Source of the DNA: Nitrospirota bacterium
GTDB lineage: Bacteria; Nitrospirota; Nitrospiria; 2-01-FULL-66-17
Length of the DNA: 64,000 bases
Direction: 5' to 3'
Assembly: GCA_040757335.1 (NCBI GenBank)
Contig: JBFLXB010000013.1
Coordinates: 1-64,000 of the forward strand
Shown here: positions 1-64,000 of the stretch, piece after piece
How positions within the stretch are numbered: the first letter of the stretch is position 1
Layout of the letters: the number at the start of each line of letters is the position of its first letter
Notes under the pieces: model-generated
Seen by the model: only the letters and a program-made list of their open reading frames with translations
Told to the model about the DNA's origin: nothing
Databases searched by the model: none
Program-made: the position numbers and the translations under genes

Positions 1-290
1 GCATGGCATTTGACATGGTGTCAGTTGCCATACCCGTTGACCCCCCCCTGGAAATCCGGTCACCCCGGCTCGCAGCACATCTCGCCAAGAATCGGTCAAG
101 CATGGCAGGCAACGGACGAGAGGCTCGCGCAACGCCCTGTTACGCTCGGGGCAGCCAAGACGGCCGAGTCCAGGTCGATTGATTGGGCCACAACGGATTG
201 CACGAGGGGACCTCCAGGGGGGAGGGGGGCCTTGCACTTATGGTTCAGGGGGAAGCGTGGGTCGGAATCCGTGCACGGGAGGCGAAGACG
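1..290. other. Non-coding left edge of integrated element
   Basis: No convincing gene is seen before the ORF that starts at 291. The stretch contains an imperfect palindrome at 3-31 (listed separately) and a purine-rich tract near 205-230. It is read here as part of an integrated element whose other end lies outside the window, because the integrase and tRNA junction lie to the right. Confidence 0.4.
3..31. promoter_or_regulatory. Imperfect palindrome at window edge
   Basis: Two 13-base arms (ATGGCATTTGACA and TGTCAGTTGCCAT) flank a TGG centre. They match as inverted repeats at 11 of 13 positions. This could be an operator or a hairpin belonging to a gene to the left of the window; no protein partner can be named. 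Confidence 0.35.
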
Positions 291-845
291 ATGAGGAAAT
301 CGAAGTTGCCGCAAGAGATCATTGACGTCATGATCAAGCACGGCCTGGCTGGGCGCCGGGTGTACGTTCCGAAACTTCCGGACGCACCGGAGCAGTCGAG
401 GAATCTCGTCACCATCCATCTTCCCAAACTGCTCGCCGAGGTCGAAGCGGACTACGAGCGCCGGGGCGTGACGTTTTTCTCCGAGGGCTCACCCCGGAAG
501 CTGTTCTCGGGGAACTACGGCAAGACACGAATCGGAGCGCGGTTCAACTTAAAGCCTCGGACAGCGGCCAGTGTGTCGTCCGCAGCATGGAAACGCTGGC
601 GGGAGTGGTTTTCCCGGTCGGAACGGCTCCGCCACGACGAGCTCCGTGACCTGGCGGACGAGGCCAGGCGTGAATTCGCCGCCATGTATTTCACCTATCT
701 GGAGATCCGGCAGCGCCTGCGAGCCGGGGAGGCGGTCGGCCTCGAGGAGTACGTGCGCTACCACAACACCCCTGAGGCGCTCATCGAGCGGGTGAAGGAC
801 CTCGCGCAGGCCTCGATCCAGAGCTGTCCGTGGAGGGCTTCATGA
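291..845 (+). CDS. Hypothetical protein of integrated element
   Basis: A 184-residue soluble, charged protein. The ATG at 291 is preferred over the upstream GTG at 183 because the upstream segment is low-complexity and lacks protein character. No family was recognised. The middle is basic (RKLFSGNYGKTRIGARF) and the C-terminal half is predicted largely helical and rich in Arg and Glu. No signal peptide or membrane segment is visible. It lies upstream of an excisionase-like gene and an integrase, separated from them by two identical 20-base palindromes, so a role in the element's control or maintenance is plausible but unproven. Confidence 0.5.
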   Translation: MRKSKLPQEIIDVMIKHGLAGRRVYVPKLPDAPEQSRNLVTIHLPKLLAEVEADYERRGVTFFSEGSPRKLFSGNYGKTRIGARFNLKPRTAASVSSAAWKRWREWFSRSERLRHDELRDLADEARREFAAMYFTYLEIRQRLRAGEAVGLEEYVRYHNTPEALIERVKDLAQASIQSCPWRAS

Positions 846-858
846 ACATGTTCATGAA
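839..858. promoter_or_regulatory. 20-bp perfect palindrome, copy 1
   Basis: TTCATGAACATGTTCATGAA is its own reverse complement. It overlaps the last codons of the gene ending at 845. An identical copy begins 53 bases downstream, about five helical turns away. Probably an operator bound by a dimeric regulator of the integrated element. Confidence 0.6.
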
Positions 859-891
859 CTCGTGTCCCAAGAGGCCGATCGGGAGGAAAGT

Positions 892-911
892 TTCATGAAC
901 ATGTTCATGAA
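892..911. promoter_or_regulatory. 20-bp perfect palindrome, copy 2
   Basis: Identical to the palindrome at 839-858. It lies in the gap between the hypothetical gene and the excisionase-like gene at 996, so it is well placed to control the xis-int pair. No cognate regulator is identifiable in the window; the HTH protein at 996 is one candidate. Confidence 0.6.
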
Positions 912-995
912 AGTGGGTCCCGCGGAGACACGATACGTGAAATAGCCACCCGGGAATCGGTTTCCGTTGGGGGAGATCAGAGGACGCACTCAACC

Positions 996-1319
996 ATGGC
1001 TGAGTTGTGGGACATCAAGGCGCTGTCGGCGTATCTGGGCATCAAGCGCTCCACGCTTTACGCCCACGTTCGAGAAATCCCGCACTACAAGATCAATCGC
1101 CTGGTGCGGTTTCGAAAGGAGGAAATCGACGCCTGGCTGGCCGGCCAGCACCACGATCCGATCACGACGACTGCGCAAGCCCGATCGGTGGTGGCCGCGT
1201 TGAGTCGGCCCTCGGCTTCCGTGGATCACATCATCGCCCGCTCGATTGAGGCGGTCAGAAGAGCATATAATCGCCCCATCGGGAAACCAGGCCACGCCCA
1301 CGGAAAGGAGGGGCGATGA
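996..1319 (+). CDS. Excisionase/AlpA-like helix-turn-helix protein
   Basis: A 107-residue protein with an N-terminal MerR-type HTH_17 domain: residues 1-50 read LWDIKALSAYLGIKRSTLYA and end in a winged segment with FRKEEIDAWLAG, typical of excisionase/AlpA proteins. A Gly-rich, basic C-terminal tail follows. The likely role is recombination directionality or transcriptional control of the neighbouring integrase. Its stop overlaps the integrase start (ATGA), so the two are translationally coupled. The start at 996 follows a GGGGGAGA/AGAGGA purine stretch. Confidence 0.75.
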   Translation: MAELWDIKALSAYLGIKRSTLYAHVREIPHYKINRLVRFRKEEIDAWLAGQHHDPITTTAQARSVVAALSRPSASVDHIIARSIEAVRRAYNRPIGKPGHAHGKEGR

Positions 1320-2356
1320 GGGTGTTTCAGCGTGGCCGAATGTACTGGGTAACGATCATTCATCAGGGCAAGCGGATCCGCCAGTCGCTGGGGGTGACGG
1401 ATAAGAACTTGGCGGGGCGGATCGCCGGCAAGATTCAGACAGCGATCGCCGAGGGCAAGTGGTTTGAGCGCAACCCCAATCAGGACAAGACGTGTCGGCA
1501 GATGATTGAGCGCTATCTGAACGAGCATTCCAAATGCAACAAGGCGCACACGTCGTACGTCCGCGACAAGAGCCTCAGCAATCACGTGCTGGCCTTCTTC
1601 GGCGACCGGCCGCTTGCGGAAATCAGGCCCCAGCTGATCGCGGAGTACAAGCGCAAGCGGCGCGCCGAGGCCGCGGCGCCCAAGACGATCAACCACGAAT
1701 TGGGGCTGCTCTCCCATGCGTTCAAACTGGCGACTGCCGAGTGGGAATGGACGGACAGAAATCCCGTGCTTGGGGTCTCGCGCGAGGCGGTCAACAACCA
1801 CATTGAACGGTGGCTGACGTCGGAGGAAGAAACCGCGTTGTTGGACGCGTCGCCGGGCTGGCTCAAAGAGATCCTCGTGTTCGCGGTCAACACGGGACTG
1901 CGACAAAGCGAGATCTTGAATTTGGAGTGGCCGCAGGTGGATCTGTTCCGACGAACGATCACGCTGCTCAAACAGAAGAACAAGCAAGTGGACACGCTCC
2001 CCGTGAACGCCAAAGCGCTGGAGGTCCTAAAGACGCGCGCCAAGGTGAGGCATTTCGCCTCGGCGTACGTGTTCACCAGCCGGGAGGGCACGCGCCTCGA
2101 CGCCAGGAACCTCCTGCGCGCGTTTTATCTCGCGTGCAAGGACGCCAAGATCGAGCACCTGCGGTTTCACGATCTCCGCCACACGTTCGCGACGCGCTTG
2201 GTGCAAGCCGGCGTCGATCTGTATACCGTGCAGAAGTTGGGGCGGTGGCGGACGGTGCAGATGGTGGTGCGGTATGCGCATCACTATTCGGAGAGTTTAC
2301 GGCCGGGCGTGGAGGCGTTGGACCGCGTGGGGAGCGCGGTCCCAGACACAATTTAG
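1316..2356 (+). CDS. Tyrosine recombinase/phage-type integrase
   Basis: A 346-residue site-specific recombinase. The N-terminal region carries an Arm/SAM-like core-binding segment (residues 60-150) and the C-terminal catalytic domain contains TGLRQSEILNLEW (catalytic Arg), HDLRHTFATRL (HxxR box), LGRW, and RYAHHY with the nucleophilic Tyr. The ribosome site AAAGGAGG lies just before the ATG. It is coupled to the excisionase-like gene and ends 55 bases from the tRNA-fMet 3' end, the normal place for an integrase that uses a tRNA gene as attachment site. No frameshift or missing catalytic residue is seen, so it may be active. Confidence 0.92.
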   Translation: MRVFQRGRMYWVTIIHQGKRIRQSLGVTDKNLAGRIAGKIQTAIAEGKWFERNPNQDKTCRQMIERYLNEHSKCNKAHTSYVRDKSLSNHVLAFFGDRPLAEIRPQLIAEYKRKRRAEAAAPKTINHELGLLSHAFKLATAEWEWTDRNPVLGVSREAVNNHIERWLTSEEETALLDASPGWLKEILVFAVNTGLRQSEILNLEWPQVDLFRRTITLLKQKNKQVDTLPVNAKALEVLKTRAKVRHFASAYVFTSREGTRLDARNLLRAFYLACKDAKIEHLRFHDLRHTFATRLVQAGVDLYTVQKLGRWRTVQMVVRYAHHYSESLRPGVEALDRVGSAVPDTI

Positions 2357-2411
2357 GCACAGTCCAATAAAAAGGGCTGACCCCGAAGAGCCAACCCGTT
2401 GATTTTCAAAG
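2357..2411. other. Probable attachment-site junction (att)
   Basis: A short AT-richer segment between the integrase stop and the tRNA 3' end. Integrases of this type usually recombine in the 3' part of the tRNA gene, so the junction is placed here. The partner repeat at the other end of the element is not in the window, so the exact core cannot be defined. Confidence 0.4.
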
Positions 2412-2485
2412 TTGCGGGGGCCGGATTTGAACCGACGACCTTCGGGTTATGAGCCCGACGAGCTGCCAGACTGCTCCACCCCGCG
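2412..2485 (-). tRNA. Initiator tRNA-fMet (CAU anticodon)
   Basis: A 74-base cloverleaf read on the minus strand. The acceptor strands are CGCGGGG and CCCCGCA, giving the unpaired C1:A72 end that marks bacterial initiator tRNA. The anticodon stem ends in three G:C pairs (TCGGG CTCATAA CCCGA) with anticodon CAT, and the T-arm is GTCGG TTCAAAT CCGGC. The discriminator is A and CCA is not encoded. It lies back to back with def and fmt, whose products act on formyl-methionine. Confidence 0.95.
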
Positions 2486-2492
2486 GACGGCA

Positions 2493-2521
2493 ATGTAACA
2501 AAACGCTCGCGTCGCCGTCAA
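2493..2521 (-). promoter_or_regulatory. Promoter of tRNA-fMet
   Basis: On the minus strand TTGACG is followed by 17 bases and TTACAT, ending 7 bases before the tRNA 5' end at 2485. This matches a vegetative sigma-70-type promoter with the start point close to the mature tRNA. Confidence 0.65.
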
Positions 2522-2606
2522 GCGGTGCGTGATCTCGCGCCGCAGAGTACCGGAAGTGGTCCACGAAACGACATACCGAACGAGGGTAACCCGCGCGCGC
2601 GTCACC

Positions 2607-2636
2607 TTGATTTTGCGGCGCCCGGCATGTCATCAT
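2607..2636 (+). promoter_or_regulatory. Possible def promoter
   Basis: TTGATT, 18 bases, then CATCAT. Transcription would start within a few bases of the def ATG at 2644. No Shine-Dalgarno motif lies in front of def, so a leaderless or near-leaderless transcript is possible. Confidence 0.35.
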
Positions 2637-2643
2637 ACCCGCG

Positions 2644-3156
2644 ATGTCGATCCTTCGGATACGCGAATATCCTGATGAAGTCCTGAAACGGCGGGCCGAG
2701 CCGATCAAGAACGTCGACGGCAAGCTGCAGACGTTGATCGAGGACATGTTCGAGACGCTTTATGCGGCTCCGGGCCTCGGTCTCGCCGCCCCGCAGGTGG
2801 GGGCGCCGATCCAGTTGTTCGTCTACGACATGGGCATCCGCGAAGGCGAACACGAGCGCAAGATCATCATCAACCCTACCATCGTCGAGCAGGAAGGAGA
2901 GATCGAGGAGGAAGAGGGCTGTTTGTCTCTTCCGGACTACCGCGAGGTCGTCAAACGCGCGGCCCGCGTCCTGCTCAAAGGTTATGATCGGGACGGCAAA
3001 GAGGTCGCGCTCGAAGCCAAGGGGTTGGAGGCGAGACTCTTTCAGCACGAGCTGGATCACCTCAACGGCGTGCTCATGTTCGATCGCTTGAGCCCGTTGA
3101 AACGCGACCTCATTCAGCGCAAGTTCAAGAAGCGCCTTCGTACGGAAGGCTCCTAG
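2644..3156 (+). CDS. def: Peptide deformylase
   Basis: Removes the formyl group from the N-terminal methionine of nascent proteins; a cytoplasmic metalloenzyme acting at the ribosome exit. The 170-residue length is normal. All three family boxes are present: GLGLAAPQVG (about residue 43-52), EEGCLSLP with the metal-binding Cys (about 88-96), and QHELDHLNG with the two metal His and catalytic Glu (about 134-142). It is followed after 14 bases by fmt, the enzyme that adds the formyl group, and is divergent from initiator tRNA-fMet. Confidence 0.97.
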   Translation: MSILRIREYPDEVLKRRAEPIKNVDGKLQTLIEDMFETLYAAPGLGLAAPQVGAPIQLFVYDMGIREGEHERKIIINPTIVEQEGEIEEEEGCLSLPDYREVVKRAARVLLKGYDRDGKEVALEAKGLEARLFQHELDHLNGVLMFDRLSPLKRDLIQRKFKKRLRTEGS

Positions 3157-3170
3157 TCGACGGGACGGCC

Positions 3171-4094
3171 ATGCGCGTGATCTTTATGGGCACGCCCGGA
3201 TTTGCGCTTCCGTCGTTGGAGGTGCTGCAGGCGCGGGGCGAAGACCTCATCGCGGTCGTGACCCAACCCGATCGGCCGCAGGGGCGGGGACGAGTTCTCA
3301 CACCCTCACCTATCAAGGTGGCGGCGCTTCGAAGCGGGATTCCGGTGCAGCAGCCGGAGAAGGTCCGCCACCCGGAGTTCCTTGACTGGTGCCGGGGTGC
3401 AGCGCCCGACTTGATCGTGGTGGTCGCGTTCGGGCAGATTCTTCCAAAAGCCCTGCTCGATATTCCGCGCCAAGGCTGTATCAATGTCCACGCCTCGTTG
3501 CTCCCCAAATACCGCGGCGCCGCGCCCATCGCGTGGGCGATCATCCGCGGGGAGACCGAGACCGGCATCACCACGATTCAGATGGATCCGGGCATGGACA
3601 CGGGCCCGATGTTGGTGCGTCGTTCGCTGATGATTCGTCCGGATGATACGGCGGGCACACTAGGCGAGCGGTTATCCCAACTCGGGGCGCAGACGCTGAA
3701 TGAAACGTTGGACGCGCTCAAGGCCGCGCGGTTGTCGCCGACGCCACAAGACTCGTCACAGGCGACTTTGGCGCCGATGCTCAAAAAGGAGGACGGCCGG
3801 ATCAACTGGACGCAGTCCGCGGCCGCGATCGACGCGCTCGTGCGCGGACTCGACCCGTGGCCGAGTGCCTGGACCGAATATGCAGGTGAAACCTGGCGGA
3901 TCTGGAAAGTTCGCGTGCAACCTGAACCGGGTGAGGCCGGCGTGGTGTTGCGGGCCGACGGCACCGGTATAACAGTCGGGGCCGGAGAGGGAAGCGTCCT
4001 GATCACCCAATTGCAGACGCCGGGCAAACGGAAGCTTGCGGCCCGCGAGTACTTGGCCGGGCATGCAATCAAGCCGGGAGTTCGCCTTGGTTAG
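3171..4094 (+). CDS. fmt: Methionyl-tRNA formyltransferase
   Basis: Transfers a formyl group from 10-formyl-tetrahydrofolate to Met-tRNA-fMet for initiation. The protein has 307 residues, near the usual length. The N-terminal Rossmann start is MRVIFMGTPGFALPSLE; the folate-binding and catalytic region is HASLLPKYRGAAPIAWA (about residue 106-122), with the active Asp in the MDPGMDTGPML segment; the C-terminal OB-type tRNA-binding domain begins near residue 205. It forms an operon with def upstream; its 3' end overlaps or abuts the start of rsmB. Confidence 0.97.
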   Translation: MRVIFMGTPGFALPSLEVLQARGEDLIAVVTQPDRPQGRGRVLTPSPIKVAALRSGIPVQQPEKVRHPEFLDWCRGAAPDLIVVVAFGQILPKALLDIPRQGCINVHASLLPKYRGAAPIAWAIIRGETETGITTIQMDPGMDTGPMLVRRSLMIRPDDTAGTLGERLSQLGAQTLNETLDALKAARLSPTPQDSSQATLAPMLKKEDGRINWTQSAAAIDALVRGLDPWPSAWTEYAGETWRIWKVRVQPEPGEAGVVLRADGTGITVGAGEGSVLITQLQTPGKRKLAAREYLAGHAIKPGVRLG

Positions 4095-4101
4095 CCGCCT
4101 G

Positions 4102-5757
4102 GTGAAAAAATCAGCGGCCGCTCCGGTGGCGGCGAGCGCGTCGCGTCCGTCGCCCGGTGCGGCGGCACGGCCTGCCAAAGGCCCCTCCAACGCCGGGCTC
4201 ACCGCGAGACCATCTGCCGGAGCTCGCCGCGTTCCGGCCCGGCCAGCAGCTGCGCGGCCCGTTGGTGTCCCGGCCAGCCGAACGCGGCGGCCGGTCCGTC
4301 GGGCCGATCGTCAAGACACCGCCCGGAGGTCACGGGTTTCCGGGTCGCGGCGCCCCCTGTTACACGTGCCGGCGCTCGGCACGCTCCCCGACCGGTTTCG
4401 GTGGTCCGCCCGACGATGGGCGGCCGAACTCCTGCTGCGTGCCGAGCTTCGTGAGGCGTTCGGCCCCGCGCTGCTCGCGGAAATTCCGCCGTCGCTCTCC
4501 CCTCAGGACCGCGCATTGGTCCATGAACTCTTCTACGGCGTCTTACGGCACCGCTCGGCGCTGGACTGGCGCTTGGCCGCGTGTTCGACTCGTCGTTGGG
4601 GGCAGTTGCCGTTGCCGGTGCAGACCGTGTTGCGCCTTGGGGCGTATCAATTGCTGTTCTCGGATCGAATCCCGCCCCACGCGGCGGTCCATGAAGCGGT
4701 GGCGCTCGCCAAAGTGATGGCCGGTGAAGGAGACGTCGGCTTCACCAATGCGGTCTTGCGGGCGCTGGAACGGCGCAAGGGCGAGTTGATCGTCCCCGAT
4801 CTGCTGGATCACCCCATCGACCATCTGACCGCGGAATACTCACATCCGGTATGGCTGGTCCGCCGGTGGCTCAAACGGTTCGGCTTGCAGCGCACGCTGG
4901 CGATGTGCCGGGCGAACAACGCGATCCCGCCGACCACGCTGCGCGTCAACCCCCTGCGCGTGACGCGTGAGCGGTTGATCGAGGTATTGGCGAAGGAAGG
5001 CGTGATCGCCGAGCCCTGTCGCGTGTCGCCTCAAGCCCTGGTGCTCAAGACCGGGCTCCCAGCAGCGCCCCGGGCGTTCGCCCAGGGCTGGTACTACGTG
5101 CAGGACGAGGCCGCGCAGCTCGTGGCCCTGGCCGTGGCACCGCAGCCCGGAGAGCGTATCCTTGACGCCTGCGCGGCGCCTGGCGGCAAGTCGATCCATC
5201 TGGCGGAATTGATGGGGGATAGGGGCGAGATCGTGGCGGTCGACGCGAGCGCCGAACGGATCGCCCTGGTCGAGGAGAACTGTCGCCGGATGGGCGTGAA
5301 GAGCGTGCACCCGGTGGTGGCGGATCTGTCGCGCCCTGGAGACGCCGACGCGCTGGGGCGCTTCGATCGCATTCTGGTCGACGCGCCGTGCTCAGGGTTG
5401 GGCGTCCTGCGCCGACACCCCGAAGCCAAGTGGCACAAGACCGAAGCCCTGATCGTCCGGCTCGCGGCCAAACAGCGCGCGATCCTCGACGCCGTTTCCC
5501 CGTTGCTCAAGCCCGGCGGCGTGTTGGTCTACAGCACCTGTTCCACGGAACGAGAAGAGAACGAGGATCGCGTGGAAGCCTTCATGAGAGCCCACGCCGG
5601 ATGGACAATCGAGGATCTGCGGGGACGGCTGCCGCCGGACGCCGCGCCGCTGATCACTCCGCAAGGGTATCTCTCCACGCTCGGGAATCCGTTCGACATG
5701 GACTGTTTTTTCGCGGCGCGCCTGGTCAACGCGGCGCCTGGAGGCCACCTCGGATGA
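4102..5757 (+). CDS. rsmB: 16S rRNA m5C967 methyltransferase RsmB
   Basis: Methylates C967 of 16S rRNA using SAM. After an Ala/Pro/Arg-rich N-terminal stretch of about 100 residues, a NusB-like domain appears (PQDRALVHELFYGVLRHRSALDW), then the Rossmann methyltransferase core with DACAAPGGKS (SAM binding), VDAPCSGLGVLRRHPEAKW (first Cys) and YSTCSTEREENE (catalytic Cys). The family is usually about 430-450 residues, so the start is uncertain. The frame is open back to 4036 (ATG), with 4063 ATG, 4087 TTG and 4102 GTG as options; 4102 avoids overlap with fmt. The low-complexity extension may be partly untranslated. Confidence 0.93.
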   Translation: MKKSAAAPVAASASRPSPGAAARPAKGPSNAGLTARPSAGARRVPARPAAARPVGVPASRTRRPVRRADRQDTARRSRVSGSRRPLLHVPALGTLPDRFRWSARRWAAELLLRAELREAFGPALLAEIPPSLSPQDRALVHELFYGVLRHRSALDWRLAACSTRRWGQLPLPVQTVLRLGAYQLLFSDRIPPHAAVHEAVALAKVMAGEGDVGFTNAVLRALERRKGELIVPDLLDHPIDHLTAEYSHPVWLVRRWLKRFGLQRTLAMCRANNAIPPTTLRVNPLRVTRERLIEVLAKEGVIAEPCRVSPQALVLKTGLPAAPRAFAQGWYYVQDEAAQLVALAVAPQPGERILDACAAPGGKSIHLAELMGDRGEIVAVDASAERIALVEENCRRMGVKSVHPVVADLSRPGDADALGRFDRILVDAPCSGLGVLRRHPEAKWHKTEALIVRLAAKQRAILDAVSPLLKPGGVLVYSTCSTEREENEDRVEAFMRAHAGWTIEDLRGRLPPDAAPLITPQGYLSTLGNPFDMDCFFAARLVNAAPGGHLG

Positions 5758-6419
5758 AACCGTTGCAGATTGCGCCGTCGATTCTCTCGGCCGACTTCAC
5801 CATCTTGGGTCAGGAGATTCGAGACGTGGAAAAAGCCGGAGCCGACTTGATCCACATCGACGTGATGGACGGGCAGTTCGTGCCGAACCTCACGGCGGGG
5901 CCGATGATCGTGGAAGCGGCCGGCCGCGTCACGAACCTGCCCCTCGACGTGCACCTGATGATCCACGATGCGGACGCGCTGATTCCGGAGTTCGCCGAGG
6001 CCGGCAGCCAGTATCTCACGGTGCACGTGGAGGCGTGTCCGCACCTGCACCGCACGGTTCAATTGATCAAAGAAAAGGGCGTGAAAGCCGGGGTTTCGCT
6101 CAACCCCGCCACGGCGCTGTCGTTGATCGAGCCCATTCTGCCCGAGGTGGATCTCCTCTTGGTCATGTCGGTCAATCCCGGCTTCGGGGGCCAATCCTTC
6201 ATCCCGTTGGTGCTGGACAAGCTCAAGGCCGCCCGCCGCATGATCGACGCGATCGCGCCGCACGTGTTGCTCGAGGTCGACGGCGGCATCAAGGTCGAAA
6301 ACGCCAAGGCGCTGCGGAAGGCGGGTGCGGATGTTTTTGTCGCGGGGTCGGCGATTTTTGGCAAACGGGACTATGCCAAGACGATCGCGGCCATGCGAGC
6401 GGAAGCAGCGAAGGCGTAG
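5754..6419 (+). CDS. rpe: Ribulose-phosphate 3-epimerase
   Basis: Interconverts ribulose 5-phosphate and xylulose 5-phosphate (pentose phosphate/Calvin cycle), a cytosolic TIM barrel. The 221 residues match the family. Visible motifs are IAPSILSADF at the N-terminus, HIDVMDGQFVPN with a catalytic Asp and metal ligand, MSVNPGFGGQSF in the phosphate-binding loop, and EVDGGIKVENA with the second catalytic Asp, then FVAGSAIFG. Its ATG overlaps the rsmB stop as ATGA, so the start at 5754 is firm although the frame is open further upstream. Confidence 0.96.
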   Translation: MKPLQIAPSILSADFTILGQEIRDVEKAGADLIHIDVMDGQFVPNLTAGPMIVEAAGRVTNLPLDVHLMIHDADALIPEFAEAGSQYLTVHVEACPHLHRTVQLIKEKGVKAGVSLNPATALSLIEPILPEVDLLLVMSVNPGFGGQSFIPLVLDKLKAARRMIDAIAPHVLLEVDGGIKVENAKALRKAGADVFVAGSAIFGKRDYAKTIAAMRAEAAKA

Positions 6420-6434
6420 CTTTCGCCGCTTCCG

Positions 6435-6556
6435 CAGCCGCCGATAACGGGCCATCTGCTGCGTTGTCACTTCGGCCTCGCGTCCTCACGTACGAACCAG
6501 TACGCTCCGGCGCGAGGCCTCGTTCCGCCTTGCATCTCGCCCATTCTCGGCGGCTG
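6435..6556 (+). repeat. Long palindromic repeat, copy A
   Basis: Outer arms CAGCCGCCGATAACGGGC and the complement of GCCCATTCTCGGCGGCTG pair with two mismatches. Inside lies the shared core: CCATCTGCTGCGTTG, then CCTCACGTACG, CAGTACGCTCCGG and CCTTGCATCTCG. It begins 15 bases after the rpe stop and is in forward orientation relative to rpe. See the finding on the six-copy family. Confidence 0.8.
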
Positions 6557-6579
6557 GGACACCACATCAAGCTCCGTTC

Positions 6580-7533
6580 GTGATCGATCTAGCTACTGCT
6601 AAAGCGATGACCGATAGGTTCGACCTACCGTCGCCGCGCCGTGTGACGCCCGTGGCGGGCGGGGTGATCAACCGGTCGTACCTGATCGAGTTGGATGACG
6701 GCGCGCTGTGGGTTTGTCGCGTGGATGTGGAGGGCGGGCGCGGCAAGCTCGCTCACGAAGCGGCCGTGTATCGTTGGTTATGGGAGCGCGCGCCCGGGTT
6801 GCCTATCGCCACGGCGTACCACGTTGACCCGGCGAGGGACATCATCCCCCACGAGTACGCGCTGCTTCCCCGGCTGCCGGGCGCGAATCTGGGCGCGGAT
6901 ATCGAGTATCTTCCCGAGGCAGTGCGCGAGCCGCTGTTGGAACAGGTGGGCGCGTTGCTGCGCCGGCTGCACGAGCTGATGGATGCGGACGGGGGACTGA
7001 TCGACCTCCATCACCGTGGCCAGCCGTGGCGGGTCTTTGTCAACGAATGGTTTGCCAACATGCTCGCCCGTTGCGAGGCGCGGTTGGGCTACGCGCCGCC
7101 GTGGGCTGAACGCGCTCGCGCATGGATGGAGGAGCGAATCGAGCTCGTGCCGGAGGCTCCTTCACGCGTGTTCCTGCACGGCGACTTTCACTTCGGGAAC
7201 CTGCAATACGAGCTGCTGCTGACTCCGCGGGTATCCGGCTGTTTTGATCTTGAGTGGGGGTGGTCAGGTCACGCCGCGTGTGATCTGCTCCACTTGCACG
7301 AGGCGGCGACGCGGTACCCCGAATACCGAGAACCGTTGCTGGCAGGATACGGCGTGCCCTCGTGGCCTCCCGAACTTACCGTGTATCGACTCATTCAATC
7401 GATCAGCGTGCTCGGCGCGGCGGTGGCGGGAGGTTCCGATCCCTTGTGGGATCTGATGGGATGGCACGGCGCGGTGATCGAGAACGTGTTGCGGGACCGT
7501 CAGCCTTTCACGGGATTGCTGCGGAGCGGCTGA
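6580..7533 (+). CDS. Aminoglycoside/choline-type phosphotransferase
   Basis: A 317-residue kinase of the APH/homoserine-kinase-II fold. The N-terminal lobe has a Gly-rich turn (VAGGVINRSYLIEL) and a conserved Glu (HEAAVYRWL). The C-lobe has the catalytic Brenner box FLHGDFHFGNL (His, Asp, Asn) near residue 202 and the metal-binding FDLEWG near residue 222. The substrate cannot be told from sequence; sugar, amino-alcohol or antibiotic are all possible. The frame opens at GTG 6580, with ATG 6607 as an alternative. It stands alone between palindromic repeat A and a minus-strand gene. Confidence 0.8.
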   Translation: MIDLATAKAMTDRFDLPSPRRVTPVAGGVINRSYLIELDDGALWVCRVDVEGGRGKLAHEAAVYRWLWERAPGLPIATAYHVDPARDIIPHEYALLPRLPGANLGADIEYLPEAVREPLLEQVGALLRRLHELMDADGGLIDLHHRGQPWRVFVNEWFANMLARCEARLGYAPPWAERARAWMEERIELVPEAPSRVFLHGDFHFGNLQYELLLTPRVSGCFDLEWGWSGHAACDLLHLHEAATRYPEYREPLLAGYGVPSWPPELTVYRLIQSISVLGAAVAGGSDPLWDLMGWHGAVIENVLRDRQPFTGLLRSG

Positions 7534-7546
7534 TCCGTTCCCGATC

Positions 7547-8023
7547 TCAACTGCGCGCTGAATCCAGCCGGCGCCACGTGATTTCAACGCTTCCGGACAC
7601 AAATCCGGTGTCGTCGCCGACCAGCTCGGTGCGACACTGGATCAGGCGGATACGAATCTCGTACGGATACCCCGGCAGGGGCAGTCTCCGGTCGTCCGGG
7701 AAATACCGTTCACGGCTGAGCCAGGCGAGCACGTCGCTGGGGTGGGGTCCACCGGAGGGAATGCCCCGTCGCAGGACGTTCGTCCCGACTGACCCGGCTC
7801 CGCGCTCAACGACCTGCACTTCCCATCCGAAATGCGCGACGCGGGAATGGGCGATCCGCACGACGCGCAGCAGCAGCGTTGAGTCGATCTCCCGCGTGAT
7901 GGTTTCGCGCGGATCGGTGACGTCGAAGCGAAGGGTTTGCGCGGGCAGCGAATCGGCGGAGAGCGCAGCGGCTCCCGGCGTGATCCACCAGACGATCCAC
8001 ACCTGGAGCAGGTACCGCGCCAT
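7547..8023 (-). CDS. Hypothetical exported protein
   Basis: A 158-residue protein. From the ATG at 8023 it starts MARYLLQVWIVWWITPGAAALSA, a plausible signal peptide, so this start is preferred over 8041. The mature part is beta-rich, with several alternating charged and hydrophobic strands (TLRFDVTDPRETITREI, SGSVEITWRRL), and no recognised domain. It is convergent with the phosphotransferase and divergent from cstA. A periplasmic role is inferred only from the signal. Confidence 0.6.
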   Translation of the reverse strand: MARYLLQVWIVWWITPGAAALSADSLPAQTLRFDVTDPRETITREIDSTLLLRVVRIAHSRVAHFGWEVQVVERGAGSVGTNVLRRGIPSGGPHPSDVLAWLSRERYFPDDRRLPLPGYPYEIRIRLIQCRTELVGDDTGFVSGSVEITWRRLDSARS

Positions 8024-8124
8024 TCGTCCTCGGTCGAGCAAGGCTCTCGCGATGATCGGTGCAGGAGCACGCTAACACGGGCTCACAAAACAGGTCAAAC
8101 CGAAGCAGTGCGCGGGTCTTTGCT

Positions 8125-8154
8125 TTGACTTTGCGGCAGAGCCTCCGCTACCAT
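8125..8154 (+). promoter_or_regulatory. cstA promoter
   Basis: TTGACT, 18 bases, TACCAT. The predicted start point is a few bases before the cstA ATG at 8167. This fits a sigma-70-type promoter and supports the short cstA start. Confidence 0.5.
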
Positions 8155-8166
8155 TTCCCACTTACC

Positions 8167-10119
8167 ATGAACGCCGTCTGGAAGCATGTGATTTGGGCCG
8201 GGATTGCCCTGCTGTGCGCGGTTGCGTTTGCGATCGTGACCGGGCTCGTTCGCCCGGAGGAAAACGTCAACGCGCTCTGGCTGGTCGTAGCTGCGGCGTG
8301 TTTCTACGTGCTCGCGTTCCGGTTTTACGGGCGCTTTCTCGGGCGGGTGGTGGGTCTGGATGACCGCCGCATCACCCCCGCGCATCGCCTCAACGATGGA
8401 AAGAACTTTCACCCCACGCACCGATGGGTGCTCTTCGGCCACCACTTTGCCGCGATCGCGGGCGCCGGCCCGTTGCTGGGGCCGGTGCTCGCGGCGCAGT
8501 TCGGGTATCTCCCGGGATTCCTTTGGCTCGTGATCGGCGCAGTCGTTGCGGGCGCGGTGCAGGACTTCGTGATCCTGGTCGGGTCGCTTCGCCGCAACGG
8601 TCGGTCGCTCCCGCAAATCGCGCGCGACGAAGTGGGGCCGGTCACGGGGCTGGCCACCGCGATCGCCGTATTGTTCATCGTGATCGTGGCTCTGGCCGGG
8701 CTGGGCCTTGCCGTGGTCAACGCACTCGCGCACAACCCCTGGGGCACGTTCACGCTGGCCATGACCATACCCATCGCGCTTTTGATGGGGCTGTACCTTC
8801 AGCGCTGGCGGCCCGGTCGGGTCGGCGAGGTCTCGCTGATCGGCGTGGGGTTGCTGCTTACCGCGGTCGTGATCGGCCGTCCGGTGGCCGCCACGCCGCT
8901 GGGCGCGGTATTCGACCTGGGACGCGAGAGCCTGGTCTGGTGGCTCGCGGGGTATGGATTTCTCGCATCGGTGCTGCCGGTCTGGCTCTTGTTGGCGCCG
9001 CGCGACTACCTGTCGTCGTTCATGAAAGTCGGCGTGGTGGTCTTACTGGCCGGCGGCGTGATCGCGATGGCGCCGGAACTCCAGATGCCGGCGACCACGG
9101 CGTTCATCGGGGGCGGCGGGCCGATCATTCCCGGCACGCTGTTTCCCTTCGTCTTCATCACCATCGCGTGCGGTGCGATCTCCGGGTTTCACTCCCTGGT
9201 GTGTTCCGGCACCACGCCCAAAATGATCGAGCGCGAAGGGCACGCGTTGGTGGGCTACGGCGCGATGCTGATGGAGAGCTTCGTCGGCGTGATGGCGCTG
9301 ATCGCCGCGACGATTCTCATCCCCGGCGACTATTTCGCGATCAACACCACCTTGCCGCCGGACCAACTCACCGCGTTGGGGTTCCCCCCCGTGGAGGTCG
9401 GAGAGCTCTCGCGCATGGTCGAGACCAACGTGGTGGGCCGACCCGGGGGCGCGGTGTCGCTCGCGGTCGGGATGGCCTCTATTTTCGGGTCGATTCCGGG
9501 TCTGCGGGGCCTGATCGCGTACTGGTATCAATTCGCGTTGTTGTTCGAGGCGCTGTTTATCCTGACCACGATCGACGCGGGCACGCGCGTGGCTCGGTAC
9601 TTGATCCAGGAACTGGGAAGCGCCGTGTCCCCACGCGTCGCGGATCTGAACTGGATGCCCGGCGTGCTCGCCTCGAGCGCGGTGGTCGTGGCGGCGTGGG
9701 GGTACTTGATCGCCAACGGAACGATTTCCACGGTGTGGCCCATGTTCGGTGCCGCGAACCAATTGCTGGGGACACTGGCGCTCTGCGTGGGCACCACGCT
9801 GCTGATCAAGATGGGGCGAGCACGCTTCCTGTGGGTGACGGTCGTCCCGATGTTGTTTGTGGGGACCATTACGCTCACCGCGTCCTGGCAGCTCTTCGGG
9901 TTTTTTTCCGCCAAGGCGGCCGCTGCGACCGTGACGAAAGACGCGTTCAACCTCCGTCTCGACGCGTGGCTGGTCGCGCTGGTGGCCATCCTCGCGGTGG
10001 TGATTCTCAGCGACTCCGTGAGGCAGTGGTACGGGTATCTCGTCCAGAAGCGCCCCTACCGGTCCACGGAAGTGAGCGGGCCGGAGGTGTACTCGCTTCC
10101 CACCGACCCCGGCTGTTAG
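8167..10119 (+). CDS. cstA: CstA-family carbon starvation transporter
   Basis: A 650-residue polytopic inner-membrane protein of the CstA family, whose known members take up peptides or pyruvate. Hydrophobic helices run through the whole length. Family landmarks include FHPTHRWVLFGHHFAAIAGAGPLLGPVLAAQ-like segments near residue 78-105 and GFHSLVCSGTTPKMI near residue 340. The ATG at 8167 is chosen: the frame is open to 8059, but the extra 36 residues are basic and non-hydrophobic, and a promoter lies between. A palindromic repeat starts directly after its stop. Confidence 0.93.
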   Translation: MNAVWKHVIWAGIALLCAVAFAIVTGLVRPEENVNALWLVVAAACFYVLAFRFYGRFLGRVVGLDDRRITPAHRLNDGKNFHPTHRWVLFGHHFAAIAGAGPLLGPVLAAQFGYLPGFLWLVIGAVVAGAVQDFVILVGSLRRNGRSLPQIARDEVGPVTGLATAIAVLFIVIVALAGLGLAVVNALAHNPWGTFTLAMTIPIALLMGLYLQRWRPGRVGEVSLIGVGLLLTAVVIGRPVAATPLGAVFDLGRESLVWWLAGYGFLASVLPVWLLLAPRDYLSSFMKVGVVVLLAGGVIAMAPELQMPATTAFIGGGGPIIPGTLFPFVFITIACGAISGFHSLVCSGTTPKMIEREGHALVGYGAMLMESFVGVMALIAATILIPGDYFAINTTLPPDQLTALGFPPVEVGELSRMVETNVVGRPGGAVSLAVGMASIFGSIPGLRGLIAYWYQFALLFEALFILTTIDAGTRVARYLIQELGSAVSPRVADLNWMPGVLASSAVVVAAWGYLIANGTISTVWPMFGAANQLLGTLALCVGTTLLIKMGRARFLWVTVVPMLFVGTITLTASWQLFGFFSAKAAAATVTKDAFNLRLDAWLVALVAILAVVILSDSVRQWYGYLVQKRPYRSTEVSGPEVYSLPTDPGC

Positions 10120-10243
10120 GAGCCCGTCCATGAATGGCCATCTGCGGCGTTGGCGCTGCGCTTCCGCTCCTCACGTACTCACCACGTACGCTCCGGTGCG
10201 GTTCTCGCGCCGCCTTGCATCTGGCGCATTCCTGAACGGGCTC
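10120..10243 (+). repeat. Long palindromic repeat, copy B
   Basis: It starts at the base after the cstA stop codon. The outer arms are GAGCCCGTCCATGAATGG and the complement of CATTCCTGAACGGGCTC. The core reads CCATCTGCGGCGTTGG, CTCACGTACTCACCACGTACG, CTCCGGTGCGG and CCGCCTTGCATCTGGC. The apical hairpin has changed on both sides (CGTACT...ACGTACG) relative to other copies. It is in forward orientation relative to cstA. Confidence 0.85.
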
Positions 10244-10266
10244 CCGCCCGACAGGACGCGGGCGGG
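10243..10266. terminator. GC-rich hairpin before der
   Basis: CCCGCCCG and CGGGCGGG form a perfect 8-bp stem around ACAGGACG. It follows repeat B immediately and precedes TATAAA at 10269. No T-run follows, so it could be part of a 5' leader or a weak terminator. Confidence 0.45.
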
Positions 10267-10293
10267 ACTATAAAGCTGCGACGGGGGCCTACC

Positions 10294-11652
10294 ATGTACC
10301 CGCGACCATTTGTTGCTGTGATCGGGCGGCCCAACGTGGGGAAGTCCACGTTGTTCAACCGCTTGATCGGCCGTCGGGTGGCGGTGGTACAGGATGAGCC
10401 GGGCGTGACGCGCGACCGCAACTATTACGCGGTGGAGTATTGCGGCACGCCGTTCACGCTCGTCGATACCGGGGGGATGACCGGAGCCCCCCCCGCCCGT
10501 CCCTCCCCTCCTCGGGGGGAGGGTGACGGTGAACGGCTCCTTGCAGACGTTCAGCGTCAAACCGACCTCGCGATTCAGGAAGCCGATCGCATCATTTACT
10601 TGATGGACGGCCGTGACGGATTGCTGCCCATTGATCGAGAGATCGCCGAGCGCCTGCGCAAGATCGACAAGCCCGTGTGGTATGCCGTCAACAAAATCGA
10701 CGGCCCCAAACACGAGGCCAAGGTCATGGAGTTCTACCAGCTCGGCGTCGAGCGTCTTTTCCCGATCTCCGCGGAACACGGATACGGCGTGGATGAGCTG
10801 CTGGAGGCCGCGATCCCGAGGGCAGAACCGAGGACGGAACCGACGGAGACCGGGACGATCCCGAGGGTCGTGGTCCTCGGCCGGCCCAACGCCGGCAAAT
10901 CCACGTTGATCAACACCTTGCTCGGTGAAGAACGGTTGGTCACCAGCGACGTGCCGGGAACGACGCGCGACACCATCGACACGCTGGTCGAGCGGGGAGG
11001 AAAGACCTATCGCTTCGTGGACACCGCGGGCCTGCGTCGCCGCGGTAAAGTCAGCCGCGGGGTTGAACATTTCAGCGCAGAGCGCGCCCGCGATGCCCTA
11101 GCTAGGGCGGACATCGCGCTGATTTTGATTGACGCGACTGAAGGTGTCGTCGACCAGGAAACCAAAATCGTCGGGGAAGTGTTGGCTGCTGGCCGGGCCT
11201 GCGCGCTGGTGATCAACAAGTGGGATCTCAAGCCGCCGGGCGAGACCGAGCGAACCGCATTCCTGACCGAAGTCACGCGCAGATTCGCCTTTGTCGAACA
11301 CGCGCCGGTGTTGTTCATCTCGGCGCTCAAAGGCGCGGGCGTCGGGAAAATCTTTTCGATCATCGATGACGTGATGACGGCCTACACCACGCGGGTCAGC
11401 ACTGGGGACCTCAACCGGTTCTTCGAGGGCGTGGTCCGCGACCACCCGCCGCCGTTGTCCAAGGGGCGGCCAGTTCGTCTCAACTACATCACGCAGGCCG
11501 GTGTGAAGCCGCCGACATTCGTGGTCTTCGCCAGCGATGCCAAAGCCGTAGCGACCCACTACCGCCGCTACCTGGAAAACGCCCTCCGCCAGCGCTTCGG
11601 CTTCCGCGGCACGCCGATCCGCATCGTCGTCCGCTCCAAACGCAGCCGCTAG
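10294..11652 (+). CDS. der: GTPase Der (EngA), ribosome assembly
   Basis: A double-GTPase that assists 50S ribosome assembly. G domain 1 has GRPNVGKSTLFN (residues 9-20), DTGG and NKID; G domain 2 has GRPNAGKSTLIN (about 193-204), DTAGLRRRGKV and NKWD; a KH-like domain closes the protein (about 365-452). The frame is open to 10150, but the ATG at 10294 precedes the P-loop at the usual distance. Oddity: straight after DTGG in domain 1 the protein carries a Pro/Arg-rich insert (GAPPARPSPPRGEGDGE). It is encoded by a palindromic CCCTCCCC/GGGGAGGG hairpin, in a loop that contacts nucleotide. Confidence 0.95.
   Translation: MYPRPFVAVIGRPNVGKSTLFNRLIGRRVAVVQDEPGVTRDRNYYAVEYCGTPFTLVDTGGMTGAPPARPSPPRGEGDGERLLADVQRQTDLAIQEADRIIYLMDGRDGLLPIDREIAERLRKIDKPVWYAVNKIDGPKHEAKVMEFYQLGVERLFPISAEHGYGVDELLEAAIPRAEPRTEPTETGTIPRVVVLGRPNAGKSTLINTLLGEERLVTSDVPGTTRDTIDTLVERGGKTYRFVDTAGLRRRGKVSRGVEHFSAERARDALARADIALILIDATEGVVDQETKIVGEVLAAGRACALVINKWDLKPPGETERTAFLTEVTRRFAFVEHAPVLFISALKGAGVGKIFSIIDDVMTAYTTRVSTGDLNRFFEGVVRDHPPPLSKGRPVRLNYITQAGVKPPTFVVFASDAKAVATHYRRYLENALRQRFGFRGTPIRIVVRSKRSR
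10501..10522 (+). repeat. Palindromic insert inside der coding sequence
   Basis: CCCTCCCC and GGGGAGGG form a stem around a short loop, within the switch-II region of G domain 1. The sequence resembles short intergenic CCCTC-palindromes common in bacteria. It keeps the reading frame, so it reads as an in-frame insertion that was tolerated. Confidence 0.5.
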
Positions 11653-11909
11653 CAGACTGCTGAAAAAGTCCGTCTGCGGCGTTGCTTCGCCATCTGCAAG
11701 GTAGCGACCATTTGCATGCACCTTCGGTGCTGGCAGATTCGCGGTCGTCGGAAACCGCACCGTGTCCCTTGAAGGGACACGGATCCGATCCGCGTCGAAG
11801 ACGCGACCATGCGGTTCGCCGTTTTCGGCAAATCCTCACGTACGACCCAGTACGCTCCGGTTTCCTCCTCCCTGCGGCCTTGCAGCCAGAACTTTTTGAG
11901 CAGTCTGCT
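11651..11909 (+). repeat. Long palindromic repeat, copy C
   Basis: It overlaps the last two bases of the der stop codon. The outer arms are AGCAGACTGCTGAAAAAGTC and the complement of GAACTTTTTGAGCAGTCTGC, with few mismatches. The core (CGTCTGCGGCGTTG, CCTCACGTACG, CAGTACGCTCCGG, CTGCGGCCTTGCAGC) is longer than in other copies. The left half carries about 130 extra bases with small hairpins, for example ACCTTCGGTGCT and GTGTCCCTTGAAGGGACAC. It is in forward orientation relative to der. Confidence 0.82.
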
Positions 11910-11966
11910 GCACCCTTCGACATTTTCGGAATCCTGCCAGAAGATCTATTCTGTGGGGTGTTTAAA

Positions 11967-11988
11967 CGCCCCGGAATTCCACGGGGCG
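11967..11988 (-). terminator. Hairpin between repeats C and D
   Basis: CGCCCCG and CGGGGCG form a 7-bp stem around GAATTCCA. On the minus strand the stem is followed by TTTAAAC, so it could terminate transcription of the minus-strand vWA gene. The 11653-12114 gap otherwise holds only repeats C and D. Confidence 0.45.
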
Positions 11989-12112
11989 AGCCCGTTCAGA
12001 AGCGGGCCAGATGCAAGGCGGCGTCGCCCGCCCGGACCGCAGCGTACTGGGTGCGTACGTGAGGACCGGACGGGCGACGCCAACGCCGCAGATGGCCCCT
12101 TATGGACGGGCT
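11989..12112 (-). repeat. Long palindromic repeat, copy D
   Basis: Same family, reverse orientation on the plus strand. Its outer arms (AGCCCGTTCAGAAGCGGGCC and the complement of GGCCCCTTATGGACGGGCT) resemble those of copy B. Core motifs in reverse are CCAGATGCAAGGCGG, CGTACGTGAGG and CGCCGCAGATGG. It ends two bases before the stop codon of the minus-strand vWA gene at 12115-12117, so relative to that gene it is again in the forward sense. Confidence 0.85.
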
Positions 12113-12114
12113 AA

Positions 12115-12882
12115 CTAGGCGGAGGTGGAGCGGACGCGATAGTCCACATTATCCCGCACCCACTTCCACAGCCGCTCCTGCTCCGCAAGATCGGCATCCG
12201 GCGCCATCTGGTCCTTCCAGCCTTTCATGACCTCGGCTTCCACGGTCCACATGCGCACGCGCTGCCGCGGCACCAGTTTACGCCAATAGTCTCCGACTTT
12301 GGGGCTGGCGTAGGCGAGGCGGAGCGTGAGGTTGCGCGTCAGATAGTCCAGCGAACTCAGATCAAGCGTGGTATAGGCTGCCTGGCCCTTCTGGCCGTTC
12401 GCATCCGGTATCCCGTCGCTGATCACCACCAGGCTGATCGGTGCCAACACCAAATTCCGTTCTTTGGAGATCCGAGCCACCTGTCGGAAAAACGCGTTGT
12501 AATCCGTCAACGTGTCAGTCGGGGGAAACCACGTCCGCAAATCGGCTTCGATCTGCTCCACGGTCTTGCCGGAGAAATCGTGGATGGGGTGGAACGCTTT
12601 GGGTTCGTCCGCGCTCTGCCCGCCGATCGATCCCACGAACAGCTCTCGCGGCACGGCGAGACCGCCCAGCCCATTGAGGTGGCCGTAGAGATAGTGGGCC
12701 AGGAACGTCAGGGAGTCATCGTAGTACCCGGAGCTCCCGAACGATCCGCTGGTATCCACGGCCACAAACATGGTAAGCCGTGGCTTCTGCGAATCGGACC
12801 GGGGCGCACACGCTGCGAGACTGCTCCCCACGATGAGGGTTGCCATTAACCAGGTTGCGCACAATCGAGTTCGCAGCGTCAT
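12115..12882 (-). CDS. VWA-domain lipoprotein
   Basis: A 255-residue protein. From the ATG at 12882 it has a lipoprotein signal with lipobox SLAAC near residue 20-24, then a von Willebrand factor A fold. The metal-site motif DTSGSFG (DxSxS) lies at about residue 40, and VISDGIPD at the far side of the fold. The C-terminal part is Trp-rich (LWKWVRDNVDY). Likely anchored to a membrane and binding a protein partner through the MIDAS metal. Its start overlaps the stop of the upstream membrane gene (ATGA), so the two form a translationally coupled pair; function unknown. Confidence 0.8.
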   Translation of the reverse strand: MTLRTRLCATWLMATLIVGSSLAACAPRSDSQKPRLTMFVAVDTSGSFGSSGYYDDSLTFLAHYLYGHLNGLGGLAVPRELFVGSIGGQSADEPKAFHPIHDFSGKTVEQIEADLRTWFPPTDTLTDYNAFFRQVARISKERNLVLAPISLVVISDGIPDANGQKGQAAYTTLDLSSLDYLTRNLTLRLAYASPKVGDYWRKLVPRQRVRMWTVEAEVMKGWKDQMAPDADLAEQERLWKWVRDNVDYRVRSTSA

Positions 12883-14111
12883 GGCATCACCTTTTTGGGT
12901 TGGAGCTGAATCGCACCCAATGCCTGCCGCGTGGCCATGACCTCCTTCAGGGTCCTGAACGGCAGACTGAAGATCGGCCGGGAGGTCACGAGGATGAGGG
13001 AGAAGTTGACCATCGCCCCCAACACGTGGAGCGCCGGTAACGCGAGGAACTCCAGCATCTCGTCGCTCTTCTCGTGCAACCAAGTGATCTCGCGCTTGAA
13101 GTCCGCGATGGGCTCCTGCCACCACGGGGCCGTATCCGCGGCCGCCACAGGGGCGGCCTGTTGCGGATCCACCAGCGGTCGGCGCGAAATGAACGCCAGG
13201 AGCGGCGGGGTCCCGAACTGAGCGAACAGGAACCACGTCATCCCGCGGATACCGAGCCAACCAAAGGTGGCCAACGCGAGCGTCAGGCCGATGCCCATGC
13301 GGAATTCCTCGCTGGTCTGTTGGGCGATCCACGGCGTGACCGCGTCCACCAACTCGCGGTAAAGGAACATCACCTCGAAGAACATGACAAACAGCTCGAC
13401 CACGATCATCTGCGCCAGGAACTTCATCTCGCGCGCCTTGACCGCATCGATCAGGGCCTGCACGCAGGCAAAACTACCCGCGATGAGCATAAACAGAAAC
13501 AGCCACAACACCGGTCCCATCAGCGGGGGCGTGTCCGCACCGACCAAATCGGCGATCACCTCGGACACCGTGGGAAACAACGTATAGGTAAAGATCGTGG
13601 TCTCCAGCGCGCACCAGAAGAGGAGCATGACGAACGCGATCCACGGTACGCCTGGCCTAAAATAGCTCTCCGTCATCTTGCCGGTCATGGTAAACGGCAG
13701 CAGGATAATTTGGCGCACGGACTCCGCCAGCATCTTGAGGGCCAACCGAACCAGCGTGAAGCCCCATCCGATGAGCACGGTGGCGGCTCGGATGGTTCCC
13801 ACCCAGAACAGCCACACCGCTCGGGCGCCGTCCCACCAACCCAGCGCCAAGGCGGAGAAAAAGTTCACGCGGTTGGAGCGAAACGGGACGGTGTACACGG
13901 CCAACAAGGTGCACCACACGGCCGTCGCCCACAGCAGGACGGGTAGCAGCAGGAACGCAAACTTGGCGGCAGCGGCCCAGCCCGAGTCCGAGTAGCTAAA
14001 GAACGTGAGCAAGACGTCTTGCATTCCGGGGATCCACGAAATCGGAACCAAAAGGACTTCCGCCACGCCCCGCCATTGTTCCGGAACCATGTTCACGATC
14101 TGTTCAAACAT
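12879..14111 (-). CDS. Polytopic membrane protein, partner of VWA lipoprotein
   Basis: About 410 residues. The ATG at 14111 is chosen because GGGAGG precedes it; the upstream frame is basic and proline-rich. Eight or so hydrophobic segments are seen, such as FAFLLLPVLLWATAVWCTLLAVY, VLWLFLFMLIAGSFACVQALI and ELFVMFFEVMFLY. They are separated by short loops and followed by a Trp-rich soluble region (TAPWWQEPIADFKREITWLHEKSDEM). No recognised family. It overlaps the VWA lipoprotein gene by four bases, suggesting the two products act together at the inner membrane. Confidence 0.72.
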   Translation of the reverse strand: MFEQIVNMVPEQWRGVAEVLLVPISWIPGMQDVLLTFFSYSDSGWAAAAKFAFLLLPVLLWATAVWCTLLAVYTVPFRSNRVNFFSALALGWWDGARAVWLFWVGTIRAATVLIGWGFTLVRLALKMLAESVRQIILLPFTMTGKMTESYFRPGVPWIAFVMLLFWCALETTIFTYTLFPTVSEVIADLVGADTPPLMGPVLWLFLFMLIAGSFACVQALIDAVKAREMKFLAQMIVVELFVMFFEVMFLYRELVDAVTPWIAQQTSEEFRMGIGLTLALATFGWLGIRGMTWFLFAQFGTPPLLAFISRRPLVDPQQAAPVAAADTAPWWQEPIADFKREITWLHEKSDEMLEFLALPALHVLGAMVNFSLILVTSRPIFSLPFRTLKEVMATRQALGAIQLQPKKVMP

Positions 14112-14402
14112 GTCGACCTCCCTCCCTCGCTTGCGCAGCCGAACGGAGGCGCGAAGTCCCGCGCCGAGGTTCGGAGACGCCTTTGCTCCTTCGTTCTCTC
14201 CCGCCGGTTCCCGTCGCCGGGGTCGGAAAGTGTCCATTCCCGACCACTTCTCACGTGGCGCCGGGCGACCCGCCGTGCGCCGCCAGATAAAGGGGCTTCC
14301 GCGTTTCCGCCCCCAAAACAGCGTGGGGGAAGGTAGCACGGAACCGCCAGAGGTCAAGGACGGAATTTTGTGCCGTGGGAAAACCCCATGCCCGCCGATC
14401 CC

Positions 14403-14432
14403 TTGACAACGAGGGCGCGGGTTCCGTATTTT
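14403..14432 (+). promoter_or_regulatory. Promoter of tetR-efflux operon
   Basis: A perfect -35 TTGACA is followed by 18 bases and TATTTT. The tandem TGAAC operators start at the end of the -10 box, which fits repression by the operon's own TetR protein. Confidence 0.6.
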
Positions 14433-14465
14433 GAACCTATGTTCATTATTCTGAACTCATATTCA
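14432..14465. promoter_or_regulatory. Tandem TetR-type operators
   Basis: TGAACCTATGTTCA at 14432-14445 is a clean inverted repeat (TGAAC...GTTCA). TGAACTCATATTCA at 14452-14465 is a degenerate second copy. Their centres are 20 bases apart, two helical turns, as expected for two dimers on one face of DNA. They overlap the promoter region in front of the tetR gene. Confidence 0.6.
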
Positions 14466-14502
14466 TCACTAAACCCGTCCCCCCTCCGTCAGGGTTGACG
14501 TT

Positions 14503-15147
14503 GTGACCCTTCCACAACGCAAGGCGCGCGAACTCGCGCAGCGGAAACTCGAAATTCTCACCGTCGCGGAGCGGCTGTTCGCTCGCAAGGGGTTCTTCAA
14601 AACCAGCATGGCGGAGATCGCGCAAGAAGCCGAGTTCTCGGTCGGCTCGCTCTACCAGTTTTTCCCGTCCAAAGACGCGGTGTACGTGGCGCTGATGGAG
14701 AACAAGTTCGCGGAGTATTTGGCGCTGGTGCAGCGCGAAGCGGCCGGCGGCAAGACCGTTTTCGACCAACTCGATGCGCTGATCGCCACCAAGTTCGGCT
14801 TCTTCGAAAAACACCGGAATTTCTTCCGGATCTACGTGACGGAATGGGGCGTCGGCGAGTGTTCGGTCAAAGGCGCGCTGGGTCAGCGGATCTCGGGGCT
14901 TCGGGAAGAGTACCTGGCCTTGCTCACCAGAACGATGGCAGCAGGCATCAGGCGCCGCGTGTTCCAGAAACTCGACGCGCGGGAGATGGCGCATCTCTTC
15001 GACGGCATGATGAACGCGATCATCCATCAGTGGATCGTCAGCGCCGGCGAGGAGTCGTTGGTCGCCAAGGCTGATGCAATTCGGGATGTCTTTTTACGCG
15101 GGGTGTTGGTTGCACAACCGGTTGGGGCCAAGATGAGAGGTCGGTGA
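14503..15147 (+). CDS. TetR/AcrR-family repressor
   Basis: A 214-residue regulator. The N-terminal HTH (residues 15-60: ILTVAERLFARKGFFKTSMA, then SVGSLYQFFPSKDAVY) is typical TetR. The C-terminal ligand/dimer domain is helical (residues 70-205). The start codon is GTG. It is the first gene of an efflux operon with outer-membrane, adaptor and pump genes, and its stop overlaps the next start. It presumably represses the operon by binding the TGAAC repeats upstream and is released by a pump substrate. Confidence 0.9.
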   Translation: MTLPQRKARELAQRKLEILTVAERLFARKGFFKTSMAEIAQEAEFSVGSLYQFFPSKDAVYVALMENKFAEYLALVQREAAGGKTVFDQLDALIATKFGFFEKHRNFFRIYVTEWGVGECSVKGALGQRISGLREEYLALLTRTMAAGIRRRVFQKLDAREMAHLFDGMMNAIIHQWIVSAGEESLVAKADAIRDVFLRGVLVAQPVGAKMRGR

Positions 15148-16478
15148 TGAGACACGTGATCCGGAGAAGGGGTATGGTCGCTGTCGTCGCGATCGCATGG
15201 TTCGGCTGGTCAACGGTCACGGCGGACGCTGAACCCATGGCCTTGGGGCAGGTTTACGCCCTGGCTGTACAGCACAGCGAAGATCTTCAGATCAGGGTAG
15301 AAGGCGTGCGCCAAGCGGAACAAGAAGAGCGCCGCGCCCTGTCGGCGGTGTTGCCGAAACTGACCGTTAACGGCGACTACACGCTGACTCCTGAGGAAAC
15401 TGGTGTCGCCGGCGCCACGATCCTTCTCCAACCGGAGTCGAGTTATGGCTGGGAGGCGCGTGTGGAGCAACCGCTTTATTCCGGTGGGAAGAACCGTGCC
15501 GGACGACGCATTGCACAGCGGCAGATCGAGGCGGCCGGGAAAGACCTTCGGTTGGGTCGTGAAGCGTTGTTGTTGCGGGTCGCGGACGTTTTTTACACCG
15601 TCTTGCGGGCGCAGAAGAACGTGGAAATCCAGATGCGCAACGTCGAGCGGCTCAAGGAGCATCGCCGACTGGCCGAGTTGCGGTACAAGGTCGGCGAAGT
15701 GACCGAGTCGATCCTGTTGCGGGCGGAGGCCGAACTCGCCAGCGCCAACGCCGACCTGGTGGCCAGGGAGCGAGACGTGGCCGTAGCCAAACGCGAACTC
15801 GCGCTGCTGACGGGGTTGCCCGGAGACGTCGAAATCGTGGAACCCGAGGTGCCGGACGTGCCGGCCGAGTCGATGGCGCAATTGCTGGAAGCCGCGAAAA
15901 CCAGCCGTGACGAGGTCCAGCGAAGCCACCTGAACGAACGGATCGCGGAGGAACAAGTGTCGTTCGCCCGCGGAAATTTTCTCCCCAGCCTCGATCTCGA
16001 AGGCGCGTACTCCAGGCGCAAACAGGATCCCAGGCCGAACTTCTTCATCGAAGAAAACTGGAGGGTCGCCGCCACGATTGACATTCCATTGTTCGAGGGT
16101 GGGCTCCGCAAGGCGGAGTTCCGACAGGCCAAGTCCAGGCTCGAACAAAGTCGGTTGGAAACCGCCAAGCTGAGCAAAGACATCGATCTGGAGGTGACGA
16201 GCGCGGGCCTCACCCTTGAGGCGGTCAGCCGCGCACTGGACTCGCGCCAGGAACAACTCCGTTTCTCCAAGAAGAACTATGAGATGGTGTCCAAACAATT
16301 CACGTTCGGCCTGGCCACCAACTTGGACGTTCTGGACGCCAACCAGACGCTGATCGAAGCCGAACGCGACGTGATCGCGGCGACGTACGATCGACACTTG
16401 GCCATTTTGGAGGTGCAACGCAGCGTGGGGCGGTTTCTTGCGGAGGCGGAACAGGCGATGCCCAAGGAGTCGATGTGA
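15147..16478 (+). CDS. TolC-family outer-membrane efflux protein
   Basis: A 443-residue outer-membrane factor. The signal peptide is VVAIAWFGWSTVTADAEP, followed by two OEP repeats of long amphipathic helices (for example REALLLRVADVFYTVLRAQKNVEIQ and the C-terminal repeat KNYEMVSKQFTFGLATNLDVLDANQTLIEAER). It forms the trans-envelope tunnel for the adaptor and RND pump downstream. ATG 15147 overlaps the tetR stop; GTG 15144 is an alternative start. Its last codons overlap the adaptor gene start. Confidence 0.93.
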   Translation: MRHVIRRRGMVAVVAIAWFGWSTVTADAEPMALGQVYALAVQHSEDLQIRVEGVRQAEQEERRALSAVLPKLTVNGDYTLTPEETGVAGATILLQPESSYGWEARVEQPLYSGGKNRAGRRIAQRQIEAAGKDLRLGREALLLRVADVFYTVLRAQKNVEIQMRNVERLKEHRRLAELRYKVGEVTESILLRAEAELASANADLVARERDVAVAKRELALLTGLPGDVEIVEPEVPDVPAESMAQLLEAAKTSRDEVQRSHLNERIAEEQVSFARGNFLPSLDLEGAYSRRKQDPRPNFFIEENWRVAATIDIPLFEGGLRKAEFRQAKSRLEQSRLETAKLSKDIDLEVTSAGLTLEAVSRALDSRQEQLRFSKKNYEMVSKQFTFGLATNLDVLDANQTLIEAERDVIAATYDRHLAILEVQRSVGRFLAEAEQAMPKESM

Positions 16479-17578
16479 GGGCGGGAACCCGCAAGCGACT
16501 CGGCGTCGTTGTGACGCTGGCGATTGTCGGCGCGGCGTGGGCGGCCTTCGCGCAACGCGCGGGCGGACCGCCTGGCGCCGGAGGTCCGCCGGGCGGGATG
16601 CCGCCGATGCCGGTGGAAGTCGCGCCCGTGCGCGTCGGCGCCGTGACCGATGAGATCGCAACCGTGGGGTCGCTCCAAGCGAACGAATCGGTGGTGATTC
16701 GCGCCGAGATCGCGCAGCGGATCACCGCGATCGAATTTACCGAGGGGCGCACCGCGAAAGCGGGCGATGTGTTGGTGCGGCTCGACGCCACGGAACTGGC
16801 CGCGCAGGTGGCGCAGAACGAAGCCGCGGCTGAGTTGGCCCGCGCAAACCTGGAGCGGGCCAAGCCCCTCCAGGCTGAGAAGTTGATCAGCCCGCAAGCC
16901 TTCGATGAGCTGAACGCCAAACTCAAAGAAGCCGAGGCCAATTTGGCCATTGCGCGCGAGCGGTTGAGCAAGGCGACCATTCGCGCGCCGTTCGGCGGCA
17001 AGCTGGGTCTGCGGCAGGTCAGCCCCGGCGACTACGTGCAGCCGGGCCAAGCGCTCGTGAACCTGGAAGATGTCTCCAGCGTGAAAGTGGATTTCCGAGT
17101 TCCCGGCGTGGATGTGAGCCGAGTCAACGTCCGTCAGGGGATTACGGTGCGCGTGGACGCGTTTCCGGACCGCACGTTCGCGGGCAAGATCGAGGCGATC
17201 GACCCTCGGCTGGACGAAGCCACCCGCACCGTGCTGGTGCGCGCCCGCATCCCGAGCCCGCGCGGCGAACTGCTGCCCGGAATGTTCGCGCGCGTGGCCG
17301 TGGTCGTGGCCGAGCGGCCGAACGCACTGTTGATTCCGGAGCAGGCCGTGGTGCCCATGGGCAACGACGCGTTCGTGTTCCGCGTGGTCGACGGTAAAGC
17401 GGCGATGGTCAAGGTCGGTATCGGTCAGCGAAGAGCCGGTGAAGCCGAGGTCGTCTCGGGGTTGAGTCCTCAAGACGTAGTGGTGATCGGCGGCCAGATG
17501 AAGATTCGCGACGGCGCACCCGTCACCGTCATCAACCAACAGAGCGCACCCGGCGGTGCACCGCCCGGTAAAGGCTAA
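16475..17578 (+). CDS. RND efflux periplasmic adaptor (MFP)
   Basis: A 367-residue HlyD/MexA-type adaptor. An N-terminal signal or anchor helix is followed by a Gly/Pro-rich linker (AGGPPGAGGPPGGMPPMP), then the barrel-sandwich half (NESVVIRAEIAQRITAIEFTEG), a helical hairpin (about residues 95-165), the second lipoyl half (ATIRAPFGGKLGLRQVSPGDYV), a beta-barrel domain and a membrane-proximal domain. It links the pump to TolC. GTG start, overlapping the OEP gene; the pump gene follows after three bases. Confidence 0.95.
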   Translation: MRAGTRKRLGVVVTLAIVGAAWAAFAQRAGGPPGAGGPPGGMPPMPVEVAPVRVGAVTDEIATVGSLQANESVVIRAEIAQRITAIEFTEGRTAKAGDVLVRLDATELAAQVAQNEAAAELARANLERAKPLQAEKLISPQAFDELNAKLKEAEANLAIARERLSKATIRAPFGGKLGLRQVSPGDYVQPGQALVNLEDVSSVKVDFRVPGVDVSRVNVRQGITVRVDAFPDRTFAGKIEAIDPRLDEATRTVLVRARIPSPRGELLPGMFARVAVVVAERPNALLIPEQAVVPMGNDAFVFRVVDGKAAMVKVGIGQRRAGEAEVVSGLSPQDVVVIGGQMKIRDGAPVTVINQQSAPGGAPPGKG

Positions 17579-17581
17579 ATC

Positions 17582-20500
17582 GTGTTTCTGCCCGAACTCT
17601 CCATTCGCCGGCCGGTCCTCGCGACCGTGATGAGTCTGATGCTGATTTTGATCGGCATCATCTCATACACCCGCCTGGCGGTTCGGGAATACCCCAATAT
17701 CGATGCGCCCATTGTCTCGGTCCGCACGGTCTATATCGGAGCGAGCGCCGAGGTGGTGGAGAGCCAAATCACCCAGCCGATCGAGGATTCGCTCGCCGGC
17801 ATCGAAGGCATCAGGGTCATCAAGTCCGTCAGCCGTGAGGAGGTCAGTCAGGTCACGGTGGAGTTCACCTTGGATCGCGACATCGACGCGGCGGCGAACG
17901 ACGTGCGGGACCGCACCGCGCGCGTCCGGGGTTTGTTGCCCGAGGAGGCGGACGAGCCGGTGATCGCCAAGATCGAGGCCGACGCCTTCCCCATTATCTG
18001 GCTCGCCTTCTCCAGCGACCGCCACACGCCGTTGGAGATCACCGACTATGCAGACCGCGTGGTCAGGGACCGCCTGCAGACCTTGCCGGGCGTGGCCAGC
18101 GTCATCATCGGGGGCGAGCGCCGTTACGCCATGCGCTTGTGGCTGGACCGGGAGCGGTTGGCCGCGTACGGCCTGACCCCGCAGGACGTGGAAGACGCGC
18201 TGCGCCGCCAAAACGTCGAAGTGCCGTCGGGCCGCATTGAAAGCCGACAGCGTGAATTCACGGTGCTGACTGAAACCGATCTGCGCACGCCCGAGGAGTT
18301 CGATCGTCTCATCATTCGGGAGGTCAACACGTATCCGGTCCGCTTGCGCGACGTGGGCTACGCCGAACTTGGGGCGGCCGACGACCGTAACGCGGTGCGG
18401 GTCAACGGCGATCCCGCGGTGGGGGTGGGCGTGGTCAAACAATCCAACGCCAATACCTTGGCCGTGGCCAAAGCGGTCAAAGCGGAACTGCCCAAGCTGA
18501 CCGCCGGGCTCCCGGCCGGGATGACGCTGCAGATCGGGTTTGACAGTTCGGTCTTCATCGACGAGTCGATCAAGTCGGTCTTCGAAGCTTTGGCGGAAGC
18601 GCTGATCCTGGTCGTGCTGGTCATTTTCTATTTCCTGCGTTCGGGCCGCGCCACGCTCATCCCGTTCGTCACGATCCCGGTGTCGTTGATCGGCGCGTTC
18701 GTCTTTGTCTACGCGCTGGGGTTTTCCGTCAACGTGCTGACGCTGCTGGCGCTGGTGCTGGCGATCGGGCTGGTGGTGGACGACGCGATCGTGGTGCTGG
18801 AGAATATCTACCGCCGCATCGAGCGCGGGATGCCGACGGGACAGGCGGCGCTCGAGGGCAGCAAGGAGATCGCGTTCGCCGTGCTGGCGATGACGACCAC
18901 GGTCGCGGCGGTTTTTGTGCCCGTGGCCTTCATGACCGGCACCACCGGACGACTGTTCCGCGAATTCGCTCTGACGGTCTCCGCGGCGGTGATCGTGTCG
19001 GGTTTCGTGGCCCTGACACTGACCCCCATGATGTGCTCGAAGCTGTTGCGCCACGAGCTGCAACACGGCCGCATCTACCGCCTGATCGAGCGCGGGATCG
19101 AACGGTTGAACATTGGATACCGAGCGCTGCTCACCCGGTCGCTCAATCATCGCGCGTTGATCGTGTCGCTGGCCGTGGCGACCGCCGGGGCGATCGTGTT
19201 TCTGTTCATGACCCTCAAGGCCGAGCTCTCGCCGTTGGAGGATCGCGGCATCATGATCGGCGTGATGCTCGCACCCGAAGGCGCCACCATGGCGTATACC
19301 GACAGCTACGCCAGGCGCGTGGAAGGCATGTACAGCCAGGTGCCCGAGATCAGAACCTATTTTATGGTGGTGGCGCCAGGGCTCGAAAGGCCCAACCCCG
19401 TGACCTCCGCGTTTTCGTTCGTCATGCTGAAACCCTGGGACGAGCGCGAACGCAAGCAGCAGCAAATCGTGGGCGAGTTGATGCCCAAGATGTTCGGACT
19501 CCCCGGCGTGCTGGCGTTTCCCATCAATCCGCCCTCGCTTGGCCAGAGCTTTCGCAATCCCCCCGTGATGTTCGTGGTGCAGGCGAACACGTACGCCGAG
19601 CTGCAGACCATGGTGGATCAGTTGATGGCCAAGGCCCGCGAGTTCCCGGGGCTGGTCAACATGGACAGCGACCTGAAGTTGAACAAGCCCCAATTTGCGG
19701 TCACCCTCGATCGCGAGAAAACCGCGGACGTGGGCGTGGAAGTCGAGACCGTAGGCCGCACCCTGGAAACGCTGCTCGGAGGCCGGCAGGTCACGCGCTT
19801 CAAACGCGAGGGCGAGCAGTACGATGTCATTGTCAAAGTCGCGGACAAGGACCGGACCAGTCCCAACGACTTGACCGCCATCTACGTCCGCGGGAGCAAC
19901 GGCCAGTTGGTGCAGCTCTCCAATCTCATGCAGGTCAAAGAAACCGTGGCGCCGAAGGAATTGAATCACTTCAATCGCCTGCGGTCCGCCACGATCTCGG
20001 CGAACCTCGCGCCCGGGGTGGCGCTCGGTGACGCGCTGGAGTTCATGGAAAAAGCCGCGGCCGAGGTATTGCCGGCAGGCACGCAGACCGCGCTCGACGG
20101 ACAGTCGCGCGAGTTTGAAGAATCCGGCGCCAGCATGTACATCGCGTTTGCATTGGCGCTGATCTTTCTTTACCTGGTGCTGTCCGCGCAGTTCGAGAGC
20201 TTTGTGGATCCGTTCATCATCATGCTCTCGGTGCCGCTGGCCATGGCCGGCGCACTGCTGTCGTTGAAACTGACCGGCAACACGCTCAATGTCTACAGCC
20301 AGATCGGCATGGTGATGCTGGTGGGCTTGATCGCCAAGAACGGAATTTTGATCGTCGAATTCGCCAACCAGCTGCAGGAGCGGGGCCGGGCAGTGCGCGA
20401 GGCCGTGATTGAAGCCGCGTCGTTGCGCCTGCGACCGATCCTCATGACCACGGCCGCCATGATCCTGGGTTCGGTCCCGCTGGCTCTGGCAACCGGCGCA

Positions 20501-20704
20501 GGGGCGGAAAGCCGTCAGCAGATCGGCTGGGTGATCGTGGGCGGGTTGCTGCTGGGGACGTTGTTGACCCTGTTCGTGATCCCGACCTCGTACACCTTAC
20601 TCGCACGAAGGCGAACCAGCCCCACGGAGCCAACGCCCAAAGAGATCGAGGTGCAGACCTTGGCGGGCAACGGCGAAGGGGTTGGAGTGAGCGTCGAGAG
20701 CTAA
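17582..20704 (+). CDS. RND multidrug efflux permease (HAE1 type)
   Basis: A 1040-residue proton-driven inner-membrane pump. The duplicated fold has TM1 at residues 12-28, a large periplasmic loop, TM2-6 from about 335, a second half starting near 530, and a last helix near 1000. The proton-relay motif GLVVDDAIVVLENIYRR (two Asp) is at about residue 398-414, as in AcrB, so a drug/solvent rather than metal (HME) pump is likely. GTG start directly after the adaptor gene. The 3' end overlaps the convergent TPR gene by four bases. Confidence 0.96.
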   Translation: MFLPELSIRRPVLATVMSLMLILIGIISYTRLAVREYPNIDAPIVSVRTVYIGASAEVVESQITQPIEDSLAGIEGIRVIKSVSREEVSQVTVEFTLDRDIDAAANDVRDRTARVRGLLPEEADEPVIAKIEADAFPIIWLAFSSDRHTPLEITDYADRVVRDRLQTLPGVASVIIGGERRYAMRLWLDRERLAAYGLTPQDVEDALRRQNVEVPSGRIESRQREFTVLTETDLRTPEEFDRLIIREVNTYPVRLRDVGYAELGAADDRNAVRVNGDPAVGVGVVKQSNANTLAVAKAVKAELPKLTAGLPAGMTLQIGFDSSVFIDESIKSVFEALAEALILVVLVIFYFLRSGRATLIPFVTIPVSLIGAFVFVYALGFSVNVLTLLALVLAIGLVVDDAIVVLENIYRRIERGMPTGQAALEGSKEIAFAVLAMTTTVAAVFVPVAFMTGTTGRLFREFALTVSAAVIVSGFVALTLTPMMCSKLLRHELQHGRIYRLIERGIERLNIGYRALLTRSLNHRALIVSLAVATAGAIVFLFMTLKAELSPLEDRGIMIGVMLAPEGATMAYTDSYARRVEGMYSQVPEIRTYFMVVAPGLERPNPVTSAFSFVMLKPWDERERKQQQIVGELMPKMFGLPGVLAFPINPPSLGQSFRNPPVMFVVQANTYAELQTMVDQLMAKAREFPGLVNMDSDLKLNKPQFAVTLDREKTADVGVEVETVGRTLETLLGGRQVTRFKREGEQYDVIVKVADKDRTSPNDLTAIYVRGSNGQLVQLSNLMQVKETVAPKELNHFNRLRSATISANLAPGVALGDALEFMEKAAAEVLPAGTQTALDGQSREFEESGASMYIAFALALIFLYLVLSAQFESFVDPFIIMLSVPLAMAGALLSLKLTGNTLNVYSQIGMVMLVGLIAKNGILIVEFANQLQERGRAVREAVIEAASLRLRPILMTTAAMILGSVPLALATGAGAESRQQIGWVIVGGLLLGTLLTLFVIPTSYTLLARRRTSPTEPTPKEIEVQTLAGNGEGVGVSVES

Positions 20705-21471
20705 GTGGGCAAGCGACCCTCAGGCGCGAGGCCGTACCGGGTCTGAATCTCCACAATCCGTTCCCGGCAGCGGGTCACCAGTTCCGTATCGCCTTTCGCT
20801 TCGTAGACCGACACCAGTCCCCGCAACGCTTCGGCCTCACCCGCCACGTCGCCCAGGCTGATGAAGTGACTCGATGAAAAGTTGAAACACGTCTCAGCCT
20901 TGGCGAGCTTGCCTGCTTTAAGAAACGCCCGCCCAAGTTGGCCCCACGTGCCGGCCAGCCCCTCCTCGAATCCCGAACGTTTGTGACAGTCGATCGCGGT
21001 CTTCAGCGCGGCGATGGCCTCATCGAGCCGACCGGCATCCAACTCCAACAATCCGATGTTGCAGTGCAGAATGCCCAGCGACCGCGTGTCGCCGAGCGGG
21101 GTGAGGAGGTCCAGCGCTTCCAGATAACACGCCCGGGCCCGTTCGCGTTCACCGATTTCCCGCGCCAAGTTGCCCAGATTCACCAGCGCCTGCCCCGCGA
21201 TACCAGCATCCGGCGTCTCGCGCTGCAGCGTGAGCAACTCCTGAAAACACGCCCGTGCCGCCTCCCGATCTCCCAGCGCCGCGTGTACGCTGCCTAAACT
21301 CAACAGCACCGGCATCACTCGCCTCGGTTCCGCCCGCTTTCGCTCTTCGATCAGCGCCTCCTCAAAACACCGTAGCGCCGCCTCGAGCTGTCCGCGGTGC
21401 CAAAAGATTTCGCCACGGCGGAAGGCGGGAGAAGGGTCGTAGGAGACCGGCGTCGCCTCATTCCTCGACAC
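20701..21471 (-). CDS. TPR-repeat protein
   Basis: About 256 residues built from five to six tetratricopeptide repeats (for example FRRGEIFWHRGQLEAALRCF, GQALVNLGNLAREIGERERA, LGILHCNIGLLELDAGRLDE). It ends in IVEIQTRYGLAPEG. No signal peptide, so cytoplasmic. Starts are uncertain: GTG 21471 or TTG 21507. It is a paralogue of the TPR gene at 62183, sharing repeat layout and an ending of the type V(E/D)IxxRYGL. Partners are not identifiable from context; it converges on the efflux operon. Confidence 0.8.
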   Translation of the reverse strand: MSRNEATPVSYDPSPAFRRGEIFWHRGQLEAALRCFEEALIEERKRAEPRRVMPVLLSLGSVHAALGDREAARACFQELLTLQRETPDAGIAGQALVNLGNLAREIGERERARACYLEALDLLTPLGDTRSLGILHCNIGLLELDAGRLDEAIAALKTAIDCHKRSGFEEGLAGTWGQLGRAFLKAGKLAKAETCFNFSSSHFISLGDVAGEAEALRGLVSVYEAKGDTELVTRCRERIVEIQTRYGLAPEGRLPT

Positions 21472-21716
21472 GCCTTGCCTGTAGCACCCGCGCGGAGCAG
21501 TTGTCAATCACAGGGCCGAGGGGAGGCTGATCAGTAAGGGACCAGGTAGAGCAGGGGCGCTGCCGATTTTTCTGAGGGGGGAATCGGTGCGGTGGGAGTC
21601 GCGTTGGCTGCTTGAAGCGCTTCCCGCGGCTGTGCTAGGTTAAATCCTCTTCCCACCACACAAGAGGTCAGCCCCGTGGCTGGTTTGTCGGTCGCTTTCC
21701 ATGGAAGGAGAAGCAC

Positions 21717-22265
21717 ATGACTCGCATCTGGCTAGCAGTGATCGTAGTCCTTTGGGCGGTTCCGAGCATCGCCGCAGAGTTTCGTCTGACAAGCCCAGTT
21801 CTGAAAGACAAAGCCACCATCGCGAACGAGCAGGTCTTCAACGGCTTCGGGTGCACCGGCGGCAACATCTCTCCGGCCCTCGCGTGGGAAACCCCGCCCA
21901 AAGACACCAAGAGCTTCGCCGTAACTGTGTATGATCCCGACGCGCCGACCGGCAGCGGCTGGTGGCACTGGGTCATTTTCAACATCCCGCCGTCGGTCAC
22001 CCAACTCCCCGCCAATACCGGCAAGCCTGACGCCGGCCTGGCCCCTGTGCAGGCCATCCAGAGCATGACCGACTTCGGCGCGCCGGGTTACGGCGGCCCC
22101 TGCCCGCCTGCGGGCGACAAACCGCATCGCTACATTTTCACCGTGTACGCACTCAAGGTCGATCAACTGCCGCTCAAATCAGACGCCAGCGGGGCGATGG
22201 TGGGGTTCTATCTGAACCAGAATAGTCTGGCCAAAGCATCGTTCACGGCTACGTACGGCCGGTGA
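21717..22265 (+). CDS. Exported PEBP-family protein (YbhB/YbcL)
   Basis: A 182-residue phosphatidylethanolamine-binding-protein homologue with signal peptide [24 protein letters not shown] landmarks are [37 protein letters not shown] and [23 protein letters not shown], which build the anion pocket. Periplasmic; the bacterial role is unclear. AGGAGA lies seven bases before the ATG. A second PEBP gene without a clear signal is at 38974. Confidence 0.9.
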
Positions 22266-22472
22266 GCAGGGCCGAGATTTAGATGAGCCTGAGTCTCCTT
22301 CAGCCGATGGCGCCTCGGTTAATTTTTGGACTGAGGGCCTTGACGCCTCAGGGCGTACTGTGGTCTGCTGCTGCGAGAGGTCCTGCACGCAGTGGGTATG
22401 GCGCGTCGGCCGAGGACACTGATGCGTGCCGCGTTCATCGTGCGGCGCTGAGTTCACGTGTTGAGATCCACG

Positions 22473-23552
22473 ATGTACCTCCCCCAGCGGAAAGTCGATG
22501 CGCTGTTCGCCCTCGTGCGCGACATGCATGCCACCCCTCCGTGGAAAGATCCCGAGCGTTTCTTCACGAGCCTGCACCGCGTCATCCCGTTTGACTATAC
22601 GGTCCCGTTCATGAAGCTCGACGCGGACACGGCGCGTATCATCCCGTCGACCCTCACCTTCACCAACGGCGGGCGGGATGACGCCGCGGTCTTTCGCGAT
22701 CACAACGGGTACTTCTACCGCTACAAGCACGCGCTGATCGCGTCCGCGCCCCGGCGCAAGTGCTTCAGCCTTCACTTTCCAGCCACACCGCAAATCCAGC
22801 TCCCCGAGGCCAAGTTCCGTGAATACCACAACGACTTCTGGCACAAGCACCGGATGGCGTTTTCCTGCGGCGGGTACTTCGACACGCCCGGCGGCAGGTT
22901 TGCCCTGTATCTCAGCCGCAGCGCCCAGCGTTCAGACTTCTCCGCCGAGGAGAAACATTTTCTCGATCTGCTCCTTCCGCACCTGCAGTTGCTCGCCACG
23001 TCGGCAGAGCAGGACCTCCCCGCGCTGTTTGTCGACGCGAAGGGCACGATGGTGTCGCGCGAGGGTGGAACCGGGAGTCCCGGAGGAACCGCGTCGCGCC
23101 TAGAGACGCGCATCAAGGAGTTTCTACCGAATTGGATCACTGAGGTCCGCGATCGGCCGCTGGCCGTGTTGCGTCGTGAGTTCCGCGAAGCAGGCACCAG
23201 TCACGCCCTGACCTTCTCGCAGATCGGCTTTGGTCGGACGCCGCTGTTTCGGGTGAGTTGGACGGCGCAGGACGCGACCCCGGTGCCCGCGGCCGTGCTC
23301 CGCGCGTTCGCCCACCAGCACCATCTCTCGCCCCGCGAAGCCGACGTCCTCGCGTGCGCCGTCGCGGGCAAGAGCATGAAGGAAATCGCGGTACAACTCG
23401 GCCTGGCCGTGGACACGATCAAGGAATACCTTGGTTCGCTCTACCGCAAGACCGACGTGGATGGCCGGGGACCGCTCGTGGCCAAGGTCTTGGCCGTGCT
23501 GGCAACACCAGGCACCGCGGAGGAAAGTCCCTCCCCAGGTCCTCGGTTCTGA
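22473..23552 (+). CDS. LuxR-family transcriptional regulator
   Basis: A 359-residue regulator. An N-terminal sensor-like region of about 280 residues (no confident domain; a GAF-like fold is possible) is followed by a C-terminal LuxR HTH, LSPREADVLACAVAGKSMKE to VDTIKEYLGSLYRKTDVDGRG. The same distinctive HTH ending (KEYLGSxYRK, VDGRGPLxAK) occurs in the MalT-like regulator at 33323. ATG 22473 is used; GTG 22458 is possible. It converges on the haemoglobin gene with a strong hairpin between. Confidence 0.85.
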   Translation: MYLPQRKVDALFALVRDMHATPPWKDPERFFTSLHRVIPFDYTVPFMKLDADTARIIPSTLTFTNGGRDDAAVFRDHNGYFYRYKHALIASAPRRKCFSLHFPATPQIQLPEAKFREYHNDFWHKHRMAFSCGGYFDTPGGRFALYLSRSAQRSDFSAEEKHFLDLLLPHLQLLATSAEQDLPALFVDAKGTMVSREGGTGSPGGTASRLETRIKEFLPNWITEVRDRPLAVLRREFREAGTSHALTFSQIGFGRTPLFRVSWTAQDATPVPAAVLRAFAHQHHLSPREADVLACAVAGKSMKEIAVQLGLAVDTIKEYLGSLYRKTDVDGRGPLVAKVLAVLATPGTAEESPSPGPRF

Positions 23553-23608
23553 CTCAACACGGCCCCAAACGGCCCCAATGTTCCGGCATCGCCGTCTCGC
23601 GCGCTGGA

Positions 23609-23642
23609 GGCGAGCCGCGCACTACCGGCAACGCGGCTCGCC
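23609..23642. terminator. Bidirectional terminator hairpin
   Basis: GGCGAGCCGCG and CGCGGCTCGCC form a perfect 11-bp stem around a 12-base loop, midway between the convergent LuxR-type gene and the truncated haemoglobin gene. It is well placed to stop transcription from both sides. Confidence 0.75.
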
Positions 23643-23667
23643 TTGCTTGCCATTCGCTCGTGGCCGC

Positions 23668-24117
23668 CTACATCCGCTCCACAATGTCCTGCTTCATCGG
23701 CCCAAGTACCGACAACAATTCGTTCTTTTCCTTGGCCGGCACCTTGAATTTGTCCAACGTGGCAATCAGATCCTCGACCAAGGCGTCGAAGTCCTGCGCC
23801 GTGATCCCCATGCCGGCGTGGCTGGACTTCATATCTCGGCCGCGATAAGCACAAGGCCCGCCGGACGCCTGGCAGATCTGGTCCACCAGCATCGCCTTGA
23901 GCCGCGGGATATTCGCGTTGGCGAATCGGCCGTTGATCCGGCTGTCCGCGGCCACGCGTCCCACAAAATCCTCGACCACGGCCTCGATCGCGGGTTTCTC
24001 GCCAAGCCGCTGGTACAGCGAGGCATCTGTTTTCGACATCAGACTTCCACCGGCACACCCTGCGGCCAACCACAGCGCCGCGACCACTACCGCAACTTGC
24101 TTTGACATCCGAACCAT
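23668..24117 (-). CDS. Lipoprotein truncated haemoglobin (group I-like)
   Basis: A 149-residue protein. The lipoprotein signal ends in lipobox LAAGC. The globin follows: SLYQRLGEKPAIEAVVEDFV, RFANANIPRLKAML, and the F-helix SSHAGMGITAQDFDALVEDL with the proximal haem His. The residue after DF, usually the distal Tyr B10, is Val here, and two Cys occur (QICQASGGPC). Export and lipid anchoring point to a periplasmic or outer-membrane haem protein that handles O2, NO or haem. AGGAG precedes ATG 24117. It is last in a minus-strand gene block, after a strong hairpin. Confidence 0.88.
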   Translation of the reverse strand: MVRMSKQVAVVVAALWLAAGCAGGSLMSKTDASLYQRLGEKPAIEAVVEDFVGRVAADSRINGRFANANIPRLKAMLVDQICQASGGPCAYRGRDMKSSHAGMGITAQDFDALVEDLIATLDKFKVPAKEKNELLSVLGPMKQDIVERM

Positions 24118-24167
24118 CTTCAGCTCCTTTCCTCTCCTCTTGTCCTTTGGGTATGGTTGACCCTGCA

Positions 24168-24193
24168 GGAGGGGCGCGGTGACGCGCCCCTCC
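24168..24193. terminator. Hairpin between DUF4331 and haemoglobin genes
   Basis: GGAGGGGCGCG and CGCGCCCCTCC form a perfect 11-bp stem with loop GTGA. No T-run follows on the minus strand. It may partly terminate the upstream genes, so that the haemoglobin gene is expressed at a different level. Confidence 0.65.
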
Positions 24194-24209
24194 CTTGCAG
24201 TCCTCGGTC

Positions 24210-25700
24210 TTACGGGGTTTCCCCTGGATCACGGTGACGGCGATCCCGACCATCGTGTGGTGTCGGCAAGAACGGGAACGCAGTGGCAATGCCGTTTGCC
24301 GTGACAGAGGTCCCTGGCGCCCCGATGTTGAAGTTCACGCCATCTCCCAGGTATGGCGTCGCTGGGTTGGTCAGCACCCCGCCGACCACCCGAAGCGCAA
24401 TGTCGGTCACGTCATCGTTGGGCCGCCGGCCATTGGGCCAGGCCGCGGTATCCGGGGTGGAAGTCCCGGCCACGTCATGGGCCAGGATCCCCAGGCGCTT
24501 CTGATTATCAGGCGATGTGGGAGGCACATTCAGGTCCAACCTGACCAGGTCCGCCAACCGCTCCTTCACGTTGTCCGCTCCACAGACCGGATCGCCCGGG
24601 CTGTACCGAAGCAGGACATTGACCAGGTCCTCTCGATTGGCGGTGGGGAACGTGGTTCCGAACACCAGGTTTAGGGCCGTGGCCAACGAGGAGTTACAGT
24701 AGTAGGTGACGAACTGGGCTTCCTCCTCTGCATCCGTGGCGTTCCAGCGATCCTTGTCCGTGGTAGCGATGATCACCTCATTGACCAATGGATTGCCCAG
24801 ACGAGCCACCTGGACATACCGATCGGAGTGCTGCCGGGTGTTGCCCTTCTTGATCACGGTGACCTTGGGACGGCTGGTGGAAGCATAGGATCCGATCACC
24901 AGGTTGCCGTCCGATCCCGTCAGGTCGCTGATCGGGACCTCGATGGCGATGGTATTGACGTTGAACCCGCTGAAGGCATCGGGTGCACCCGTCACGTTCT
25001 GAAAATCATTGGCATCATCGGCCGTGGACAGGATGGGCGAGATATGGAGGTTCAGGGTGTCAAAGGTCCCTCCCAAGTCGATGTAGAACGTCTCATCCCG
25101 CTGCCCGGCAAAGACCCGACCGCCGTTGGTCAAGTCGTAGACTCCCTTGGCCGCCAGCCCTTCGTAATCGGGCATGGTCCGCAGACCGACGTTGGAGGGG
25201 ACGGCATACATCACGCCCTGGCCCAGGTCCCGAGGCGGCTGACCAAAGCGCTTCTCCGTCACGGTGTAGCTCTGACGAAGGAGCAGGCCGGCGGCATTCG
25301 GGCCATCCAACTCCGTGATCGGAGGAACCGCCACGTAGGAGAGGGGGAAGAAATCACCCGGCGGACGGATCTCGGTCTTGAACCTGAACTGGTACACGAT
25401 ATTCTGCGCGATGTTGTTTTGGTTGTTGTCGATGTGGATCTCGTACAGCACATCATCGTCAAAGTTGAAGTAGTTGGGCCCTGAACTCGGCTCCTGCGAA
25501 GGGATCACGTTCATGACGAACACCGCCTTGCTCGGGTCCTCCCAACTCCGAAACGCGTAGAAATCGGTGATGTCAGCGCCGGGGTCCATGGCGATCAAGG
25601 GCGCTTCCCGGTGGCTGGCGCCGAAGGCCGGGGCGGCCATCATCACGATAGCCAGACCGATCGCAGTCTGTTTGAGGTGTTGCCCGATTGTGGTGAACAT
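24210..25700 (-). CDS. DUF4331 exported protein
   Basis: A 496-residue protein of the DUF4331 family. From ATG 25700 (AGGAG just upstream) it has a signal peptide MFTTIGQHLKQTAIGLAIVM, cleaved near AFGASHREAP, the typical start of this family. The mature protein is beta-rich, with DPGADITDFYAF near the N-terminus and conserved Asn/Asp/Gly segments, and is periplasmic or surface-exposed. The biochemical function is unknown. The TPR and HupE-like genes upstream and the haemoglobin downstream suggest a haem or metal context. Confidence 0.88.
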   Translation of the reverse strand: MFTTIGQHLKQTAIGLAIVMMAAPAFGASHREAPLIAMDPGADITDFYAFRSWEDPSKAVFVMNVIPSQEPSSGPNYFNFDDDVLYEIHIDNNQNNIAQNIVYQFRFKTEIRPPGDFFPLSYVAVPPITELDGPNAAGLLLRQSYTVTEKRFGQPPRDLGQGVMYAVPSNVGLRTMPDYEGLAAKGVYDLTNGGRVFAGQRDETFYIDLGGTFDTLNLHISPILSTADDANDFQNVTGAPDAFSGFNVNTIAIEVPISDLTGSDGNLVIGSYASTSRPKVTVIKKGNTRQHSDRYVQVARLGNPLVNEVIIATTDKDRWNATDAEEEAQFVTYYCNSSLATALNLVFGTTFPTANREDLVNVLLRYSPGDPVCGADNVKERLADLVRLDLNVPPTSPDNQKRLGILAHDVAGTSTPDTAAWPNGRRPNDDVTDIALRVVGGVLTNPATPYLGDGVNFNIGAPGTSVTANGIATAFPFLPTPHDGRDRRHRDPGETP

Positions 25701-25749
25701 GGTTGCTCCTTTCTCCTGGTTGTTGTTTGAGGTCACTCGTCACATCCTG

Positions 25750-25971
25750 TTACGGATGTTCCATCGCGTCAGCCAGACCAGCCGATGACGCCTCCGCCTC
25801 GGCAGCAGTGACCAGCGCTGATTCCTCAGGTGTCAATTCGTCGGATACCTTGGTCAGGGTGTCCTCTGCGACGCTCGCGGCCCGAGGACCCTGATCCGAG
25901 TCCGTGCACCCAGCTCCCAACCCCGCCAACGCCAAGACCGCTACCAACACCATTCCGTATTGCCTCATCAC
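25750..25971 (-). CDS. Small lipoprotein
   Basis: 73 residues. The signal ends in lipobox GLGAGC, then a short acidic mature part rich in Ala, Glu and Ser (ELTPEESALVTAAEAEASSA). A very strong ribosome site (AGGAGG) precedes the ATG. It lies between the HupE-like and DUF4331 genes with the same direction, so it probably belongs to the same envelope system. No homologous family recognised. Confidence 0.7.
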   Translation of the reverse strand: MMRQYGMVLVAVLALAGLGAGCTDSDQGPRAASVAEDTLTKVSDELTPEESALVTAAEAEASSAGLADAMEHP

Positions 25972-26051
25972 CCCTCACCTCCTTTCCGTTACGCCAGGCT
26001 CTACGAAGCGATTCTGGAATTGGATGTCAGCCCAGTGCCGGTTCGCCCGAA

Positions 26052-27197
26052 CTACGAGGGCAGCAGCTTCAGATTGAAGAGCCGCTCTGCGAGCCAGACC
26101 AACGCGACCATCGCAATGAGGACCGAGCCCGGGACGAAGACCAGACGTTCGTACACCCACGAACGACGGAGTCCATAGGCAAGGGGTAGGAAGACAGCCA
26201 CGACCGCGAGCTGTCCGACCTCGACCCCCAGATTGAATCCGATCAGCGCGAGAACCTTGGCGCCCTGAGGAAGCCCCAGATCGGCCAGCACGCTGGCGAA
26301 CCCGAACCCATGGATCAGACCAAACCCAAAGGCCACGACCCACCGGCGCCCCTGCACCACGGGGAACAGGTTGTTGAGAGCCGCCAACACCACGGAGGCG
26401 GCGATCGCGGACTCGACCCATCGCGAGGGGAGGTGGATGACCGACAGCGTGGCGAGGCTCAGCGTGACGGAATGCGCGATGGTAAACGCCGAGACGATCT
26501 TCACCACGTCCCACAAGGCTGGTTGCAATGCGGGGACCACCTGCCAGCGATTCCCCTGGCGGGACAGCACGGCGGGCAGCAGGAGTGTCAGCAGGAACAG
26601 GAGATGGTCAAAGCCCAGCCAGATGTGCCAGATGCCTTCGTGGCCGAAATCGACAAACTCCTCCAGCGGTGTGGATGCGGCCGGATCGATCCGCGTCTCC
26701 GGGTGGTCGTGGCTCAAGATCCCAGTTTGGGTCTGGCCGCGCCATGCCACTTGCCAGAGACCTTTGTGCTGTGGGTCGAGATCGGCAAAGAGCCGGTATC
26801 GAAGGTCCAGGTCGCGCGGCTCGTTTCGGCACTCGGCCTGAAATTGCAGCACGGTGTACGCCCCATCCGAGTGCTGATCGATCAGTTGCGCCATCGCGCT
26901 GGTCGGGCAGGGCCTGCCCCCGCTCCCGATACTCAGTCTGGCCAACGCGTAGGCCGAGATGGCGTCATGGCGGGCCCGGACCTCGCCCCAGGTGATGGCT
27001 CCGTCATCGTTGGCATCCAAGCCAATGGCATAGTCAAGATCCCTCAACGCAATGTCCCAACGACCGCGGATCTCAGTTCCATCAACCGCAAGACTCACAT
27101 AGCTGTCGCTCGGCTTGTGGGCGTGTGCGTGCTCCGGCGCGCCGACCATCCACAGGGTGAACAGTCCGACAATCAGATGCGCCCCATGCCGATTCAT
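26052..27197 (-). CDS. HupE/UreJ-like membrane protein with N-terminal soluble domain
   Basis: A 381-residue protein. ATG 27197 starts a signal peptide (LIVGLFTLWMVGAPEHAHA). A periplasmic domain of about 170 residues follows, holding an EF-hand-like loop (DANDDGAITWGEV). Then come about seven TM helices with His-rich entries WHIWLGFDHLLFLL, AHSVTLSL and LIHGFGFASVLA, as in HupE/UreJ-2 proteins, which are linked to metal (often nickel) transport. It starts 16 bases after the TPR gene stop. The substrate is not determined. Confidence 0.85.
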   Translation of the reverse strand: MNRHGAHLIVGLFTLWMVGAPEHAHAHKPSDSYVSLAVDGTEIRGRWDIALRDLDYAIGLDANDDGAITWGEVRARHDAISAYALARLSIGSGGRPCPTSAMAQLIDQHSDGAYTVLQFQAECRNEPRDLDLRYRLFADLDPQHKGLWQVAWRGQTQTGILSHDHPETRIDPAASTPLEEFVDFGHEGIWHIWLGFDHLLFLLTLLLPAVLSRQGNRWQVVPALQPALWDVVKIVSAFTIAHSVTLSLATLSVIHLPSRWVESAIAASVVLAALNNLFPVVQGRRWVVAFGFGLIHGFGFASVLADLGLPQGAKVLALIGFNLGVEVGQLAVVAVFLPLAYGLRRSWVYERLVFVPGSVLIAMVALVWLAERLFNLKLLPS

Positions 27198-27213
27198 GCC
27201 GGTCCCCCATAAC

Positions 27214-28437
27214 TCATCGCTTCGCCTCCCTCGACTCGTTCCCGAGCGCGTCCAGCAATCGCGCCAAGTGGACGTCATCCATTCCCTTCACCCTCAACCA
27301 CTCCACGACCGGTTGAGCCGCCGCGCGATCGTGGCTGGCCAGCGCCGACTCCAACACCAGACGGGCATCCCAGGACTCGCGCTGAACCGCCCAGTTGGCC
27401 TGCGCTAGCACAAGCGCCTCCCGAGGTTGGTTGAGCAGGTGAAGGACAAACCTGGCTTCCTCGCGCTGGTGCACGGCATCGCCACGGCGACGGCTGGATT
27501 CAAACCGCGCCCGGAGCGCGTCCACGTGTGCCGCAAGGCTCGGAGCGCCCAAGGCCTGTTCGGCGAGGGTGAGGCGCATGAGGAGGCCATCGGCTCGGGT
27601 CTCGTCCTTGAGCAACGCCACCACATCCCTGGCGCGGCCTTGGTCAAGGAGGTAGTCGGCATAGGCGCCGACCAAATAGCTGTCCCGGAGCCCGAGCGCC
27701 ATGGCCTGCCGAAAATACGCGTCGGCCGCTGCGACCTTGCCCAACCGGTCGGCCATTTCCGCCAACACGGTCAGCGCCCAGATCCGCAGGTGAGGATCGG
27801 CGTCCGGTTGGGCCTTAACGCTCGCACGAAGGGCTTCGAAACTGCCCAACGCGTCGCCGCTGAGGCCGGCCACCCCTGCGAGACACGTCGCAGCCACCAG
27901 CGGGGTGGACAACCGTTTCAACGGCGCACAGCTCTGCGCGGCGTCCGCATACTCCCCGCGCACCTGCGCGATCACGGCTCGGGTCAACCACGCCTGAGGA
28001 TGGTTCGGCTGCACGCGGAGGACCGCGTCCAGATCAGCCAGCGCTCCGTCAAAGTCGTGGACGCTTTGACGGAGCGTGGCCCTCAGGATCAAGACCTTTG
28101 GTGGCGGCTGCGGCGCATCCCACCACGGACCGAGTGCGGACTGCGCGTACCCATAAAACCTCGGGTCAGCCTCGGCCCGCCCCTGTTCGATGTACCGCGT
28201 TGCCAGCGTGACCGCGAGATCAAGATCGCCGGGATGTTGAGCCAACTCGGCCCGCAGCCGGCGCAGCTCTCGCGCCTGCGGATCCGCCGCCGCTGTGCGG
28301 AGGCGCTCCAACACCTGCGCATCGTCAGCGGGCAGAAACGGCTCGCCCATTGCCGCCGGAGCCCACATCACAAACCATATAAGGGCCGCGACAGCGGCTT
28401 CGGCGGCACATACGGCACTCGTCTTGAATCGGTTCAT
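27214..28437 (-). CDS. Exported TPR protein
   Basis: A 407-residue protein with an N-terminal signal (SAVCAAEAAVAALIWFVMWA) followed by tetratricopeptide repeats (for example DFDGALADLDAVLRVQPNHP, GKVAAADAYFRQAMALGLRD). Likely periplasmic or membrane-tethered, acting as a scaffold. ATG 28437 is preferred over 28452. First gene of the minus-strand block TPR, HupE-like, lipoprotein, DUF4331, haemoglobin; it diverges from the ECF sigma factor gene at 28664. Confidence 0.85.
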   Translation of the reverse strand: MNRFKTSAVCAAEAAVAALIWFVMWAPAAMGEPFLPADDAQVLERLRTAAADPQARELRRLRAELAQHPGDLDLAVTLATRYIEQGRAEADPRFYGYAQSALGPWWDAPQPPPKVLILRATLRQSVHDFDGALADLDAVLRVQPNHPQAWLTRAVIAQVRGEYADAAQSCAPLKRLSTPLVAATCLAGVAGLSGDALGSFEALRASVKAQPDADPHLRIWALTVLAEMADRLGKVAAADAYFRQAMALGLRDSYLVGAYADYLLDQGRARDVVALLKDETRADGLLMRLTLAEQALGAPSLAAHVDALRARFESSRRRGDAVHQREEARFVLHLLNQPREALVLAQANWAVQRESWDARLVLESALASHDRAAAQPVVEWLRVKGMDDVHLARLLDALGNESREAKR

Positions 28438-28478
28438 CCTGAGTCCTCCCACATGCCGTCACGCAATGGCGAACCCCG

Positions 28479-28498
28479 ATCCCCCGATCTGGGGGGAT
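28479..28498. promoter_or_regulatory. Palindrome in sigma/TPR divergent region
   Basis: ATCCCCC and GGGGGAT arms surround a short GATCT-containing centre. It lies about 40 bases upstream of the TPR start and 166 bases upstream of the sigma factor start. A possible operator for the divergent genes; a hairpin role is also possible. Confidence 0.4.
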
Positions 28499-28663
28499 AG
28501 CGCCCAAAGCACCCGGCGCCTACACTGCGTACTACGAAGCCAATGTGCCAATAGATTGCTTCGCCATCCGGGAGGAAGGGGAAGATTTCCAGGCTGCGCC
28601 GTTGGCGCACTTGGATTTCAGATCTAATTGCCCATGCCAGCCGTAGAAAGGAGTGAGCAGGCC

Positions 28664-29248
28664 ATGCTACTCGCAGCGATGAGCACCAAGCCGAGCGACG
28701 AAGAGCTGGTCTCGGAAATGGTGAAACGGGATGCCCAGGCGTTCGCGACGTTCTACGACCGCCACGCGTCCACGGTGTTGGGCTTTCTCTGCCGGCTGCT
28801 CGGGGACCGCTCAGAGGCGGAGGAGGCGCTCCAAGATGCGTTCTGGCAGGTGTGGCGGCAGGCTGGCAGCTACGACCCGACCCGTGGAAGGCCGGTGGCC
28901 TGGCTGGTCCAGATCGCGAGGAGCCGTGGACTCGACCGCCTCCGCCGGGTTAAGCTCCGGACGGCGCGGACCGCGGACCTTCCCGACGAGGACCGTGAGC
29001 GGATTCCAGGGGCCGAAACCGCGGACCAACAAGCGATCGATGGTGAAACGCAGGAGCGGGTGCATACGGCCCTGGCCACCCTGCCCGCTGAGCAACGCCA
29101 AGCGGTCACCTTGGCCTTCTTCAACGGTCTCACCCACCCCGAAATTGCGCTCAGGGTGAACGCGCCGTTGGGCACGGTGAAGACGCGGATTCGGCTCGGC
29201 ATGCAGAAGTTGGAGGCGGTGTTGAACACCACCGAAGCAACGGGATGA
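28664..29248 (+). CDS. ECF RNA polymerase sigma factor (SigK-like)
   Basis: A 194-residue sigma-70-family ECF factor. Region 2 is ATFYDRHASTVLGFLCRLLG, with AEEALQDAFWQVWRQ for -10 recognition; region 4 is ALATLPAEQRQAVTLAFFNG to LGTVKTRIRLGMQKLE for -35 recognition. AGGAG at 28649-28653 supports ATG 28664; 28634 is an alternative. The stop overlaps the start of an RskA-type anti-sigma gene. It probably controls its own operon and the divergent TPR-HupE-DUF4331 block. Confidence 0.92.
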   Translation: MLLAAMSTKPSDEELVSEMVKRDAQAFATFYDRHASTVLGFLCRLLGDRSEAEEALQDAFWQVWRQAGSYDPTRGRPVAWLVQIARSRGLDRLRRVKLRTARTADLPDEDRERIPGAETADQQAIDGETQERVHTALATLPAEQRQAVTLAFFNGLTHPEIALRVNAPLGTVKTRIRLGMQKLEAVLNTTEATG

Positions 29249-30048
29249 CGGCGACTGGTTGCGCGCGATTCGACGAGTTGTGTGCCGTGGTGGCGAGCGG
29301 CGCAGCAACGCCTCAGGAGCAACGGGCGTTAGACGCACACCTCGCCGACGGATGCCCGGCGTGCGCCCAAGCCTGCCGGAGTCTCTCCGCCGTGGCGGCC
29401 GCGCTCGCGAGCGTGCCCCCGCCGATCCCCCCTACGCCGGCGATGAGGGAGCGGCTGCTCGCGGCAGTCGAACGCGATGCCAGGGTTTCTGCAGCGCGCG
29501 GGTCGCGGGAGCGCGCCGCGGCCGCGCCTTCAACCCGCGCGCGGTGGGTCCTCGTCACAGGCTGGGCAGTTGCGGCCGGGCTGGGCGTGCTGGTGATCCG
29601 ACAGGACCTTGACCGTGACCGCGCCGTGGCGCGCTACCACACCGAACTCGCGGCGTTGCGCGTGGCGCTTGCCGACGCCGAGGACGCGCTGCGCGTGGTC
29701 AATGCCCGCGACACGATGCCGGTCGCGCTCGCCGGCCTCGAACCATCTCCCCACGCGTTCGGCCGCGTGTTCTGGAACCCCAGCGCCAACGCAGGCCTAC
29801 TTGTCACCTTTGACCTGCCCGGGCTCCCAGCCGGAAAGGTGTACCAACTCTGGGCGATCCAAGACGCCACCCCGGTGGACGCCGGTGTCTTCAGCCTCGA
29901 CCGACACGGCGTGGGCGCACTGAAGGTCAAGGCACTCCCCGAACCGACCAAGACGGTGAAGATCTTCGCCATCACGATCGAGCCGGCCGGCGGATCAGCG
30001 CAGCCTACGGGCAACATGGTACTCAAAGGCGAAACCAAATCGTTGTAA
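29245..30048 (+). CDS. Anti-sigma factor, RskA-type
   Basis: A 267-residue membrane anti-sigma factor. The N-terminal zinc-binding anti-sigma motif is HLADGCPACAQAC (His and two Cys). One TM helix lies at WVLVTGWAVAAGLGVLVI (about residue 100-118), followed by a periplasmic RskA domain (FGRVFWNPSANAGLLVTFDL to the end). It holds the sigma factor at the membrane until an envelope signal causes release. ATGA overlap with the sigma gene. A hairpin terminator follows. Confidence 0.9.
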   Translation: MTATGCARFDELCAVVASGAATPQEQRALDAHLADGCPACAQACRSLSAVAAALASVPPPIPPTPAMRERLLAAVERDARVSAARGSRERAAAAPSTRARWVLVTGWAVAAGLGVLVIRQDLDRDRAVARYHTELAALRVALADAEDALRVVNARDTMPVALAGLEPSPHAFGRVFWNPSANAGLLVTFDLPGLPAGKVYQLWAIQDATPVDAGVFSLDRHGVGALKVKALPEPTKTVKIFAITIEPAGGSAQPTGNMVLKGETKSL

Positions 30049-30103
30049 TCCGCTCGGCTCCGTCGACAAACGGCGCCTTCGGCGCTCCACGTCCATCACC
30101 TGA

Positions 30104-30122
30104 CGGACGCGGTCTGCGTCCG
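30104..30122. terminator. Terminator hairpin after anti-sigma gene
   Basis: CGGACGC and GCGTCCG form a perfect 7-bp stem with loop GGTCT. A second small hairpin, GCGCC/GGCGC, lies just before at about 30072-30084. They separate the sigma operon from the convergent lipoprotein gene. Confidence 0.6.
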
Positions 30123-30130
30123 ATGCGTGC

Positions 30131-33118
30131 TTACTGGTGGGCCAGACGCAAGGTCGCACCAGTCCCTGCGTTGAAGAACGTGTAGTTGGTCCCGCTGCCG
30201 CTGGTCACGTCACAGGGGTTCGCGCCCGCGCAGACCGAGCTCGCCGTCGAGTAGTGGCCCGCCGCGTCCGCGCCCTGCACGTTGGGTGCCCAGGTGTTCC
30301 CGACCGCATGAACCGTCACATTGGCTTCCACCGAGACGCGCACGCCCGTGGTCGTCCCCAGGATGGTGTTGCCGCCGGGACTGCTCTGTGTGCCGAGGTT
30401 GAGAGGCTCGGTACCGCCGGCATCGCCCTGGAGTACCAAGGCATCGCTGCCCGAGAGGGCGGCGTTGCGGGCTGTCAGGGTGTAGCTGTTCTCCGGGATA
30501 CCGGAATCTTTCAGCAATTGTATGCCCTTCTGCGCGCCGCCGGCGACCGTTCCCCCGAGGATGACGACCCCGCCGCCGTTGTTGAGACTGATGCCGCCGA
30601 GCGCATTGCCGCTGATCGTGCTGTTCGTCAGGACGACCCCGGGACGAGCATAGCCGTTGGCCGTGGAGTCAAAGCCGATCTGTCCCGCCTCGATCCCGAA
30701 GCGGCCGTGGCCGGTGATCTGGCTGTTGATGACTTCGAGCAGCGGCAGGCCCTCGCGCAGTTGGACACCGCCGCCGTTGCAGTTGGCGATGACGGAGTCC
30801 TGGATCTTGACGTAGGGGTTGAGAACCGGGCCTGCCGCATTGCGATCGACCGCCAGACAGGTCACGCTAAGCGCGCCGGCGAGATTGACCTCCACGTTGG
30901 TCAACGTGACCGTGCTGTCGACGTTGCCGCTGATGTACAGCGCGCCCCCGCCGCCGACCCAGGCATTGCTCGTGTTCGTCAGCTTGAAATTGGCGAGCGA
31001 CAGCTTGGCGCCATCGAACGTGAAGGCGCCCCCGGTGCCGGTCGTGCCGTCGAGCACGCCGCCGTTGACGGTCAACTCCGCGGTGCCCGTCACCAACGCA
31101 AACCCGGTCAGCGCGCCGGGGGTGAGCGCGTAGTTATGCGTCGGCACGCCGTTGGGGTCGACCAGCACCTTGGCCGTGCCGCTGGCCTCGATGCCGTTGC
31201 TCAACGTCGAGACGCCAAGTTTGGTCCAGCGCGGACCCGAGATCACGGTGGTGCCGCCGCTGGCGAGGATGCGGCCTTGGGAGGAGACGTCGAAGTCCAC
31301 GCCGGTGATGCTGCCGCCGTTGGGGAATTGCAGCGTGAAGCCGATCGTCGCCGCGCCGGCATTGACGGCCTTGATCGCCACCCCCGCCGGAACGGTCCGA
31401 CCGGCAAAGATGTCCAGGCCCCCTTCCGTCGCCGCGGTGTAGCTGCCGTCCTGCAACCACACGGTGCCGCCGGCGCCGACCGTGGTGAAGGCCTTGTTGA
31501 GCGTCTTGAACGGCGCGCTACTGGTGCCGGCGTTGGTGTCAAGCCCCGTGGCCGGGTTGACATAGGCTTCGAGCGCCGAGGCGGTGGTGACCGTGACATT
31601 GACCGCGCTGCTGGTCGCGCTGTTGGATGCCGCGTCCGTGGCCCTGGCGGTGAACGACTGCACGCCGATGTCGGCGTCGACGAACGCCGCGGTGGTGAAT
31701 TCGTACGGCGCGGTCGCGTCCTCGCCGATCTTGCCGCCGTTCCTGAAGAACTCGACCAGCATGACCCCGAGGTTGTCGCTCGAGGTAGCCGTCAGCGTCA
31801 CGGTCTCACCGACCGTCGCGCTGGTGGCGGACGCGGCCAGGCTGATACTCGGCGCCTGGGTGTCGGTCACGGTCACCGGCACGCTGTTGCTGGTGGCATT
31901 GTTGTTGGCCGCGTCTTTGGCTGTGGCGGTGAAGGTCTGGGCGCCCAGATCGGCGCCGGTGAACGCCGCGGTGGTCAGTTCGTACGGCGCGGTCGCGTCC
32001 TCGCCGATCTTCACCGCGTTCTTGAAAAACTCGACCAGGGTCACGCCGACATCGTCGCTCGCGGTCGCGGTCAGCGTCACGGTTTGTCCGACGGGAACCG
32101 TGTTCGCCGACGCGGCGAGACTGACGGTCGGCGGCGTGCTGTCGGACGGCGGAGTCGGAGGGATGTTGACCACCAGATCGAGTTCGTTGCCCAGCGCGAC
32201 GACCGCGGCATGGTTGCCGTTACCGTCAACGGCCCACCCGCGGTACCGGTAGGTCGCGTTATCATCGGACGAAGCGAAATTGCGCGTGGTTCCTGCCGAC
32301 AGGATGGGCTCAGGCGTTGACCCGTCCGGCGCGGTGGTGCTGGCGATCACGGTGGTGGCAACCACGCTGTTGCCGATGATCTTCTGTTCGATCAAGTCGA
32401 CCCGCTTGACCGACTTGTTGTCCGTGGCGCGCGCGTGCACATAGACCCCGCCCGGCGCGGTGACGCTGTTGCTCGCGAGGGTGACGGACACCGTCGGCGC
32501 GGTTTCATCAAACAGCACGCCGAACGTGCCCGGTGACAAGTCGCTGATGGTGCATGTGATGTCGAGCCCGTTGTGCGCGCAATCGGGCAGCGCAAGGATG
32601 GCGGCCGGGGTGATTTTGACGATCTTCGGCGATTCGATGCATGGATCGAAGCCCCCTACCGCTACAAGGAAGTCTTGCCCCAGAGCGTCGTAGTAGTCGA
32701 TATCGCCGTCGCCGTCGACATCGCAGTCCGCGAAGTGATTCGGTTGGTGTTTGGAGAGACGCGCCATGTCGGCCTGCGCGGCACTCGACTTCTGGTTGGT
32801 GTCCGGCAGGGTGATCGAAATTGTTGCATCGGTCAACAGCGGGCCGCCGTTGCCGGTCAATTGGTAGACGCTCCCGGGCACGATCACCACGTCACCGGGC
32901 AGCGCCGCGTTCGGCGCCGGGTTCAGCGTGACGCTCATGGATTGCGCCGCGGCGCCGGCCGGCACCACGAGCTGCGCCTGGCCATCGGTGGACGCCACGG
33001 TGCCGCCCGCCGTGGTGATATTGGCGGCCGGGGCAGGCGTTTCGTTTCCGCCTCCGCCGGAACAGGCTGCCAGTAGAAGCATGATCGGAAGCAATACTCG
33101 TTGCCAGGAAACCTTCAT
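30131..33118 (-). CDS. Large lipoprotein with Ig-like repeats and beta-helix domain
   Basis: A 995-residue protein. ATG 33118 (GGAGGAGTAGGGA upstream) begins a lipoprotein signal with lipobox LLAAC and a Gly-rich tether (SGGGGNE). The domain order is: beta-domain; EF-hand/dockerin-like loop DVDGDGDIDYYDA (about residue 132-144); two near-identical Ig-like repeats (about 326-520), each with a segment like VEFFKNAVKIGEDATAPYEL; then a DUF1565-type right-handed parallel beta-helix (YVNPATGLDTNAGTSSAPFK to the C-terminus). Probably an outer-surface adhesin or carbohydrate-binding protein. Transcribed from a long structured leader. Confidence 0.85.
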   Translation of the reverse strand: MKVSWQRVLLPIMLLLAACSGGGGNETPAPAANITTAGGTVASTDGQAQLVVPAGAAAQSMSVTLNPAPNAALPGDVVIVPGSVYQLTGNGGPLLTDATISITLPDTNQKSSAAQADMARLSKHQPNHFADCDVDGDGDIDYYDALGQDFLVAVGGFDPCIESPKIVKITPAAILALPDCAHNGLDITCTISDLSPGTFGVLFDETAPTVSVTLASNSVTAPGGVYVHARATDNKSVKRVDLIEQKIIGNSVVATTVIASTTAPDGSTPEPILSAGTTRNFASSDDNATYRYRGWAVDGNGNHAAVVALGNELDLVVNIPPTPPSDSTPPTVSLAASANTVPVGQTVTLTATASDDVGVTLVEFFKNAVKIGEDATAPYELTTAAFTGADLGAQTFTATAKDAANNNATSNSVPVTVTDTQAPSISLAASATSATVGETVTLTATSSDNLGVMLVEFFRNGGKIGEDATAPYEFTTAAFVDADIGVQSFTARATDAASNSATSSAVNVTVTTASALEAYVNPATGLDTNAGTSSAPFKTLNKAFTTVGAGGTVWLQDGSYTAATEGGLDIFAGRTVPAGVAIKAVNAGAATIGFTLQFPNGGSITGVDFDVSSQGRILASGGTTVISGPRWTKLGVSTLSNGIEASGTAKVLVDPNGVPTHNYALTPGALTGFALVTGTAELTVNGGVLDGTTGTGGAFTFDGAKLSLANFKLTNTSNAWVGGGGALYISGNVDSTVTLTNVEVNLAGALSVTCLAVDRNAAGPVLNPYVKIQDSVIANCNGGGVQLREGLPLLEVINSQITGHGRFGIEAGQIGFDSTANGYARPGVVLTNSTISGNALGGISLNNGGGVVILGGTVAGGAQKGIQLLKDSGIPENSYTLTARNAALSGSDALVLQGDAGGTEPLNLGTQSSPGGNTILGTTTGVRVSVEANVTVHAVGNTWAPNVQGADAAGHYSTASSVCAGANPCDVTSGSGTNYTFFNAGTGATLRLAHQ
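31572..32143 (-). repeat. Tandem Ig-module repeat within lipoprotein gene
   Basis: Two direct repeats of about 285 bases encode the consecutive Ig-like modules. Long runs are the same at about 31700-31750 and 31985-32035, including codons for GEDATAPYE. This marks a recent duplication and a likely site for copy-number change between strains. Confidence 0.7.
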
Positions 33119-33322
33119 ATTCCCTACTCCTCCGTTGATCAATCTACGGCCACGGTGATCGCGTCGCCGGGGACCAGGCCCTGAAAACCGCAGCGGGCTG
33201 GTCCGCTGAGTCAGCCATTCTTAACATGGGCGACTCCGCGCAGCCAATCCCTCCTTACGGAGGGGTTCAGCCGTGAACGCGCTTCCGGCAGGTGGTGAGG
33301 ACCCGGCTCGGGCGTAGATGGA
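33119..33322 (-). promoter_or_regulatory. Structured leader upstream of Ig/beta-helix gene
   Basis: About 200 bases between the MalT-like regulator stop and the lipoprotein start. On the minus strand it can form CCCTCC-GTAA-GGAGGG (33249-33264, a GNRA tetraloop), then a stem with arms GGACCAG and CTGGTCC. It fits no riboswitch class I can name. It could be a regulatory leader or the terminator of another transcript. Confidence 0.4.
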
Positions 33323-36085
33323 CTACAGGATCTGAGACGGGGGTGAGGACCGGGTCGACAGCAGCTTGGCCATGAGCGGTCCGCGGCCGTCGACACCGAC
33401 CTTTCTGTACACCGACCCGAGGTATTCCTTCACGGTGGGAATGGCCAGGCCGAGCTCGCGGGCGATCTCCTTGGCTTGCTTTCCGGCCGTGAGCAACACC
33501 ACGACCTCGCGTTCGCGTCGGGAGAGTCGGTAGGCGTTGGCGAAGAGGTTCAACATCGTTGCGAGTGTGAGGTCTCCCCCTGCTTCACCCGCGCAGAGGA
33601 GGGGAAGATCTTCCGGGAAGAGACGATGTTTCCGGACAAGGGCGCTCACGTAGTCAATTTCGATCCCCGCAGCAAGCGCCTTCACGCAGAGCCGGGCCAT
33701 CACCGGTTTGGCAACGAACGACAGATTAAACAAATGCCGCTCCCGGCCAAGGGCAATCGCCCTCCGGAGCGCCGACTCCATTTTTTCCCTTCCCCTCGCA
33801 GCCGCCACGGAAGGACTCTTCCTCTCTTCCAACAAGAGAAAACATTGGACCTCAAAGACGGAACAGAGAAATTCGATCAGGGGGCTTGGGATGCCGCGAG
33901 CGAGTCGTCGGGCCCGTCTCAGGGAGTCGGCCCCTTCGTCCCCTTCCCTTCGGATCAAATGGGCCTGGGCCATGTCCAGAAGGCAAAAGATCTCCGGCAA
34001 AACGACTCCCTGCCGACGCGCCATTTCCAAGGCGATTTCGGCATGCGGGAGCGCCGCGGTCGGATCTGCTTGAAGGAGGTGGTACCGACAAGAGAGATAA
34101 TGATATCGACCGACCTCAAGGGCCTGGGCATGACGTATCCGAGACTCCATCTGTTCCAGAGAGGCCCTCCCCCGCTCCAGGTCGCCGGCGTTCAAGGCGT
34201 TGAAGGCCTCCGCCGCCGGCAACAGGTGCTCTAGCATCGGGACGCCGCTCGCCTCGGCCGCGTCGAATCCTTCGGAGACGGCACCGGAAGCTCCCGTCCA
34301 GACATCGGCCCATTCCCATGTTCTCGCGAGGATCCGGCTGAGCGGAGAGGCCTCCCGGGAAGCGGCCGCCTTTCTGAAGAGCGCAGAGAGATGGCCGAGA
34401 CCCGCCGGATCACCCATCCAGAAGTAATAGTTGGCCAACGGGGCGGACAGATGAATCCGGAGATTCGGATCACAAATCCTGGTGACAGCGGAGAGGGTTC
34501 GCGCCGCCCAGGATTTCAACTCCGGATGATGGGGGCGGCGATAGAGCAGCGCCATGGTCATGGCTGAGGATACGCGCGCTTCAACCTCGGGGGAAGGAGA
34601 CCACCGATGGCGCGCGAGCCATGATTCGAGGGCGGCGATCCAGCGGTCGAAGGCTCGAAAATCTCCACAAACAAAGAAATAGGTTTCGATAATGCTGGCC
34701 CACGATAGAAGGATTCCTTCGGGATCATTTCCCTGGTCCGAAAACTGTTTGAAAGCCGCCTCGAAATCGGCGCGACCCGCCGCCGGATCGAATGGAAGCC
34801 GGCAGCACCCCCGCCAGTAGCGGAGCCACGCAAGGGCATGGTTTCCGTTTCTACCTCCAACCATTCCCCGAAGGTCATCGAACCGGTCGGAAGGGAGCCG
34901 CGTCAGCCATCCGGCCAACGTATGATACCGCCCCCGGGCGACCATCTCCGGAGCCTGCCGAAGAATGAGACCGATCGCTGCTTCGACCTCTTCGCCATCA
35001 AGGAAAAGATCGATCGCGCCCTCGACCCGGCCGGACGATTCCATGACCTCCCCTGCCCGTCGTTTGATCTTCAAAAGGGTGGCGCGGTCAAAGCGCGCCT
35101 CCGCTCTTGCGCAGAGAAAGTCTCGGAAGAGCGGATGGTACTGGTAGATCGGCTCCGGGGCCTCCTTCCGCTCGACGAAGAATCGCTGCCGGTTCAACTC
35201 GGAGAGAATCCTCCCAGCTTCCCGCGCTCCGGTCAGTGCCTCCGCCATCTTCGGTGTGATCTCTGGGAGCGAGGCGCTCTTTAACAGAAAATCTTGCCGG
35301 CCGGGATCGGTTTTGTCGAAAATCTCTCCGGCGAAGTAGTCGAAGAGAAGCGGTGTGGCCAACCCGGACGGCTCTCCCTTCCCCCCCTTCAGGAGGAGAA
35401 TCAGTCCGGCGGTCCAGCCGTCCGTCTGGGCGTGGAGCCGTCGGACCATCTCCCGCGAACTCCGGGGGCCGCGATGCAGGCGGATGATTCCTTCGGCCTC
35501 CCGCTCCGTCAGGCGGAGATTCCCCCAGTCGATCACTCCAATCGACTGGTTGGCCTGGAGGCGGGCAAACGGCGGAGGGGGAGCTTCTCGGCTGACCAAT
35601 ACCACCCTCCCCCCTGCCGGGACCTCCTCCAGTCCTTCGCGCAGGAGATGATAGAAGGGAGATGCGGGATCGACCTCCCGGATGTTGTCGAAGACCAGGA
35701 TGAATGGGGTGGGAAGGGCTCCGAAGAGGGCCCGGAAGAAACGGCGGGCGAACGGCGCGGGATTCGGGAGGTATTCGGGCGCGAAAAGGGGAAGGAAGGG
35801 CTTGCGGCGTCGGCCCGTGAGGGAATCGACCGCCCCCTTCAAGTAATGGAAGAAGGTGGCGATGTCGGCGTCGTCGGGATCGATCCGGTACCAGAGGCGG
35901 TGCAGTTTGCGGCGGGAGAGATAGCCCGCGACGAGGGTCGTCTTGCCTGCGCCAGGGGGACCTTCGATCCAGAGGAGCGGCGTCTCGCGAAAGCGGTCCA
36001 GGAGGCGGTAGAGCCGATCCCGGTGAACAATACGGGCCGGGCAGGGGGAGGTGATCTTGGCGATCGGCGGCGGTTTGTGAGGCAT
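33323..36085 (-). CDS. MalT-like LuxR regulator with AAA/STAND ATPase domain
   Basis: A 920-residue LAL-type activator. The N-terminal NTPase has Walker A GPPGAGKTTL (about residue 42-51) and Walker B FILVFDN (about 127-133). A winged-helix and a long TPR-like sensor domain (about 400-800) follow. The C-terminal LuxR HTH is LSRREREVVVLLTAGKQAKE to IPTVKEYLGSVYRKVGVDGR. Such proteins oligomerise with ATP and an inducer to activate transcription. Nearby candidate targets are the surface lipoprotein downstream and its own gene. A promoter lies at 36196-36225. Confidence 0.9.
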   Translation of the reverse strand: MPHKPPPIAKITSPCPARIVHRDRLYRLLDRFRETPLLWIEGPPGAGKTTLVAGYLSRRKLHRLWYRIDPDDADIATFFHYLKGAVDSLTGRRRKPFLPLFAPEYLPNPAPFARRFFRALFGALPTPFILVFDNIREVDPASPFYHLLREGLEEVPAGGRVVLVSREAPPPPFARLQANQSIGVIDWGNLRLTEREAEGIIRLHRGPRSSREMVRRLHAQTDGWTAGLILLLKGGKGEPSGLATPLLFDYFAGEIFDKTDPGRQDFLLKSASLPEITPKMAEALTGAREAGRILSELNRQRFFVERKEAPEPIYQYHPLFRDFLCARAEARFDRATLLKIKRRAGEVMESSGRVEGAIDLFLDGEEVEAAIGLILRQAPEMVARGRYHTLAGWLTRLPSDRFDDLRGMVGGRNGNHALAWLRYWRGCCRLPFDPAAGRADFEAAFKQFSDQGNDPEGILLSWASIIETYFFVCGDFRAFDRWIAALESWLARHRWSPSPEVEARVSSAMTMALLYRRPHHPELKSWAARTLSAVTRICDPNLRIHLSAPLANYYFWMGDPAGLGHLSALFRKAAASREASPLSRILARTWEWADVWTGASGAVSEGFDAAEASGVPMLEHLLPAAEAFNALNAGDLERGRASLEQMESRIRHAQALEVGRYHYLSCRYHLLQADPTAALPHAEIALEMARRQGVVLPEIFCLLDMAQAHLIRREGDEGADSLRRARRLARGIPSPLIEFLCSVFEVQCFLLLEERKSPSVAAARGREKMESALRRAIALGRERHLFNLSFVAKPVMARLCVKALAAGIEIDYVSALVRKHRLFPEDLPLLCAGEAGGDLTLATMLNLFANAYRLSRREREVVVLLTAGKQAKEIARELGLAIPTVKEYLGSVYRKVGVDGRGPLMAKLLSTRSSPPSQIL

Positions 36086-36195
36086 GGCCCTTTAGCCGGG
36101 ACAGTCGAAACCGCTCGGAGGGGCGGTGTGATTCTGGAATGGGATCAACTCACGGTCGGTTTTTGATTGCAAAGCGAATCCGATCCTTTCATCGT

Positions 36196-36225
36196 AAATA
36201 TATCAGCGTTGAATGGCCGCCGACA
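36196..36225 (-). promoter_or_regulatory. Promoter of MalT-like gene
   Basis: Minus strand: TTGTCG, 18 bases, TATATT, about 110 bases before the ATG at 36085. The AT-rich -10 area stands out against the GC-rich background. Confidence 0.45.
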
Positions 36226-36234
36226 ACCTGGCTA

Positions 36235-37239
36235 TTAGGACTGGCGGCCCCGCCAGGTCGCCGGGGGGACGCCCAAGTGGCGCTTGAAAGCCCGATGAAA
36301 AGCCGGCAAGCTGACATACCCGACATCGGCGGCGATTTCACCGATTCCGCGCTGCGTCCCATTCAACAGCCGGCTCGCCACATTCATCCGCCATTTCGCC
36401 ACATACGCCATGGGGCTCTCACCGAGTGCGGCCGCGAACCGGGCGGCGAATCGAGACGGCGACATCGCCACACCTTGGGCCAGACGCTTGACCGACCAGT
36501 TCTCACCGGGCCGCGAATGGATCATGACGAGGGCGCGGCCAACCGTCGGGTCTCTGAGTCCCCTGAACCATCCGACCTCCTGGTGATGGGTCCTCTCGAT
36601 GTGTGATCGAACCGCCTCGGCGCACAGCAGTTCCAAGAGCCGGTCGATCACATAGCCGCTCCCGAACGACCGTCGGGTCGTCTCTTGAGCCAGCAGGTCC
36701 GCAACCCCGGAGAGGTTGTGCCATCCGCTCGACCGAGACACGGAGGAGTGAAGCAGGGGCGGAAGTGCCGCGAACAGCGGGTTGAGATGGGTGTCGTGCA
36801 GGAGGAACACGCCGCACACGAGCGACGTACTGCGCGCGCGGTGTTTCTCGCCGGGTCGGAACACGTTGTCGCTACCGGCCAACAGCGTTTCGACCGGCAT
36901 GACGTGAGGATTCAGGCCTTGTGAGATCTGGTGGGCAGAACCCGCAAAGCAGATGGCGACTTCGCCGGCTTCGATGACTGCCTCGTTCCCGTTGTGGAGC
37001 GTGATCTCGACGTGCCCCCGCTGGACGAAGTGGAACGCAACCACGCGCACCTCTGTCTTGACCTGCAAGAGAGCTCCCAGTGTCTCGGCGTCCGGGATCG
37101 AGATTGCCCAAGGCGACGCATACTCCTCCCTCAGCAACAAGCTCCCGCTAATTCGCATCGACCTGAGAACATCACTGAGACAATCGATTGGAGAATCACT
37201 CTTAGTTGTTTTGGCAAATGATTCGGTTGTTTTGAGCAT
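36235..37239 (-). CDS. AraC-family transcriptional regulator
   Basis: A 334-residue regulator with an N-terminal cupin-type sensor (residues 20-210, such as VAFHFVQRGHVEITLHNG) and a C-terminal double HTH (AraC), WSVKRLAQGVAMSPSRFAAR and the second helix pair IGEIAADVGYVSLPAFHRAF, ending in HLGVPPATWR. It diverges from a membrane protein/MBL hydrolase pair and probably regulates it through the inverted repeat in the shared intergenic region. Confidence 0.92.
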   Translation of the reverse strand: MLKTTESFAKTTKSDSPIDCLSDVLRSMRISGSLLLREEYASPWAISIPDAETLGALLQVKTEVRVVAFHFVQRGHVEITLHNGNEAVIEAGEVAICFAGSAHQISQGLNPHVMPVETLLAGSDNVFRPGEKHRARSTSLVCGVFLLHDTHLNPLFAALPPLLHSSVSRSSGWHNLSGVADLLAQETTRRSFGSGYVIDRLLELLCAEAVRSHIERTHHQEVGWFRGLRDPTVGRALVMIHSRPGENWSVKRLAQGVAMSPSRFAARFAAALGESPMAYVAKWRMNVASRLLNGTQRGIGEIAADVGYVSLPAFHRAFKRHLGVPPATWRGRQS

Positions 37240-37281
37240 TGTTCAAACCGACTGTGGCAGCTAGTCTGTAACCGTTGAACA
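37240..37281. promoter_or_regulatory. Inverted repeat between araC-type gene and membrane gene
   Basis: TGTTCAA at 37240-37246 and TTGAACA at 37275-37281 are perfect complements, 28 bases apart. They lie in the 68-base divergent region, a likely binding site for the AraC-type regulator. Confidence 0.45.
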
Positions 37282-37307
37282 TCCTAGCATAAAAGGAGGC
37301 AATCGCC

Positions 37308-37991
37308 ATGTCCGAAAACGCGTCCGCGTGGTTCATGATGGGGCTGGATGTTGTGATGATGATCTACACGCTGTGGGTGCTCTCCCTCGCCAAGTCGTCA
37401 GCAAAGCTGCGAACCGGAATCGGCGTCGCCATGGTCGTCTGGCTCGCGCTCCTGCAGCTGGGACTCTCGGCGAAACGCGTATTCCCGGCCGACATCTCGG
37501 GCGTGGCGTTTCTCATGATCATCTTTCTCTTCGTTGCGGCGGTCGGCGCCGCGCTGCTGGCCTTCACGCCGGTCCGCCGCCTTTTGCTCGACCTCGAGCA
37601 ACAACACTTGCTGCTGCTTCAAGGGATTCGAGTCTTTTTCGGCGCGACCTTTCTGATGCAAGCGAGTCTCGGAGTCTTGCCCATGGGATTTGGGATCGTA
37701 GATGGCTTTACGCACATTGGGGCGGGATTCTTCGGCCTGATCGCCGCGTTTTCGCTGGCCGCAGGAGTCGAAGGGGCTCGACGCGCGTGGTTCGCCAACA
37801 TCTTCGGGCTCGTGGATATTCTGACGGTTGCCAGCACGTTGGCGCTCGTGCTGCTGCCCGAGATCGGGCCTTACCACAGCATGATGTACGCGGTGTTTCT
37901 CCCTGCGCCGCTTTGGCTGTGGTTCCACATTGTGTCGATCTGGAAGCTTATTGGCGACCCACGTGCCATTCCCTTGGAGGCCCGCGCATGA
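37308..37991 (+). CDS. Hypothetical multi-spanning membrane protein
   Basis: 227 residues with about seven hydrophobic helices, such as LDVVMMIYTLWVLSLA, GVAFLMIIFLFVAAVGAALLAF and LVDILTVASTLALVLLP. No family recognised. A strong AGGAGG precedes the ATG. Its stop overlaps the start of the MBL hydrolase (ATGA), so the two are coupled. The divergent AraC-type regulator is the likely controller. Confidence 0.7.
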   Translation: MSENASAWFMMGLDVVMMIYTLWVLSLAKSSAKLRTGIGVAMVVWLALLQLGLSAKRVFPADISGVAFLMIIFLFVAAVGAALLAFTPVRRLLLDLEQQHLLLLQGIRVFFGATFLMQASLGVLPMGFGIVDGFTHIGAGFFGLIAAFSLAAGVEGARRAWFANIFGLVDILTVASTLALVLLPEIGPYHSMMYAVFLPAPLWLWFHIVSIWKLIGDPRAIPLEARA

Positions 37992-38962
37992 CTCGTCGTT
38001 CGCCGCGCATCTCCGGCCGATCCACGACGCACACCATGAAAACGGCTCTGCTGATTGTCTTGATCGGGACGATCCTGTGGTCAGCGGCTGGTTGCAGGAG
38101 CTTCGTCCTCAAGACGGTGATGACAACGGTCGAACCCTACTTCCACGGGCCGGGCATCGATGGGACCGCGTTCGAACAGCTCACCGAGAAGGTGTACACG
38201 TTTCGGTGGAACTGGTACCGCAACCTGATCATCGTCACCGACGCCGGACTCGTGGTGATCGACCCCATGAACGCTGAGATGGCCACGGCGCTCAAAAAGG
38301 AACTGGACCAGACGTTCCCCGGCAAGAAGGTCCACACGCTCATCTACTCGCACTACCACCTCGACCACGCCCGTGGTGGCGCGGCGCTGGCGCCGACCGA
38401 GGTCATCGCGCACGAAAAGTGCCCGACGTATTGGAAGGAATTTGAGCATGACGACGTCCTCGAGCCCACGCGCCTCATCAGCGGCGACACCACGCTCACC
38501 ATCGGAGGCATGGAGATTCGGGCCCTTGACCTGGGGCTCTCACACACGGATACGCTCTACGCCTTCCATCTTCCGTCCGAGAAACTGGTGTTCACGGCGG
38601 ACCTCGGACTCGTCAAGAGCGTCCCGCCCGTCGGGGTGCCTGATCGGTACGCGCCCGGGTACCTCGCGGCGCTCAATCGCGTCGCTGCGCTCGACTTTCA
38701 GATCTTCGTTCCGTCGCACTTCGGCTACGGGACCAAACAGGACCTGCTCGACTGGCGAGACATGATGGAAGACGGCCGGAGACTGGCGCGGGAGGCCCTC
38801 CACAAGACCGGCCTCTTCGGTGTGCGCGACAATCAGATGGCAAACGACTTTGACACCGTCTACTTTCCGATGCGCGAGAAGTATGGGAGCTGGCACGGTT
38901 TCAACGAGATGTTCATCCTGAACCTGGTGCGCGATCTCGAAGGCGAAGCCCTCGGCCACTGA
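37988..38962 (+). CDS. Lipoprotein metallo-beta-lactamase-fold hydrolase
   Basis: A 324-residue MBL-fold enzyme. The zinc motif SHYHLDHARG (HxHxDH) sits about 120 residues from the start; further ligands lie in GLSHTD, FTADLG and PSHFGYG. ATG 37988 couples to the membrane gene, but ATG 38036 gives a cleaner lipoprotein signal (MKTALLIVLIGTILWSAAGC), so the mature protein is probably anchored outside. The frame is open much further upstream but not coding there. Substrate unknown. Confidence 0.85.
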   Translation: MTRRSPRISGRSTTHTMKTALLIVLIGTILWSAAGCRSFVLKTVMTTVEPYFHGPGIDGTAFEQLTEKVYTFRWNWYRNLIIVTDAGLVVIDPMNAEMATALKKELDQTFPGKKVHTLIYSHYHLDHARGGAALAPTEVIAHEKCPTYWKEFEHDDVLEPTRLISGDTTLTIGGMEIRALDLGLSHTDTLYAFHLPSEKLVFTADLGLVKSVPPVGVPDRYAPGYLAALNRVAALDFQIFVPSHFGYGTKQDLLDWRDMMEDGRRLAREALHKTGLFGVRDNQMANDFDTVYFPMREKYGSWHGFNEMFILNLVRDLEGEALGH

Positions 38963-38973
38963 GGGTGCGCGTC

Positions 38974-39651
38974 ATGCTCGGAAAGCAGGGCAACGGTAAA
39001 ATAGAGCCCCCCCGAAGGAATCATTCTCCGACCCCACTTTTCTTTACACTCCAGCACAACGCCCGCATCCCTGCCGCCAATGCCATGGGAGTTCCGGGGC
39101 CGGGCGGGCCGGTGCCGGGGCCGAACAAGAGCCCACATCTGGGGTGGTCGGATTTTCCGGCCGGCACCAAGTCGTTCGCGATCATCTGTCGCGACGTGGA
39201 TGCGCCCTCCAGGCCAGATGACGCCAACAAGAGCGATCGCGTAGTGCGGTACGATTTCCCGCGCGCGGATTTTTATCACTGGGTGCTGGTGGATATCCCG
39301 TCCACTATCACGGGTCTCGTCGAAGGCCGGGATTCGGACGGGGTGGTGCCCAAGGGCAAACCGCTGGGCAAGACCGAGTATGGTGTGCGCGGGATCAACA
39401 GTTATCGCGAGTGGTTTGGAAGTGATCCGGCCATGGGAGGGGACTACGGTGGCTACGACGGGCCGTGGCCGCCGTTCAATGACGAGCGCGTGCATCACTA
39501 CCATTTCACGGTGTACGCGCTGGATGTCGCGTCGCTCGGGCTGCCGCAGCGATTTGCCGGACCGGACGCGCTCCGGGCCATGCAAGGCCACATCCTGGAT
39601 CAGGCCACCATCATCGGAACGTACGCGCTCAATCCCACGGCTCGGGAGTAG
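38974..39651 (+). CDS. PEBP-family protein without signal peptide
   Basis: A 225-residue phosphatidylethanolamine-binding-like protein. Landmarks are PHLGWSDFPAGTKSFAIICRDVDAP, DFYHWVLVDIPSTITGL and HHYHFTVYALDVASLGLP. It is longer than the exported paralogue at 21717 and lacks a signal, so it is likely cytoplasmic. ATG 38974 is used; GTG 38965 is possible. A long palindromic repeat begins at its stop codon. Confidence 0.85.
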   Translation: MLGKQGNGKIEPPRRNHSPTPLFFTLQHNARIPAANAMGVPGPGGPVPGPNKSPHLGWSDFPAGTKSFAIICRDVDAPSRPDDANKSDRVVRYDFPRADFYHWVLVDIPSTITGLVEGRDSDGVVPKGKPLGKTEYGVRGINSYREWFGSDPAMGGDYGGYDGPWPPFNDERVHHYHFTVYALDVASLGLPQRFAGPDALRAMQGHILDQATIIGTYALNPTARE

Positions 39652-39873
39652 CAGGTTGCTGAAAAAGTCCATCCGCTGCGTTCTGACTGAGGAGCCTCGG
39701 CCGCCTCACCGTCTCGGCGGCGCTCGTGGCTTGGCGCCACTTCTTCGTGGCGCCACTCGCCTCACGTACGACCGCAATCCCCCGGGAACGTTTCGTACCT
39801 CCAGGGAATTCCCAGTACGCTGCGGTTTCCTCCTCGCTGCGGCCTTGCAGCTGGAGCTTTTTGAGCAACCTGC
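39651..39873 (+). repeat. Long palindromic repeat, copy E
   Basis: It begins on the last base of the PEBP stop codon. The outer arms are GCAGGTTGCTGAAAAAGTCC and the complement of GGAGCTTTTTGAGCAACCTGC. The core includes CCTCACGTACG, CAGTACGCTGCGG and CTGCGGCCTTGCAGC. The apical loop between CGTACG and CAGTACG is enlarged by about 40 bases (around 39773-39812). Forward orientation. The rest of the gap to 39985 holds no gene. Confidence 0.82.
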
Positions 39874-39985
39874 GATTCTCTTGTAAAGTTTTTCGGTAGC
39901 GTAGAGATCCGAAGGAGCGGTAGGCTACGCGAAGGTTGTGTCCCGTCCGGTCGTATGAATGGACAACAGTCCTCGTGAGCAAGCC

Positions 39986-40714
39986 ATGAACCTCAATCGA
40001 CGTCAGTTATTCCGCTTTACCGGGGCGGCGTCAGCCGCGTTACTGGTGGGTTGTGATCCGGGGTGGTGGCGGCGTCTGTGGGCCGGCGAACCCGCGGCGT
40101 CCATCCCGCCGTGTATTGTGCGGCCGGAGCAGACCGAAGGCCCGTATTTCGTGGACGAGCGGCTCAATCGCTCGGACATTCGATCGGATCCAGCCGACGG
40201 CTCGGTGAAAGAGGGCGTGCCGCTGCAACTCTTGTTTCGCGTCCACGAGCTCCGCGACAACGCCTGCAATCCGCTTCCCGGCGCCATGGTGGACATCTGG
40301 CATTGCGATGCGCTGGGCGTGTATGCAGGCGTGGAAGATATGAACGACCTGTTCGATACCTCGGGCAAGAAGTTTCTGCGCGGCTATCAGACGACGGATG
40401 CGAGCGGGGCGGCGCAGTTCTCCACCATCTATCCCGGCTGGTACGAAGGCCGCGCCGTGCACATTCACTTCAAGATCAGGACCCAGCCCGCGTCCCGTCG
40501 CAGGTACGAGTTCACGTCGCAGATCTATTTCGACGAGGCGCTCTCGGAGCAGATTTACACGCAGGCCCCGTATTCAACCAAGGGTCCGGGGTGGCTCCGC
40601 AATCAACAAGACGGTATCTTCCGCCGGGACGGCGGCGCGCAGCTCATGCTCGCTGTCACCAAGACCGAAACCGGCTACGCCGGGACGTTCGATATCGGCC
40701 TGGAGATGACCTGA
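39986..40714 (+). CDS. Intradiol ring-cleavage dioxygenase-like, exported
   Basis: A 242-residue protein of the protocatechuate/catechol dioxygenase fold. The N-terminus MNLNRRQLFRFTGAASAALL followed by VGC combines a Tat-like twin-Arg signal with a lipobox. Fe(III) ligands are expected at the Tyr in LGVYAG, the Tyr in IYPGWYEGRAVHIHFK and the two His of that last motif. Such exported forms are known to act on aromatic or other diols outside the cytoplasm. ATG 39986 is chosen over 39959 because the twin-Arg motif follows at the usual distance. Confidence 0.85.
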   Translation: MNLNRRQLFRFTGAASAALLVGCDPGWWRRLWAGEPAASIPPCIVRPEQTEGPYFVDERLNRSDIRSDPADGSVKEGVPLQLLFRVHELRDNACNPLPGAMVDIWHCDALGVYAGVEDMNDLFDTSGKKFLRGYQTTDASGAAQFSTIYPGWYEGRAVHIHFKIRTQPASRRRYEFTSQIYFDEALSEQIYTQAPYSTKGPGWLRNQQDGIFRRDGGAQLMLAVTKTETGYAGTFDIGLEMT

Positions 40715-40774
40715 CGGGTCGAGGCGGGGTTCGGCGATCGGCTCCGTGTCTTGGAAGCGCGTGCAGGCCTCACC

Positions 40775-42028
40775 GTGAAACCCGCGCCTTTCCTTCCCGT
40801 GACGCTGGCGCTCGCGCTGGCGGGGTTGCCGGCAGTCATTGCGCTGCCGGCCGTGCCGCAGACAGCGGCTGGCGCAGGCGTGTGGCTGGGCTGGCTGGGA
40901 GCGGGTTTGCTATCGGTGAGTCTGGTCCTGATGGTACGCGAGCCGGGTTTTGCCGCGTGGTTCGGCGGGCTTGAACGCATGTACCGGTGGCACCACGCGC
41001 TCGGCACGGTTGGCTACGCCCTGATCCTCGCGCACCCCCTGGCGCTGGCTGCGCAGTTCCTTCCCCGAGACCCGCAGGGCGCGTGGCGCATCCTCTCTCC
41101 GTTTACTCGGTCCTGGACCGCGGGGCTTGGCTGGCTGGCGTTGCTCGGGCTCGTGGCCGGGCTCGCCGTCACCTATGGCCGGCGATTGCGGTACAGCCTA
41201 TGGCGGCCACTGCACGCTTCGTTGGGCTTGGGCGTGATGCTCGGCCTCGCGCACGTGGTGACGGTCGGCGGATGGTCGGTTAGCGCGTGGCTGCTGATCG
41301 CTTCGGCGGGCCTGGCGCTGAGCTGGCGCGTGTGGCGCGCGGATCGAGGTGGCGGGGCGCGGCCGTACGAAGTGTCAACGGTCAGCCACCCGTCGCGCCG
41401 ATTGAGCGAGGTCACGCTGCGTCCGCTGGCCACGCCGCTCGCCGTGGCGCCCGGGCAGTTCGTGATGGTGGCGTTTTTTGAAGGTCCCCACTATCGCGGC
41501 TGCGGCGAGTACCATCCTTTCACCGCAAGCTACACAGCGCCGGACGGCGCACTGACGGTCGACATCAAGGACCTCGGCGATTGCACTCGCCACATCCAGT
41601 CGCTGGAAGCGGGCGTGGCTGCGCGCGTCCAGGGACCGTATGGGACGTTCCTCGCGGATCGCCCGGAGGCGCCGGAGCTCTGGATCGCCGGCGGCATCGG
41701 CGTGACGCCGTTTCTCGCGGCGCTGCGAGCCGGGCCGGTCACGCGATCGACCGAGTTCATCTACCTGTCCCGCGAGCTGCGGGATGCCGCGTATCTCGAC
41801 GAGCTGAATGGGTACGCCGCGGGTCAACCGCTCTTGCATGTGCGGCCCCTTGTGATGCAGGAAGACCCAACGCCGCTGTTCGCAATGTTGGCGACCGTGT
41901 CGGATCTGCCAGGCCGTCACGCCTATCTGTGCGGCCCGCCACCGCTCATCACGGCGGTCACAAAGTGGCTGCGACAACACGGCACCCCTCAGTCGCACAT
42001 CCACTTCGAGCGGTTCGACTTCCGATGA
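40775..42028 (+). CDS. Ferric-reductase-like transmembrane flavoprotein
   Basis: A 417-residue NOX/FRE-type protein. The N-terminal half has about six TM helices with paired His (YRWHHALGTVGYALILAHPL; LWRPLHASLGLGVMLGLAHVV) for two b haems. The C-terminal half has an FAD domain (YHPFTASYTAP) and an NAD(P) domain (IAGGIGVTPFLAAL; YLCGPPPLI). It moves electrons from NAD(P)H across the membrane. GTG 40775 is used; TTG 40751 is possible. ATGA overlap with the cytochrome b5 gene. Confidence 0.88.
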   Translation: MKPAPFLPVTLALALAGLPAVIALPAVPQTAAGAGVWLGWLGAGLLSVSLVLMVREPGFAAWFGGLERMYRWHHALGTVGYALILAHPLALAAQFLPRDPQGAWRILSPFTRSWTAGLGWLALLGLVAGLAVTYGRRLRYSLWRPLHASLGLGVMLGLAHVVTVGGWSVSAWLLIASAGLALSWRVWRADRGGGARPYEVSTVSHPSRRLSEVTLRPLATPLAVAPGQFVMVAFFEGPHYRGCGEYHPFTASYTAPDGALTVDIKDLGDCTRHIQSLEAGVAARVQGPYGTFLADRPEAPELWIAGGIGVTPFLAALRAGPVTRSTEFIYLSRELRDAAYLDELNGYAAGQPLLHVRPLVMQEDPTPLFAMLATVSDLPGRHAYLCGPPPLITAVTKWLRQHGTPQSHIHFERFDFR

Positions 42029-42387
42029 TGCGCTGGTTCTACGTCGTGTCGACCGCGCTCTTTGGAATCGCCGTGGTAGGGGTCTGGGGCAGCAGCCGAT
42101 GGGCGCCCCCGACATCCACACCGGTCACGCGGCCGGCAGAGATCAGCTATTCCTTGGATGAGGTGGGTCGGCACAGTCGTGCGGACGATTGCTGGATGGC
42201 GATCAACGGCCAGGTCTACGACGTCTCCGTCTATCTGCCGCAGCACCCAACCTCGCTGGAGGCGATCCTGCCCTCGTGCGGCAGCGACGCCACAACGGCG
42301 TTTCACACCAAAAACCGAGGACGGCCGCACTCGGCTCGCGCATCGGCGCTCTTGCAGCAGTATAGGATAGGGGACGTTCTTAAATAG
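42025..42387 (+). CDS. Membrane-anchored cytochrome b5-like protein
   Basis: 120 residues with an N-terminal TM anchor (WFYVVSTALFGIAVVGVW), then a cytochrome b5 fold: YSLDEVGRHSRADDCWMAIN, VYDVSVYLPQHPTS, and AFHTKNRG. Both haem His are kept (HP and FH), but the usual HPGG motif reads HPTS. Coupled by ATGA to the ferric-reductase-like gene, so it probably takes or gives electrons to it on the outer side. Confidence 0.82.
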   Translation: MMRWFYVVSTALFGIAVVGVWGSSRWAPPTSTPVTRPAEISYSLDEVGRHSRADDCWMAINGQVYDVSVYLPQHPTSLEAILPSCGSDATTAFHTKNRGRPHSARASALLQQYRIGDVLK

Positions 42388-42653
42388 TTAATTTATTTAT
42401 ATCCCAAAACCAAACGGCATAGTGTGAACTATGAACTAAAAGTTTATAGACGCCACCTTGTTCGCCGCCACTCACGGCTGCGGTTTCTTTTTTGTAATGG
42501 TCTCCGTTACCATGCAGCGGAAGCTCGGGAACGCGTCCCGGCTTTGGGAAAGCATGCCGAGGGGTTTCGCCCCAGGCGAGCAAGTCTGAGCCATGAAAGA
42601 ACCACCGCGAGGTCGTTGACCTTGGGTATATAGGCCAACCCGGAGGGAACACC
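42388..42653 (+). promoter_or_regulatory. Terminator plus structured leader before doxX-like gene
   Basis: An AT-rich start with palindrome ATAGTGTGAACTAT (42419-42432) is followed by a stem ending in GCGG and a T-tract at 42484-42493, a likely terminator for the cytochrome b5 gene. A series of hairpins then precedes DoxX: ATGGT/ACCAT, GGGAACGCGTCCC, GCTTTGGGAAAGC, and GCC...GGGG/CCCC...GGC. No known riboswitch matches. Confidence 0.45.
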
Positions 42654-43082
42654 ATGATCTTAGAATTCTTGGATCGGTATCGGGACTATGGGCCGCTCGG
42701 CCTTCGGATTGCGTTGGGCTTGGTGATGATGGGACACGGATCTCAGAAGTTGTTCGGCGCGTTCGGCGGAGGCGGGCTGTCGGAGACCGCGGGGTTTTTC
42801 AACCAGATCGGGATCGTGCCCGGCCTGTTCTGGGCGACCGTGGTCGCGGTGGTGGAGACGTTCGGGGGGCTGCTGGTGTTCATTGGATTGCTGACCCGGG
42901 TGGCCAGCGTGCTGATCGCGATCGCCATGTTCGTGGCCATGGTCTGGGTGCATTTGCCGAACGGGTTCTTCCTCGCGAATCGCGGGATCGAGTTCACGCT
43001 GGTTTTGGTCAGCATGGGGGTGGCGCTGGCAGTGATCGGCCCGGGCGCCCTCGCCGTGGACGCGATGATGAAGAAGCGCTGA
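42654..43082 (+). CDS. DoxX-family membrane protein
   Basis: 142 residues with four TM helices: LGLRIALGLVMMGHGSQKLF, WATVVAVVETFGGLLVFIGLL, SVLIAIAMFVAMVW and EFTLVLVSMGVALAVIG. The MxGxGxxKLF segment in helix 1 is typical of DoxX proteins, which form membrane redox complexes linked to thiosulfate/sulfide or oxidative stress. GGAGGG lies before the ATG. Its exact partner is unknown; the cytochrome b561 gene follows after 99 bases. Confidence 0.85.
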   Translation: MILEFLDRYRDYGPLGLRIALGLVMMGHGSQKLFGAFGGGGLSETAGFFNQIGIVPGLFWATVVAVVETFGGLLVFIGLLTRVASVLIAIAMFVAMVWVHLPNGFFLANRGIEFTLVLVSMGVALAVIGPGALAVDAMMKKR

Positions 43083-43181
43083 TACCCCGGACGCCGGCCG
43101 AAAGAGAGGTTGTGTTTGAGATCGAGGAGGACTACTCTTACAAAGAGCCTTCTCGCAGAAGGGGCGCCCCGAGGCGTCGCC

Positions 43182-43958
43182 ATGACCAGCGCTCCGATCG
43201 AAGCCAACGTGCCTGAACTGAAATCGTACCCGGTGTGGGACGCACCCACGCGCTGGTTTCATTGGGTGAACGCGCTCTGCGTCCTCGTGCTGGCGAGCGT
43301 CGGGGTCGTGCTGCTCAATGACAAAGCGCTCGGCGTGTCCAACCCCGGCAAGGTGAACCTTAAGACAATCCACGTATGGATCGGCTACCTTCTGGCGGCC
43401 AACCTGCTGTGGCGCTTCGTGTGGGCGTTCCTGGGGAATCAGTACGCGAGCTGGCGCTCGATTTTGCCGGGTGGCCGAGGATACGTCCACGCGGTTCGCA
43501 GCTATGTCAGCGCGTTCGTCGCCGGTCGTCCGCTCCAGTACGTGGGACACAACCCGGTGGCGCGCCTCGGCATCGCAATCCTGCTCGTGCTCCTGGTGAT
43601 TCAGATGACGACTGGTCTGGTGCTGGCCGGAACGGATCTCTTCTACCCCCCACTGGGGCATTGGATCGCGCAATGGGTGGCCGCGCCCGGCGTTGATCCG
43701 GGTACGCTCATCCCCTACGCCCCTGAGCTCTACAACAAGACCGCGTACGACGAGATGCGCGCGTTCCGAGAACCGTACGAGACGATCCACCTCTACACCT
43801 TCTATGCGCTGCTAGTGGTCGTGCTGCTGCACGTCGCCGCGGTCGTGATCACCGAAATCCGGGAGGGCGGCAGCATCATCTCCGCCATGTTCACGGGAAG
43901 AAAAATCATCGCCGGGCGCCCGGTCGACGACGATGAACGCGGTGGGGAGCGGCGGTAG
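43182..43958 (+). CDS. Cytochrome b561/hydrogenase-type cytochrome b
   Basis: A 258-residue four-TM cytochrome b of the CybB/HupC kind. Haem His candidates are WFHWVNALCVLVLASVGVV, TIHVWIGYLLAANLLWRF and TIHLYTFYALLVVVLLHVAA. It passes electrons between quinones and a periplasmic partner. ATG 43182 gives a short cytoplasmic N-tail; the frame is open to 43110. It lies among other redox membrane genes (ferric reductase, b5, DoxX). Confidence 0.87.
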   Translation: MTSAPIEANVPELKSYPVWDAPTRWFHWVNALCVLVLASVGVVLLNDKALGVSNPGKVNLKTIHVWIGYLLAANLLWRFVWAFLGNQYASWRSILPGGRGYVHAVRSYVSAFVAGRPLQYVGHNPVARLGIAILLVLLVIQMTTGLVLAGTDLFYPPLGHWIAQWVAAPGVDPGTLIPYAPELYNKTAYDEMRAFREPYETIHLYTFYALLVVVLLHVAAVVITEIREGGSIISAMFTGRKIIAGRPVDDDERGGERR

Positions 43959-44023
43959 GGGTCGGTCAGGGAAAAGGGATTGGACCCGGGGGTGGACCTT
44001 TGATTGACAGGGTGAGGCGACCG

Positions 44024-44782
44024 ATGTTCAAGGCAGCGACGATGGGTGAAAGATTTCACCGATTCGCAAGTCTACTGAGGGGGCTGGTGGTCTGCGTCCT
44101 GGTCTGGGCCTGCGCCTCGGGACCGCCGTCTTCACCTTTGGTGGTGCACGATCAACTCCCAGCAGGTTCCGACAAAGGCTACATCGAGATCTATTGCACC
44201 GACTGCCTCAGCAATTTCTCGATCTTTCAGCTCGACAACGGCAAAGAGACGCTCATCACAAATTTCATGACCGGGAAAACCGTGGCAGCCGCGACGCAGT
44301 CCACGGATCGATACTTGCGCCTGAAGCGATTGCGCATCGCACAATCCCCCGGTGAGCAGGAGTACGTGGCCGCTTCCACCTCCCCCGCATTCAAAGGTCT
44401 CCCGCAACGGTTTAGGGCCTCGACGGCAAAAGACCACATCACCCCGATCCGGATGGAATTCATCCGCCATACCAACGTGAGCCTGGACTGGAAGACCGTG
44501 GTCGGTCCTCCGCTTCCGTTGACGCCCGCGTCCACGTTCGTCGAGTCGCTCACGAGCGCGCTGTCCGCGCCTGACTGGGGAACTCGATGGTACGCGGCGG
44601 AAGCGCTGCTCATGAGCGGGGAGCAGATACCTGGGGACAGTCCCCTCGCGCAACGTCTACGCGAGCTGTCGGGCGAAGACGGCTACCAACAGTGTCTGAA
44701 ACACGAAGATGTGTTCGTCTGCTCCATGGTTCGCGACCAAGCCACCCGGGCTCTCAAAGCGATCGCGGCGCAGAGTCCGTGA
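44024..44782 (+). CDS. Hypothetical lipoprotein
   Basis: A 252-residue protein. A hydrophobic signal (LLRGLVVCVLVWAC) is followed by ASGPPSSP. The mature part has a CTDC pair (IYCTDCLSNFSIF) and a beta-rich region, then a helical C-terminus (RWYAAEALLMSGEQIPG). The start is uncertain (44000, 44024 or 44042). No family recognised. It precedes the ACT-GlnE gene by 16 bases, but a functional link is not evident. Confidence 0.55.
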   Translation: MFKAATMGERFHRFASLLRGLVVCVLVWACASGPPSSPLVVHDQLPAGSDKGYIEIYCTDCLSNFSIFQLDNGKETLITNFMTGKTVAAATQSTDRYLRLKRLRIAQSPGEQEYVAASTSPAFKGLPQRFRASTAKDHITPIRMEFIRHTNVSLDWKTVVGPPLPLTPASTFVESLTSALSAPDWGTRWYAAEALLMSGEQIPGDSPLAQRLRELSGEDGYQQCLKHEDVFVCSMVRDQATRALKAIAAQSP

Positions 44783-44798
44783 GGCCTCGGCGTGTGTC

Positions 44799-47120
44799 AT
44801 GACGCCAAAGAGCGACCGCTCCGCGGTTCGAAGGCTCACGCGCGGCGACGTATCGGCACGCGGCCTCAACGCGCTCTGTCCAGACATCAGCGACGAAGTT
44901 CGCCGGGATTTCCTGCGCCGCGTCGATCGCGAGTACCTGTCCCGCTACACACCGGAGCAGATCGCCTCCCATATCAGACTGGCGGCCCGCCTGGACGCGG
45001 AGAATCCGGTGGAAAGCCTCGTGGTGTCGCGAGGCGGCCGGCGATTCGAGATTGTCATCATCGCGTTCGACTACTTTGCGGAGTTCTCGATCCTCTGCGG
45101 ACTGCTGGCCAGCTTCGGGCTGGACATTCAATCAGGCCAGGTTGATACCCTGCCCGCGCCGCGGACGACGCCCCTGGCGGGCCGCCCCCGGCGGCGGTCG
45201 CCGCACCCGCGGCGCATGATCGTCGACGTGTTCCAGGTTCGCGTGTCGGACGGCACGACGTTTGATGACGCGCGGCAGGCAGCGTTTCGGTCGGAGCTCC
45301 GCGCGCTGATCGCGCTGCTCGAAGGCGGCAAGGTCCACGAGGCCCGGGCCGCGGTGAATCGGCGGGTCGTGGAACGTCTTGCCGAGGCCCGCGCCCCGTT
45401 CATGGGTCCGTTGTATCCCATCGACGTGCGATTCGACAATCACGAGTCCGCCCAGTGGACGGTGATGGAGATCCGCGGCAAAGACACCCCGGCCTTTCTC
45501 TTTGCGTTCTCGAACGCCCTGGCGTTGCGGGGCATCTACATCCATCGGGTCGTGATCGACAACGTGGGGAGCGAAGTTCGCGACCGACTGTTCCTCGCGG
45601 ATTCGCGCGGCCGGAAGATCGCGGCGAAACGCGAACAGGATCTGCTGCGGGCCGCGAGTGTGATGATCAAACAGTTCACCCACTCGTTGCCATCGGCCCC
45701 CGACCCCGCGAGAGCCGTGGTGTCCTTCGACCTGTTCCTCGACAAGTTGATGGAGGGCGGCGCGTCCCGCTCGGTGGCGTTTCTCCTGAAGGCCGATGTT
45801 CGCGACCTCTTGGCGCGCTTGCTGGGCAGCAGCCAATTCCTCTGGGAAGATGTGTTGAGGATGCAGTTTGAGAATCTGCTTCCGATCCTCCGAGACTTCA
45901 AGACCGCGGCGCGGCTGCGAACCAAACGCACGATGGCAATCGAGTTGCACCGGTCCGTGATCCGCGCGCGGACGTTGGATCGCCAGACCGATCTCCTCAA
46001 CCAGTACAAGGACCGGGAGATGTTTCGGATCGACATGGCCCATCTCCTCGGATCTCCCGATCACCTGGTGGAGTTTTCACACGCGCTGACCGATCTTGCC
46101 GACGTGGTGTTGGAGGAGGCGCTGCTCATCTGTCGGACGGCGCTCGATCGACGGTACGGCGTTCCCTTGCTGGAAGGCGGCGCGCCCTGTCCCGTTGCCA
46201 TCTGCGGCCTCGGCAAATTCGGCGGGCGCGAAATGGGGTACGCCTCGGACATCGAAATCCTCTGCGTCTACGGAGGACCGGGACGGACGCGAGGGCGTCA
46301 TCCGACGGAGAACAGCGTCTACTTCGAGCGACTGGTGCAGGAGATTCGCGACGGCATCCAGGCCAGGCAGGAAGGGATCTTTCATATCGACCTGCGGCTC
46401 AGACCGTACGGAAGCGCTGGTCCGTTGGCGTCGCCGCTGGAGCAGATCCGGCGGTACTACAGTGCAACGGGTGAGGCGGCGCCGTTCGAGCGGCAGGCGC
46501 TGATCAAGCTACGTTGGGTCGCGGGCGACGAGGAGTTGGGCCGGGAAGTCGAGGCCCATCGCGATGAGTTCGTTTACAGCGATCAGGCGTGGGACTTGGA
46601 CGCGGCGGTCGACCTCAGACTGCGCCAAATCAGGGAACTGGTGCAGTCCGGGACCACCAACGTGAAATACGGCCCCGGCGGTGTGATCGATATCGAGTAC
46701 GCGGTGCAGTACCTGCAGGTGATGCACGGGAGGGCGCACCGGCAGGTGCGGACGCCGTCGACCTTGGAGGCGCTCGACGGCCTGTGGCGCGTCGGGGTGC
46801 TCTCGCGGAAGGAGCGTGAGCAGCTTCGCGAGGCGTACTTGTTTCTGCGTGCGTTGATCGACGGCCTTCGAATCGTGCGGGGGCACGCGCGCGATCTGGT
46901 CCTGCCGGCTCCGGGCTCGGACGACATGATGTTTCTGGCGCGACGGCTCGGTTATACCGGACCGAGCTGGACCCGCGAGGCTGCCAGGTTGGCGACGACG
47001 ATACGCCGGCACATGGCCACGGCTCACCGTTTCTTCGTCACGCGGTTTGACCGCCGAGACGTTCTGCGCAACGCGGCCCGGATGATGGGCGACGTCCGCG
47101 GCCTCTCGAACAGCGAGTGA
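44799..47120 (+). CDS. GlnE-type nucleotidyltransferase half with N-terminal ACT-like domains
   Basis: A 773-residue protein. Residues 1-280 hold two ACT-like segments of GlnD style (FEIVIIAFDYFAEFSILCGL; TVMEIRGKDTPAFLFAFSNA ending in DSRGRKI). Residues 300-770 form one glutamine-synthetase adenylyltransferase half: the metal site GLGKFGGREMGYASDIEIL (G-G...SDxD-type, though the second acid reads Glu) and KYGPGGVIDIEYAVQYLQ. E. coli GlnE carries two such halves; here the other half is a separate, convergent gene. It may adenylylate a target under amino-acid or nucleotide control. Confidence 0.85.
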   Translation: MTPKSDRSAVRRLTRGDVSARGLNALCPDISDEVRRDFLRRVDREYLSRYTPEQIASHIRLAARLDAENPVESLVVSRGGRRFEIVIIAFDYFAEFSILCGLLASFGLDIQSGQVDTLPAPRTTPLAGRPRRRSPHPRRMIVDVFQVRVSDGTTFDDARQAAFRSELRALIALLEGGKVHEARAAVNRRVVERLAEARAPFMGPLYPIDVRFDNHESAQWTVMEIRGKDTPAFLFAFSNALALRGIYIHRVVIDNVGSEVRDRLFLADSRGRKIAAKREQDLLRAASVMIKQFTHSLPSAPDPARAVVSFDLFLDKLMEGGASRSVAFLLKADVRDLLARLLGSSQFLWEDVLRMQFENLLPILRDFKTAARLRTKRTMAIELHRSVIRARTLDRQTDLLNQYKDREMFRIDMAHLLGSPDHLVEFSHALTDLADVVLEEALLICRTALDRRYGVPLLEGGAPCPVAICGLGKFGGREMGYASDIEILCVYGGPGRTRGRHPTENSVYFERLVQEIRDGIQARQEGIFHIDLRLRPYGSAGPLASPLEQIRRYYSATGEAAPFERQALIKLRWVAGDEELGREVEAHRDEFVYSDQAWDLDAAVDLRLRQIRELVQSGTTNVKYGPGGVIDIEYAVQYLQVMHGRAHRQVRTPSTLEALDGLWRVGVLSRKEREQLREAYLFLRALIDGLRIVRGHARDLVLPAPGSDDMMFLARRLGYTGPSWTREAARLATTIRRHMATAHRFFVTRFDRRDVLRNAARMMGDVRGLSNSE

Positions 47121-48781
47121 AAGACCTGATGGACCCGGCCCGCGTGCAGCCGATATTCGTCGAGGAGTTGCTGGGTGGCGGTCGCATCCGGCTTGTCGCG
47201 GTAGTCCAATCGCAACGCGCAGATTCGTAACTCCTCCGGATCAATGGGGAGGGAATGGGTCTGCAGTTCATGCACCATCTGGAGGCGATGCTCCACGTTC
47301 CGGAGAAACCGATACGCGTCCGTCAACTGTCGAGAGGTGTCGGGTTCCAACAACTGATGGCGTCGAAGCGTGTCGAGCGCTTTCAGGGTATTACGCTCTC
47401 GGATAACCGGTAGCCTTCCACCGAAGAAGGCCTGGATCGACTGAACAATGAACTCGATTTCGCGAATGCCGCCGACTCCCAGTTTGACGTTCCGCTCCAA
47501 TTCGCCTTTGGCCCGTATCTTGCTGTTAATCGTCTCCTTCACTGCGCGGACCTCTGCGAGGTCGTTGAGCGAAAACGGCTGACGGAAGACGAACGACGAC
47601 ACCCGGCGGAGGAACTCCTGCCCGAGCCGTCGGTTTCCTGCCACGGGCCACGCCTTCAGTAAGGCCAGTCGCTCCCAGGTGGCTCCGCGTTTGGTGTAAT
47701 ACCTGAGCGCCTCGCTGAGGTCGGAGGCGATGGGGCCGAATTGGCCTTCGGGGCGGAGGCGCAAATCCGTCCGATACACGTACCCCTCGTTGGTCACCTC
47801 GGTCAGCGCCGCGGTGATGGTTTGCGAGAGCCGTTGAAAATATTCCTGGTTCGAGATCCGCGTGGTTGGGCCGCCGGACGGTCGGCCGCTCGTGCTGCCG
47901 TCCGCTGAGTCGTAGAGGTAGATCAGATCAACATCAGAACTGAAGTTGAGCTCTCCGCCCCCGAGTTTTCCCATCCCCACGACCGTAAACGCCGCTCGGC
48001 CGGGTCGTTTCCCGCGAGGCCTCCGCATCGGCGGGCCGTACTGCGCTCGGAGCAACTGGTCGCACAACTCGTAGATCTGTTGAATGAGAACCTCCGCCAG
48101 GACCGTGAGCGCTCCGGTGGTCTGAGCCACGCTCGATCGTCCCAGGAGGTCGCTGACCCCGATGCGCAGGAGCTCCTTTCGCTTGAACACGCTGAGGGTC
48201 CTCAGCTGTCCTTCCCGGGTCTTGAGCGTTCGCAACACCCCGGACAGTTCGCGGGCGAGCTCAACCCTGGTCCGGCGACCTTCGAGGACTCCGGGGCCCG
48301 CGATCCAGTAGAGATACGGGGGAGTTCGAATCAGGATCTCGGAGAGGAAGGGGCTGCTGGCCAGGAGCTTGGCGAGCAACCACAACGTGTAGGGAGACGC
48401 CTTCAAATAGGAAAAGAGTTGGGCCTTGTTGTAGGACGCCTTGGTGAAGCGCTCGAAATAGGTGAGCGCCTGATCGGGATCGGGCGATCGCCCCAGGCAG
48501 TCGAGCAACTCGTCGATCACCTCGGCCAGGAGGTGCCGCACGCGCGGTTCATCGGCGATGAGTTGGAGATTCGCGTCGGCCTTGGCGACGTCTTTGAATC
48601 GGTAGGGCGTCAGCAACGCGGCGACCTGGTCGGGTTCCAGGCGAGCCGCGAGCAGGAGGTCCTTGGGCGTCAGTGGAGGCAAGATGTTCCGTGCACCGGT
48701 GGTCCGACGACCTCCCGGGTCGTCGCGATTGGAGAACCGAATTGCATTATAGGAAGAACGGGTAGTGGAGACAACACGCAT
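47024..48781 (-). CDS. GlnE-type glutamine synthetase adenylyltransferase half
   Basis: About 585 residues with one nucleotidyltransferase domain: VGMGKLGGGELNFSSDVDLIYLY (both acids intact), RTDLRLRPEGQFGP, and KLGVGGIREIEFIVQSIQAF followed by the helical YRFLRNVEHRLQMVHE. Full GlnE has about 950 residues with two halves; this is one half plus the GlnE N-terminal helical segment. Start options are 48793, 48781 or TTG 48682; a promoter at 48746-48774 favours the last. It converges on and overlaps by 97 bases the ACT-containing half. Confidence 0.85.
   Translation of the reverse strand: MRVVSTTRSSYNAIRFSNRDDPGGRRTTGARNILPPLTPKDLLLAARLEPDQVAALLTPYRFKDVAKADANLQLIADEPRVRHLLAEVIDELLDCLGRSPDPDQALTYFERFTKASYNKAQLFSYLKASPYTLWLLAKLLASSPFLSEILIRTPPYLYWIAGPGVLEGRRTRVELARELSGVLRTLKTREGQLRTLSVFKRKELLRIGVSDLLGRSSVAQTTGALTVLAEVLIQQIYELCDQLLRAQYGPPMRRPRGKRPGRAAFTVVGMGKLGGGELNFSSDVDLIYLYDSADGSTSGRPSGGPTTRISNQEYFQRLSQTITAALTEVTNEGYVYRTDLRLRPEGQFGPIASDLSEALRYYTKRGATWERLALLKAWPVAGNRRLGQEFLRRVSSFVFRQPFSLNDLAEVRAVKETINSKIRAKGELERNVKLGVGGIREIEFIVQSIQAFFGGRLPVIRERNTLKALDTLRRHQLLEPDTSRQLTDAYRFLRNVEHRLQMVHELQTHSLPIDPEELRICALRLDYRDKPDATATQQLLDEYRLHAGRVHQVFHSLFERPRTSPIIRAALRRTSRRSNRVTKKR
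48746..48774 (-). promoter_or_regulatory. Promoter inside 5' region of glnE-type gene
   Basis: Minus strand: TTGTCT, 17 bases, perfect TATAAT. Transcription would begin near 48739, downstream of the ATG candidates at 48781 and 48793. This suggests a TTG start at 48682 or a second promoter further up. Confidence 0.55.
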
Positions 48782-48860
48782 CCGGACGGTCATGCCGCCG
48801 GGTGGTTTCTTTTCCCGAGGGTCTCGGCTACCATGTGGCGACCATTCGGATCTGCGCACG

Positions 48861-49946
48861 ATGGCTGACGTCCAACGCGACCTTCCCCGCGACATTCTCG
48901 CGGTCCTCTTCATCGGTGCCTTGATCGGTGTGTCGCTCTGGATTCTGCGCCCCTTCATTGCGGCGATCATTTGGGCGATGACGATCGTAGTGGCGAGCTG
49001 GCCCGTCATGCTGGCGGTGCAGGCCCGGCTGTGGGGCAAACGGACCCTCGCGGTGATGGTGATGACGCTGGTCCTACTGGGTGCTCTGATCCTCCCGTTT
49101 CTGGCCGTGATCGGCACGATCGTGGCGAACGCGGACCCGATCGTGGAGTGGGTCCGCTCCATCAGTTTCGACGCGCTGCCCACTCCACCGGAGTGGCTAC
49201 GCGCGCTTCCGCTGGTCGGCGCGCCGATCGCCGAAGGCTGGGAGCGGATCGCGGCGGAGGGGATTCCGGACCTGTTCGCGAAAGCCGCGCCCTACGCGGA
49301 CGACGTGGCCAAGTGGTTCGTCGCCCAGGTCGGCAACCTTGGCGTCTTGTTTGCGCACTCCTTGCTGACCATTGTCATCGCCGCGATCCTGTACGCCCAG
49401 GGCGAGACCGCGGCCGCGAGCGTGCGACGCTTCGCGGAACGGCTGGCGGGTGCGACCGGAGACGCGGCGGTCCGTCTGGCGGCGCAAGCCATTCGGGGCG
49501 TGGCGCTGGGCGTTGTGGTCACCGCATTGATCCAGGCGGGGATCGGCGGCCTGGGCCTTGCCATCGCCGGGGTGCCCTTCGCCGCGGTCCTCACCGGCCT
49601 CATGTTTTTCTTAGCCGTAGCCCAGTTGGGGGCCGTGCCCGTGTTGGTGCCCGCGGTGGTGTGGCTCTATTGGCGCGGCGACCCGACCTGGGGGACCTTC
49701 CTGCTGGTCGTGACAGTTGTGGTCGGCACGCTCGATAACATCCTGCGTCCGTTGTTGATCAAACAGGGCGCAAATCTTCCCCTCTTGCTCGTGTTTTCCG
49801 GCGTCATCGGCGGTCTGATCGCGTTCGGGCTCATCGGGATCTTCGTGGGCCCGGTCGTCCTCGCCGTGGCGTATTCGATGTTCGAGGCATGGGTCAACGA
49901 AGGGCGCCAGGCCCAGCCAGCGCCCGCGGAACGAGAGCCGCGCTAA
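48861..49946 (+). CDS. AI-2E-family membrane transporter (YdiK/PerM type)
   Basis: A 361-residue protein with about seven to eight TM helices: AVLFIGALIGVSLWILRPFIAAIIWAM at the N-terminus and the C-terminal cluster VVVGTLDNILRPLLIKQGANLPLLLVFSGVIGGLIAFGLIG, the signature segment (PLLI) of the family. Members have been linked to export of autoinducer-2 or to ion antiport, so the substrate is open. ATG 48861 is chosen; the frame is open to 48765 without hydrophobic content. Confidence 0.88.
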   Translation: MADVQRDLPRDILAVLFIGALIGVSLWILRPFIAAIIWAMTIVVASWPVMLAVQARLWGKRTLAVMVMTLVLLGALILPFLAVIGTIVANADPIVEWVRSISFDALPTPPEWLRALPLVGAPIAEGWERIAAEGIPDLFAKAAPYADDVAKWFVAQVGNLGVLFAHSLLTIVIAAILYAQGETAAASVRRFAERLAGATGDAAVRLAAQAIRGVALGVVVTALIQAGIGGLGLAIAGVPFAAVLTGLMFFLAVAQLGAVPVLVPAVVWLYWRGDPTWGTFLLVVTVVVGTLDNILRPLLIKQGANLPLLLVFSGVIGGLIAFGLIGIFVGPVVLAVAYSMFEAWVNEGRQAQPAPAEREPR

Positions 49947-49958
49947 GCGCGGTGTGTG

Positions 49959-50726
49959 TCAGGCATCACGTTTCTTTATCGCCTCCAGGAACGGACCAAC
50001 CACGTCCATCGGAAACGGAAAAAGGATGGTATTGCTCTTTTCGTTCGCCATGCCGGCGATGGTCTGCAGGTACCGCAACTGCAGGGCCTGGGGGCTGGCG
50101 CTGATTTTCTCCGCGGCCTGCACCAGTTTTTCCGCGGCCTGCAGTTCGCCCTCCGCGTGGATCACCTTGGCGCGTCGTTCGCGTTCGGCCTCGGCCTGGC
50201 GGGCGATGGCGCGCACCATGGTGGGATCGATGTCCACGTGTTTGATCTCCACGCTCGAGACCTTGATGCCCCAGGCGTCGGTCGAGGCGTCCAGGAGCCG
50301 CTGAATGTCTATGTTGAGCTTGTCGCGTTCCGCCAGCATCTCGTCGAGCTCGTGCTTGCCCAGCACGCTGCGCAACGTGGTCTGCGCGAGTTGCGAGGTG
50401 GCGGCCAGAAAATCCTCGACCTGGATGATGGCGCGTTGCGGATCGATCACGCGGAAGTACACCACCGCGTTGACCTTGACCGACACGTTGTCGCGCGAAA
50501 TCACGTCCTGCGGCGGGACGTCCATGACCACGGTGCGCAGGTCCACGCGCACCATTTGTTGAATCCCCGGGATCACGATGATGAGCCCAGGCCCCTTGAC
50601 ACGCCAAAAACGGCCGAGCAGGAAAATCACGCCCCGCTGATACTCGCGCAGAACGCGGATCGACGCGAAGATCAGGAGCGCGAGCACCACGAGCAGGACG
50701 CTGGTCGAGACGAATCCCATATTCAT
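49959..50726 (-). CDS. SPFH/stomatin-like slipin
   Basis: 255 residues. An N-terminal membrane hairpin ([20 protein letters not shown]) is followed by an SPFH/band-7 domain ([40 protein letters not shown]) and a coiled-coil ([20 protein letters not shown]). It scaffolds membrane microdomains together with the NfeD protease. It lies one base after the nfeD stop, an operon arrangement conserved in many bacteria. Confidence 0.93.
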
Positions 50727-50727
50727 G

Positions 50728-52162
50728 TCACCGGCCCTCCGTATTGAGCGGTTCCACCACCAACACCAAGCCGTCGCGGCCGATCACCCTGACGCGCTGG
50801 CCGGCCGCGACGGGAACTCTGGTCCGTGCCTGCCACTCTTCACTGTGGATGCGAATGCGACCCGCGTCCGCGAATGCCTCCAGCGCCACACCGCTGGCTC
50901 CCAGCAGCTCCTCGGCGCCGCTCACCACGGCGCGGCGGCGGGCTTTGAGGGCCAGAGTGACGACCCCGGTGAAGAACGCCGCGCTGAGGGCTGCCACGGT
51001 CAGGACCAACGGCCACGCCACCGTGTATCCTTCGACGTCGGTGTCCATCAAGATGATGGATCCGACCACGAAGGCGATCACCCCGCCGATCCCGAGCGCG
51101 CCAAAGCTCGGGAGAAACGCCTCTCCAACCATGAACGCGATGCCGAGGAGGATGAGCCCCAAACCCGCGTAGCTGATAGGCAGCACCTGGAAGGCGTAGA
51201 GCGCCAACAGCAGACAGATGCCGCCCATCACGCCGGGCAGCACGTACCCCGGGTTCCACAGCTCGAAGAACAGCCCGTAGACCCCCAGCAACAGCAAGAT
51301 GTAGGCGATGTTGGGGTCGGTGATCACCGACAGCAAACGGTTGCGCCAGTCGGGCTCGAACGCATCGACCTGCATCGCGGTGGTGGAGAGCGTGATGGCG
51401 CGACCGTCGATCGTGACCGAGCGTCCGTCGAGCTTGGTGAGGAGATCGGGAACGTCGGTCGCCATCAGGTCCGCGACGTTCATCGTAACGGCCTCGTCCG
51501 CCGGGAGGCTTGCGGCCGTGCGGACGGCGCGTTCCGCCCATTCCACGTTGCGCCCGCGCAACTGAGCCAGGCCGCGAATGTAGGCGATCGCGTCGTTCAA
51601 CGCCTTTTCTTCCATGCCGGGCTTGACGGTCTGGTCCTTATCGTCCGATTGCCGGCTCTCTTCCTTGCTCTCGTCCCGGGTGGGTTTTCGTTTGCCGGGA
51701 GCGGGTTCCTCGCTGCCGGGTGCTGGCGCGCCGATCTGCACGGGCGTTGCGGCTCCCAGATTGGTCCCAGGCGCCATCGCGGCGATGTGACTCGCATACA
51801 GAATGTACGTCCCGGCGCTCGCGGCGCGCGCACCGGACGGCGCGACAAACGTCGCCACTGGGACCGGGGACGCGAGGATGTCTTTGATGATCGCCCGCGT
51901 GGCGGAATCGAGTCCGCCCGGGGTATCAAGCCGCAGGATCACGAGCATGGTTCCACGGGCGTGCGCCCTGGCCAAGCCGCGATGGAGGTAGTCGGCGGTG
52001 GCCGGACCGATCGGGCCGTCCCACGCCAAGCAACACGGCGCTGGGCGCGGAGCTCGCGGTCACAGCGACTTGTTCGGCCGCAAAGACTAGCGGACCAATC
52101 GCGAGTGCTCCCAGCCCGAGCGCAAGCCAGTCTTGCAGGCGAGGTTGACGCCCCATAGCCAC
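50728..52162 (-). pseudogene. nfeD: NfeD-type membrane serine protease, frameshifted
   Basis: The N-terminal signal segment (52162 to about 52031: LALGLGALAIGPLVFAAEQV, then TASSAPSAVL) lies in one frame. The ClpP-like protease (WDGPIGPATADYLHRGLARA, catalytic region GARAASAGTYIL, then four TM helices and an OB-fold NfeD tail) lies in another, 50728-52029. One extra base (52030) separates them; removing it restores AVLLAWDGPIG, the normal junction. The gene is either broken, misread, or recoded. With slipin it forms the NfeD/slipin pair. Confidence 0.8.
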
Positions 52163-52229
52163 AACTTACCAAAGACGCTCGTCAAAGCGCATCCCCAACC
52201 GTGAGGCCCGCTCCGCGAGGCTACAGCGC

Positions 52230-52259
52230 TTGACGCTGGCTGACGAGTCTTCGTATACT
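52230..52259 (+). promoter_or_regulatory. Promoter of phd-like gene
   Basis: TTGACG, 18 bases, TATACT; the start point would be about 37 bases before the ATG at 52303. A good sigma-70-type match. Confidence 0.6.
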
Positions 52260-52302
52260 GCGACCGTTCGTTCGGCTCTTAGCGGTGGAGGAACCATCCC
52301 CC

Positions 52303-52518
52303 ATGAAGACCGTCAGCACCGAACACGCCAAGCAGGAACTCGGCCGTCTCGTGCAGCACTCGGTCAAGGGGCACGAGGCCTTCCGCATCACGCACGAAGC
52401 CGGTGACGCGGTTCTGCTGTCCAGTGAAGACTACGAGACGCTGATTGAAGCGATCGAGGCGTTGAGCGTGTCGTCGCAGCCCTCGATAACCCCACGCGTC
52501 GAACGGCCTCGCCGGTAA
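52303..52518 (+). CDS. Phd/YefM-type antitoxin, orphan
   Basis: A 71-residue protein with the Phd/YefM N-terminal fold: VSTEHAKQELGRLVQHSVKG, then FRITHEAGDAVLLSSEDYETLIEAIEAL. A GGAGG site lies nine bases before ATG 52303. Antitoxins of this family normally precede a RelE/Doc/YoeB toxin. Here 154 bases follow with no toxin ORF before gpsA, so it is an orphan, either a remnant or a stand-alone regulator. Confidence 0.75.
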   Translation: MKTVSTEHAKQELGRLVQHSVKGHEAFRITHEAGDAVLLSSEDYETLIEAIEALSVSSQPSITPRVERPRR

Positions 52519-52672
52519 CCCGGCGGTTCCTTTCTCTATCCTCCAGAACCCTTCTCGGAGTTCGGTTCGTAGTCTGCGACGTTTCTTGCCGCGTTCGGCA
52601 TGATCTGTTACAGTCGCACGCGGAGCCTTTTTCATCAAGGATTTCATCAGGGATGATGATCTCGCCATCGGG

Positions 52673-53752
52673 ATGTCTGCCGGGGACGGAGGGCCTGTGA
52701 CCGACCGCGGCGTTGCCGTCATCGGGGCCGGGGCCTGGGGTACGGCGCTCGCGCACTTGATCGCAGGCACCGGTCGACCCGTGCGGTTGTGGTGCTACGA
52801 ACCCGAGGTGGCGGAGGCCATCGCCGCGCGGCGGGAAAACACCCGGTATTTGCCCGGGATCGCGCTCGCGTCGGGGATCGCGCCCACCACCGACCTTGCC
52901 GCTGCCGTCTCGGACGCCGAGGCCGTGCTGATGGTCGTGCCTTCTCATGCGCTCCGCGGGGTGTTTTCCCGCGTGGCGTCGGTGCTGCCCACCGAGGTGC
53001 CGGTGGTCTCGGCGACCAAGGGGATCGAAGTCGACTCACTGGCGCTCATGACCGACGTGATGCGCGAGCTGTTGCCGGCCGGGCGTCGACATCCGCTCGC
53101 CGTGCTCTCCGGGCCCTCGTTTGCGGCCGAGGTCGCCAAGGGCCACCCCACCGCGGTCACGCTCGCGTGCCGCGACCCCAACGTCGCGCGCCAGCTGCAG
53201 GAGCTGTTGACCACGACGGCCTTCAAGTTGTTCACGACGCCGGACGTGATCGGCGTGCAGATCGGCGGCGCGCTCAAGAACGTGATCGCCCTGGCGGCGG
53301 GGGGGTCGGACGGCCTCGGCTTCGGCGCCAACACGCGCGCGGCGTTGATCACCCGCGGCCTGGCGGAAATCTCGAGATTGGGCGTGGCCATGGGCGGCCA
53401 GCCCTGGACGTTTTCCGGGTTGTCGGGTCTCGGCGATCTGATCCTGACGTGTACCGACCGGCAGAGCCGTAACTTCACCGTGGGCTACCGCATCGGCCGC
53501 GGCGAGACGTTGGACGCGATTGTCCGCGGCGCGAGCACCGTGGCGGAGGGGGTCATGACGACTCGCGCCGCCTACGCCCTGTCCAGAAAGCACCGCGTGC
53601 TCATGCCGATCGTCGAGCAAGTCTACGCCGTGTTGTACGAAGGGAAAGACCCCCGCAAGGCCGTGACCGACCTGATGGAGCCGTCCGTGGGCGACGAGCT
53701 GTTTCGCCCGCCGGAGCGGGGCGGGTGGGGTAACGGCACGGCCGCCGGGTGA
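52673..53752 (+). CDS. gpsA: Glycerol-3-phosphate dehydrogenase [NAD(P)+]
   Basis: Reduces dihydroxyacetone phosphate to sn-glycerol 3-phosphate for phospholipid synthesis. A 359-residue protein with a Rossmann start VAVIGAGAWGTALAHLIA and substrate-binding LSGPSFAAEVAKGHPTAV, then GALKNVIALAAGGSDGLGFGAN with the catalytic Lys and SGLGDLILTC. Start 52673 ATG, or GTG 52697, which has GGAGG in front. The stop overlaps the next gene (TGATG). Confidence 0.96.
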   Translation: MSAGDGGPVTDRGVAVIGAGAWGTALAHLIAGTGRPVRLWCYEPEVAEAIAARRENTRYLPGIALASGIAPTTDLAAAVSDAEAVLMVVPSHALRGVFSRVASVLPTEVPVVSATKGIEVDSLALMTDVMRELLPAGRRHPLAVLSGPSFAAEVAKGHPTAVTLACRDPNVARQLQELLTTTAFKLFTTPDVIGVQIGGALKNVIALAAGGSDGLGFGANTRAALITRGLAEISRLGVAMGGQPWTFSGLSGLGDLILTCTDRQSRNFTVGYRIGRGETLDAIVRGASTVAEGVMTTRAAYALSRKHRVLMPIVEQVYAVLYEGKDPRKAVTDLMEPSVGDELFRPPERGGWGNGTAAG

Positions 53753-55380
53753 TGAGCGACATCGAGCGCGTGTTGCTCGAGCTGGCCGGAGGGGTGAGCC
53801 TCCTTCGGTACGGGTTGCACCTGGCGGGGGAAGGGTTGCAGGCGGTGGCGGGTGCGCGGCTTCGGTACGCCCTCGCCTCGGTGACCAAGAATCGCGTGCT
53901 CGGTCTTGGCGCCGGGGCCCTCATTACCGCCATTCTGCAGAGCAGCAGCGCCACGACCGTGATGCTGGTCGGGTTCACGGGCTCGGGCCTGCTCACGCTG
54001 CGCCAAGCCATGGCCGTCATTCTCGGCGCCGACGTGGGCACTACGGCGACCGTGCAATTGTTGGCGTTTCCCATCTACCACTACGCCCTGGGCGTGATCG
54101 CCGTGGGGTTTCTGCTCTTTTTCTTTGGTCAGCGTCAACGAACCAAGACCTTGGGCACGGCGGTGCTGGGCTTCGGGCTGATCTTTCTCGGTTTGAGGTT
54201 GATTTCTTCGGGCGCGGAGCCGTTCGTCAACACGCCGTTGGTGGGCCAGGCGTTTATGGCCCTGGGCGATCATCCCGTGCTCGGCATCGCCGTGTCGACC
54301 GCGGTCACGGCCCTGCTGCACAGCAGCGCGGCCACCATCGGCATCGCGCTCGCGCTCTCCTCGCACGGTTTGCTCACGCTGCACGCCGCGCTGCCGATCA
54401 TTCTCGGCGCCAACGTGGGCACCTGCGCGCCGGCCCTCATTTCCAGCCTCGGGGGCGTGCCGGAAGCCAAACGCGTGGCGGTCGCCCACGCGCTGTTCAA
54501 AGTGGGGGGCGTGCTCCTGATCTACCCGGTGCTGCACGTGTTCGAGACGTGGGTCGCCGCGTCGGCAGCGGGCCTTCCGCATCAAATCGCCAACGCCCAC
54601 ACCTTGTTCAACCTCGGCCTGGCGATCGCGTTCCTGCCGTTCACGGTGCCGTTCGCGGCCGTGGTGGCGCGCTTGGTCAAAGAACGACCCCGCGCCGACG
54701 AATGGGCCAAGCCCAAATACCTGGATCCCCACGTCTTGGACGTGCCGTCGCTCGCGTTGAGCCAGGCCACGCGGGAGACGCTGCGGATGGCCGATCTGGT
54801 CCACGAAATGGTGCGCGATACCATCAAGGCGTTTGAAGACGGCGATCAGGAGTTGGTCGAAGCGATCGAACGCAAGGAGGACTGGGTCGACGCTCTGAAC
54901 CGGGAAATTAAGCTCTACATCACCAAACTCTCGGAGAAGGCGCTCACCAAGGAGCAACTCGACCGCGAGATGGTGTTGCTCGCGGTGATCAATGATCTCG
55001 AGAACATCGGGGATATCGTCGACAAGAATCTGATGGAATTGGCCAAGAAAAAATTGTATAAGGATCTGAGGTTTTCGGAGAGCGGCGTGCGCGAAATGGT
55101 GGAGTTGCACGGTTTGGTGGAGAAGAACTTCGAGCGCGTGGTGGCGGCGTTCGCCAGCCAAGATGCGGAAGTCGCCAAACAGGTGATCGAGCAGAAGGCG
55201 CGGATCAGCCAGAAAGAGCGTGAGCTCAAGCAGGCGCATATCCATCGCCTGCACGCGGGGCTCCCCGAGTCGATCGAAACGAGCGCGATTCACCTGGACG
55301 TGCTCACCAACCTGAAGCGGATCAATTCCCACGTGACCAATATCGCGTACCCGCTCGTGGACCAGCCCCCGGAGGGGTGA
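53752..55380 (+). CDS. Na/Pi cotransporter family protein with PhoU domain
   Basis: A 542-residue protein. The N-terminal transporter half contains two inverted QSSSATT-type motifs (ALITAILQSSSATTVMLVGF; TALLHSSAATIGIALAL), the hallmark of NptA-type sodium/phosphate carriers. The C-terminal half (about 340-540) is a PhoU-like helical domain (LNREIKLYITKLSEKALT to LEN). Likely imports or exports phosphate, or signals phosphate status. ATG 53752 overlaps the gpsA stop. Confidence 0.9.
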   Translation: MSDIERVLLELAGGVSLLRYGLHLAGEGLQAVAGARLRYALASVTKNRVLGLGAGALITAILQSSSATTVMLVGFTGSGLLTLRQAMAVILGADVGTTATVQLLAFPIYHYALGVIAVGFLLFFFGQRQRTKTLGTAVLGFGLIFLGLRLISSGAEPFVNTPLVGQAFMALGDHPVLGIAVSTAVTALLHSSAATIGIALALSSHGLLTLHAALPIILGANVGTCAPALISSLGGVPEAKRVAVAHALFKVGGVLLIYPVLHVFETWVAASAAGLPHQIANAHTLFNLGLAIAFLPFTVPFAAVVARLVKERPRADEWAKPKYLDPHVLDVPSLALSQATRETLRMADLVHEMVRDTIKAFEDGDQELVEAIERKEDWVDALNREIKLYITKLSEKALTKEQLDREMVLLAVINDLENIGDIVDKNLMELAKKKLYKDLRFSESGVREMVELHGLVEKNFERVVAAFASQDAEVAKQVIEQKARISQKERELKQAHIHRLHAGLPESIETSAIHLDVLTNLKRINSHVTNIAYPLVDQPPEG

Positions 55381-56198
55381 TGGAACGCGGGCGGTTGCGC
55401 GCGCTGCTGGAGGCGGTTCGCGACGGCAAGCGCGACGTGGACGATGCGCTCGCGGCGCTGAGGGATTTTCCATACGAAGCGCTGGGTTTCGCGGCGCTCG
55501 ATCATCACCGCGACCTGCGGCAGGGCGTTCCCGAGGCCGTGCTGTGCGAGGGGAAAACGTCCGCGGCTGCCGCGGCGATCGTGAAACGACTCGCGGCCTC
55601 GGGCGCGCCGGTGATCGCCACGCGCGCCGACGCCAAAGCCGGGCGGGCGATCCAACGGGCGGTTCCTGAGGCGGAATACCACGCGCGGGCCCGCGTCGCG
55701 CTGGTCAACGCGCGTCCGCCGGCGGATGCGGGCGGCGTGGTGGTGGTCACGGCGGGGACCGCGGACCTCCCGGTGGCTGAGGAAGCGGCGTTGACCGCCG
55801 GGGCGCTGGGCAGCGGCGTCTGTCTGGTTTGCGACGTGGGCGTGGCAGGTGCGCACCGCTTGGTTGACCAGCTCGAGCGCCTGCGCGCGGCGCGTGTGGT
55901 GATCGTGGTGGCGGGAATGGACGGGGCGCTTCCCAGTTTGGTCGGCGGCCTGGTGGCCCAACCGGTGATCGCGGTGCCCACGAGCTGCGGCTACGGCGCG
56001 CACTTCGGCGGGATCGCCCCCTTATTAACGATGCTCAATTCCTGCGCCGCCGGGGTGGCGGTGGTGAACATCGACAATGGGTTCGGCGCGGGGGTGTTGG
56101 CGCATCGGATCGAGCGTCTGGGGCGAGTGGAACCGCAGGCCGGTCGCGTACCGGGCGCCCGCGCCCGGCGCCGGAGGATGAAAACGGACACCCAATGA
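55380..56198 (+). CDS. larB: LarB, P2CMN synthase of nickel-pincer cofactor
   Basis: A 272-residue AIR-carboxylase-like enzyme that carboxylates and hydrolyses nicotinic acid adenine dinucleotide to pyridinium-3,5-biscarboxylic acid mononucleotide, the first step of nickel-pincer nucleotide synthesis. Core motifs are GAPVIATRADAKAGRAIQRA, VVVVTAGTADLPVAEEA, and the C-terminal PTSCGYGAHFGGIAPLLTML with NSCAAGVAVVNIDNGFGAG. ATG 55380 overlaps the upstream stop (TGATG); larC follows by ATGA. Confidence 0.93.
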   Translation: MERGRLRALLEAVRDGKRDVDDALAALRDFPYEALGFAALDHHRDLRQGVPEAVLCEGKTSAAAAAIVKRLAASGAPVIATRADAKAGRAIQRAVPEAEYHARARVALVNARPPADAGGVVVVTAGTADLPVAEEAALTAGALGSGVCLVCDVGVAGAHRLVDQLERLRAARVVIVVAGMDGALPSLVGGLVAQPVIAVPTSCGYGAHFGGIAPLLTMLNSCAAGVAVVNIDNGFGAGVLAHRIERLGRVEPQAGRVPGARARRRRMKTDTQ

Positions 56199-57586
56199 AG
56201 ATCGCGTACTTCGACTGCTTTTCGGGGATCAGCGGGGACATGGTCCTTGGTGCGTTGATCGACGCCGGGCTGAGCCTCAAGCGGTTGGAAGAGGCCCTTG
56301 CCCCGCTCAAGCTGCCGGGGTACCGGCTTGCGGCCAAGACCGTTGAAAAGGCGGGCGTACGGGCCACCAAGGTGGACGTGGTGGTGGACGACCGCAAGAT
56401 CCCGATTCGAGATTATCCGCAGATGGTGTCGGTGTTTCGTCAGGGTCGGCTGCCGCGAACGGCGGAAGCGGCCGCGCTGGAGGTGCTGGAGCGCTTGGCG
56501 CGGGCCGAGGCCGAGGTCCACGACCGAAAGCTCTCGCAACTGCATTTCCACGAACTCGGCGGCGTGGACACGCTGGTGGACATCGCGGGTGCGGTGCTGG
56601 GGTTGTCGCTGTTGGGCGTGGACGAGGTCTACGCGTCGCCGCTCAATATCGGGGGCGGGATGACCCGATCCGCCGCGTTTCCCATCCCGGCGCCGGCGAC
56701 GGCCGCGCTGTTGGCGGGTATCCCGGTCTACTCCTCGGGGATCGACCGCGAACTGACGACGCCCACCGGGGCCGCGATCATCGGCACGCTCGCCAAGGGG
56801 TTCGTTCCGTTCCCCGCGTGTCGGGTCGAAGCGATCGGCCATGGCGCCGGGGAAACCGAGCTGCCGGCCACTCCCAACGTGCTCCGCCTGTTCATCGGCG
56901 AGCGGGTGGCTGACCGCGCGTGGGGCGAGGAGCGGGTCGTCCAACTCGAGACCAACGTGGACGACGTGAGCCCCCAGATCTACGACTACCTGATCGAGCG
57001 GCTCCAACGCGAGGGGGCGCTCGAGGTGTATCTCACGCCCATCATCATGAAGAAGGGCCGTCCGGGCATCACCGTGGCGGTGCTGGCGCGCGCCGAACAC
57101 AGCGCGCGGCTGGCGCGCGTGTTGTTCGACGAGACCCCGACCTTGGGCGTGCGCGTGCGCAACGTGGATCGCGTGGTGCTGCCGCGCAGCCTGCAGAGCG
57201 TGGCGACCCCGTGGGGGCGGGTGCGCGTGAAGGTGACCCGGCACGACGGTCTGGAGGAGTTCCGCCCGGAATACGACGATTGTCGCAGCCTCGCGGAGGC
57301 GACGGGGCGGCCGCTGCGCACGGTGCTGCAGGAGGTCACCGCATTTCTGCGCACGCTCTCGGGTGAAGCGCCGCTCGAGCCGCTGGTGGCGCCGCCCGCG
57401 TTGCCGGACGTCGCGCGCGACGGCGGAATCGCGTGGGGCGAACCGATCGAGGGCGAGGCTCAAGTCCGGCCGACGTCGGGTGAAGCCCCCCCCGGCGCCC
57501 AACCGGGCGGCGGACGGCGACGGCGATCCCGCCACCGCCGCCGCCGATCACGCGGACATCGACACAAGAAAACCCCCCCGGTATGA
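56195..57586 (+). CDS. larC: LarC, nickel insertion protein
   Basis: A 463-residue enzyme that inserts nickel into the pincer nucleotide. It starts MKIAYFDCFSGISGDMVLGA, with FHELGGVDTLVDIAGAV in the N-terminal half and ETNVDDVSPQIYDYLIERL and VMKKGRPG-like metal handling in the C-terminal half. The protein runs on into a basic tail (GGGRRRRSRHRRRRSRGHRH) not usual for LarC; this could hold metal or RNA. It is coupled to larB and to a CaCA exchanger. No larA or larE is in the window. Confidence 0.93.
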   Translation: MKIAYFDCFSGISGDMVLGALIDAGLSLKRLEEALAPLKLPGYRLAAKTVEKAGVRATKVDVVVDDRKIPIRDYPQMVSVFRQGRLPRTAEAAALEVLERLARAEAEVHDRKLSQLHFHELGGVDTLVDIAGAVLGLSLLGVDEVYASPLNIGGGMTRSAAFPIPAPATAALLAGIPVYSSGIDRELTTPTGAAIIGTLAKGFVPFPACRVEAIGHGAGETELPATPNVLRLFIGERVADRAWGEERVVQLETNVDDVSPQIYDYLIERLQREGALEVYLTPIIMKKGRPGITVAVLARAEHSARLARVLFDETPTLGVRVRNVDRVVLPRSLQSVATPWGRVRVKVTRHDGLEEFRPEYDDCRSLAEATGRPLRTVLQEVTAFLRTLSGEAPLEPLVAPPALPDVARDGGIAWGEPIEGEAQVRPTSGEAPPGAQPGGGRRRRSRHRRRRSRGHRHKKTPPV

Positions 57587-58584
57587 CGCTCGCGATCCTC
57601 GTCACCGCGATGATCGTGGCGATCATCGTGATTCTGGCGGGCAGCGCGCTTTTTACCAACGGCGTGGAATGGCTCGGCAAGAAGCTCGGGGTGTCCGATG
57701 GGGTGGTGGGCAGCGTGTTTGCGGGCGTGGGCACCGCGCTGCCCGAAACCGTGATCCCGATCATCGCGATCTTCTTTGGCGACGGCGAGGATCGGCAAGC
57801 GATCGGGATCGGGGCCATCCTGGGCGCTCCCTTCATGCTGAGCACGCTGACGCTCCCATTGCTCGGCGCGGGGCTCCTCGCCTTCGCGTTCTTTGGGCGT
57901 CGTCCCAACACGTTCAAACTCGACGCGGCGGCGGTCGCCATTGATTTGCGCTTTTTCCTCGCCGGGTACGCCGCGGCGATCGGCTCGGCCATGGTCGATT
58001 CCAGGGTCCTGCACGTGTTGGTGGCGGTCGGCTTGGTAGCGCTGTACCTGGTCTATTTGAAAACCATCGTGGGGCACGATGGCGAAAGTCATGGCGAGGC
58101 CTTGGCCCCGCTCTACCTGGCGCGCCGGCAGCCGAACCCGCCGACCGCGCTCATCGCCGTTCAGGTGCTCGCCGGGCTGGCCGTGATCATCGGCGGCGCG
58201 CACTTGTTCGTGGGGACGGTCCAATCCGTGGCCACGATAGCAGGCGTCTCTCCCCTGCTGTTGTCGCTGCTGATCACCCCGGTGGCGACCGAGCTGCCCG
58301 AAAAACTCAACAGCCTTATCTGGATTGCTCAAAAGAAAGACACCCTGGCGGTCGGGAACATCACGGGTGCGATGGTGTTCCAGGGCACGTTTCCGGTTGC
58401 CGTCGGACTGATCGGCACCCCGTGGCGCCTCGACACCTACGGGATGGTCAGCGCGTGGATCGCGTTGATCGCGGGCGCAGCCCTCTATGCCACGATCGCC
58501 ACGCGTCGCACGTGGCGCCCGGCCTACCTTGTTGCGGGTTCGCTGTTGTACCTGGGCTTCGGGGTCTACGTGGCCAATTGGTAA
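57583..58584 (+). CDS. Sodium/calcium exchanger-type (CaCA) membrane protein
   Basis: 333 residues with about ten TM helices in two repeats. The alpha-repeat motifs are GTALPETVIPIIAIFFG and TPVATELPEKLNSLIWIA, with the ion-binding Glu. It exchanges a divalent cation for Na+ or H+. Its ATG overlaps the larC stop (ATGA), so a link to nickel-cofactor biosynthesis, for example metal supply, is possible though speculative. Confidence 0.87.
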   Translation: MTLAILVTAMIVAIIVILAGSALFTNGVEWLGKKLGVSDGVVGSVFAGVGTALPETVIPIIAIFFGDGEDRQAIGIGAILGAPFMLSTLTLPLLGAGLLAFAFFGRRPNTFKLDAAAVAIDLRFFLAGYAAAIGSAMVDSRVLHVLVAVGLVALYLVYLKTIVGHDGESHGEALAPLYLARRQPNPPTALIAVQVLAGLAVIIGGAHLFVGTVQSVATIAGVSPLLLSLLITPVATELPEKLNSLIWIAQKKDTLAVGNITGAMVFQGTFPVAVGLIGTPWRLDTYGMVSAWIALIAGAALYATIATRRTWRPAYLVAGSLLYLGFGVYVANW

Positions 58585-58659
58585 CCCCGGAGGATACCGC
58601 GCTCGTCTCGCGTTTGGGGGCGGCGCAGTGGTAGAATTCGTCGGGCGGTAAGGTCAATC

Positions 58660-60429
58660 GTGCGGGACAGCGTACAAAGACGGATCGTGTTGTCGATCCT
58701 GATCGTGGGCGTGGCGTCGCTCCTGGTGGGGCTGTCCCTCGTCTACTTCATCGGCAAGTCCACGCTCAAACGCACGATCGGCGCCAACTTCGAGGAGTTG
58801 GCCGACGTGACCGCCAAAAAGCTCGATGAGTCGATCAATCACCACGTCGAACAAGCCGTGTTCCTGGCCGGTCTCAAGGAGGTGTTCGCCGTGGTCGAGC
58901 GCTCCAACGCGCGTCCTCCCTCGCCGGCGTTGGACGGACAGATCCAGAGCGACTGGCCTCAACTGGGTGCCGCGGATCGCGAAGTGTCGCAGGTCGTCGA
59001 GAACCCCGCCGCCGAGGCGTTTCGCGCATTCATGCTGATGGCGGGGCAACAGGCGCTCGACCATCCCACCCACGAGATCGTCTTGGCCGCCGACGCGCGC
59101 GGCCGCGTGGTGGCCGCGACGCGCAAACCTTCGGCGTCCGCCTACGGCGAAACCGCCTGGTGGCGGGAATCCTACGCCAACGGCCAGGGGCGCCTGTTCC
59201 TGAGCGACGTGTTGTTCGACGACAACCTCGGGCGGTACGTGTTTATCATCGCCACCCCGATCCGGCGCGACGGCCGCGTCGAAGGGGTGCTGGCCATGGT
59301 CCACGATGCGCGGGCCTTCTACCAATGGGTGACCTCGATCCAGGTCGGCCGAACCGATCATACGATGCTGGTGGCCTCCGACGGGACGCTGCTGTTCTGC
59401 CCGGTGTTTCCCATCAAGAGCCACACGTTGCACCCGACGCTGGTCGCGTCGGTGGTCAGGGGCGGGCGCGGGTGGGGTACCACCACCCACGACGTGCACT
59501 ACCCCGGCTCGGAAGCGATCAACGGCTTCGCCCCGGTCCGGGCGTCGACCATGCCGGGGACCAGCTTCGGCGGCAAGGTCTGGTACATCTTCACCAGTCA
59601 GGACCCCCGCGAGACCTACGGACCGGTCTACACGCTGTTGCTCTGGATCATCGCGTCGGGAGCGGCCGCGATCGGGTTGTTGATTCTCCTGGGGCTCGCG
59701 GCGGCCAAACGCATCGTCCGGCCCATTCAGATCGTGCAGGCCGGGGCGCAAGTGATTGGAAACGGCAATCTCAATCACCGCATCCACGTGGACACCGACG
59801 ATGAAATCGGCGTGCTGGCGAAGGGGATCAACGAGATGGCCGCCAAACTATCCACCTCGTACAACGAGCTGGAACGGATGGTGGAAGAACGCACGCGAGC
59901 GCTCGCGCAACGCACGAGTCAGCTCGAGCAGCGCAATCAGGAATTGTTCCTCCTGTACGCCATCGCGTCGTCGCTCAACAAAGCGCAGTCGCTCGACGAT
60001 GTGCTGGGTGAATTGCTGAACAAAGTGCTCGGTGGCGTGGAGGCGCACGCGGTGTTTATTGGATTGGCCGAACCCGACCGCGGCGTGACGCTCCACGGGC
60101 GGCCGCACGCGATCGCGGCGCAGGACGAGATGACCCACCTCGCGGAATCGGTCGTCCAGCAGGTGTTGGCCGCCGGCGATTTGGTCGTGGTGCCCGACAC
60201 CAGCCAAGACCTCGAGTATCACGCCTTCACCCGCCAAGCGAAGGCCTTGATCGGCATTCCGCTCCGCGCCAAAGACAAGACCGTGGGCGCCATCGTGCTG
60301 GCTTACCTGAAGCCGCGTGTTCCCACGCCCGAGGAACGGGAGTTCTTCGGCTCGATCGGCCATCAAGCGGGGGTGGTGGTGGAAAACGCCAGGCTCTTCG
60401 CCGTGTTCAAGAACCTCGCCAGCTCTTGA
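58660..60429 (+). CDS. Cache-HAMP-GAF sensor without output domain
   Basis: 589 residues: TM1 (RRIVLSILIVGVASLLVGLSLV), a large periplasmic double Cache domain (about 40-315), TM2 (LLLWIIASGAAAIGLLILLGLA), HAMP (IVRPIQIVQAGAQVIGNGNL to IGVLAKGINEMA), a coiled-coil (YNELERMVEERTRALAQRTS), and a GAF domain (about 440-580). No histidine-kinase, GGDEF, EAL or methyl-accepting domain follows. The next gene (rsmA) overlaps the stop, so there is no room for one. It may act with a separate partner. Confidence 0.85.
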   Translation: MRDSVQRRIVLSILIVGVASLLVGLSLVYFIGKSTLKRTIGANFEELADVTAKKLDESINHHVEQAVFLAGLKEVFAVVERSNARPPSPALDGQIQSDWPQLGAADREVSQVVENPAAEAFRAFMLMAGQQALDHPTHEIVLAADARGRVVAATRKPSASAYGETAWWRESYANGQGRLFLSDVLFDDNLGRYVFIIATPIRRDGRVEGVLAMVHDARAFYQWVTSIQVGRTDHTMLVASDGTLLFCPVFPIKSHTLHPTLVASVVRGGRGWGTTTHDVHYPGSEAINGFAPVRASTMPGTSFGGKVWYIFTSQDPRETYGPVYTLLLWIIASGAAAIGLLILLGLAAAKRIVRPIQIVQAGAQVIGNGNLNHRIHVDTDDEIGVLAKGINEMAAKLSTSYNELERMVEERTRALAQRTSQLEQRNQELFLLYAIASSLNKAQSLDDVLGELLNKVLGGVEAHAVFIGLAEPDRGVTLHGRPHAIAAQDEMTHLAESVVQQVLAAGDLVVVPDTSQDLEYHAFTRQAKALIGIPLRAKDKTVGAIVLAYLKPRVPTPEEREFFGSIGHQAGVVVENARLFAVFKNLASS

Positions 60430-61256
60430 TTGCTCCGGATCATCCGGTCGACATCTCCGCGGTGCACCCACCACTCCGTCCTCGCAAGTCCCTCGGACAG
60501 TGTTTTCTCACGGATCGCCGCATCGCGGAAAAAATCGTGGGCTTGGCCGACGTGACGCGCGAGGACCGCGTGGTGGAGATCGGTCCCGGGCGGGGGATCC
60601 TGACGCGACTGCTCGCCGAACGCGCGGGCGAACTGACCGCCGTCGAGTTGGACAGCCGTTGGCACGCGGCGTTGCAGGCCGAATTCGGACAGACCGCGCA
60701 CGTGCGAGTGGTGCACGCCGATGCGTTGACGTACCGATTCGAAGACCTGGCATCCCCGTTCAAGGTCGTCGCCAACCTGCCCTATTACCTGTCCACGCCG
60801 ATCTTGTTTCGACTGCTCGGGCTCCGTGGGCGGGTCGGCCTGATGGTGCTCATGCTGCAGCGGGAAGTGGTGGACCGTCTGGTGGCGCGACCGCACACGA
60901 AAGCCTACGGGGCGCTGTCCGTGATGGTGGCCTACGCGGCCGAAGTTCGGAAGGGTTTTACGGTCGCGCCGGGAAGTTTTCATCCACGACCGGCCGTGCA
61001 CTCGGCGGTGGTGACGATCGCGCCGCGGCCTTCGCCCGCCATTGCCGTGCGAGACGAGGCCGTGCTGATTCCCCTCGTGCGCGCCGCGTTCGCACACCGG
61101 CGCAAGATGCTGGCGAACGCGCTCAAGGACGAGGGATTCGACGCGGCCCGGCTTGAGGCGGCCCTGCGGAAAGCGGAGATCGACGGCACGCGGCGCGGCG
61201 AAACCCTCGACCTCGGGGAGTTCGGGCGTTTGGCCGACGCACTGGTCGAAGCCTAG
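60426..61256 (+). CDS. rsmA: 16S rRNA dimethyladenosine transferase RsmA (KsgA)
   Basis: Dimethylates two adjacent adenines (A1518/A1519) in 16S rRNA. A 276-residue protein with QCFLTDRRIAEKIV, EIGPGRGILTRLLA (SAM site), VELDSRW and the catalytic VVANLPYYLSTPILF (NLPY). The C-terminal domain has FHPRPAVHSAVVTI. It begins with a TTG at 60426 that overlaps the sensor stop (TTGA), so the start is inferred. The gene is followed by a palindromic repeat. Confidence 0.95.
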   Translation: MIAPDHPVDISAVHPPLRPRKSLGQCFLTDRRIAEKIVGLADVTREDRVVEIGPGRGILTRLLAERAGELTAVELDSRWHAALQAEFGQTAHVRVVHADALTYRFEDLASPFKVVANLPYYLSTPILFRLLGLRGRVGLMVLMLQREVVDRLVARPHTKAYGALSVMVAYAAEVRKGFTVAPGSFHPRPAVHSAVVTIAPRPSPAIAVRDEAVLIPLVRAAFAHRRKMLANALKDEGFDAARLEAALRKAEIDGTRRGETLDLGEFGRLADALVEA

Positions 61257-61278
61257 TCTCTCCGTCGGGAACGGAGGT

Positions 61279-61406
61279 GACGCCTGTTCAGGAACGTGCC
61301 AGATGCCAGGCGGAGCTGCGCGCCCGCACCGCAGCGTACTGTATGCGTACGTGAGGAGCGGACGCGCAGCGACAACGCCGCAGATGGCCGTTCCTGAACA
61401 GGCGTC
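61279..61406 (-). repeat. Long palindromic repeat, copy F
   Basis: The outer arms GACGCCTGTTCAGGAACG and the complement of CGTTCCTGAACAGGCGTC are a perfect inverted repeat. The core in reverse has CCAGATGCCAGGCGG, GCAGCGTACTG, CGTACGTGAGG and CGCCGCAGATGGC. It overlaps the first two bases of the stop codon (61405-61407) of the minus-strand HExxH protein gene, so relative to that gene it lies in the forward sense. Confidence 0.87.
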
Positions 61407-62037
61407 AGAAGCGGAACGTGAGGTTGAGCAGCGCCGACTCCCGGTCGTAACTGAACGACGGGGCCACGGCGTCGGTTCCAGACGCTACGCGCCAGGCATT
61501 GGTCGCCAGCTGAGTCGCCGCGGCGGCAAACACTACCCCGCGAGAAAATCCGGTGGACTCGCGGATCCCGACGGGGTCGTAACGGGCGTCCTCCCGCGGC
61601 GCCAGGTAGAAGGCAAACACGGTATACCAGAAGAAGTCCGTGCCGCTGAAAAACAGCAACGCCCGATTGTAGGTGGTCGGCTCACGGCGATAGCTCTGTA
61701 ACGCGAGTTCAAACGTATAACTGGCGGCGATTTCCCCGCCCAGGCGGTAGGGCAAGACAGACTCGTCGGGGATTCCCGTTGCAGTGCTGAGCCCCAAGAA
61801 GAACGAACCGTCGTCCTCCCCGAAGAACTTGAAGGTGGCTTTGTCGGCGCCGACGCCTTGAGCGACGAGGATATGACCAGATTCGTGGATCGCGAGGTTG
61901 GTCAGAAACGCGAAACCGATTTCGAGCGGGCCGGAGAGAGACCAGCCGTCGTCGCCGGCCGCGGGTCGCGGCGTGCTGAGAATCGATGCGAGCCCCACCG
62001 CCGCCATCCCCATCCAGATCGTGTGCGTTCGCGACAT
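61405..62037 (-). CDS. Exported protein with HExxH motif
   Basis: A 210-residue protein. From ATG 62037 it has a signal peptide (MSRTHTIWMGMAAVGLASIL). The motif NLAIHESGHILVAQG contains HExxH, a possible zinc-metalloprotease-like site, but no third ligand can be pointed to with certainty. The rest holds hydrophobic stretches and aromatic-rich parts (FFSGTDFFWYTVFAFYLAP), ending in LLNLTFRF, an outer-membrane-like terminal Phe. Family unknown. Confidence 0.65.
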   Translation of the reverse strand: MSRTHTIWMGMAAVGLASILSTPRPAAGDDGWSLSGPLEIGFAFLTNLAIHESGHILVAQGVGADKATFKFFGEDDGSFFLGLSTATGIPDESVLPYRLGGEIAASYTFELALQSYRREPTTYNRALLFFSGTDFFWYTVFAFYLAPREDARYDPVGIRESTGFSRGVVFAAAATQLATNAWRVASGTDAVAPSFSYDRESALLNLTFRF

Positions 62038-62146
62038 GCCTGGTGGAGGATAACTTCCATCCGGTATTTGTCCAGGACCGTACACACTCCGGCGCGGCGT
62101 TTTCTCCGGGAGCACGGCGAGGCGGAGGGGCGTTCGCGTCTTGCCC

Positions 62147-62176
62147 TTGGGAGACCGGGGCGGCCCATGTTATGAT
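62147..62176 (+). promoter_or_regulatory. Promoter of TPR gene, leaderless type
   Basis: TTGGGA, 18 bases, TATGAT. The predicted start point is at or next to GTG 62183, and no Shine-Dalgarno site is seen, so the mRNA may be leaderless. Confidence 0.45.
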
Positions 62177-62182
62177 CGCGCT

Positions 62183-62959
62183 GTGCGTGATCACTCGTTC
62201 ACCGAATTGGGCAACCGAGCCTTCAGTCGAGGCGACCTCGCGGCGGCGATGCGGTACTACCAGCGGGCGCTCGACGTCGAGCGCAAAGCCGGGACCGAAC
62301 GCTCGTTGGCGGTGACCCTTGGAAATTTGGCCAACGTGTACGCCAGCATGGGACGGCGCGAGGAGGCCGAAGGGTTGTACCGGCAGGTATTGGACATCGA
62401 GCGACGCCTCGGCGATGAACGCCAGATCGCACTGACCCTCCTGCACCTCGGGAATCTCGCGGCCGACTCGCTGGAGGGGGCAAGGGCCCGCGCGTACTAT
62501 TTCGAGGCCCGCGACCTCCTCGAACGGTTGGGCGAGACCGGGCCGTTGGGCGTCCTGAACCAGAATGTGGGCTTGCTTGCCCGGGAGTCCGGGGAGTACG
62601 ACAACGCCATCGCGGCCTTCGAAGCCGCGCTGGCCCTGATGCGACGAGCCGACGATCGTCGCGGGGTCGCGGCCGTCTATACCAACCTTGGACGCACGTA
62701 TCACCTGATGGGACGGCTCGATGAGGCGTTTGCGTGCTGTTCCACCTCGCAAGCCATGGCCGAGCGCGCCGGTGATGAACTGGCGCTTGCGTCGGCCCGT
62801 TACCACCTGGCGGGCATCTGTGAAGCGCGGGGCGACCGCGCCGCCGCGATCGCCCACTTGCGGATCGTCGTGGACATCGACCGGCGATACGGGTTGCCCA
62901 AGTACGAAGAAAACCGTTCCCGCCTGGCCGTACTGGAAGCCATCGAGAAATCCGGATGA
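62183..62959 (+). CDS. TPR-repeat protein (paralogue)
   Basis: 258 residues with about six TPR units (ELGNRAFSRGDLAAAMRYYQ; TLGNLANVYASMGRREEAEG; VAAVYTNLGRTYHLMGRLDE) and an ending VDIDRRYGLPKYEENRSRLA. It matches the TPR protein at 20701 in repeat order and C-terminal signature. GTG start. Cytoplasmic, partner unknown. It overlaps the next small gene by ATGA. Confidence 0.82.
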   Translation: MRDHSFTELGNRAFSRGDLAAAMRYYQRALDVERKAGTERSLAVTLGNLANVYASMGRREEAEGLYRQVLDIERRLGDERQIALTLLHLGNLAADSLEGARARAYYFEARDLLERLGETGPLGVLNQNVGLLARESGEYDNAIAAFEAALALMRRADDRRGVAAVYTNLGRTYHLMGRLDEAFACCSTSQAMAERAGDELALASARYHLAGICEARGDRAAAIAHLRIVVDIDRRYGLPKYEENRSRLAVLEAIEKSG

Positions 62960-63384
62960 GTCGCGCGGAGGCCGGCACGATGGATGCGGTCCAATCGTGG
63001 CTCGAATCGCGGGGCGTGTGTGTGGACCGCAACGGAGACGGCGTTCTCGGCTTCGAAGCGGCTCGGGACCAGTGCCTGGTGGAGGTCGATCCGACAGGAT
63101 CCGTGCGTTGTCAATTCGGAGTGGATCTCGACGAGCTGCGCGACTTGATCGCGGGATCAGCCACCGAGGACCTTGGCGAGGATGAACTGGTCCGGGCGGC
63201 GCGGTATCATCTGCAAACGATCGCCAAGCCATACGCGGCTCGTCTCATCGCGGGAGGGTTCGCCGAAGAGTACGAAGTGACCGCCGACCACGCGGTCATC
63301 GGGTATGTCCACCCCGTGGATTTCTCGAAGCCCGAGAACGTCTTGTCCGCGCTGGATCGCTGCCTGGGGATTCTCGGCTCGTGA
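62956..63384 (+). CDS. Hypothetical protein between TPR gene and thrB
   Basis: A 142-residue soluble protein. Residues 20-60 read VCVDRNGDGVLGFEAARDQC, and a later part (YHLQTIAKPYAARLIAGGFA) looks helical. Start and stop overlap the neighbours by four bases each (ATGA, GTGA), showing one operon. No family recognised. A regulatory or chaperone-like role for the TPR protein or homoserine kinase is only a guess. Confidence 0.65.
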   Translation: MSRAEAGTMDAVQSWLESRGVCVDRNGDGVLGFEAARDQCLVEVDPTGSVRCQFGVDLDELRDLIAGSATEDLGEDELVRAARYHLQTIAKPYAARLIAGGFAEEYEVTADHAVIGYVHPVDFSKPENVLSALDRCLGILGS

Positions 63385-64000
63385 GCGATCTTCACGACGC
63401 GGTCACGGTTTTTGCGCCCGCCTCGGTCGGCAATGTGGGCCCGGGGTTCGATGTCCTCGGCCTGGCGCTCGCGGGCTTGGGCGACACCGTCCACGCCCGG
63501 AGGATTCCCGGGCGGAAGGTCGTAATCCGGGAGATCCGCGGCGACGCGGGCACACTCCCGACCGACGCGCGCAGGAACACCGCCGGCATTGCCGCGGCCA
63601 AGGTGCTCAAGCTGCTCAAAGCTGATGTCGGCGTCGAATTGATCCTGGAAAAGAACATTCCCGGAAACGGACTCGGCAGCAGCGCGGCCAGCGCCATTGC
63701 TGGGGGATTTTCCGTCAATGCGCTCTGGGGGGCTCCGCTGTCAAAGACGGATCTCCTGCTGCCGTGCGCGGCGGCCGAGGCAACGGTCAGCGGCGGCTAC
63801 TTTCTCGACAACGCAGCCGCTTCGCTGTTCGGGGGGATCAATGTGACCAATCCCGAGGCTCGGGACGTGGTGTCCCTCGGTGGACTCGCCGGAGCGATCA
63901 TTGTCGTGGCGACCCCGCGCTACCAGCTGCTGACCGCGCGCTCGCGCAAGGTCCTGCCCAAGCGCGTGCCCCTCGCGGCAATGATTGCCAACTGCTCACG
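63381..64000 (+). CDS. thrB: Homoserine kinase, partial at window edge
   Basis: The first 206 residues of a GHMP-family kinase that phosphorylates homoserine in threonine biosynthesis. It starts GTG 63381, with VFAPASVGNVGPGFDVLGLA as substrate/ATP region, the GHMP loop NIPGNGLGSSAASAIAGGFS, and SGGYFLDNAAASLFGGI later. The 3' end is cut by the window. The GTGA overlap with the upstream gene supports the start. Confidence 0.9.
   Translation, partial: MSDLHDAVTVFAPASVGNVGPGFDVLGLALAGLGDTVHARRIPGRKVVIREIRGDAGTLPTDARRNTAGIAAAKVLKLLKADVGVELILEKNIPGNGLGSSAASAIAGGFSVNALWGAPLSKTDLLLPCAAAEATVSGGYFLDNAAASLFGGINVTNPEARDVVSLGGLAGAIIVVATPRYQLLTARSRKVLPKRVPLAAMIANCS

Follow-up and report, generated by a model that had tools for sequence, protein, structure and literature searches.

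The long palindromic repeats that follow genes in the 64-kb window (the whole stretch of DNA that was analysed) are probably, at roughly 60%, non-autonomous MITE-like elements aimed at CTAG/TAG and hence at stop codons, in which the hairpin outlasts a decaying 3' transposon end. They have the appearance of old and non-autonomous transposon offspring. The observation behind this reading, a lock of the repeats to stop codons in one orientation, is confirmed and is generalised here to the whole genome of the source, a groundwater bacterium of a Nitrospirota lineage (3.56 Mb).

Hairpin elements at stop codons

Six copies had been reported in the window by an earlier note, and all six are present and share one orientation relative to the gene upstream. 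On the plus strand, the element at 6435..6556 (class III arms, GCAGCCGCCGATAACGGGCC...) lies 14-15 nt downstream of the TAG of rpe (ribulose-phosphate 3-epimerase, 5754-6419, +), and that at 10120..10243 (class I arms, GAGCCCGTCC...GAACGGGCTC) is 0 nt from the TAG of cstA (8059-10119, +). The element at 11651..11909 (class II arms, CAGACTGCTGAAAAAGTCC...GAACTTTTTGAGCAGTCTG) overlaps the TAG of der (+, ending at 11652), and the one at 39651..39873 (class II arms, CAGGTTGCTGAAAAAGTCC...GAGCTTTTTGAGCAACCTG) overlaps the TAG at 39649-39651 of a PEBP-family gene (38965-39651, +). Two elements with class I arms are on the minus strand. One, at 11989..12112, is found 1-2 nt past the TAG of the minus-strand gene 12115-13332, and the other, at 61279..61406 (GACGCCTGTTCAGGAACGGCC...), overlaps the TGA of the minus-strand gene 61405-62115. 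All these stop contacts had been described correctly, and the gene calls for the six genes agree with the positions in the note. Four of the genes (rpe, cstA, der and the PEBP gene) have matching Pfam matches; the two on the minus strand have none. The element at 11651..11909 contains a nested insert in its 5' part, after which comes a degenerate 3' IS end (ATTTTCGGAATCCTG), and nested palindromic modules are carried by the element at 39651..39873. Three arm classes are therefore represented in the window (I at 10120, 11989 and 61279; III at 6435; II at 11651 and 39651, both with nested inserts). The sequence blocks said to be common to all copies do exist; they are not identical in every copy, as variants occur in copy 2 (CCTCACGTACT), copy 1 (CCATCTGCTGCG) and copies 3 and 5 (CCTTGCAGC). 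A separate feature of the window is a 279-nt tandem direct duplication (31573-32130, 75% identical) within the long minus-strand ORF 30131-33142.

Searched with a strict pattern for the core of the hairpin, the 3.56 Mb genome yields 70 copies. The covariance model R1, built from 20 copies, finds at least 150 at E < 2e-4, among them five of the six window copies (E 1e-10 to 1e-28). The sixth, at 39651, is a hairpin with inserts that is not among the 150 scored matches; its arms match class II. Since a further copy (L191:3489-3685, G000:C44) also falls outside the 150, this number is an undercount. Three contigs of the assembly (C59-C61 of G000; L254-L256), of 1.7-2.6 kb, consist entirely of N.

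The flanks of 148 copies were used, with genes called by a home-made coding-potential caller, so individual gene boundaries may be in error. None of the 148 copies is located inside a called gene. A same-strand gene is found upstream of 112 of the 148, and in 102 of these its stop is within 14 nt of the first base of the element, with a sharp peak at 0. Expressed over the 146 copies compared with random expectation, 102 have their 5' end within 15 nt of a same-strand stop, while 30.8 are expected when both position and orientation are randomised within the same spacers (maximum 46 in 5000 trials) and 53 when orientation only is shuffled (maximum 71). The mirror arrangement, an opposite-strand stop just past the 3' end, is not enriched (24 observed, 18.6 expected), and the hairpin end faces a stop about 4-5 times as often as the other end does. 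Of 121 genes with a copy beside their stop, 78 (64%) use TAG, compared with 192 of 857 genes without a copy (22%), and for 10 copies in this genome the gene is terminated by a TGA within the 5' arm of the element. The same lock is present in two genomes of a sister genus (G001 and G002), where 28 of 40 and 26 of 35 strict copies follow a same-strand gene, nearly all of them a few nt from its stop. The earlier note had argued that random insertion would not produce such an arrangement, and had proposed a covariance model with a genome-wide tabulation of stop distance and strand as the check. The tabulation bears out the argument, with neither random placement nor equal orientations found in the genome. 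The lock is strong, though not absolute as first described, because about 30% of the genomic copies sit elsewhere or reversed.

Conserved hairpin core and transposon ends

The hairpin is 124 bp long and covaries strongly. In an alignment of 126 copies to the model, 96.2% of the cells are paired, against 82.4% after shuffling and 30-47% with slid partners; these figures are flattering, as the alignment was fitted to the tested structure. Two-sided changes occur in 23 of 30 pairs, and none of 500 shuffles attains any of the five measures. The centre of the hairpin is conserved and its ends are variable. The core has the form CTGCGGCGTTG ... CCTCACGTACG-loop-CAGTACGCTSCGG ... CCTTGC, with invariant positions, some of them unpaired, around an apical stem and internal loops. 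The class I 5' arm pairs with its internal partner in 93% of cells (83% shuffled). A match at 8 or more of 11 positions is seen for this internal partner in 85 of 96 copies, but for the outermost 3' transposon end in 12 of them (control 2). Thus, the hairpin is kept while the 3' end decays. Nested palindromic modules are also found inside the elements (CGGCCGCCTCACCGTCTCGGCGGC in 13 copies and GGAAGTCCCCGAAGGGGGC in 8, with a few also outside elements), including at 39700-39760 of the window and in many other copies of this genome, which makes the hairpins themselves mosaics.

Matches to the pattern and to R1 extend beyond this genome to genomes labelled Oligoflexia, Cyanobacteria, Bacillota, Gammaproteobacteria and Ca. 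Manganitrophus, which carry 2-24 copies each, with different arms; drafts labelled Nitrospirae also have the core with different arms. These are draft MAGs in small samples, in which binning errors are possible. In Oligoflexia the start of the model is preceded, at a distance of about 12-17 nt, by TAG or TAA. Copies in other genomes have the form TGA followed by GTGTAACCGTTCAG, or TAACTATTCAG, and a stop often stands just before them. A structured core kept in several phyla, with transposon ends that can be exchanged, suggests a structure that is recognised, as DNA or as RNA. One could suppose that this core is a previously unnamed element riding on many unrelated transposon-like ends, and that it is the core, and not the IS ends, which sets the stop position and the polarity, via a host factor or a strand-specific insertion step not yet described. 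We regard this as tentative and rather unlikely.

Two of the three arm classes can be connected with insertion sequences. An IS seen at two contig breaks has the class I arm sequence (GGAGCCTGTCC) as its end; the two occurrences are identical, and the contig stops about 122 nt away from each. The same end occurs at three places in another genome (G019), and in all of these positions it is preceded by CTA. The start of the ORF of this IS (MSKTYRPYEPDQ) matches genes annotated as IS1182 family, with E-values that are weak because the query has 20 residues. Two IS1182 relatives found in this way have GAGTCTG...CAGACTC ends with CTAG directly on both outer sides, and the relative from Halomonas carries DDE_Tnp_1 and DUF772. 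A different IS, likewise at two contig breaks, has an end that the class II arms (CAGGCTGCTGAAAAAGTCC) resemble; this IS begins with CAGGGTGCTGAAAAAGTC directly after CTAG or CTAA. Its ORF start, MRGSQEPQSGLFSYV, comes after this end, and only 17 residues of the ORF are in the assembly. The 23-nt class II end is 95-100% identical in relatives and matches 43 of 98 genomes, a sample biased by the CTAG in the query; in Nitrospiraceae it stands before a variant form of the hairpin core. The class III arms could not be matched to an IS. In this genome the putative transposases of classes I and II are known from ends and ORF starts only. A search with PF05598 for the resident ISs led to two unrelated IS genes whose ends differ, the bodies of the wanted ISs being absent from the assembly, and a search of NCBIfam with one of the two IS protein starts gave no match, the fragment being too short. 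The complete element had no match in plasmids. In viral contigs there was one isolated match.

Terminal inverted repeats are thus common to the elements of classes I and II and to resident ISs, with the 3' end mostly degenerate. In the 3' extensions of copies in this genome, the IS ends are matched at an offset of 26-29, above control. The complete copy L280 reads CTAG-CAGGCTGCTGAAAAAGTCC-hairpin-extension-TTTTTCAGCAGCCTG-CTAG. CTAG is clear on both sides in this copy, in a few copies of this genome and in three coreless MITEs; in most copies it is lost or unreadable. The coreless MITEs are about 140 bp long (L245, G000:C1 near 76490; L247, G000:C14 near 26950; L290, G000:C21:32677) and have class II-like ends, CTAG followed by CAGGCTGC(T/C)GAAAAAGCC on one side and GAGTTTTTCAGCACCCTG followed by CTAG on the other. 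They are nearly identical and therefore apparently recent, and two of the three are placed exactly at TAG stops, with the same end toward the stop.

Insertion behind stop codons and competing explanations

When gene order is compared with G001 and G002, the two genomes of the sister genus, about two dozen pairs of filled and empty sites emerge, the presence and absence of copies at orthologous loci being dispersed. The inserted length, as estimated from gap differences, is typically that of the hairpin plus about 28 nt. Proteins with and without a copy mostly end on the same residue, which indicates insertion behind the native stop. At L191 compared with L093, the insertion is at the last codon and the stop is supplied by the element; this empty site is also among those without CTAG. 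Where the filled gene has TAG, the orthologue without a copy has TAG in 6 of 16 cases (background 6 of 10). The sites turn over between genera, and at sites common to both genera the elements are unlike, no more similar than random pairs.

The four-base sequence CTAG contains the stop codon TAG. In the analysed DNA it is depleted about tenfold, and of its roughly 261 sites 52 serve as TAG stops. In the mechanism that we favour, the mobile unit would be a hairpin of about 125 bp with a 3' extension of about 28 bp, whose ends are those of ISs inserting at CTAG/YTAR (an IS1182-type IS for class I, a second IS for class II) and whose copies would be moved in trans by the transposases of these ISs. 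The copy of the target that remains upstream would end in TAG (or TAA). An insertion at the stop codon would leave the upstream protein intact, and one elsewhere in the gene would break it; with CTAG scarce in coding DNA, survivors would accumulate behind stops. After decay of the 3' end, the hairpin would be kept by selection, perhaps for a binder, or by homogenisation of the arms; the repeat would be a selfish element in a safe site. Several points count against this MITE model. A palindromic CTAG target predicts no polarity, yet the hairpin end is turned to the stop; some empty sites have no CTAG; and the bodies of both ISs are absent from the assembly. Nor does the model account for the hairpin core that several phyla have in common with different arms. 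By our estimate, a CTAG target with loss of in-gene insertions predicts about one third of the copies at stops, against the observed 70% in one polarity. Hence the target accounts for the type of site, and the rest calls for selection or some additional specificity. Replication direction would hardly supply it, as genes are probably too weakly co-oriented with replication.

A selected RNA element of the 3'-UTR would offer another source of position and polarity. Here the hairpin would be transcribed with the upstream gene and would terminate or protect the mRNA or stall the terminating ribosome, and selection after transposition would do the placing. The polarity with respect to the preceding gene, seen in three genomes, the hairpin kept while the 3' transposon end decays and the strong covariation are all in line with this, and hairpins (REPs) within 15 nt of the stop were reported to stall ribosomes in E. 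coli (PMC12306157). By this analogy, ribosome stalling by the present elements is possible. No T-run was seen by eye in the flanks 3' of the hairpin, and operon ends are not enriched: the next gene is co-directional for 80 of 102 genes with a copy against 405 of 481 without, and operon-like gaps make up 45% against 48%. With both features lacking, intrinsic terminators are unlikely. A pairing constraint at the mRNA level predicts an excess of sense-strand wobble pairs, and none was found in the variable pairs, where G.T and A.C cells number 48 and 64 outside two fixed wobble columns, and 11 and 49 in the outer arms (cells, not independent events). The turnover of sites between genera, with unlike elements at common sites, also speaks against an RNA function. 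At the gathering score, Rfam recognises only a tRNA in the window, and for copy 2 the search with E up to 1 gave one sub-threshold match (E 0.21). On balance we consider such an RNA element unlikely. The earlier interpretation as a whole is partly supported: its suggestion of a terminator, stability or boundary element at the mRNA 3' end gained no positive support, while its alternative, a mobile element that targets gene ends strand-specifically, is favoured by the transposon ends, the CTAG flanks, the empty sites and a polarity that survives the orientation shuffle.

Polarity would follow directly if the repeats were large relatives of GTAG-REPs, since a Y1 (HUH, RAYT-like) transposase would move a single-stranded hairpin and join its foot to TAG in a strand-specific insertion. 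The repeats do have TAG at the hairpin foot and a one-sided polarity, Y1 genes do occur in the genome, and flanking ORFs often take their TAG stop from a GTAG-REP (PMC3733652). Against this, a search of 15 Y1 loci with R1, eight of them in this genome, found a single element close to one of these loci, and other ends (GGGGTCAG) are present at the two loci of this genome that were read. A RAYT/REPtron linkage was rejected on these numbers. Furthermore, complete copies have a second end and CTAG on the far side, the 3' extension is included in the length inserted at empty sites, and instead of a short (20-40 bp) GTAG-tagged stem-loop there is a 124-bp hairpin with a tag that is mostly TAG, with no fixed G before it. 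We therefore hold a Y1 origin to be improbable. Several Y1 genes of the genome are TIRYT-like (L201, L204, L206-L209; contigs C34 and C4 of G000), and the copies on C4 have GGGGTCAGGTCTATTGAATTGA ends like the GGGGWSAS motif described for TIRYTs, as a second, unrelated short mobile family. It is very improbable that the repeats are attC-like recombination sites or gene cassettes, each having arrived with the gene that it follows. Such sites would share the position and polarity behind genes and the imperfect hairpin with conserved unpaired bases, but the copies are scattered singly after core genes (cstA, der, rpe) and not in arrays, conservation is in the centre of the hairpin and not at its ends, and the stretches that were read showed no cassette array beside an integrase gene. 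At empty sites the gene stays in place, so the hairpin was inserted and not the gene.

Relation to known systems

For a selfish element of the MITE-like kind, stop codons would be a near-ideal safe site, as the protein stays intact and the site is marked by CTAG, which is rare in coding DNA. With more than 100 gene ends filled in one polarity, this strategy becomes testable. In addition, a strong hairpin lies right at the stop of many genes, some of them core genes, in a position where hairpins reportedly affect ribosomes. We found no description of this element family in the literature on Nitrospira repeats, on ISs at stop codons and on IS1182/CTAG.

GTAG-REPs and REPtrons (PMC3733652) are similar as high-copy palindromes with TAG at the foot, which is often the stop codon of the flanking ORF. 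They are 20-40 bp long and tied to Y1 transposases, whereas the present elements have about 125 bp plus an extension, bear ends of DDE-type ISs and are not linked to Y1 genes. The RUP, Correia/NEMIS and ERIC MITEs (PMC2229807) are closer in size (about 100-160 bp), have a long stem-loop, a TA-containing target and terminal inverted repeats in common with resident ISs, and for ERIC an orientation-dependent effect on the upstream mRNA was reported (PMC2229807). The present elements differ from them in being locked to stops in one polarity, in having three outer-arm classes around one conserved core, and in holding a second copy of the end internally, which forms the hairpin. The class I ends and the CTAG flanks recall the IS1182 family (ISKpn6 type; IS1272, PMC5678879). 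IS1272 was reported to recognise and replace target stem-loops (PMC5678879); the elements described here encode nothing, and their CTAG flanks look like an ordinary short target. The IS5 of E. coli, reported between CTAA or CTAG sites (PMC11677980), shares these sites with the class II IS, of which 17 ORF residues are known here. The repeats are thus a MITE/REP-like family, set apart by their length, their IS1182-type ends, their polarity and their exchangeable arms around a conserved core.

Follow-up and report, generated by a model that had tools for sequence, protein, structure and literature searches.

A glnE divided between two genes in a Nitrospirota bacterium, with a GlnD-type double ACT module on the predicted adenylylating half

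Adenylylation of glutamine synthetase (GS) is textbook material as a two-cycle cascade: glutamine is sensed by GlnD, and PII relays the signal to one bifunctional GlnE. The window analysed here, 64,000 nucleotides of a Nitrospirota contig (JBFLXB010000013.1), holds instead two genes that each encode half of a GlnE, one of them extended by ACT-like segments. The locus raises the question of whether the two proteins jointly do the job of GlnE on GS, and what signal controls them. We put at roughly 0.7 the probability that they do, with the adenylylating (AT) half gated by an amino acid at its ACT domains and the adenylyl-removing (AR) half separate. Labelling either Nitrospira gene simply 'glnE' would mask which of the opposite reactions it performs.

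Two half-enzymes and their genomic setting

The first-pass annotation described two convergent GlnE-half genes at 44,799 to 48,781 with one GlnE-type domain each, and this description holds (Table 1). Both reading frames are open as located and overlap at their 3' ends, and PF03710 and PF08335 are matched once in each protein. The plus-strand protein matches PF03710 over residues 338-585 (1.6e-42, 146.1 bits against a cut-off of 24) and PF08335 at 3.5e-15. Corresponding values for the minus-strand protein, in which profile search found no ACT domain, are 1.1e-61 (208.9 bits, cut-off 24) and 9.7e-32. The NCBIfam equivalog cut-offs for canonical bifunctional GlnE were not reached (best scores 425.6 against 724 and 194.8 against 625 bits), and an Rfam search near both genes gave no match.

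Table 1. Features of the split glnE locus (positions in the window)
Feature	Position	Strand	Basis
ACT-AT protein, 773 aa: GlnD-type double-ACT module and AT-type GlnE catalytic half (predicted)	44799..47120	+	ORF, profiles, model, residues
GlnD-like sensor module, residues 41-299	44919..45695	+	colinear with own GlnD C-terminus
ACT 1, residues ~71-175; loop 124-136 low-confidence	45009..45323	+	AlphaFold2 model
ACT 2, residues ~209-299	45423..45695	+	model; ACT-like PDB chains 9c7n by Foldseek
GlnE nucleotidyltransferase domain PF03710, ACT-AT protein	45810..46553	+	profile match
Catalytic motif GKFGGREMGYASDIE (residues 472-486) with AT-type Gly480 and metal ligands Asp484/Glu486	46212..46256	+	
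GlnD_UR_UTase helical domain PF08335, ACT-AT protein	46656..47036	+	profile match
AR protein, 585 aa: single GlnE half, predicted adenylyl-removase type as in the canonical N-terminal half	47024..48781	-	ORF, profiles, tree, residues
Tail-to-tail overlap of both genes, 97 bp	47024..47120	.	in variable C-terminal tails of both proteins
GlnD_UR_UTase helical domain PF08335, AR protein	47108..47506	-	profile match
GlnE domain PF03710, AR protein	47606..48376	-	profile match
Catalytic motif GKLGGGELNFSSDVD (residues 271-285) with AR-type Asn279 and metal ligands Asp283/Asp285	47927..47971	-	

The window genome is a draft assembly of 61 contigs rated 99% complete. A complete bifunctional glnE elsewhere, which the first-pass annotation had set against a split enzyme, was not found by profile search of this 99%-complete genome, nor was a third GlnE half; PF03710 matched only one further sequence, a GlnD fragment. 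Searches for glnA, glnB and glnD recovered a single GSI gene (glnA) with the adenylylatable tyrosine (motif KDLYDL, EKDLYDLEAEEA), a full GlnD, and PII proteins with the RGAEY loop. The target tyrosine of GS is also kept in N. moscoviensis, N. defluvii and the Nitrospinota, Spirochaetota and Chloroflexota relatives.

Assignment of the AR and AT roles

N169 of E. coli GlnE is essential for AR only, and the corresponding AT residue, G697 in E. coli, is usually glycine (PMC4454073). The minus-strand protein has the AR-diagnostic asparagine (N279), found at this site in 21/21 split AR halves, and the ACT protein has the AT-diagnostic glycine (G480), found in 31/31 ACT halves. Three AR-only invariants (R324, Q385 and Q391 in E. 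coli) are kept in the minus-strand protein, together with the metal ligands D283, D285 and D339; the same invariants are missing from the ACT halves and from nearly all canonical C-terminal halves. It had been noticed earlier that the metal motif of the plus-strand half reads SDIEI instead of SDVDL. The reading is correct, the second metal ligand being glutamate in every one of the 31 ACT halves and aspartate in all other GlnE halves compared, but this is a tolerated variant (Dx[DE] is allowed) fixed in the subfamily and therefore does not indicate altered or lost activity. A dead active site was rejected, as the three catalytic acids (D484, E486 and D531) are all present and invariant in the family.

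Phylogenetic analysis grouped the split AR halves with canonical N-terminal halves (support 97/90). The ACT halves formed a clade of their own (100/100) beside the canonical C-terminal halves and not inside their clade, a placement relative to the N and C halves that hinges on a distant GlnD root (SH-aLRT 88). Tree and HMMs put both proteins in GlnE, so that the grouping with unrelated nucleotidyltransferases considered earlier was rejected. Overall similarity is ambiguous for the ACT half and speaks against our reading of it as AT: HMM scores are near-equal for the canonical N and C halves (252 and 260 bits), and Foldseek places it closer to the AR structure (1v4a, TM 0.83) than to the AT structure (3k7d, 0.72). 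The case for the AT role is therefore made by the diagnostic residue, by the loss of AR residues, by elimination and by position in fused relatives. Chloroflexota and Planctomycetota encode AR-ACT-AT in one protein of 1200-1300 aa, with the ACT pair between an AR-type and an ACT-type half, and the fused order in Spirochaetota is ACT-AT-AR. Judged from these residues and arrangements, the minus-strand protein is very probably the AR (deadenylylation) and the ACT protein the AT (adenylylation), which supports the division of activities proposed in the first-pass annotation.

The ACT module and control of the pair

The two GlnD-like ACT segments first noticed at the N-terminus of the plus-strand protein were recovered by profile, residues 28-285 matching TIGR01693 positions 613-844 (4.9e-26). 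The AlphaFold2 model (mean pLDDT 84) contains two ACT folds, and the module is colinear with the C-terminus of the same genome's GlnD over 240 residues (26% identity, 8e-10). Pfam ACT models gave only E 0.17 with the window protein; PF24931 was matched by 20 of the 30 members of the family alignment. Each ACT keeps an invariant aspartate in its ligand loop (D91 and D229). The usual glycine of the beta1-alpha1 loop (DxPGL motif) is replaced by alanine in both window ACTs and retained in some relatives; this replacement could weaken or alter ligand binding and counts against amino acid gating. On balance the module probably binds a regulatory amino acid, and we lean slightly towards glutamine as the ligand.

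An ACT-sensed signal had been suggested at the outset, and it gains support from the colinear GlnD homology and from the fused relatives. Three Chloroflexota with the fused form gave neither a GlnD nor a PII match above cut-off, and two spirochaetes gave no GlnD match above cut-off, all of these GlnD-less relatives being MAGs or drafts. The ACT module in the three Chloroflexota therefore cannot merely assist PII.

In the mechanism that we infer, the minus-strand AR protein would be an autonomous deadenylylating half, and the plus-strand AT protein an adenylylating half that responds directly to an amino acid bound at its N-terminal double ACT. When that amino acid, most likely glutamine, is abundant, its predicted binding to the ACT pair would raise AT activity, the expected sign of the effect; the conserved GS tyrosine would then be adenylylated and GS activity would fall. 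The AR protein would reverse this adenylylation, in the window genome probably still under the action of PII-UMP. The presence of GlnD and PII means that the ACT pair need not be the main sensor there. The GlnD-like module on the AT protein suggests a second glutamine-sensing route beside the PII cascade. We see about an even chance that the adenylylating enzyme senses glutamine directly via a GlnD-derived ACT pair, in some phyla (Chloroflexota) independently of GlnD and PII, and that in the Nitrospira class the opposing activities sit on separate, separately controllable proteins.

The alternative that survives best is that the two proteins associate physically as a split GlnE under full control of PII and PII-UMP, as in E. 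coli, with the ACT pair as a structural or assembly element at the former R linker and little ligand sensing. ACT pairs often dimerise. The full GlnD and RGAEY-bearing PII proteins, the replaced loop glycines, and the fused relatives with the ACT pair between the halves, at the site of the canonical R domain, are all consistent with such an enzyme. However, the module persists in the Chloroflexota without detected GlnD or PII, the spirochaete ACT pair lies outside the linker, and the invariant loop aspartates fit a retained binding site, and we regard this alternative as unlikely. The arrangement does differ from the usual PII-controlled GlnE, as first annotated, but it is class-wide and PII control remains compatible with it here.

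Relatives, origin and known systems

Split GlnE is common to the whole class of the window genome (Nitrospira, Manganitrophus), complete genomes included, and occurs in the closed or chromosome-level records of N. moscoviensis, N. defluvii, Manganitrophus and bin371. This class includes the nitrifying Nitrospira and is that of the main nitrite oxidisers. The AR and ACT halves are adjacent in 31 loci, where 30 pairs are divergent and one, in the window, is convergent; a search among close relatives for this orientation covered the two genomes of the same order, and GlnE matched in neither. An AR-ACT-AT ancestor may have undergone fission, so that one GlnE was split, or the AT half may have been replaced; comparison of these candidate origins gave an AU p of 0.199.

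The ACT halves form a deep separate clade, with glutamate in place of aspartate at a metal ligand and several further invariants of their own, which might instead reflect an ACT half that modifies a protein other than GS, with the AR half as a relic. This is very improbable: the GS tyrosine is retained in the genomes concerned, the ACT-bearing glnE adjoins glnA in four relatives (fused genes of one spirochaete and of the same three Chloroflexota that gave no GlnD or PII match), the AR and ACT halves lie side by side in the 31 loci, and the AR half retains every diagnostic residue. Misassembly or misannotation that cut or inverted an ordinary glnE, to which the lone convergent pair and the 61-contig draft might point, was rejected as the cause of the split and is scarcely credible, given the same split in closed and chromosome-level genomes and halves that come from different clades, one with ACT; the inverted gene order is the only part that could be an artefact.

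Canonical bifunctional GlnE (E. coli GlnE, 946 aa; NF008292) likewise has two catalytic halves with nucleotidyltransferase and helical domains, and its diagnostic Asn/Gly and predicted GSI tyrosine substrate are identical to those of the split pair. It is, however, one polypeptide with a small central R domain, whereas the split pair is two, with an N-terminal double ACT on an AT half from a distinct, DxE-bearing clade. GlnD, the PII uridylyltransferase (TIGR01693), shares the module order pre-ACT helix, ACT1, linker, ACT2, but there the module follows the nucleotidyltransferase and HD domains and the target is PII; the ACT-AT protein has it N-terminal to a GlnE half and lacks HD. A literature search for GlnE combined with an ACT domain found no paper in the collection covered.

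On our reading, a GlnD sensor module would be fused to the adenylylating half, and opposite activities would lie on separate proteins, across the class to which the main nitrite oxidisers belong, while Chloroflexota would have an apparently PII-free form of the GS switch. With AR and AT naturally on separate proteins, the avoidance of futile cycling by the two activities could also be studied. The nearest laboratory counterparts are unidirectional AT fragments (uAT), GlnE truncations that adenylylate GS without AR (PMC9249168); these are stand-alone like ACT-AT but engineered and without ACT, whereas ACT-AT is natural, has a sensor and is paired with an AR protein of its own. GlnD-type ACT repeats and a proposed tie to glutamine synthetase are also known from the ACR proteins of plants, such as ACR11 (PMC3173338), but these are plastid proteins without a catalytic domain, unlike ACT-AT.

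The two genes and their genome

The first-pass annotation had described GlnE as split into two convergent genes, one with GlnD-like ACT segments, and closer analysis bears this out. Both open reading frames are intact, lie tail to tail and share 97 bp (see table); Pfam matches PF03710 (GlnE) and PF08335 in both proteins, and by NCBIfam, residues 28-285 of the plus-strand protein match the ACT-bearing C-terminal part of GlnD. The overlap is placed in the variable tails of both proteins because BLASTP matches to relatives mostly stop at about residue 752 in the plus-strand protein and at residues 557-585 in the minus-strand protein. The ACT gene follows 16 bp behind another plus-strand ORF, with which it perhaps forms one operon.

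Features around the split GlnE genes (window coordinates)
Position	Strand	Feature
44000-44782	+	ORF, weakly HEAT-repeat-like
44799-47120	+	ACT gene: double-ACT module and one GlnE half
47024-48781	-	Minus gene: stand-alone GlnE half
48858-49946		AI-2E-family transporter gene, divergent from the minus gene
49959-52029	-	Two ORFs beyond the transporter; slipin/NfeD pair by eye

A search of the whole genome (3.56 Mb, 61 contigs, 99% complete) recovered only these two GlnE halves and no bifunctional glnE elsewhere, the finding that would have counted against a split; a third PF03710 match is a fragment inside the full-length GlnD on contig 31. Besides this GlnD, the glnA and glnB products proposed as search targets are present. 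The single GSI carries the motif EKDLYDL and therefore the adenylylation Tyr, and there are seven PII-family matches on contigs 3, 8, 9, 23, 37 and 48, two of which, nearly identical to each other, are standard PII with RGAEY. The window's order contains only two other genomes (G148, G149). Both retain a glnA of about 90% identity, along with GlnD-type ACT matches; no GlnE match was found in either, and at 65 and 88% completeness loss is not established.

Predicted roles of the two halves

In a careful maximum likelihood tree of 65 halves, the comparison with canonical halves suggested by the first-pass annotation, the minus gene and its kin cluster with canonical N-terminal, adenylyl-removase (AR) halves (97/90), the canonical C-terminal halves group together (95/90), and all ACT halves form their own clade (100/100). 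Profile HMMs likewise identify the minus gene as clearly N-type (467 versus 353 bits, N versus C). The ACT half is almost equidistant (252 versus 260 bits), and diagnostic residues were therefore used to assign roles. N169 of E. coli GlnE is essential for AR and dispensable for adenylyltransferase (AT) activity, its AT equivalent is usually Gly (G697), and this is the only class-specific pair found by Khater and Mohanty (2015, PMC4454073). With E. coli GlnE as the aligned reference, the position is Asn279 in the minus gene and Gly480 in the ACT gene, and it is Asn in 21/21 split AR halves and Gly in 31/31 ACT halves. The rule has exceptions, since canonical C halves of Nitrospirota often have Thr instead of Gly. 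The AR-only invariants R324, Q385 and Q391 (E. coli numbering) are kept in the minus gene and in AR-type halves of fused proteins, and their equivalents are missing from ACT halves and nearly all canonical C halves. From the diagnostic Asn/Gly and these invariants we conclude that the minus gene is the predicted AR and the plus gene the predicted AT. Foldseek prefers the AR domain for the ACT half (1v4a, TM 0.83) over the AT domain (3k7d, 0.72), which counts weakly against the AT role.

The metal motif had been reported as SDIEI in place of SDVDL. The Glu variant is real, the second metal ligand being Glu in all 31 ACT halves and Asp in all other GlnE halves compared; ACT halves never vary at the first and third catalytic Asp. 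As Dx[DE] occurs generally in this fold, SDIEI reads as the mark of a subfamily and active-site damage is rejected. The window pair falls outside the bifunctional GlnE equivalog; as judged from sequence, it appears to be a variant form that functions like GlnE.

The ACT module and proposed control of glutamine synthetase

Over 240 residues (26%, 8e-10) the ACT module aligns colinearly with the C-terminal end of the GlnD encoded in this genome, and the alignment takes in the linker as well as the helix that precedes ACT1. AlphaFold2 with 30 sequences predicts two ACT folds in the module, with pLDDT mostly 85-94. The ACT pair of GlnD is regarded as a glutamine sensor (PMC3173338). Each ACT has an invariant loop Asp, but the loop Gly is replaced by Ala in both ACTs of the window protein and by Ser or Ala in most Nitrospira, so ligand binding is likely but not certain; the Gly is retained in at least one ACT by Manganitrophus, Chloroflexota, Planctomycetota and one spirochaete. 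Most likely, an ACT pair occupied by an amino acid, probably glutamine, would drive the AT half to adenylylate glutamine synthetase (GS), and the separate AR half would reverse this by stripping AMP from GS. A lone AT half could plausibly be active, since GS in Azorhizobium is inactivated by engineered fragments that contain AT alone (PMC9249168). By analogy with E. coli, PII and PII-UMP are probably still active in the window organism, at least on AR.

In three Chloroflexota glnA adjoins the fused gene divergently, with about 0.4-0.6 kb between matches, and in one spirochaete it does so on the same strand at about 130 bp. In N. defluvii and N. moscoviensis glnD and glnA are adjacent, and the split pair lies about 9 and 17 kb beyond them. 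The closed record of Manganitrophus sp. GAC4 has its glnA in two abutting frames, covering residues 1-291 and 291-469, which probably reflects a frameshift in that record. No GlnD over cut-off was found in the three Chloroflexota and two Spirochaetota genomes, and no PII-family match at all in the three Chloroflexota, in a search whose control found PII in 13/14 reference genomes. Apart from the ACT module, no nitrogen sensor linked to the system was recognised in these relatives; they are MAGs or drafts, so that single absences are weak and the joint absence in five genomes less so.

Distribution and origin

GlnE is present in 107/148 Nitrospirota genomes. Among the matches listed, the window's class has separate frames of about 540-610 aa (a few longer) and 745-870 aa (one of 954), and other classes mostly have single frames of about 930-1170 aa with both halves. 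A scan of genome contigs gave 39 loci, in Nitrospira, Manganitrophus, other Nitrospirota, one Nitrospinota MAG, Chloroflexota, Planctomycetota and Spirochaetota, including the complete genomes of N. moscoviensis and N. defluvii. Split loci holding both halves are divergent (head to head) in 30 of 31 cases, the window being the only convergent one. Chloroflexota and Planctomycetota encode one fused protein of 1200-1310 aa, ordered AR-type half, ACT pair, ACT-type half; in Spirochaetota the order is ACT pair, ACT-type half, AR-type half (about 1250-1290 aa). One spirochaete frame of 1602 aa (G356, C1, 1409318-1413415) has a GlnE half, an ACT region and a second GlnE half, the order of Chloroflexota and not of the ACT-first spirochaetes. 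In these three phyla the ACT form is a minority (2/81 Chloroflexota, 7/79 Planctomycetota and about 6/80 Spirochaetota genomes, hand-counted as those with matches extending from the ACT segment into the catalytic part, with the probe genome included in each phylum). A search of literature available without subscription found no paper combining GlnE with 'ACT domain'.

The best tree favours a canonical GlnE whose AT half was displaced by an ACT-type AT, as split AR halves group there with canonical N halves and not with AR-type halves of ACT-fused proteins. The pair may instead descend from an AR-ACT-AT protein split in two, a topology that the AU test does not reject (p 0.199). In one Nitrospira MAG (L034, 491-2223) the AR half itself lies in two frames, possibly through a sequencing frameshift.
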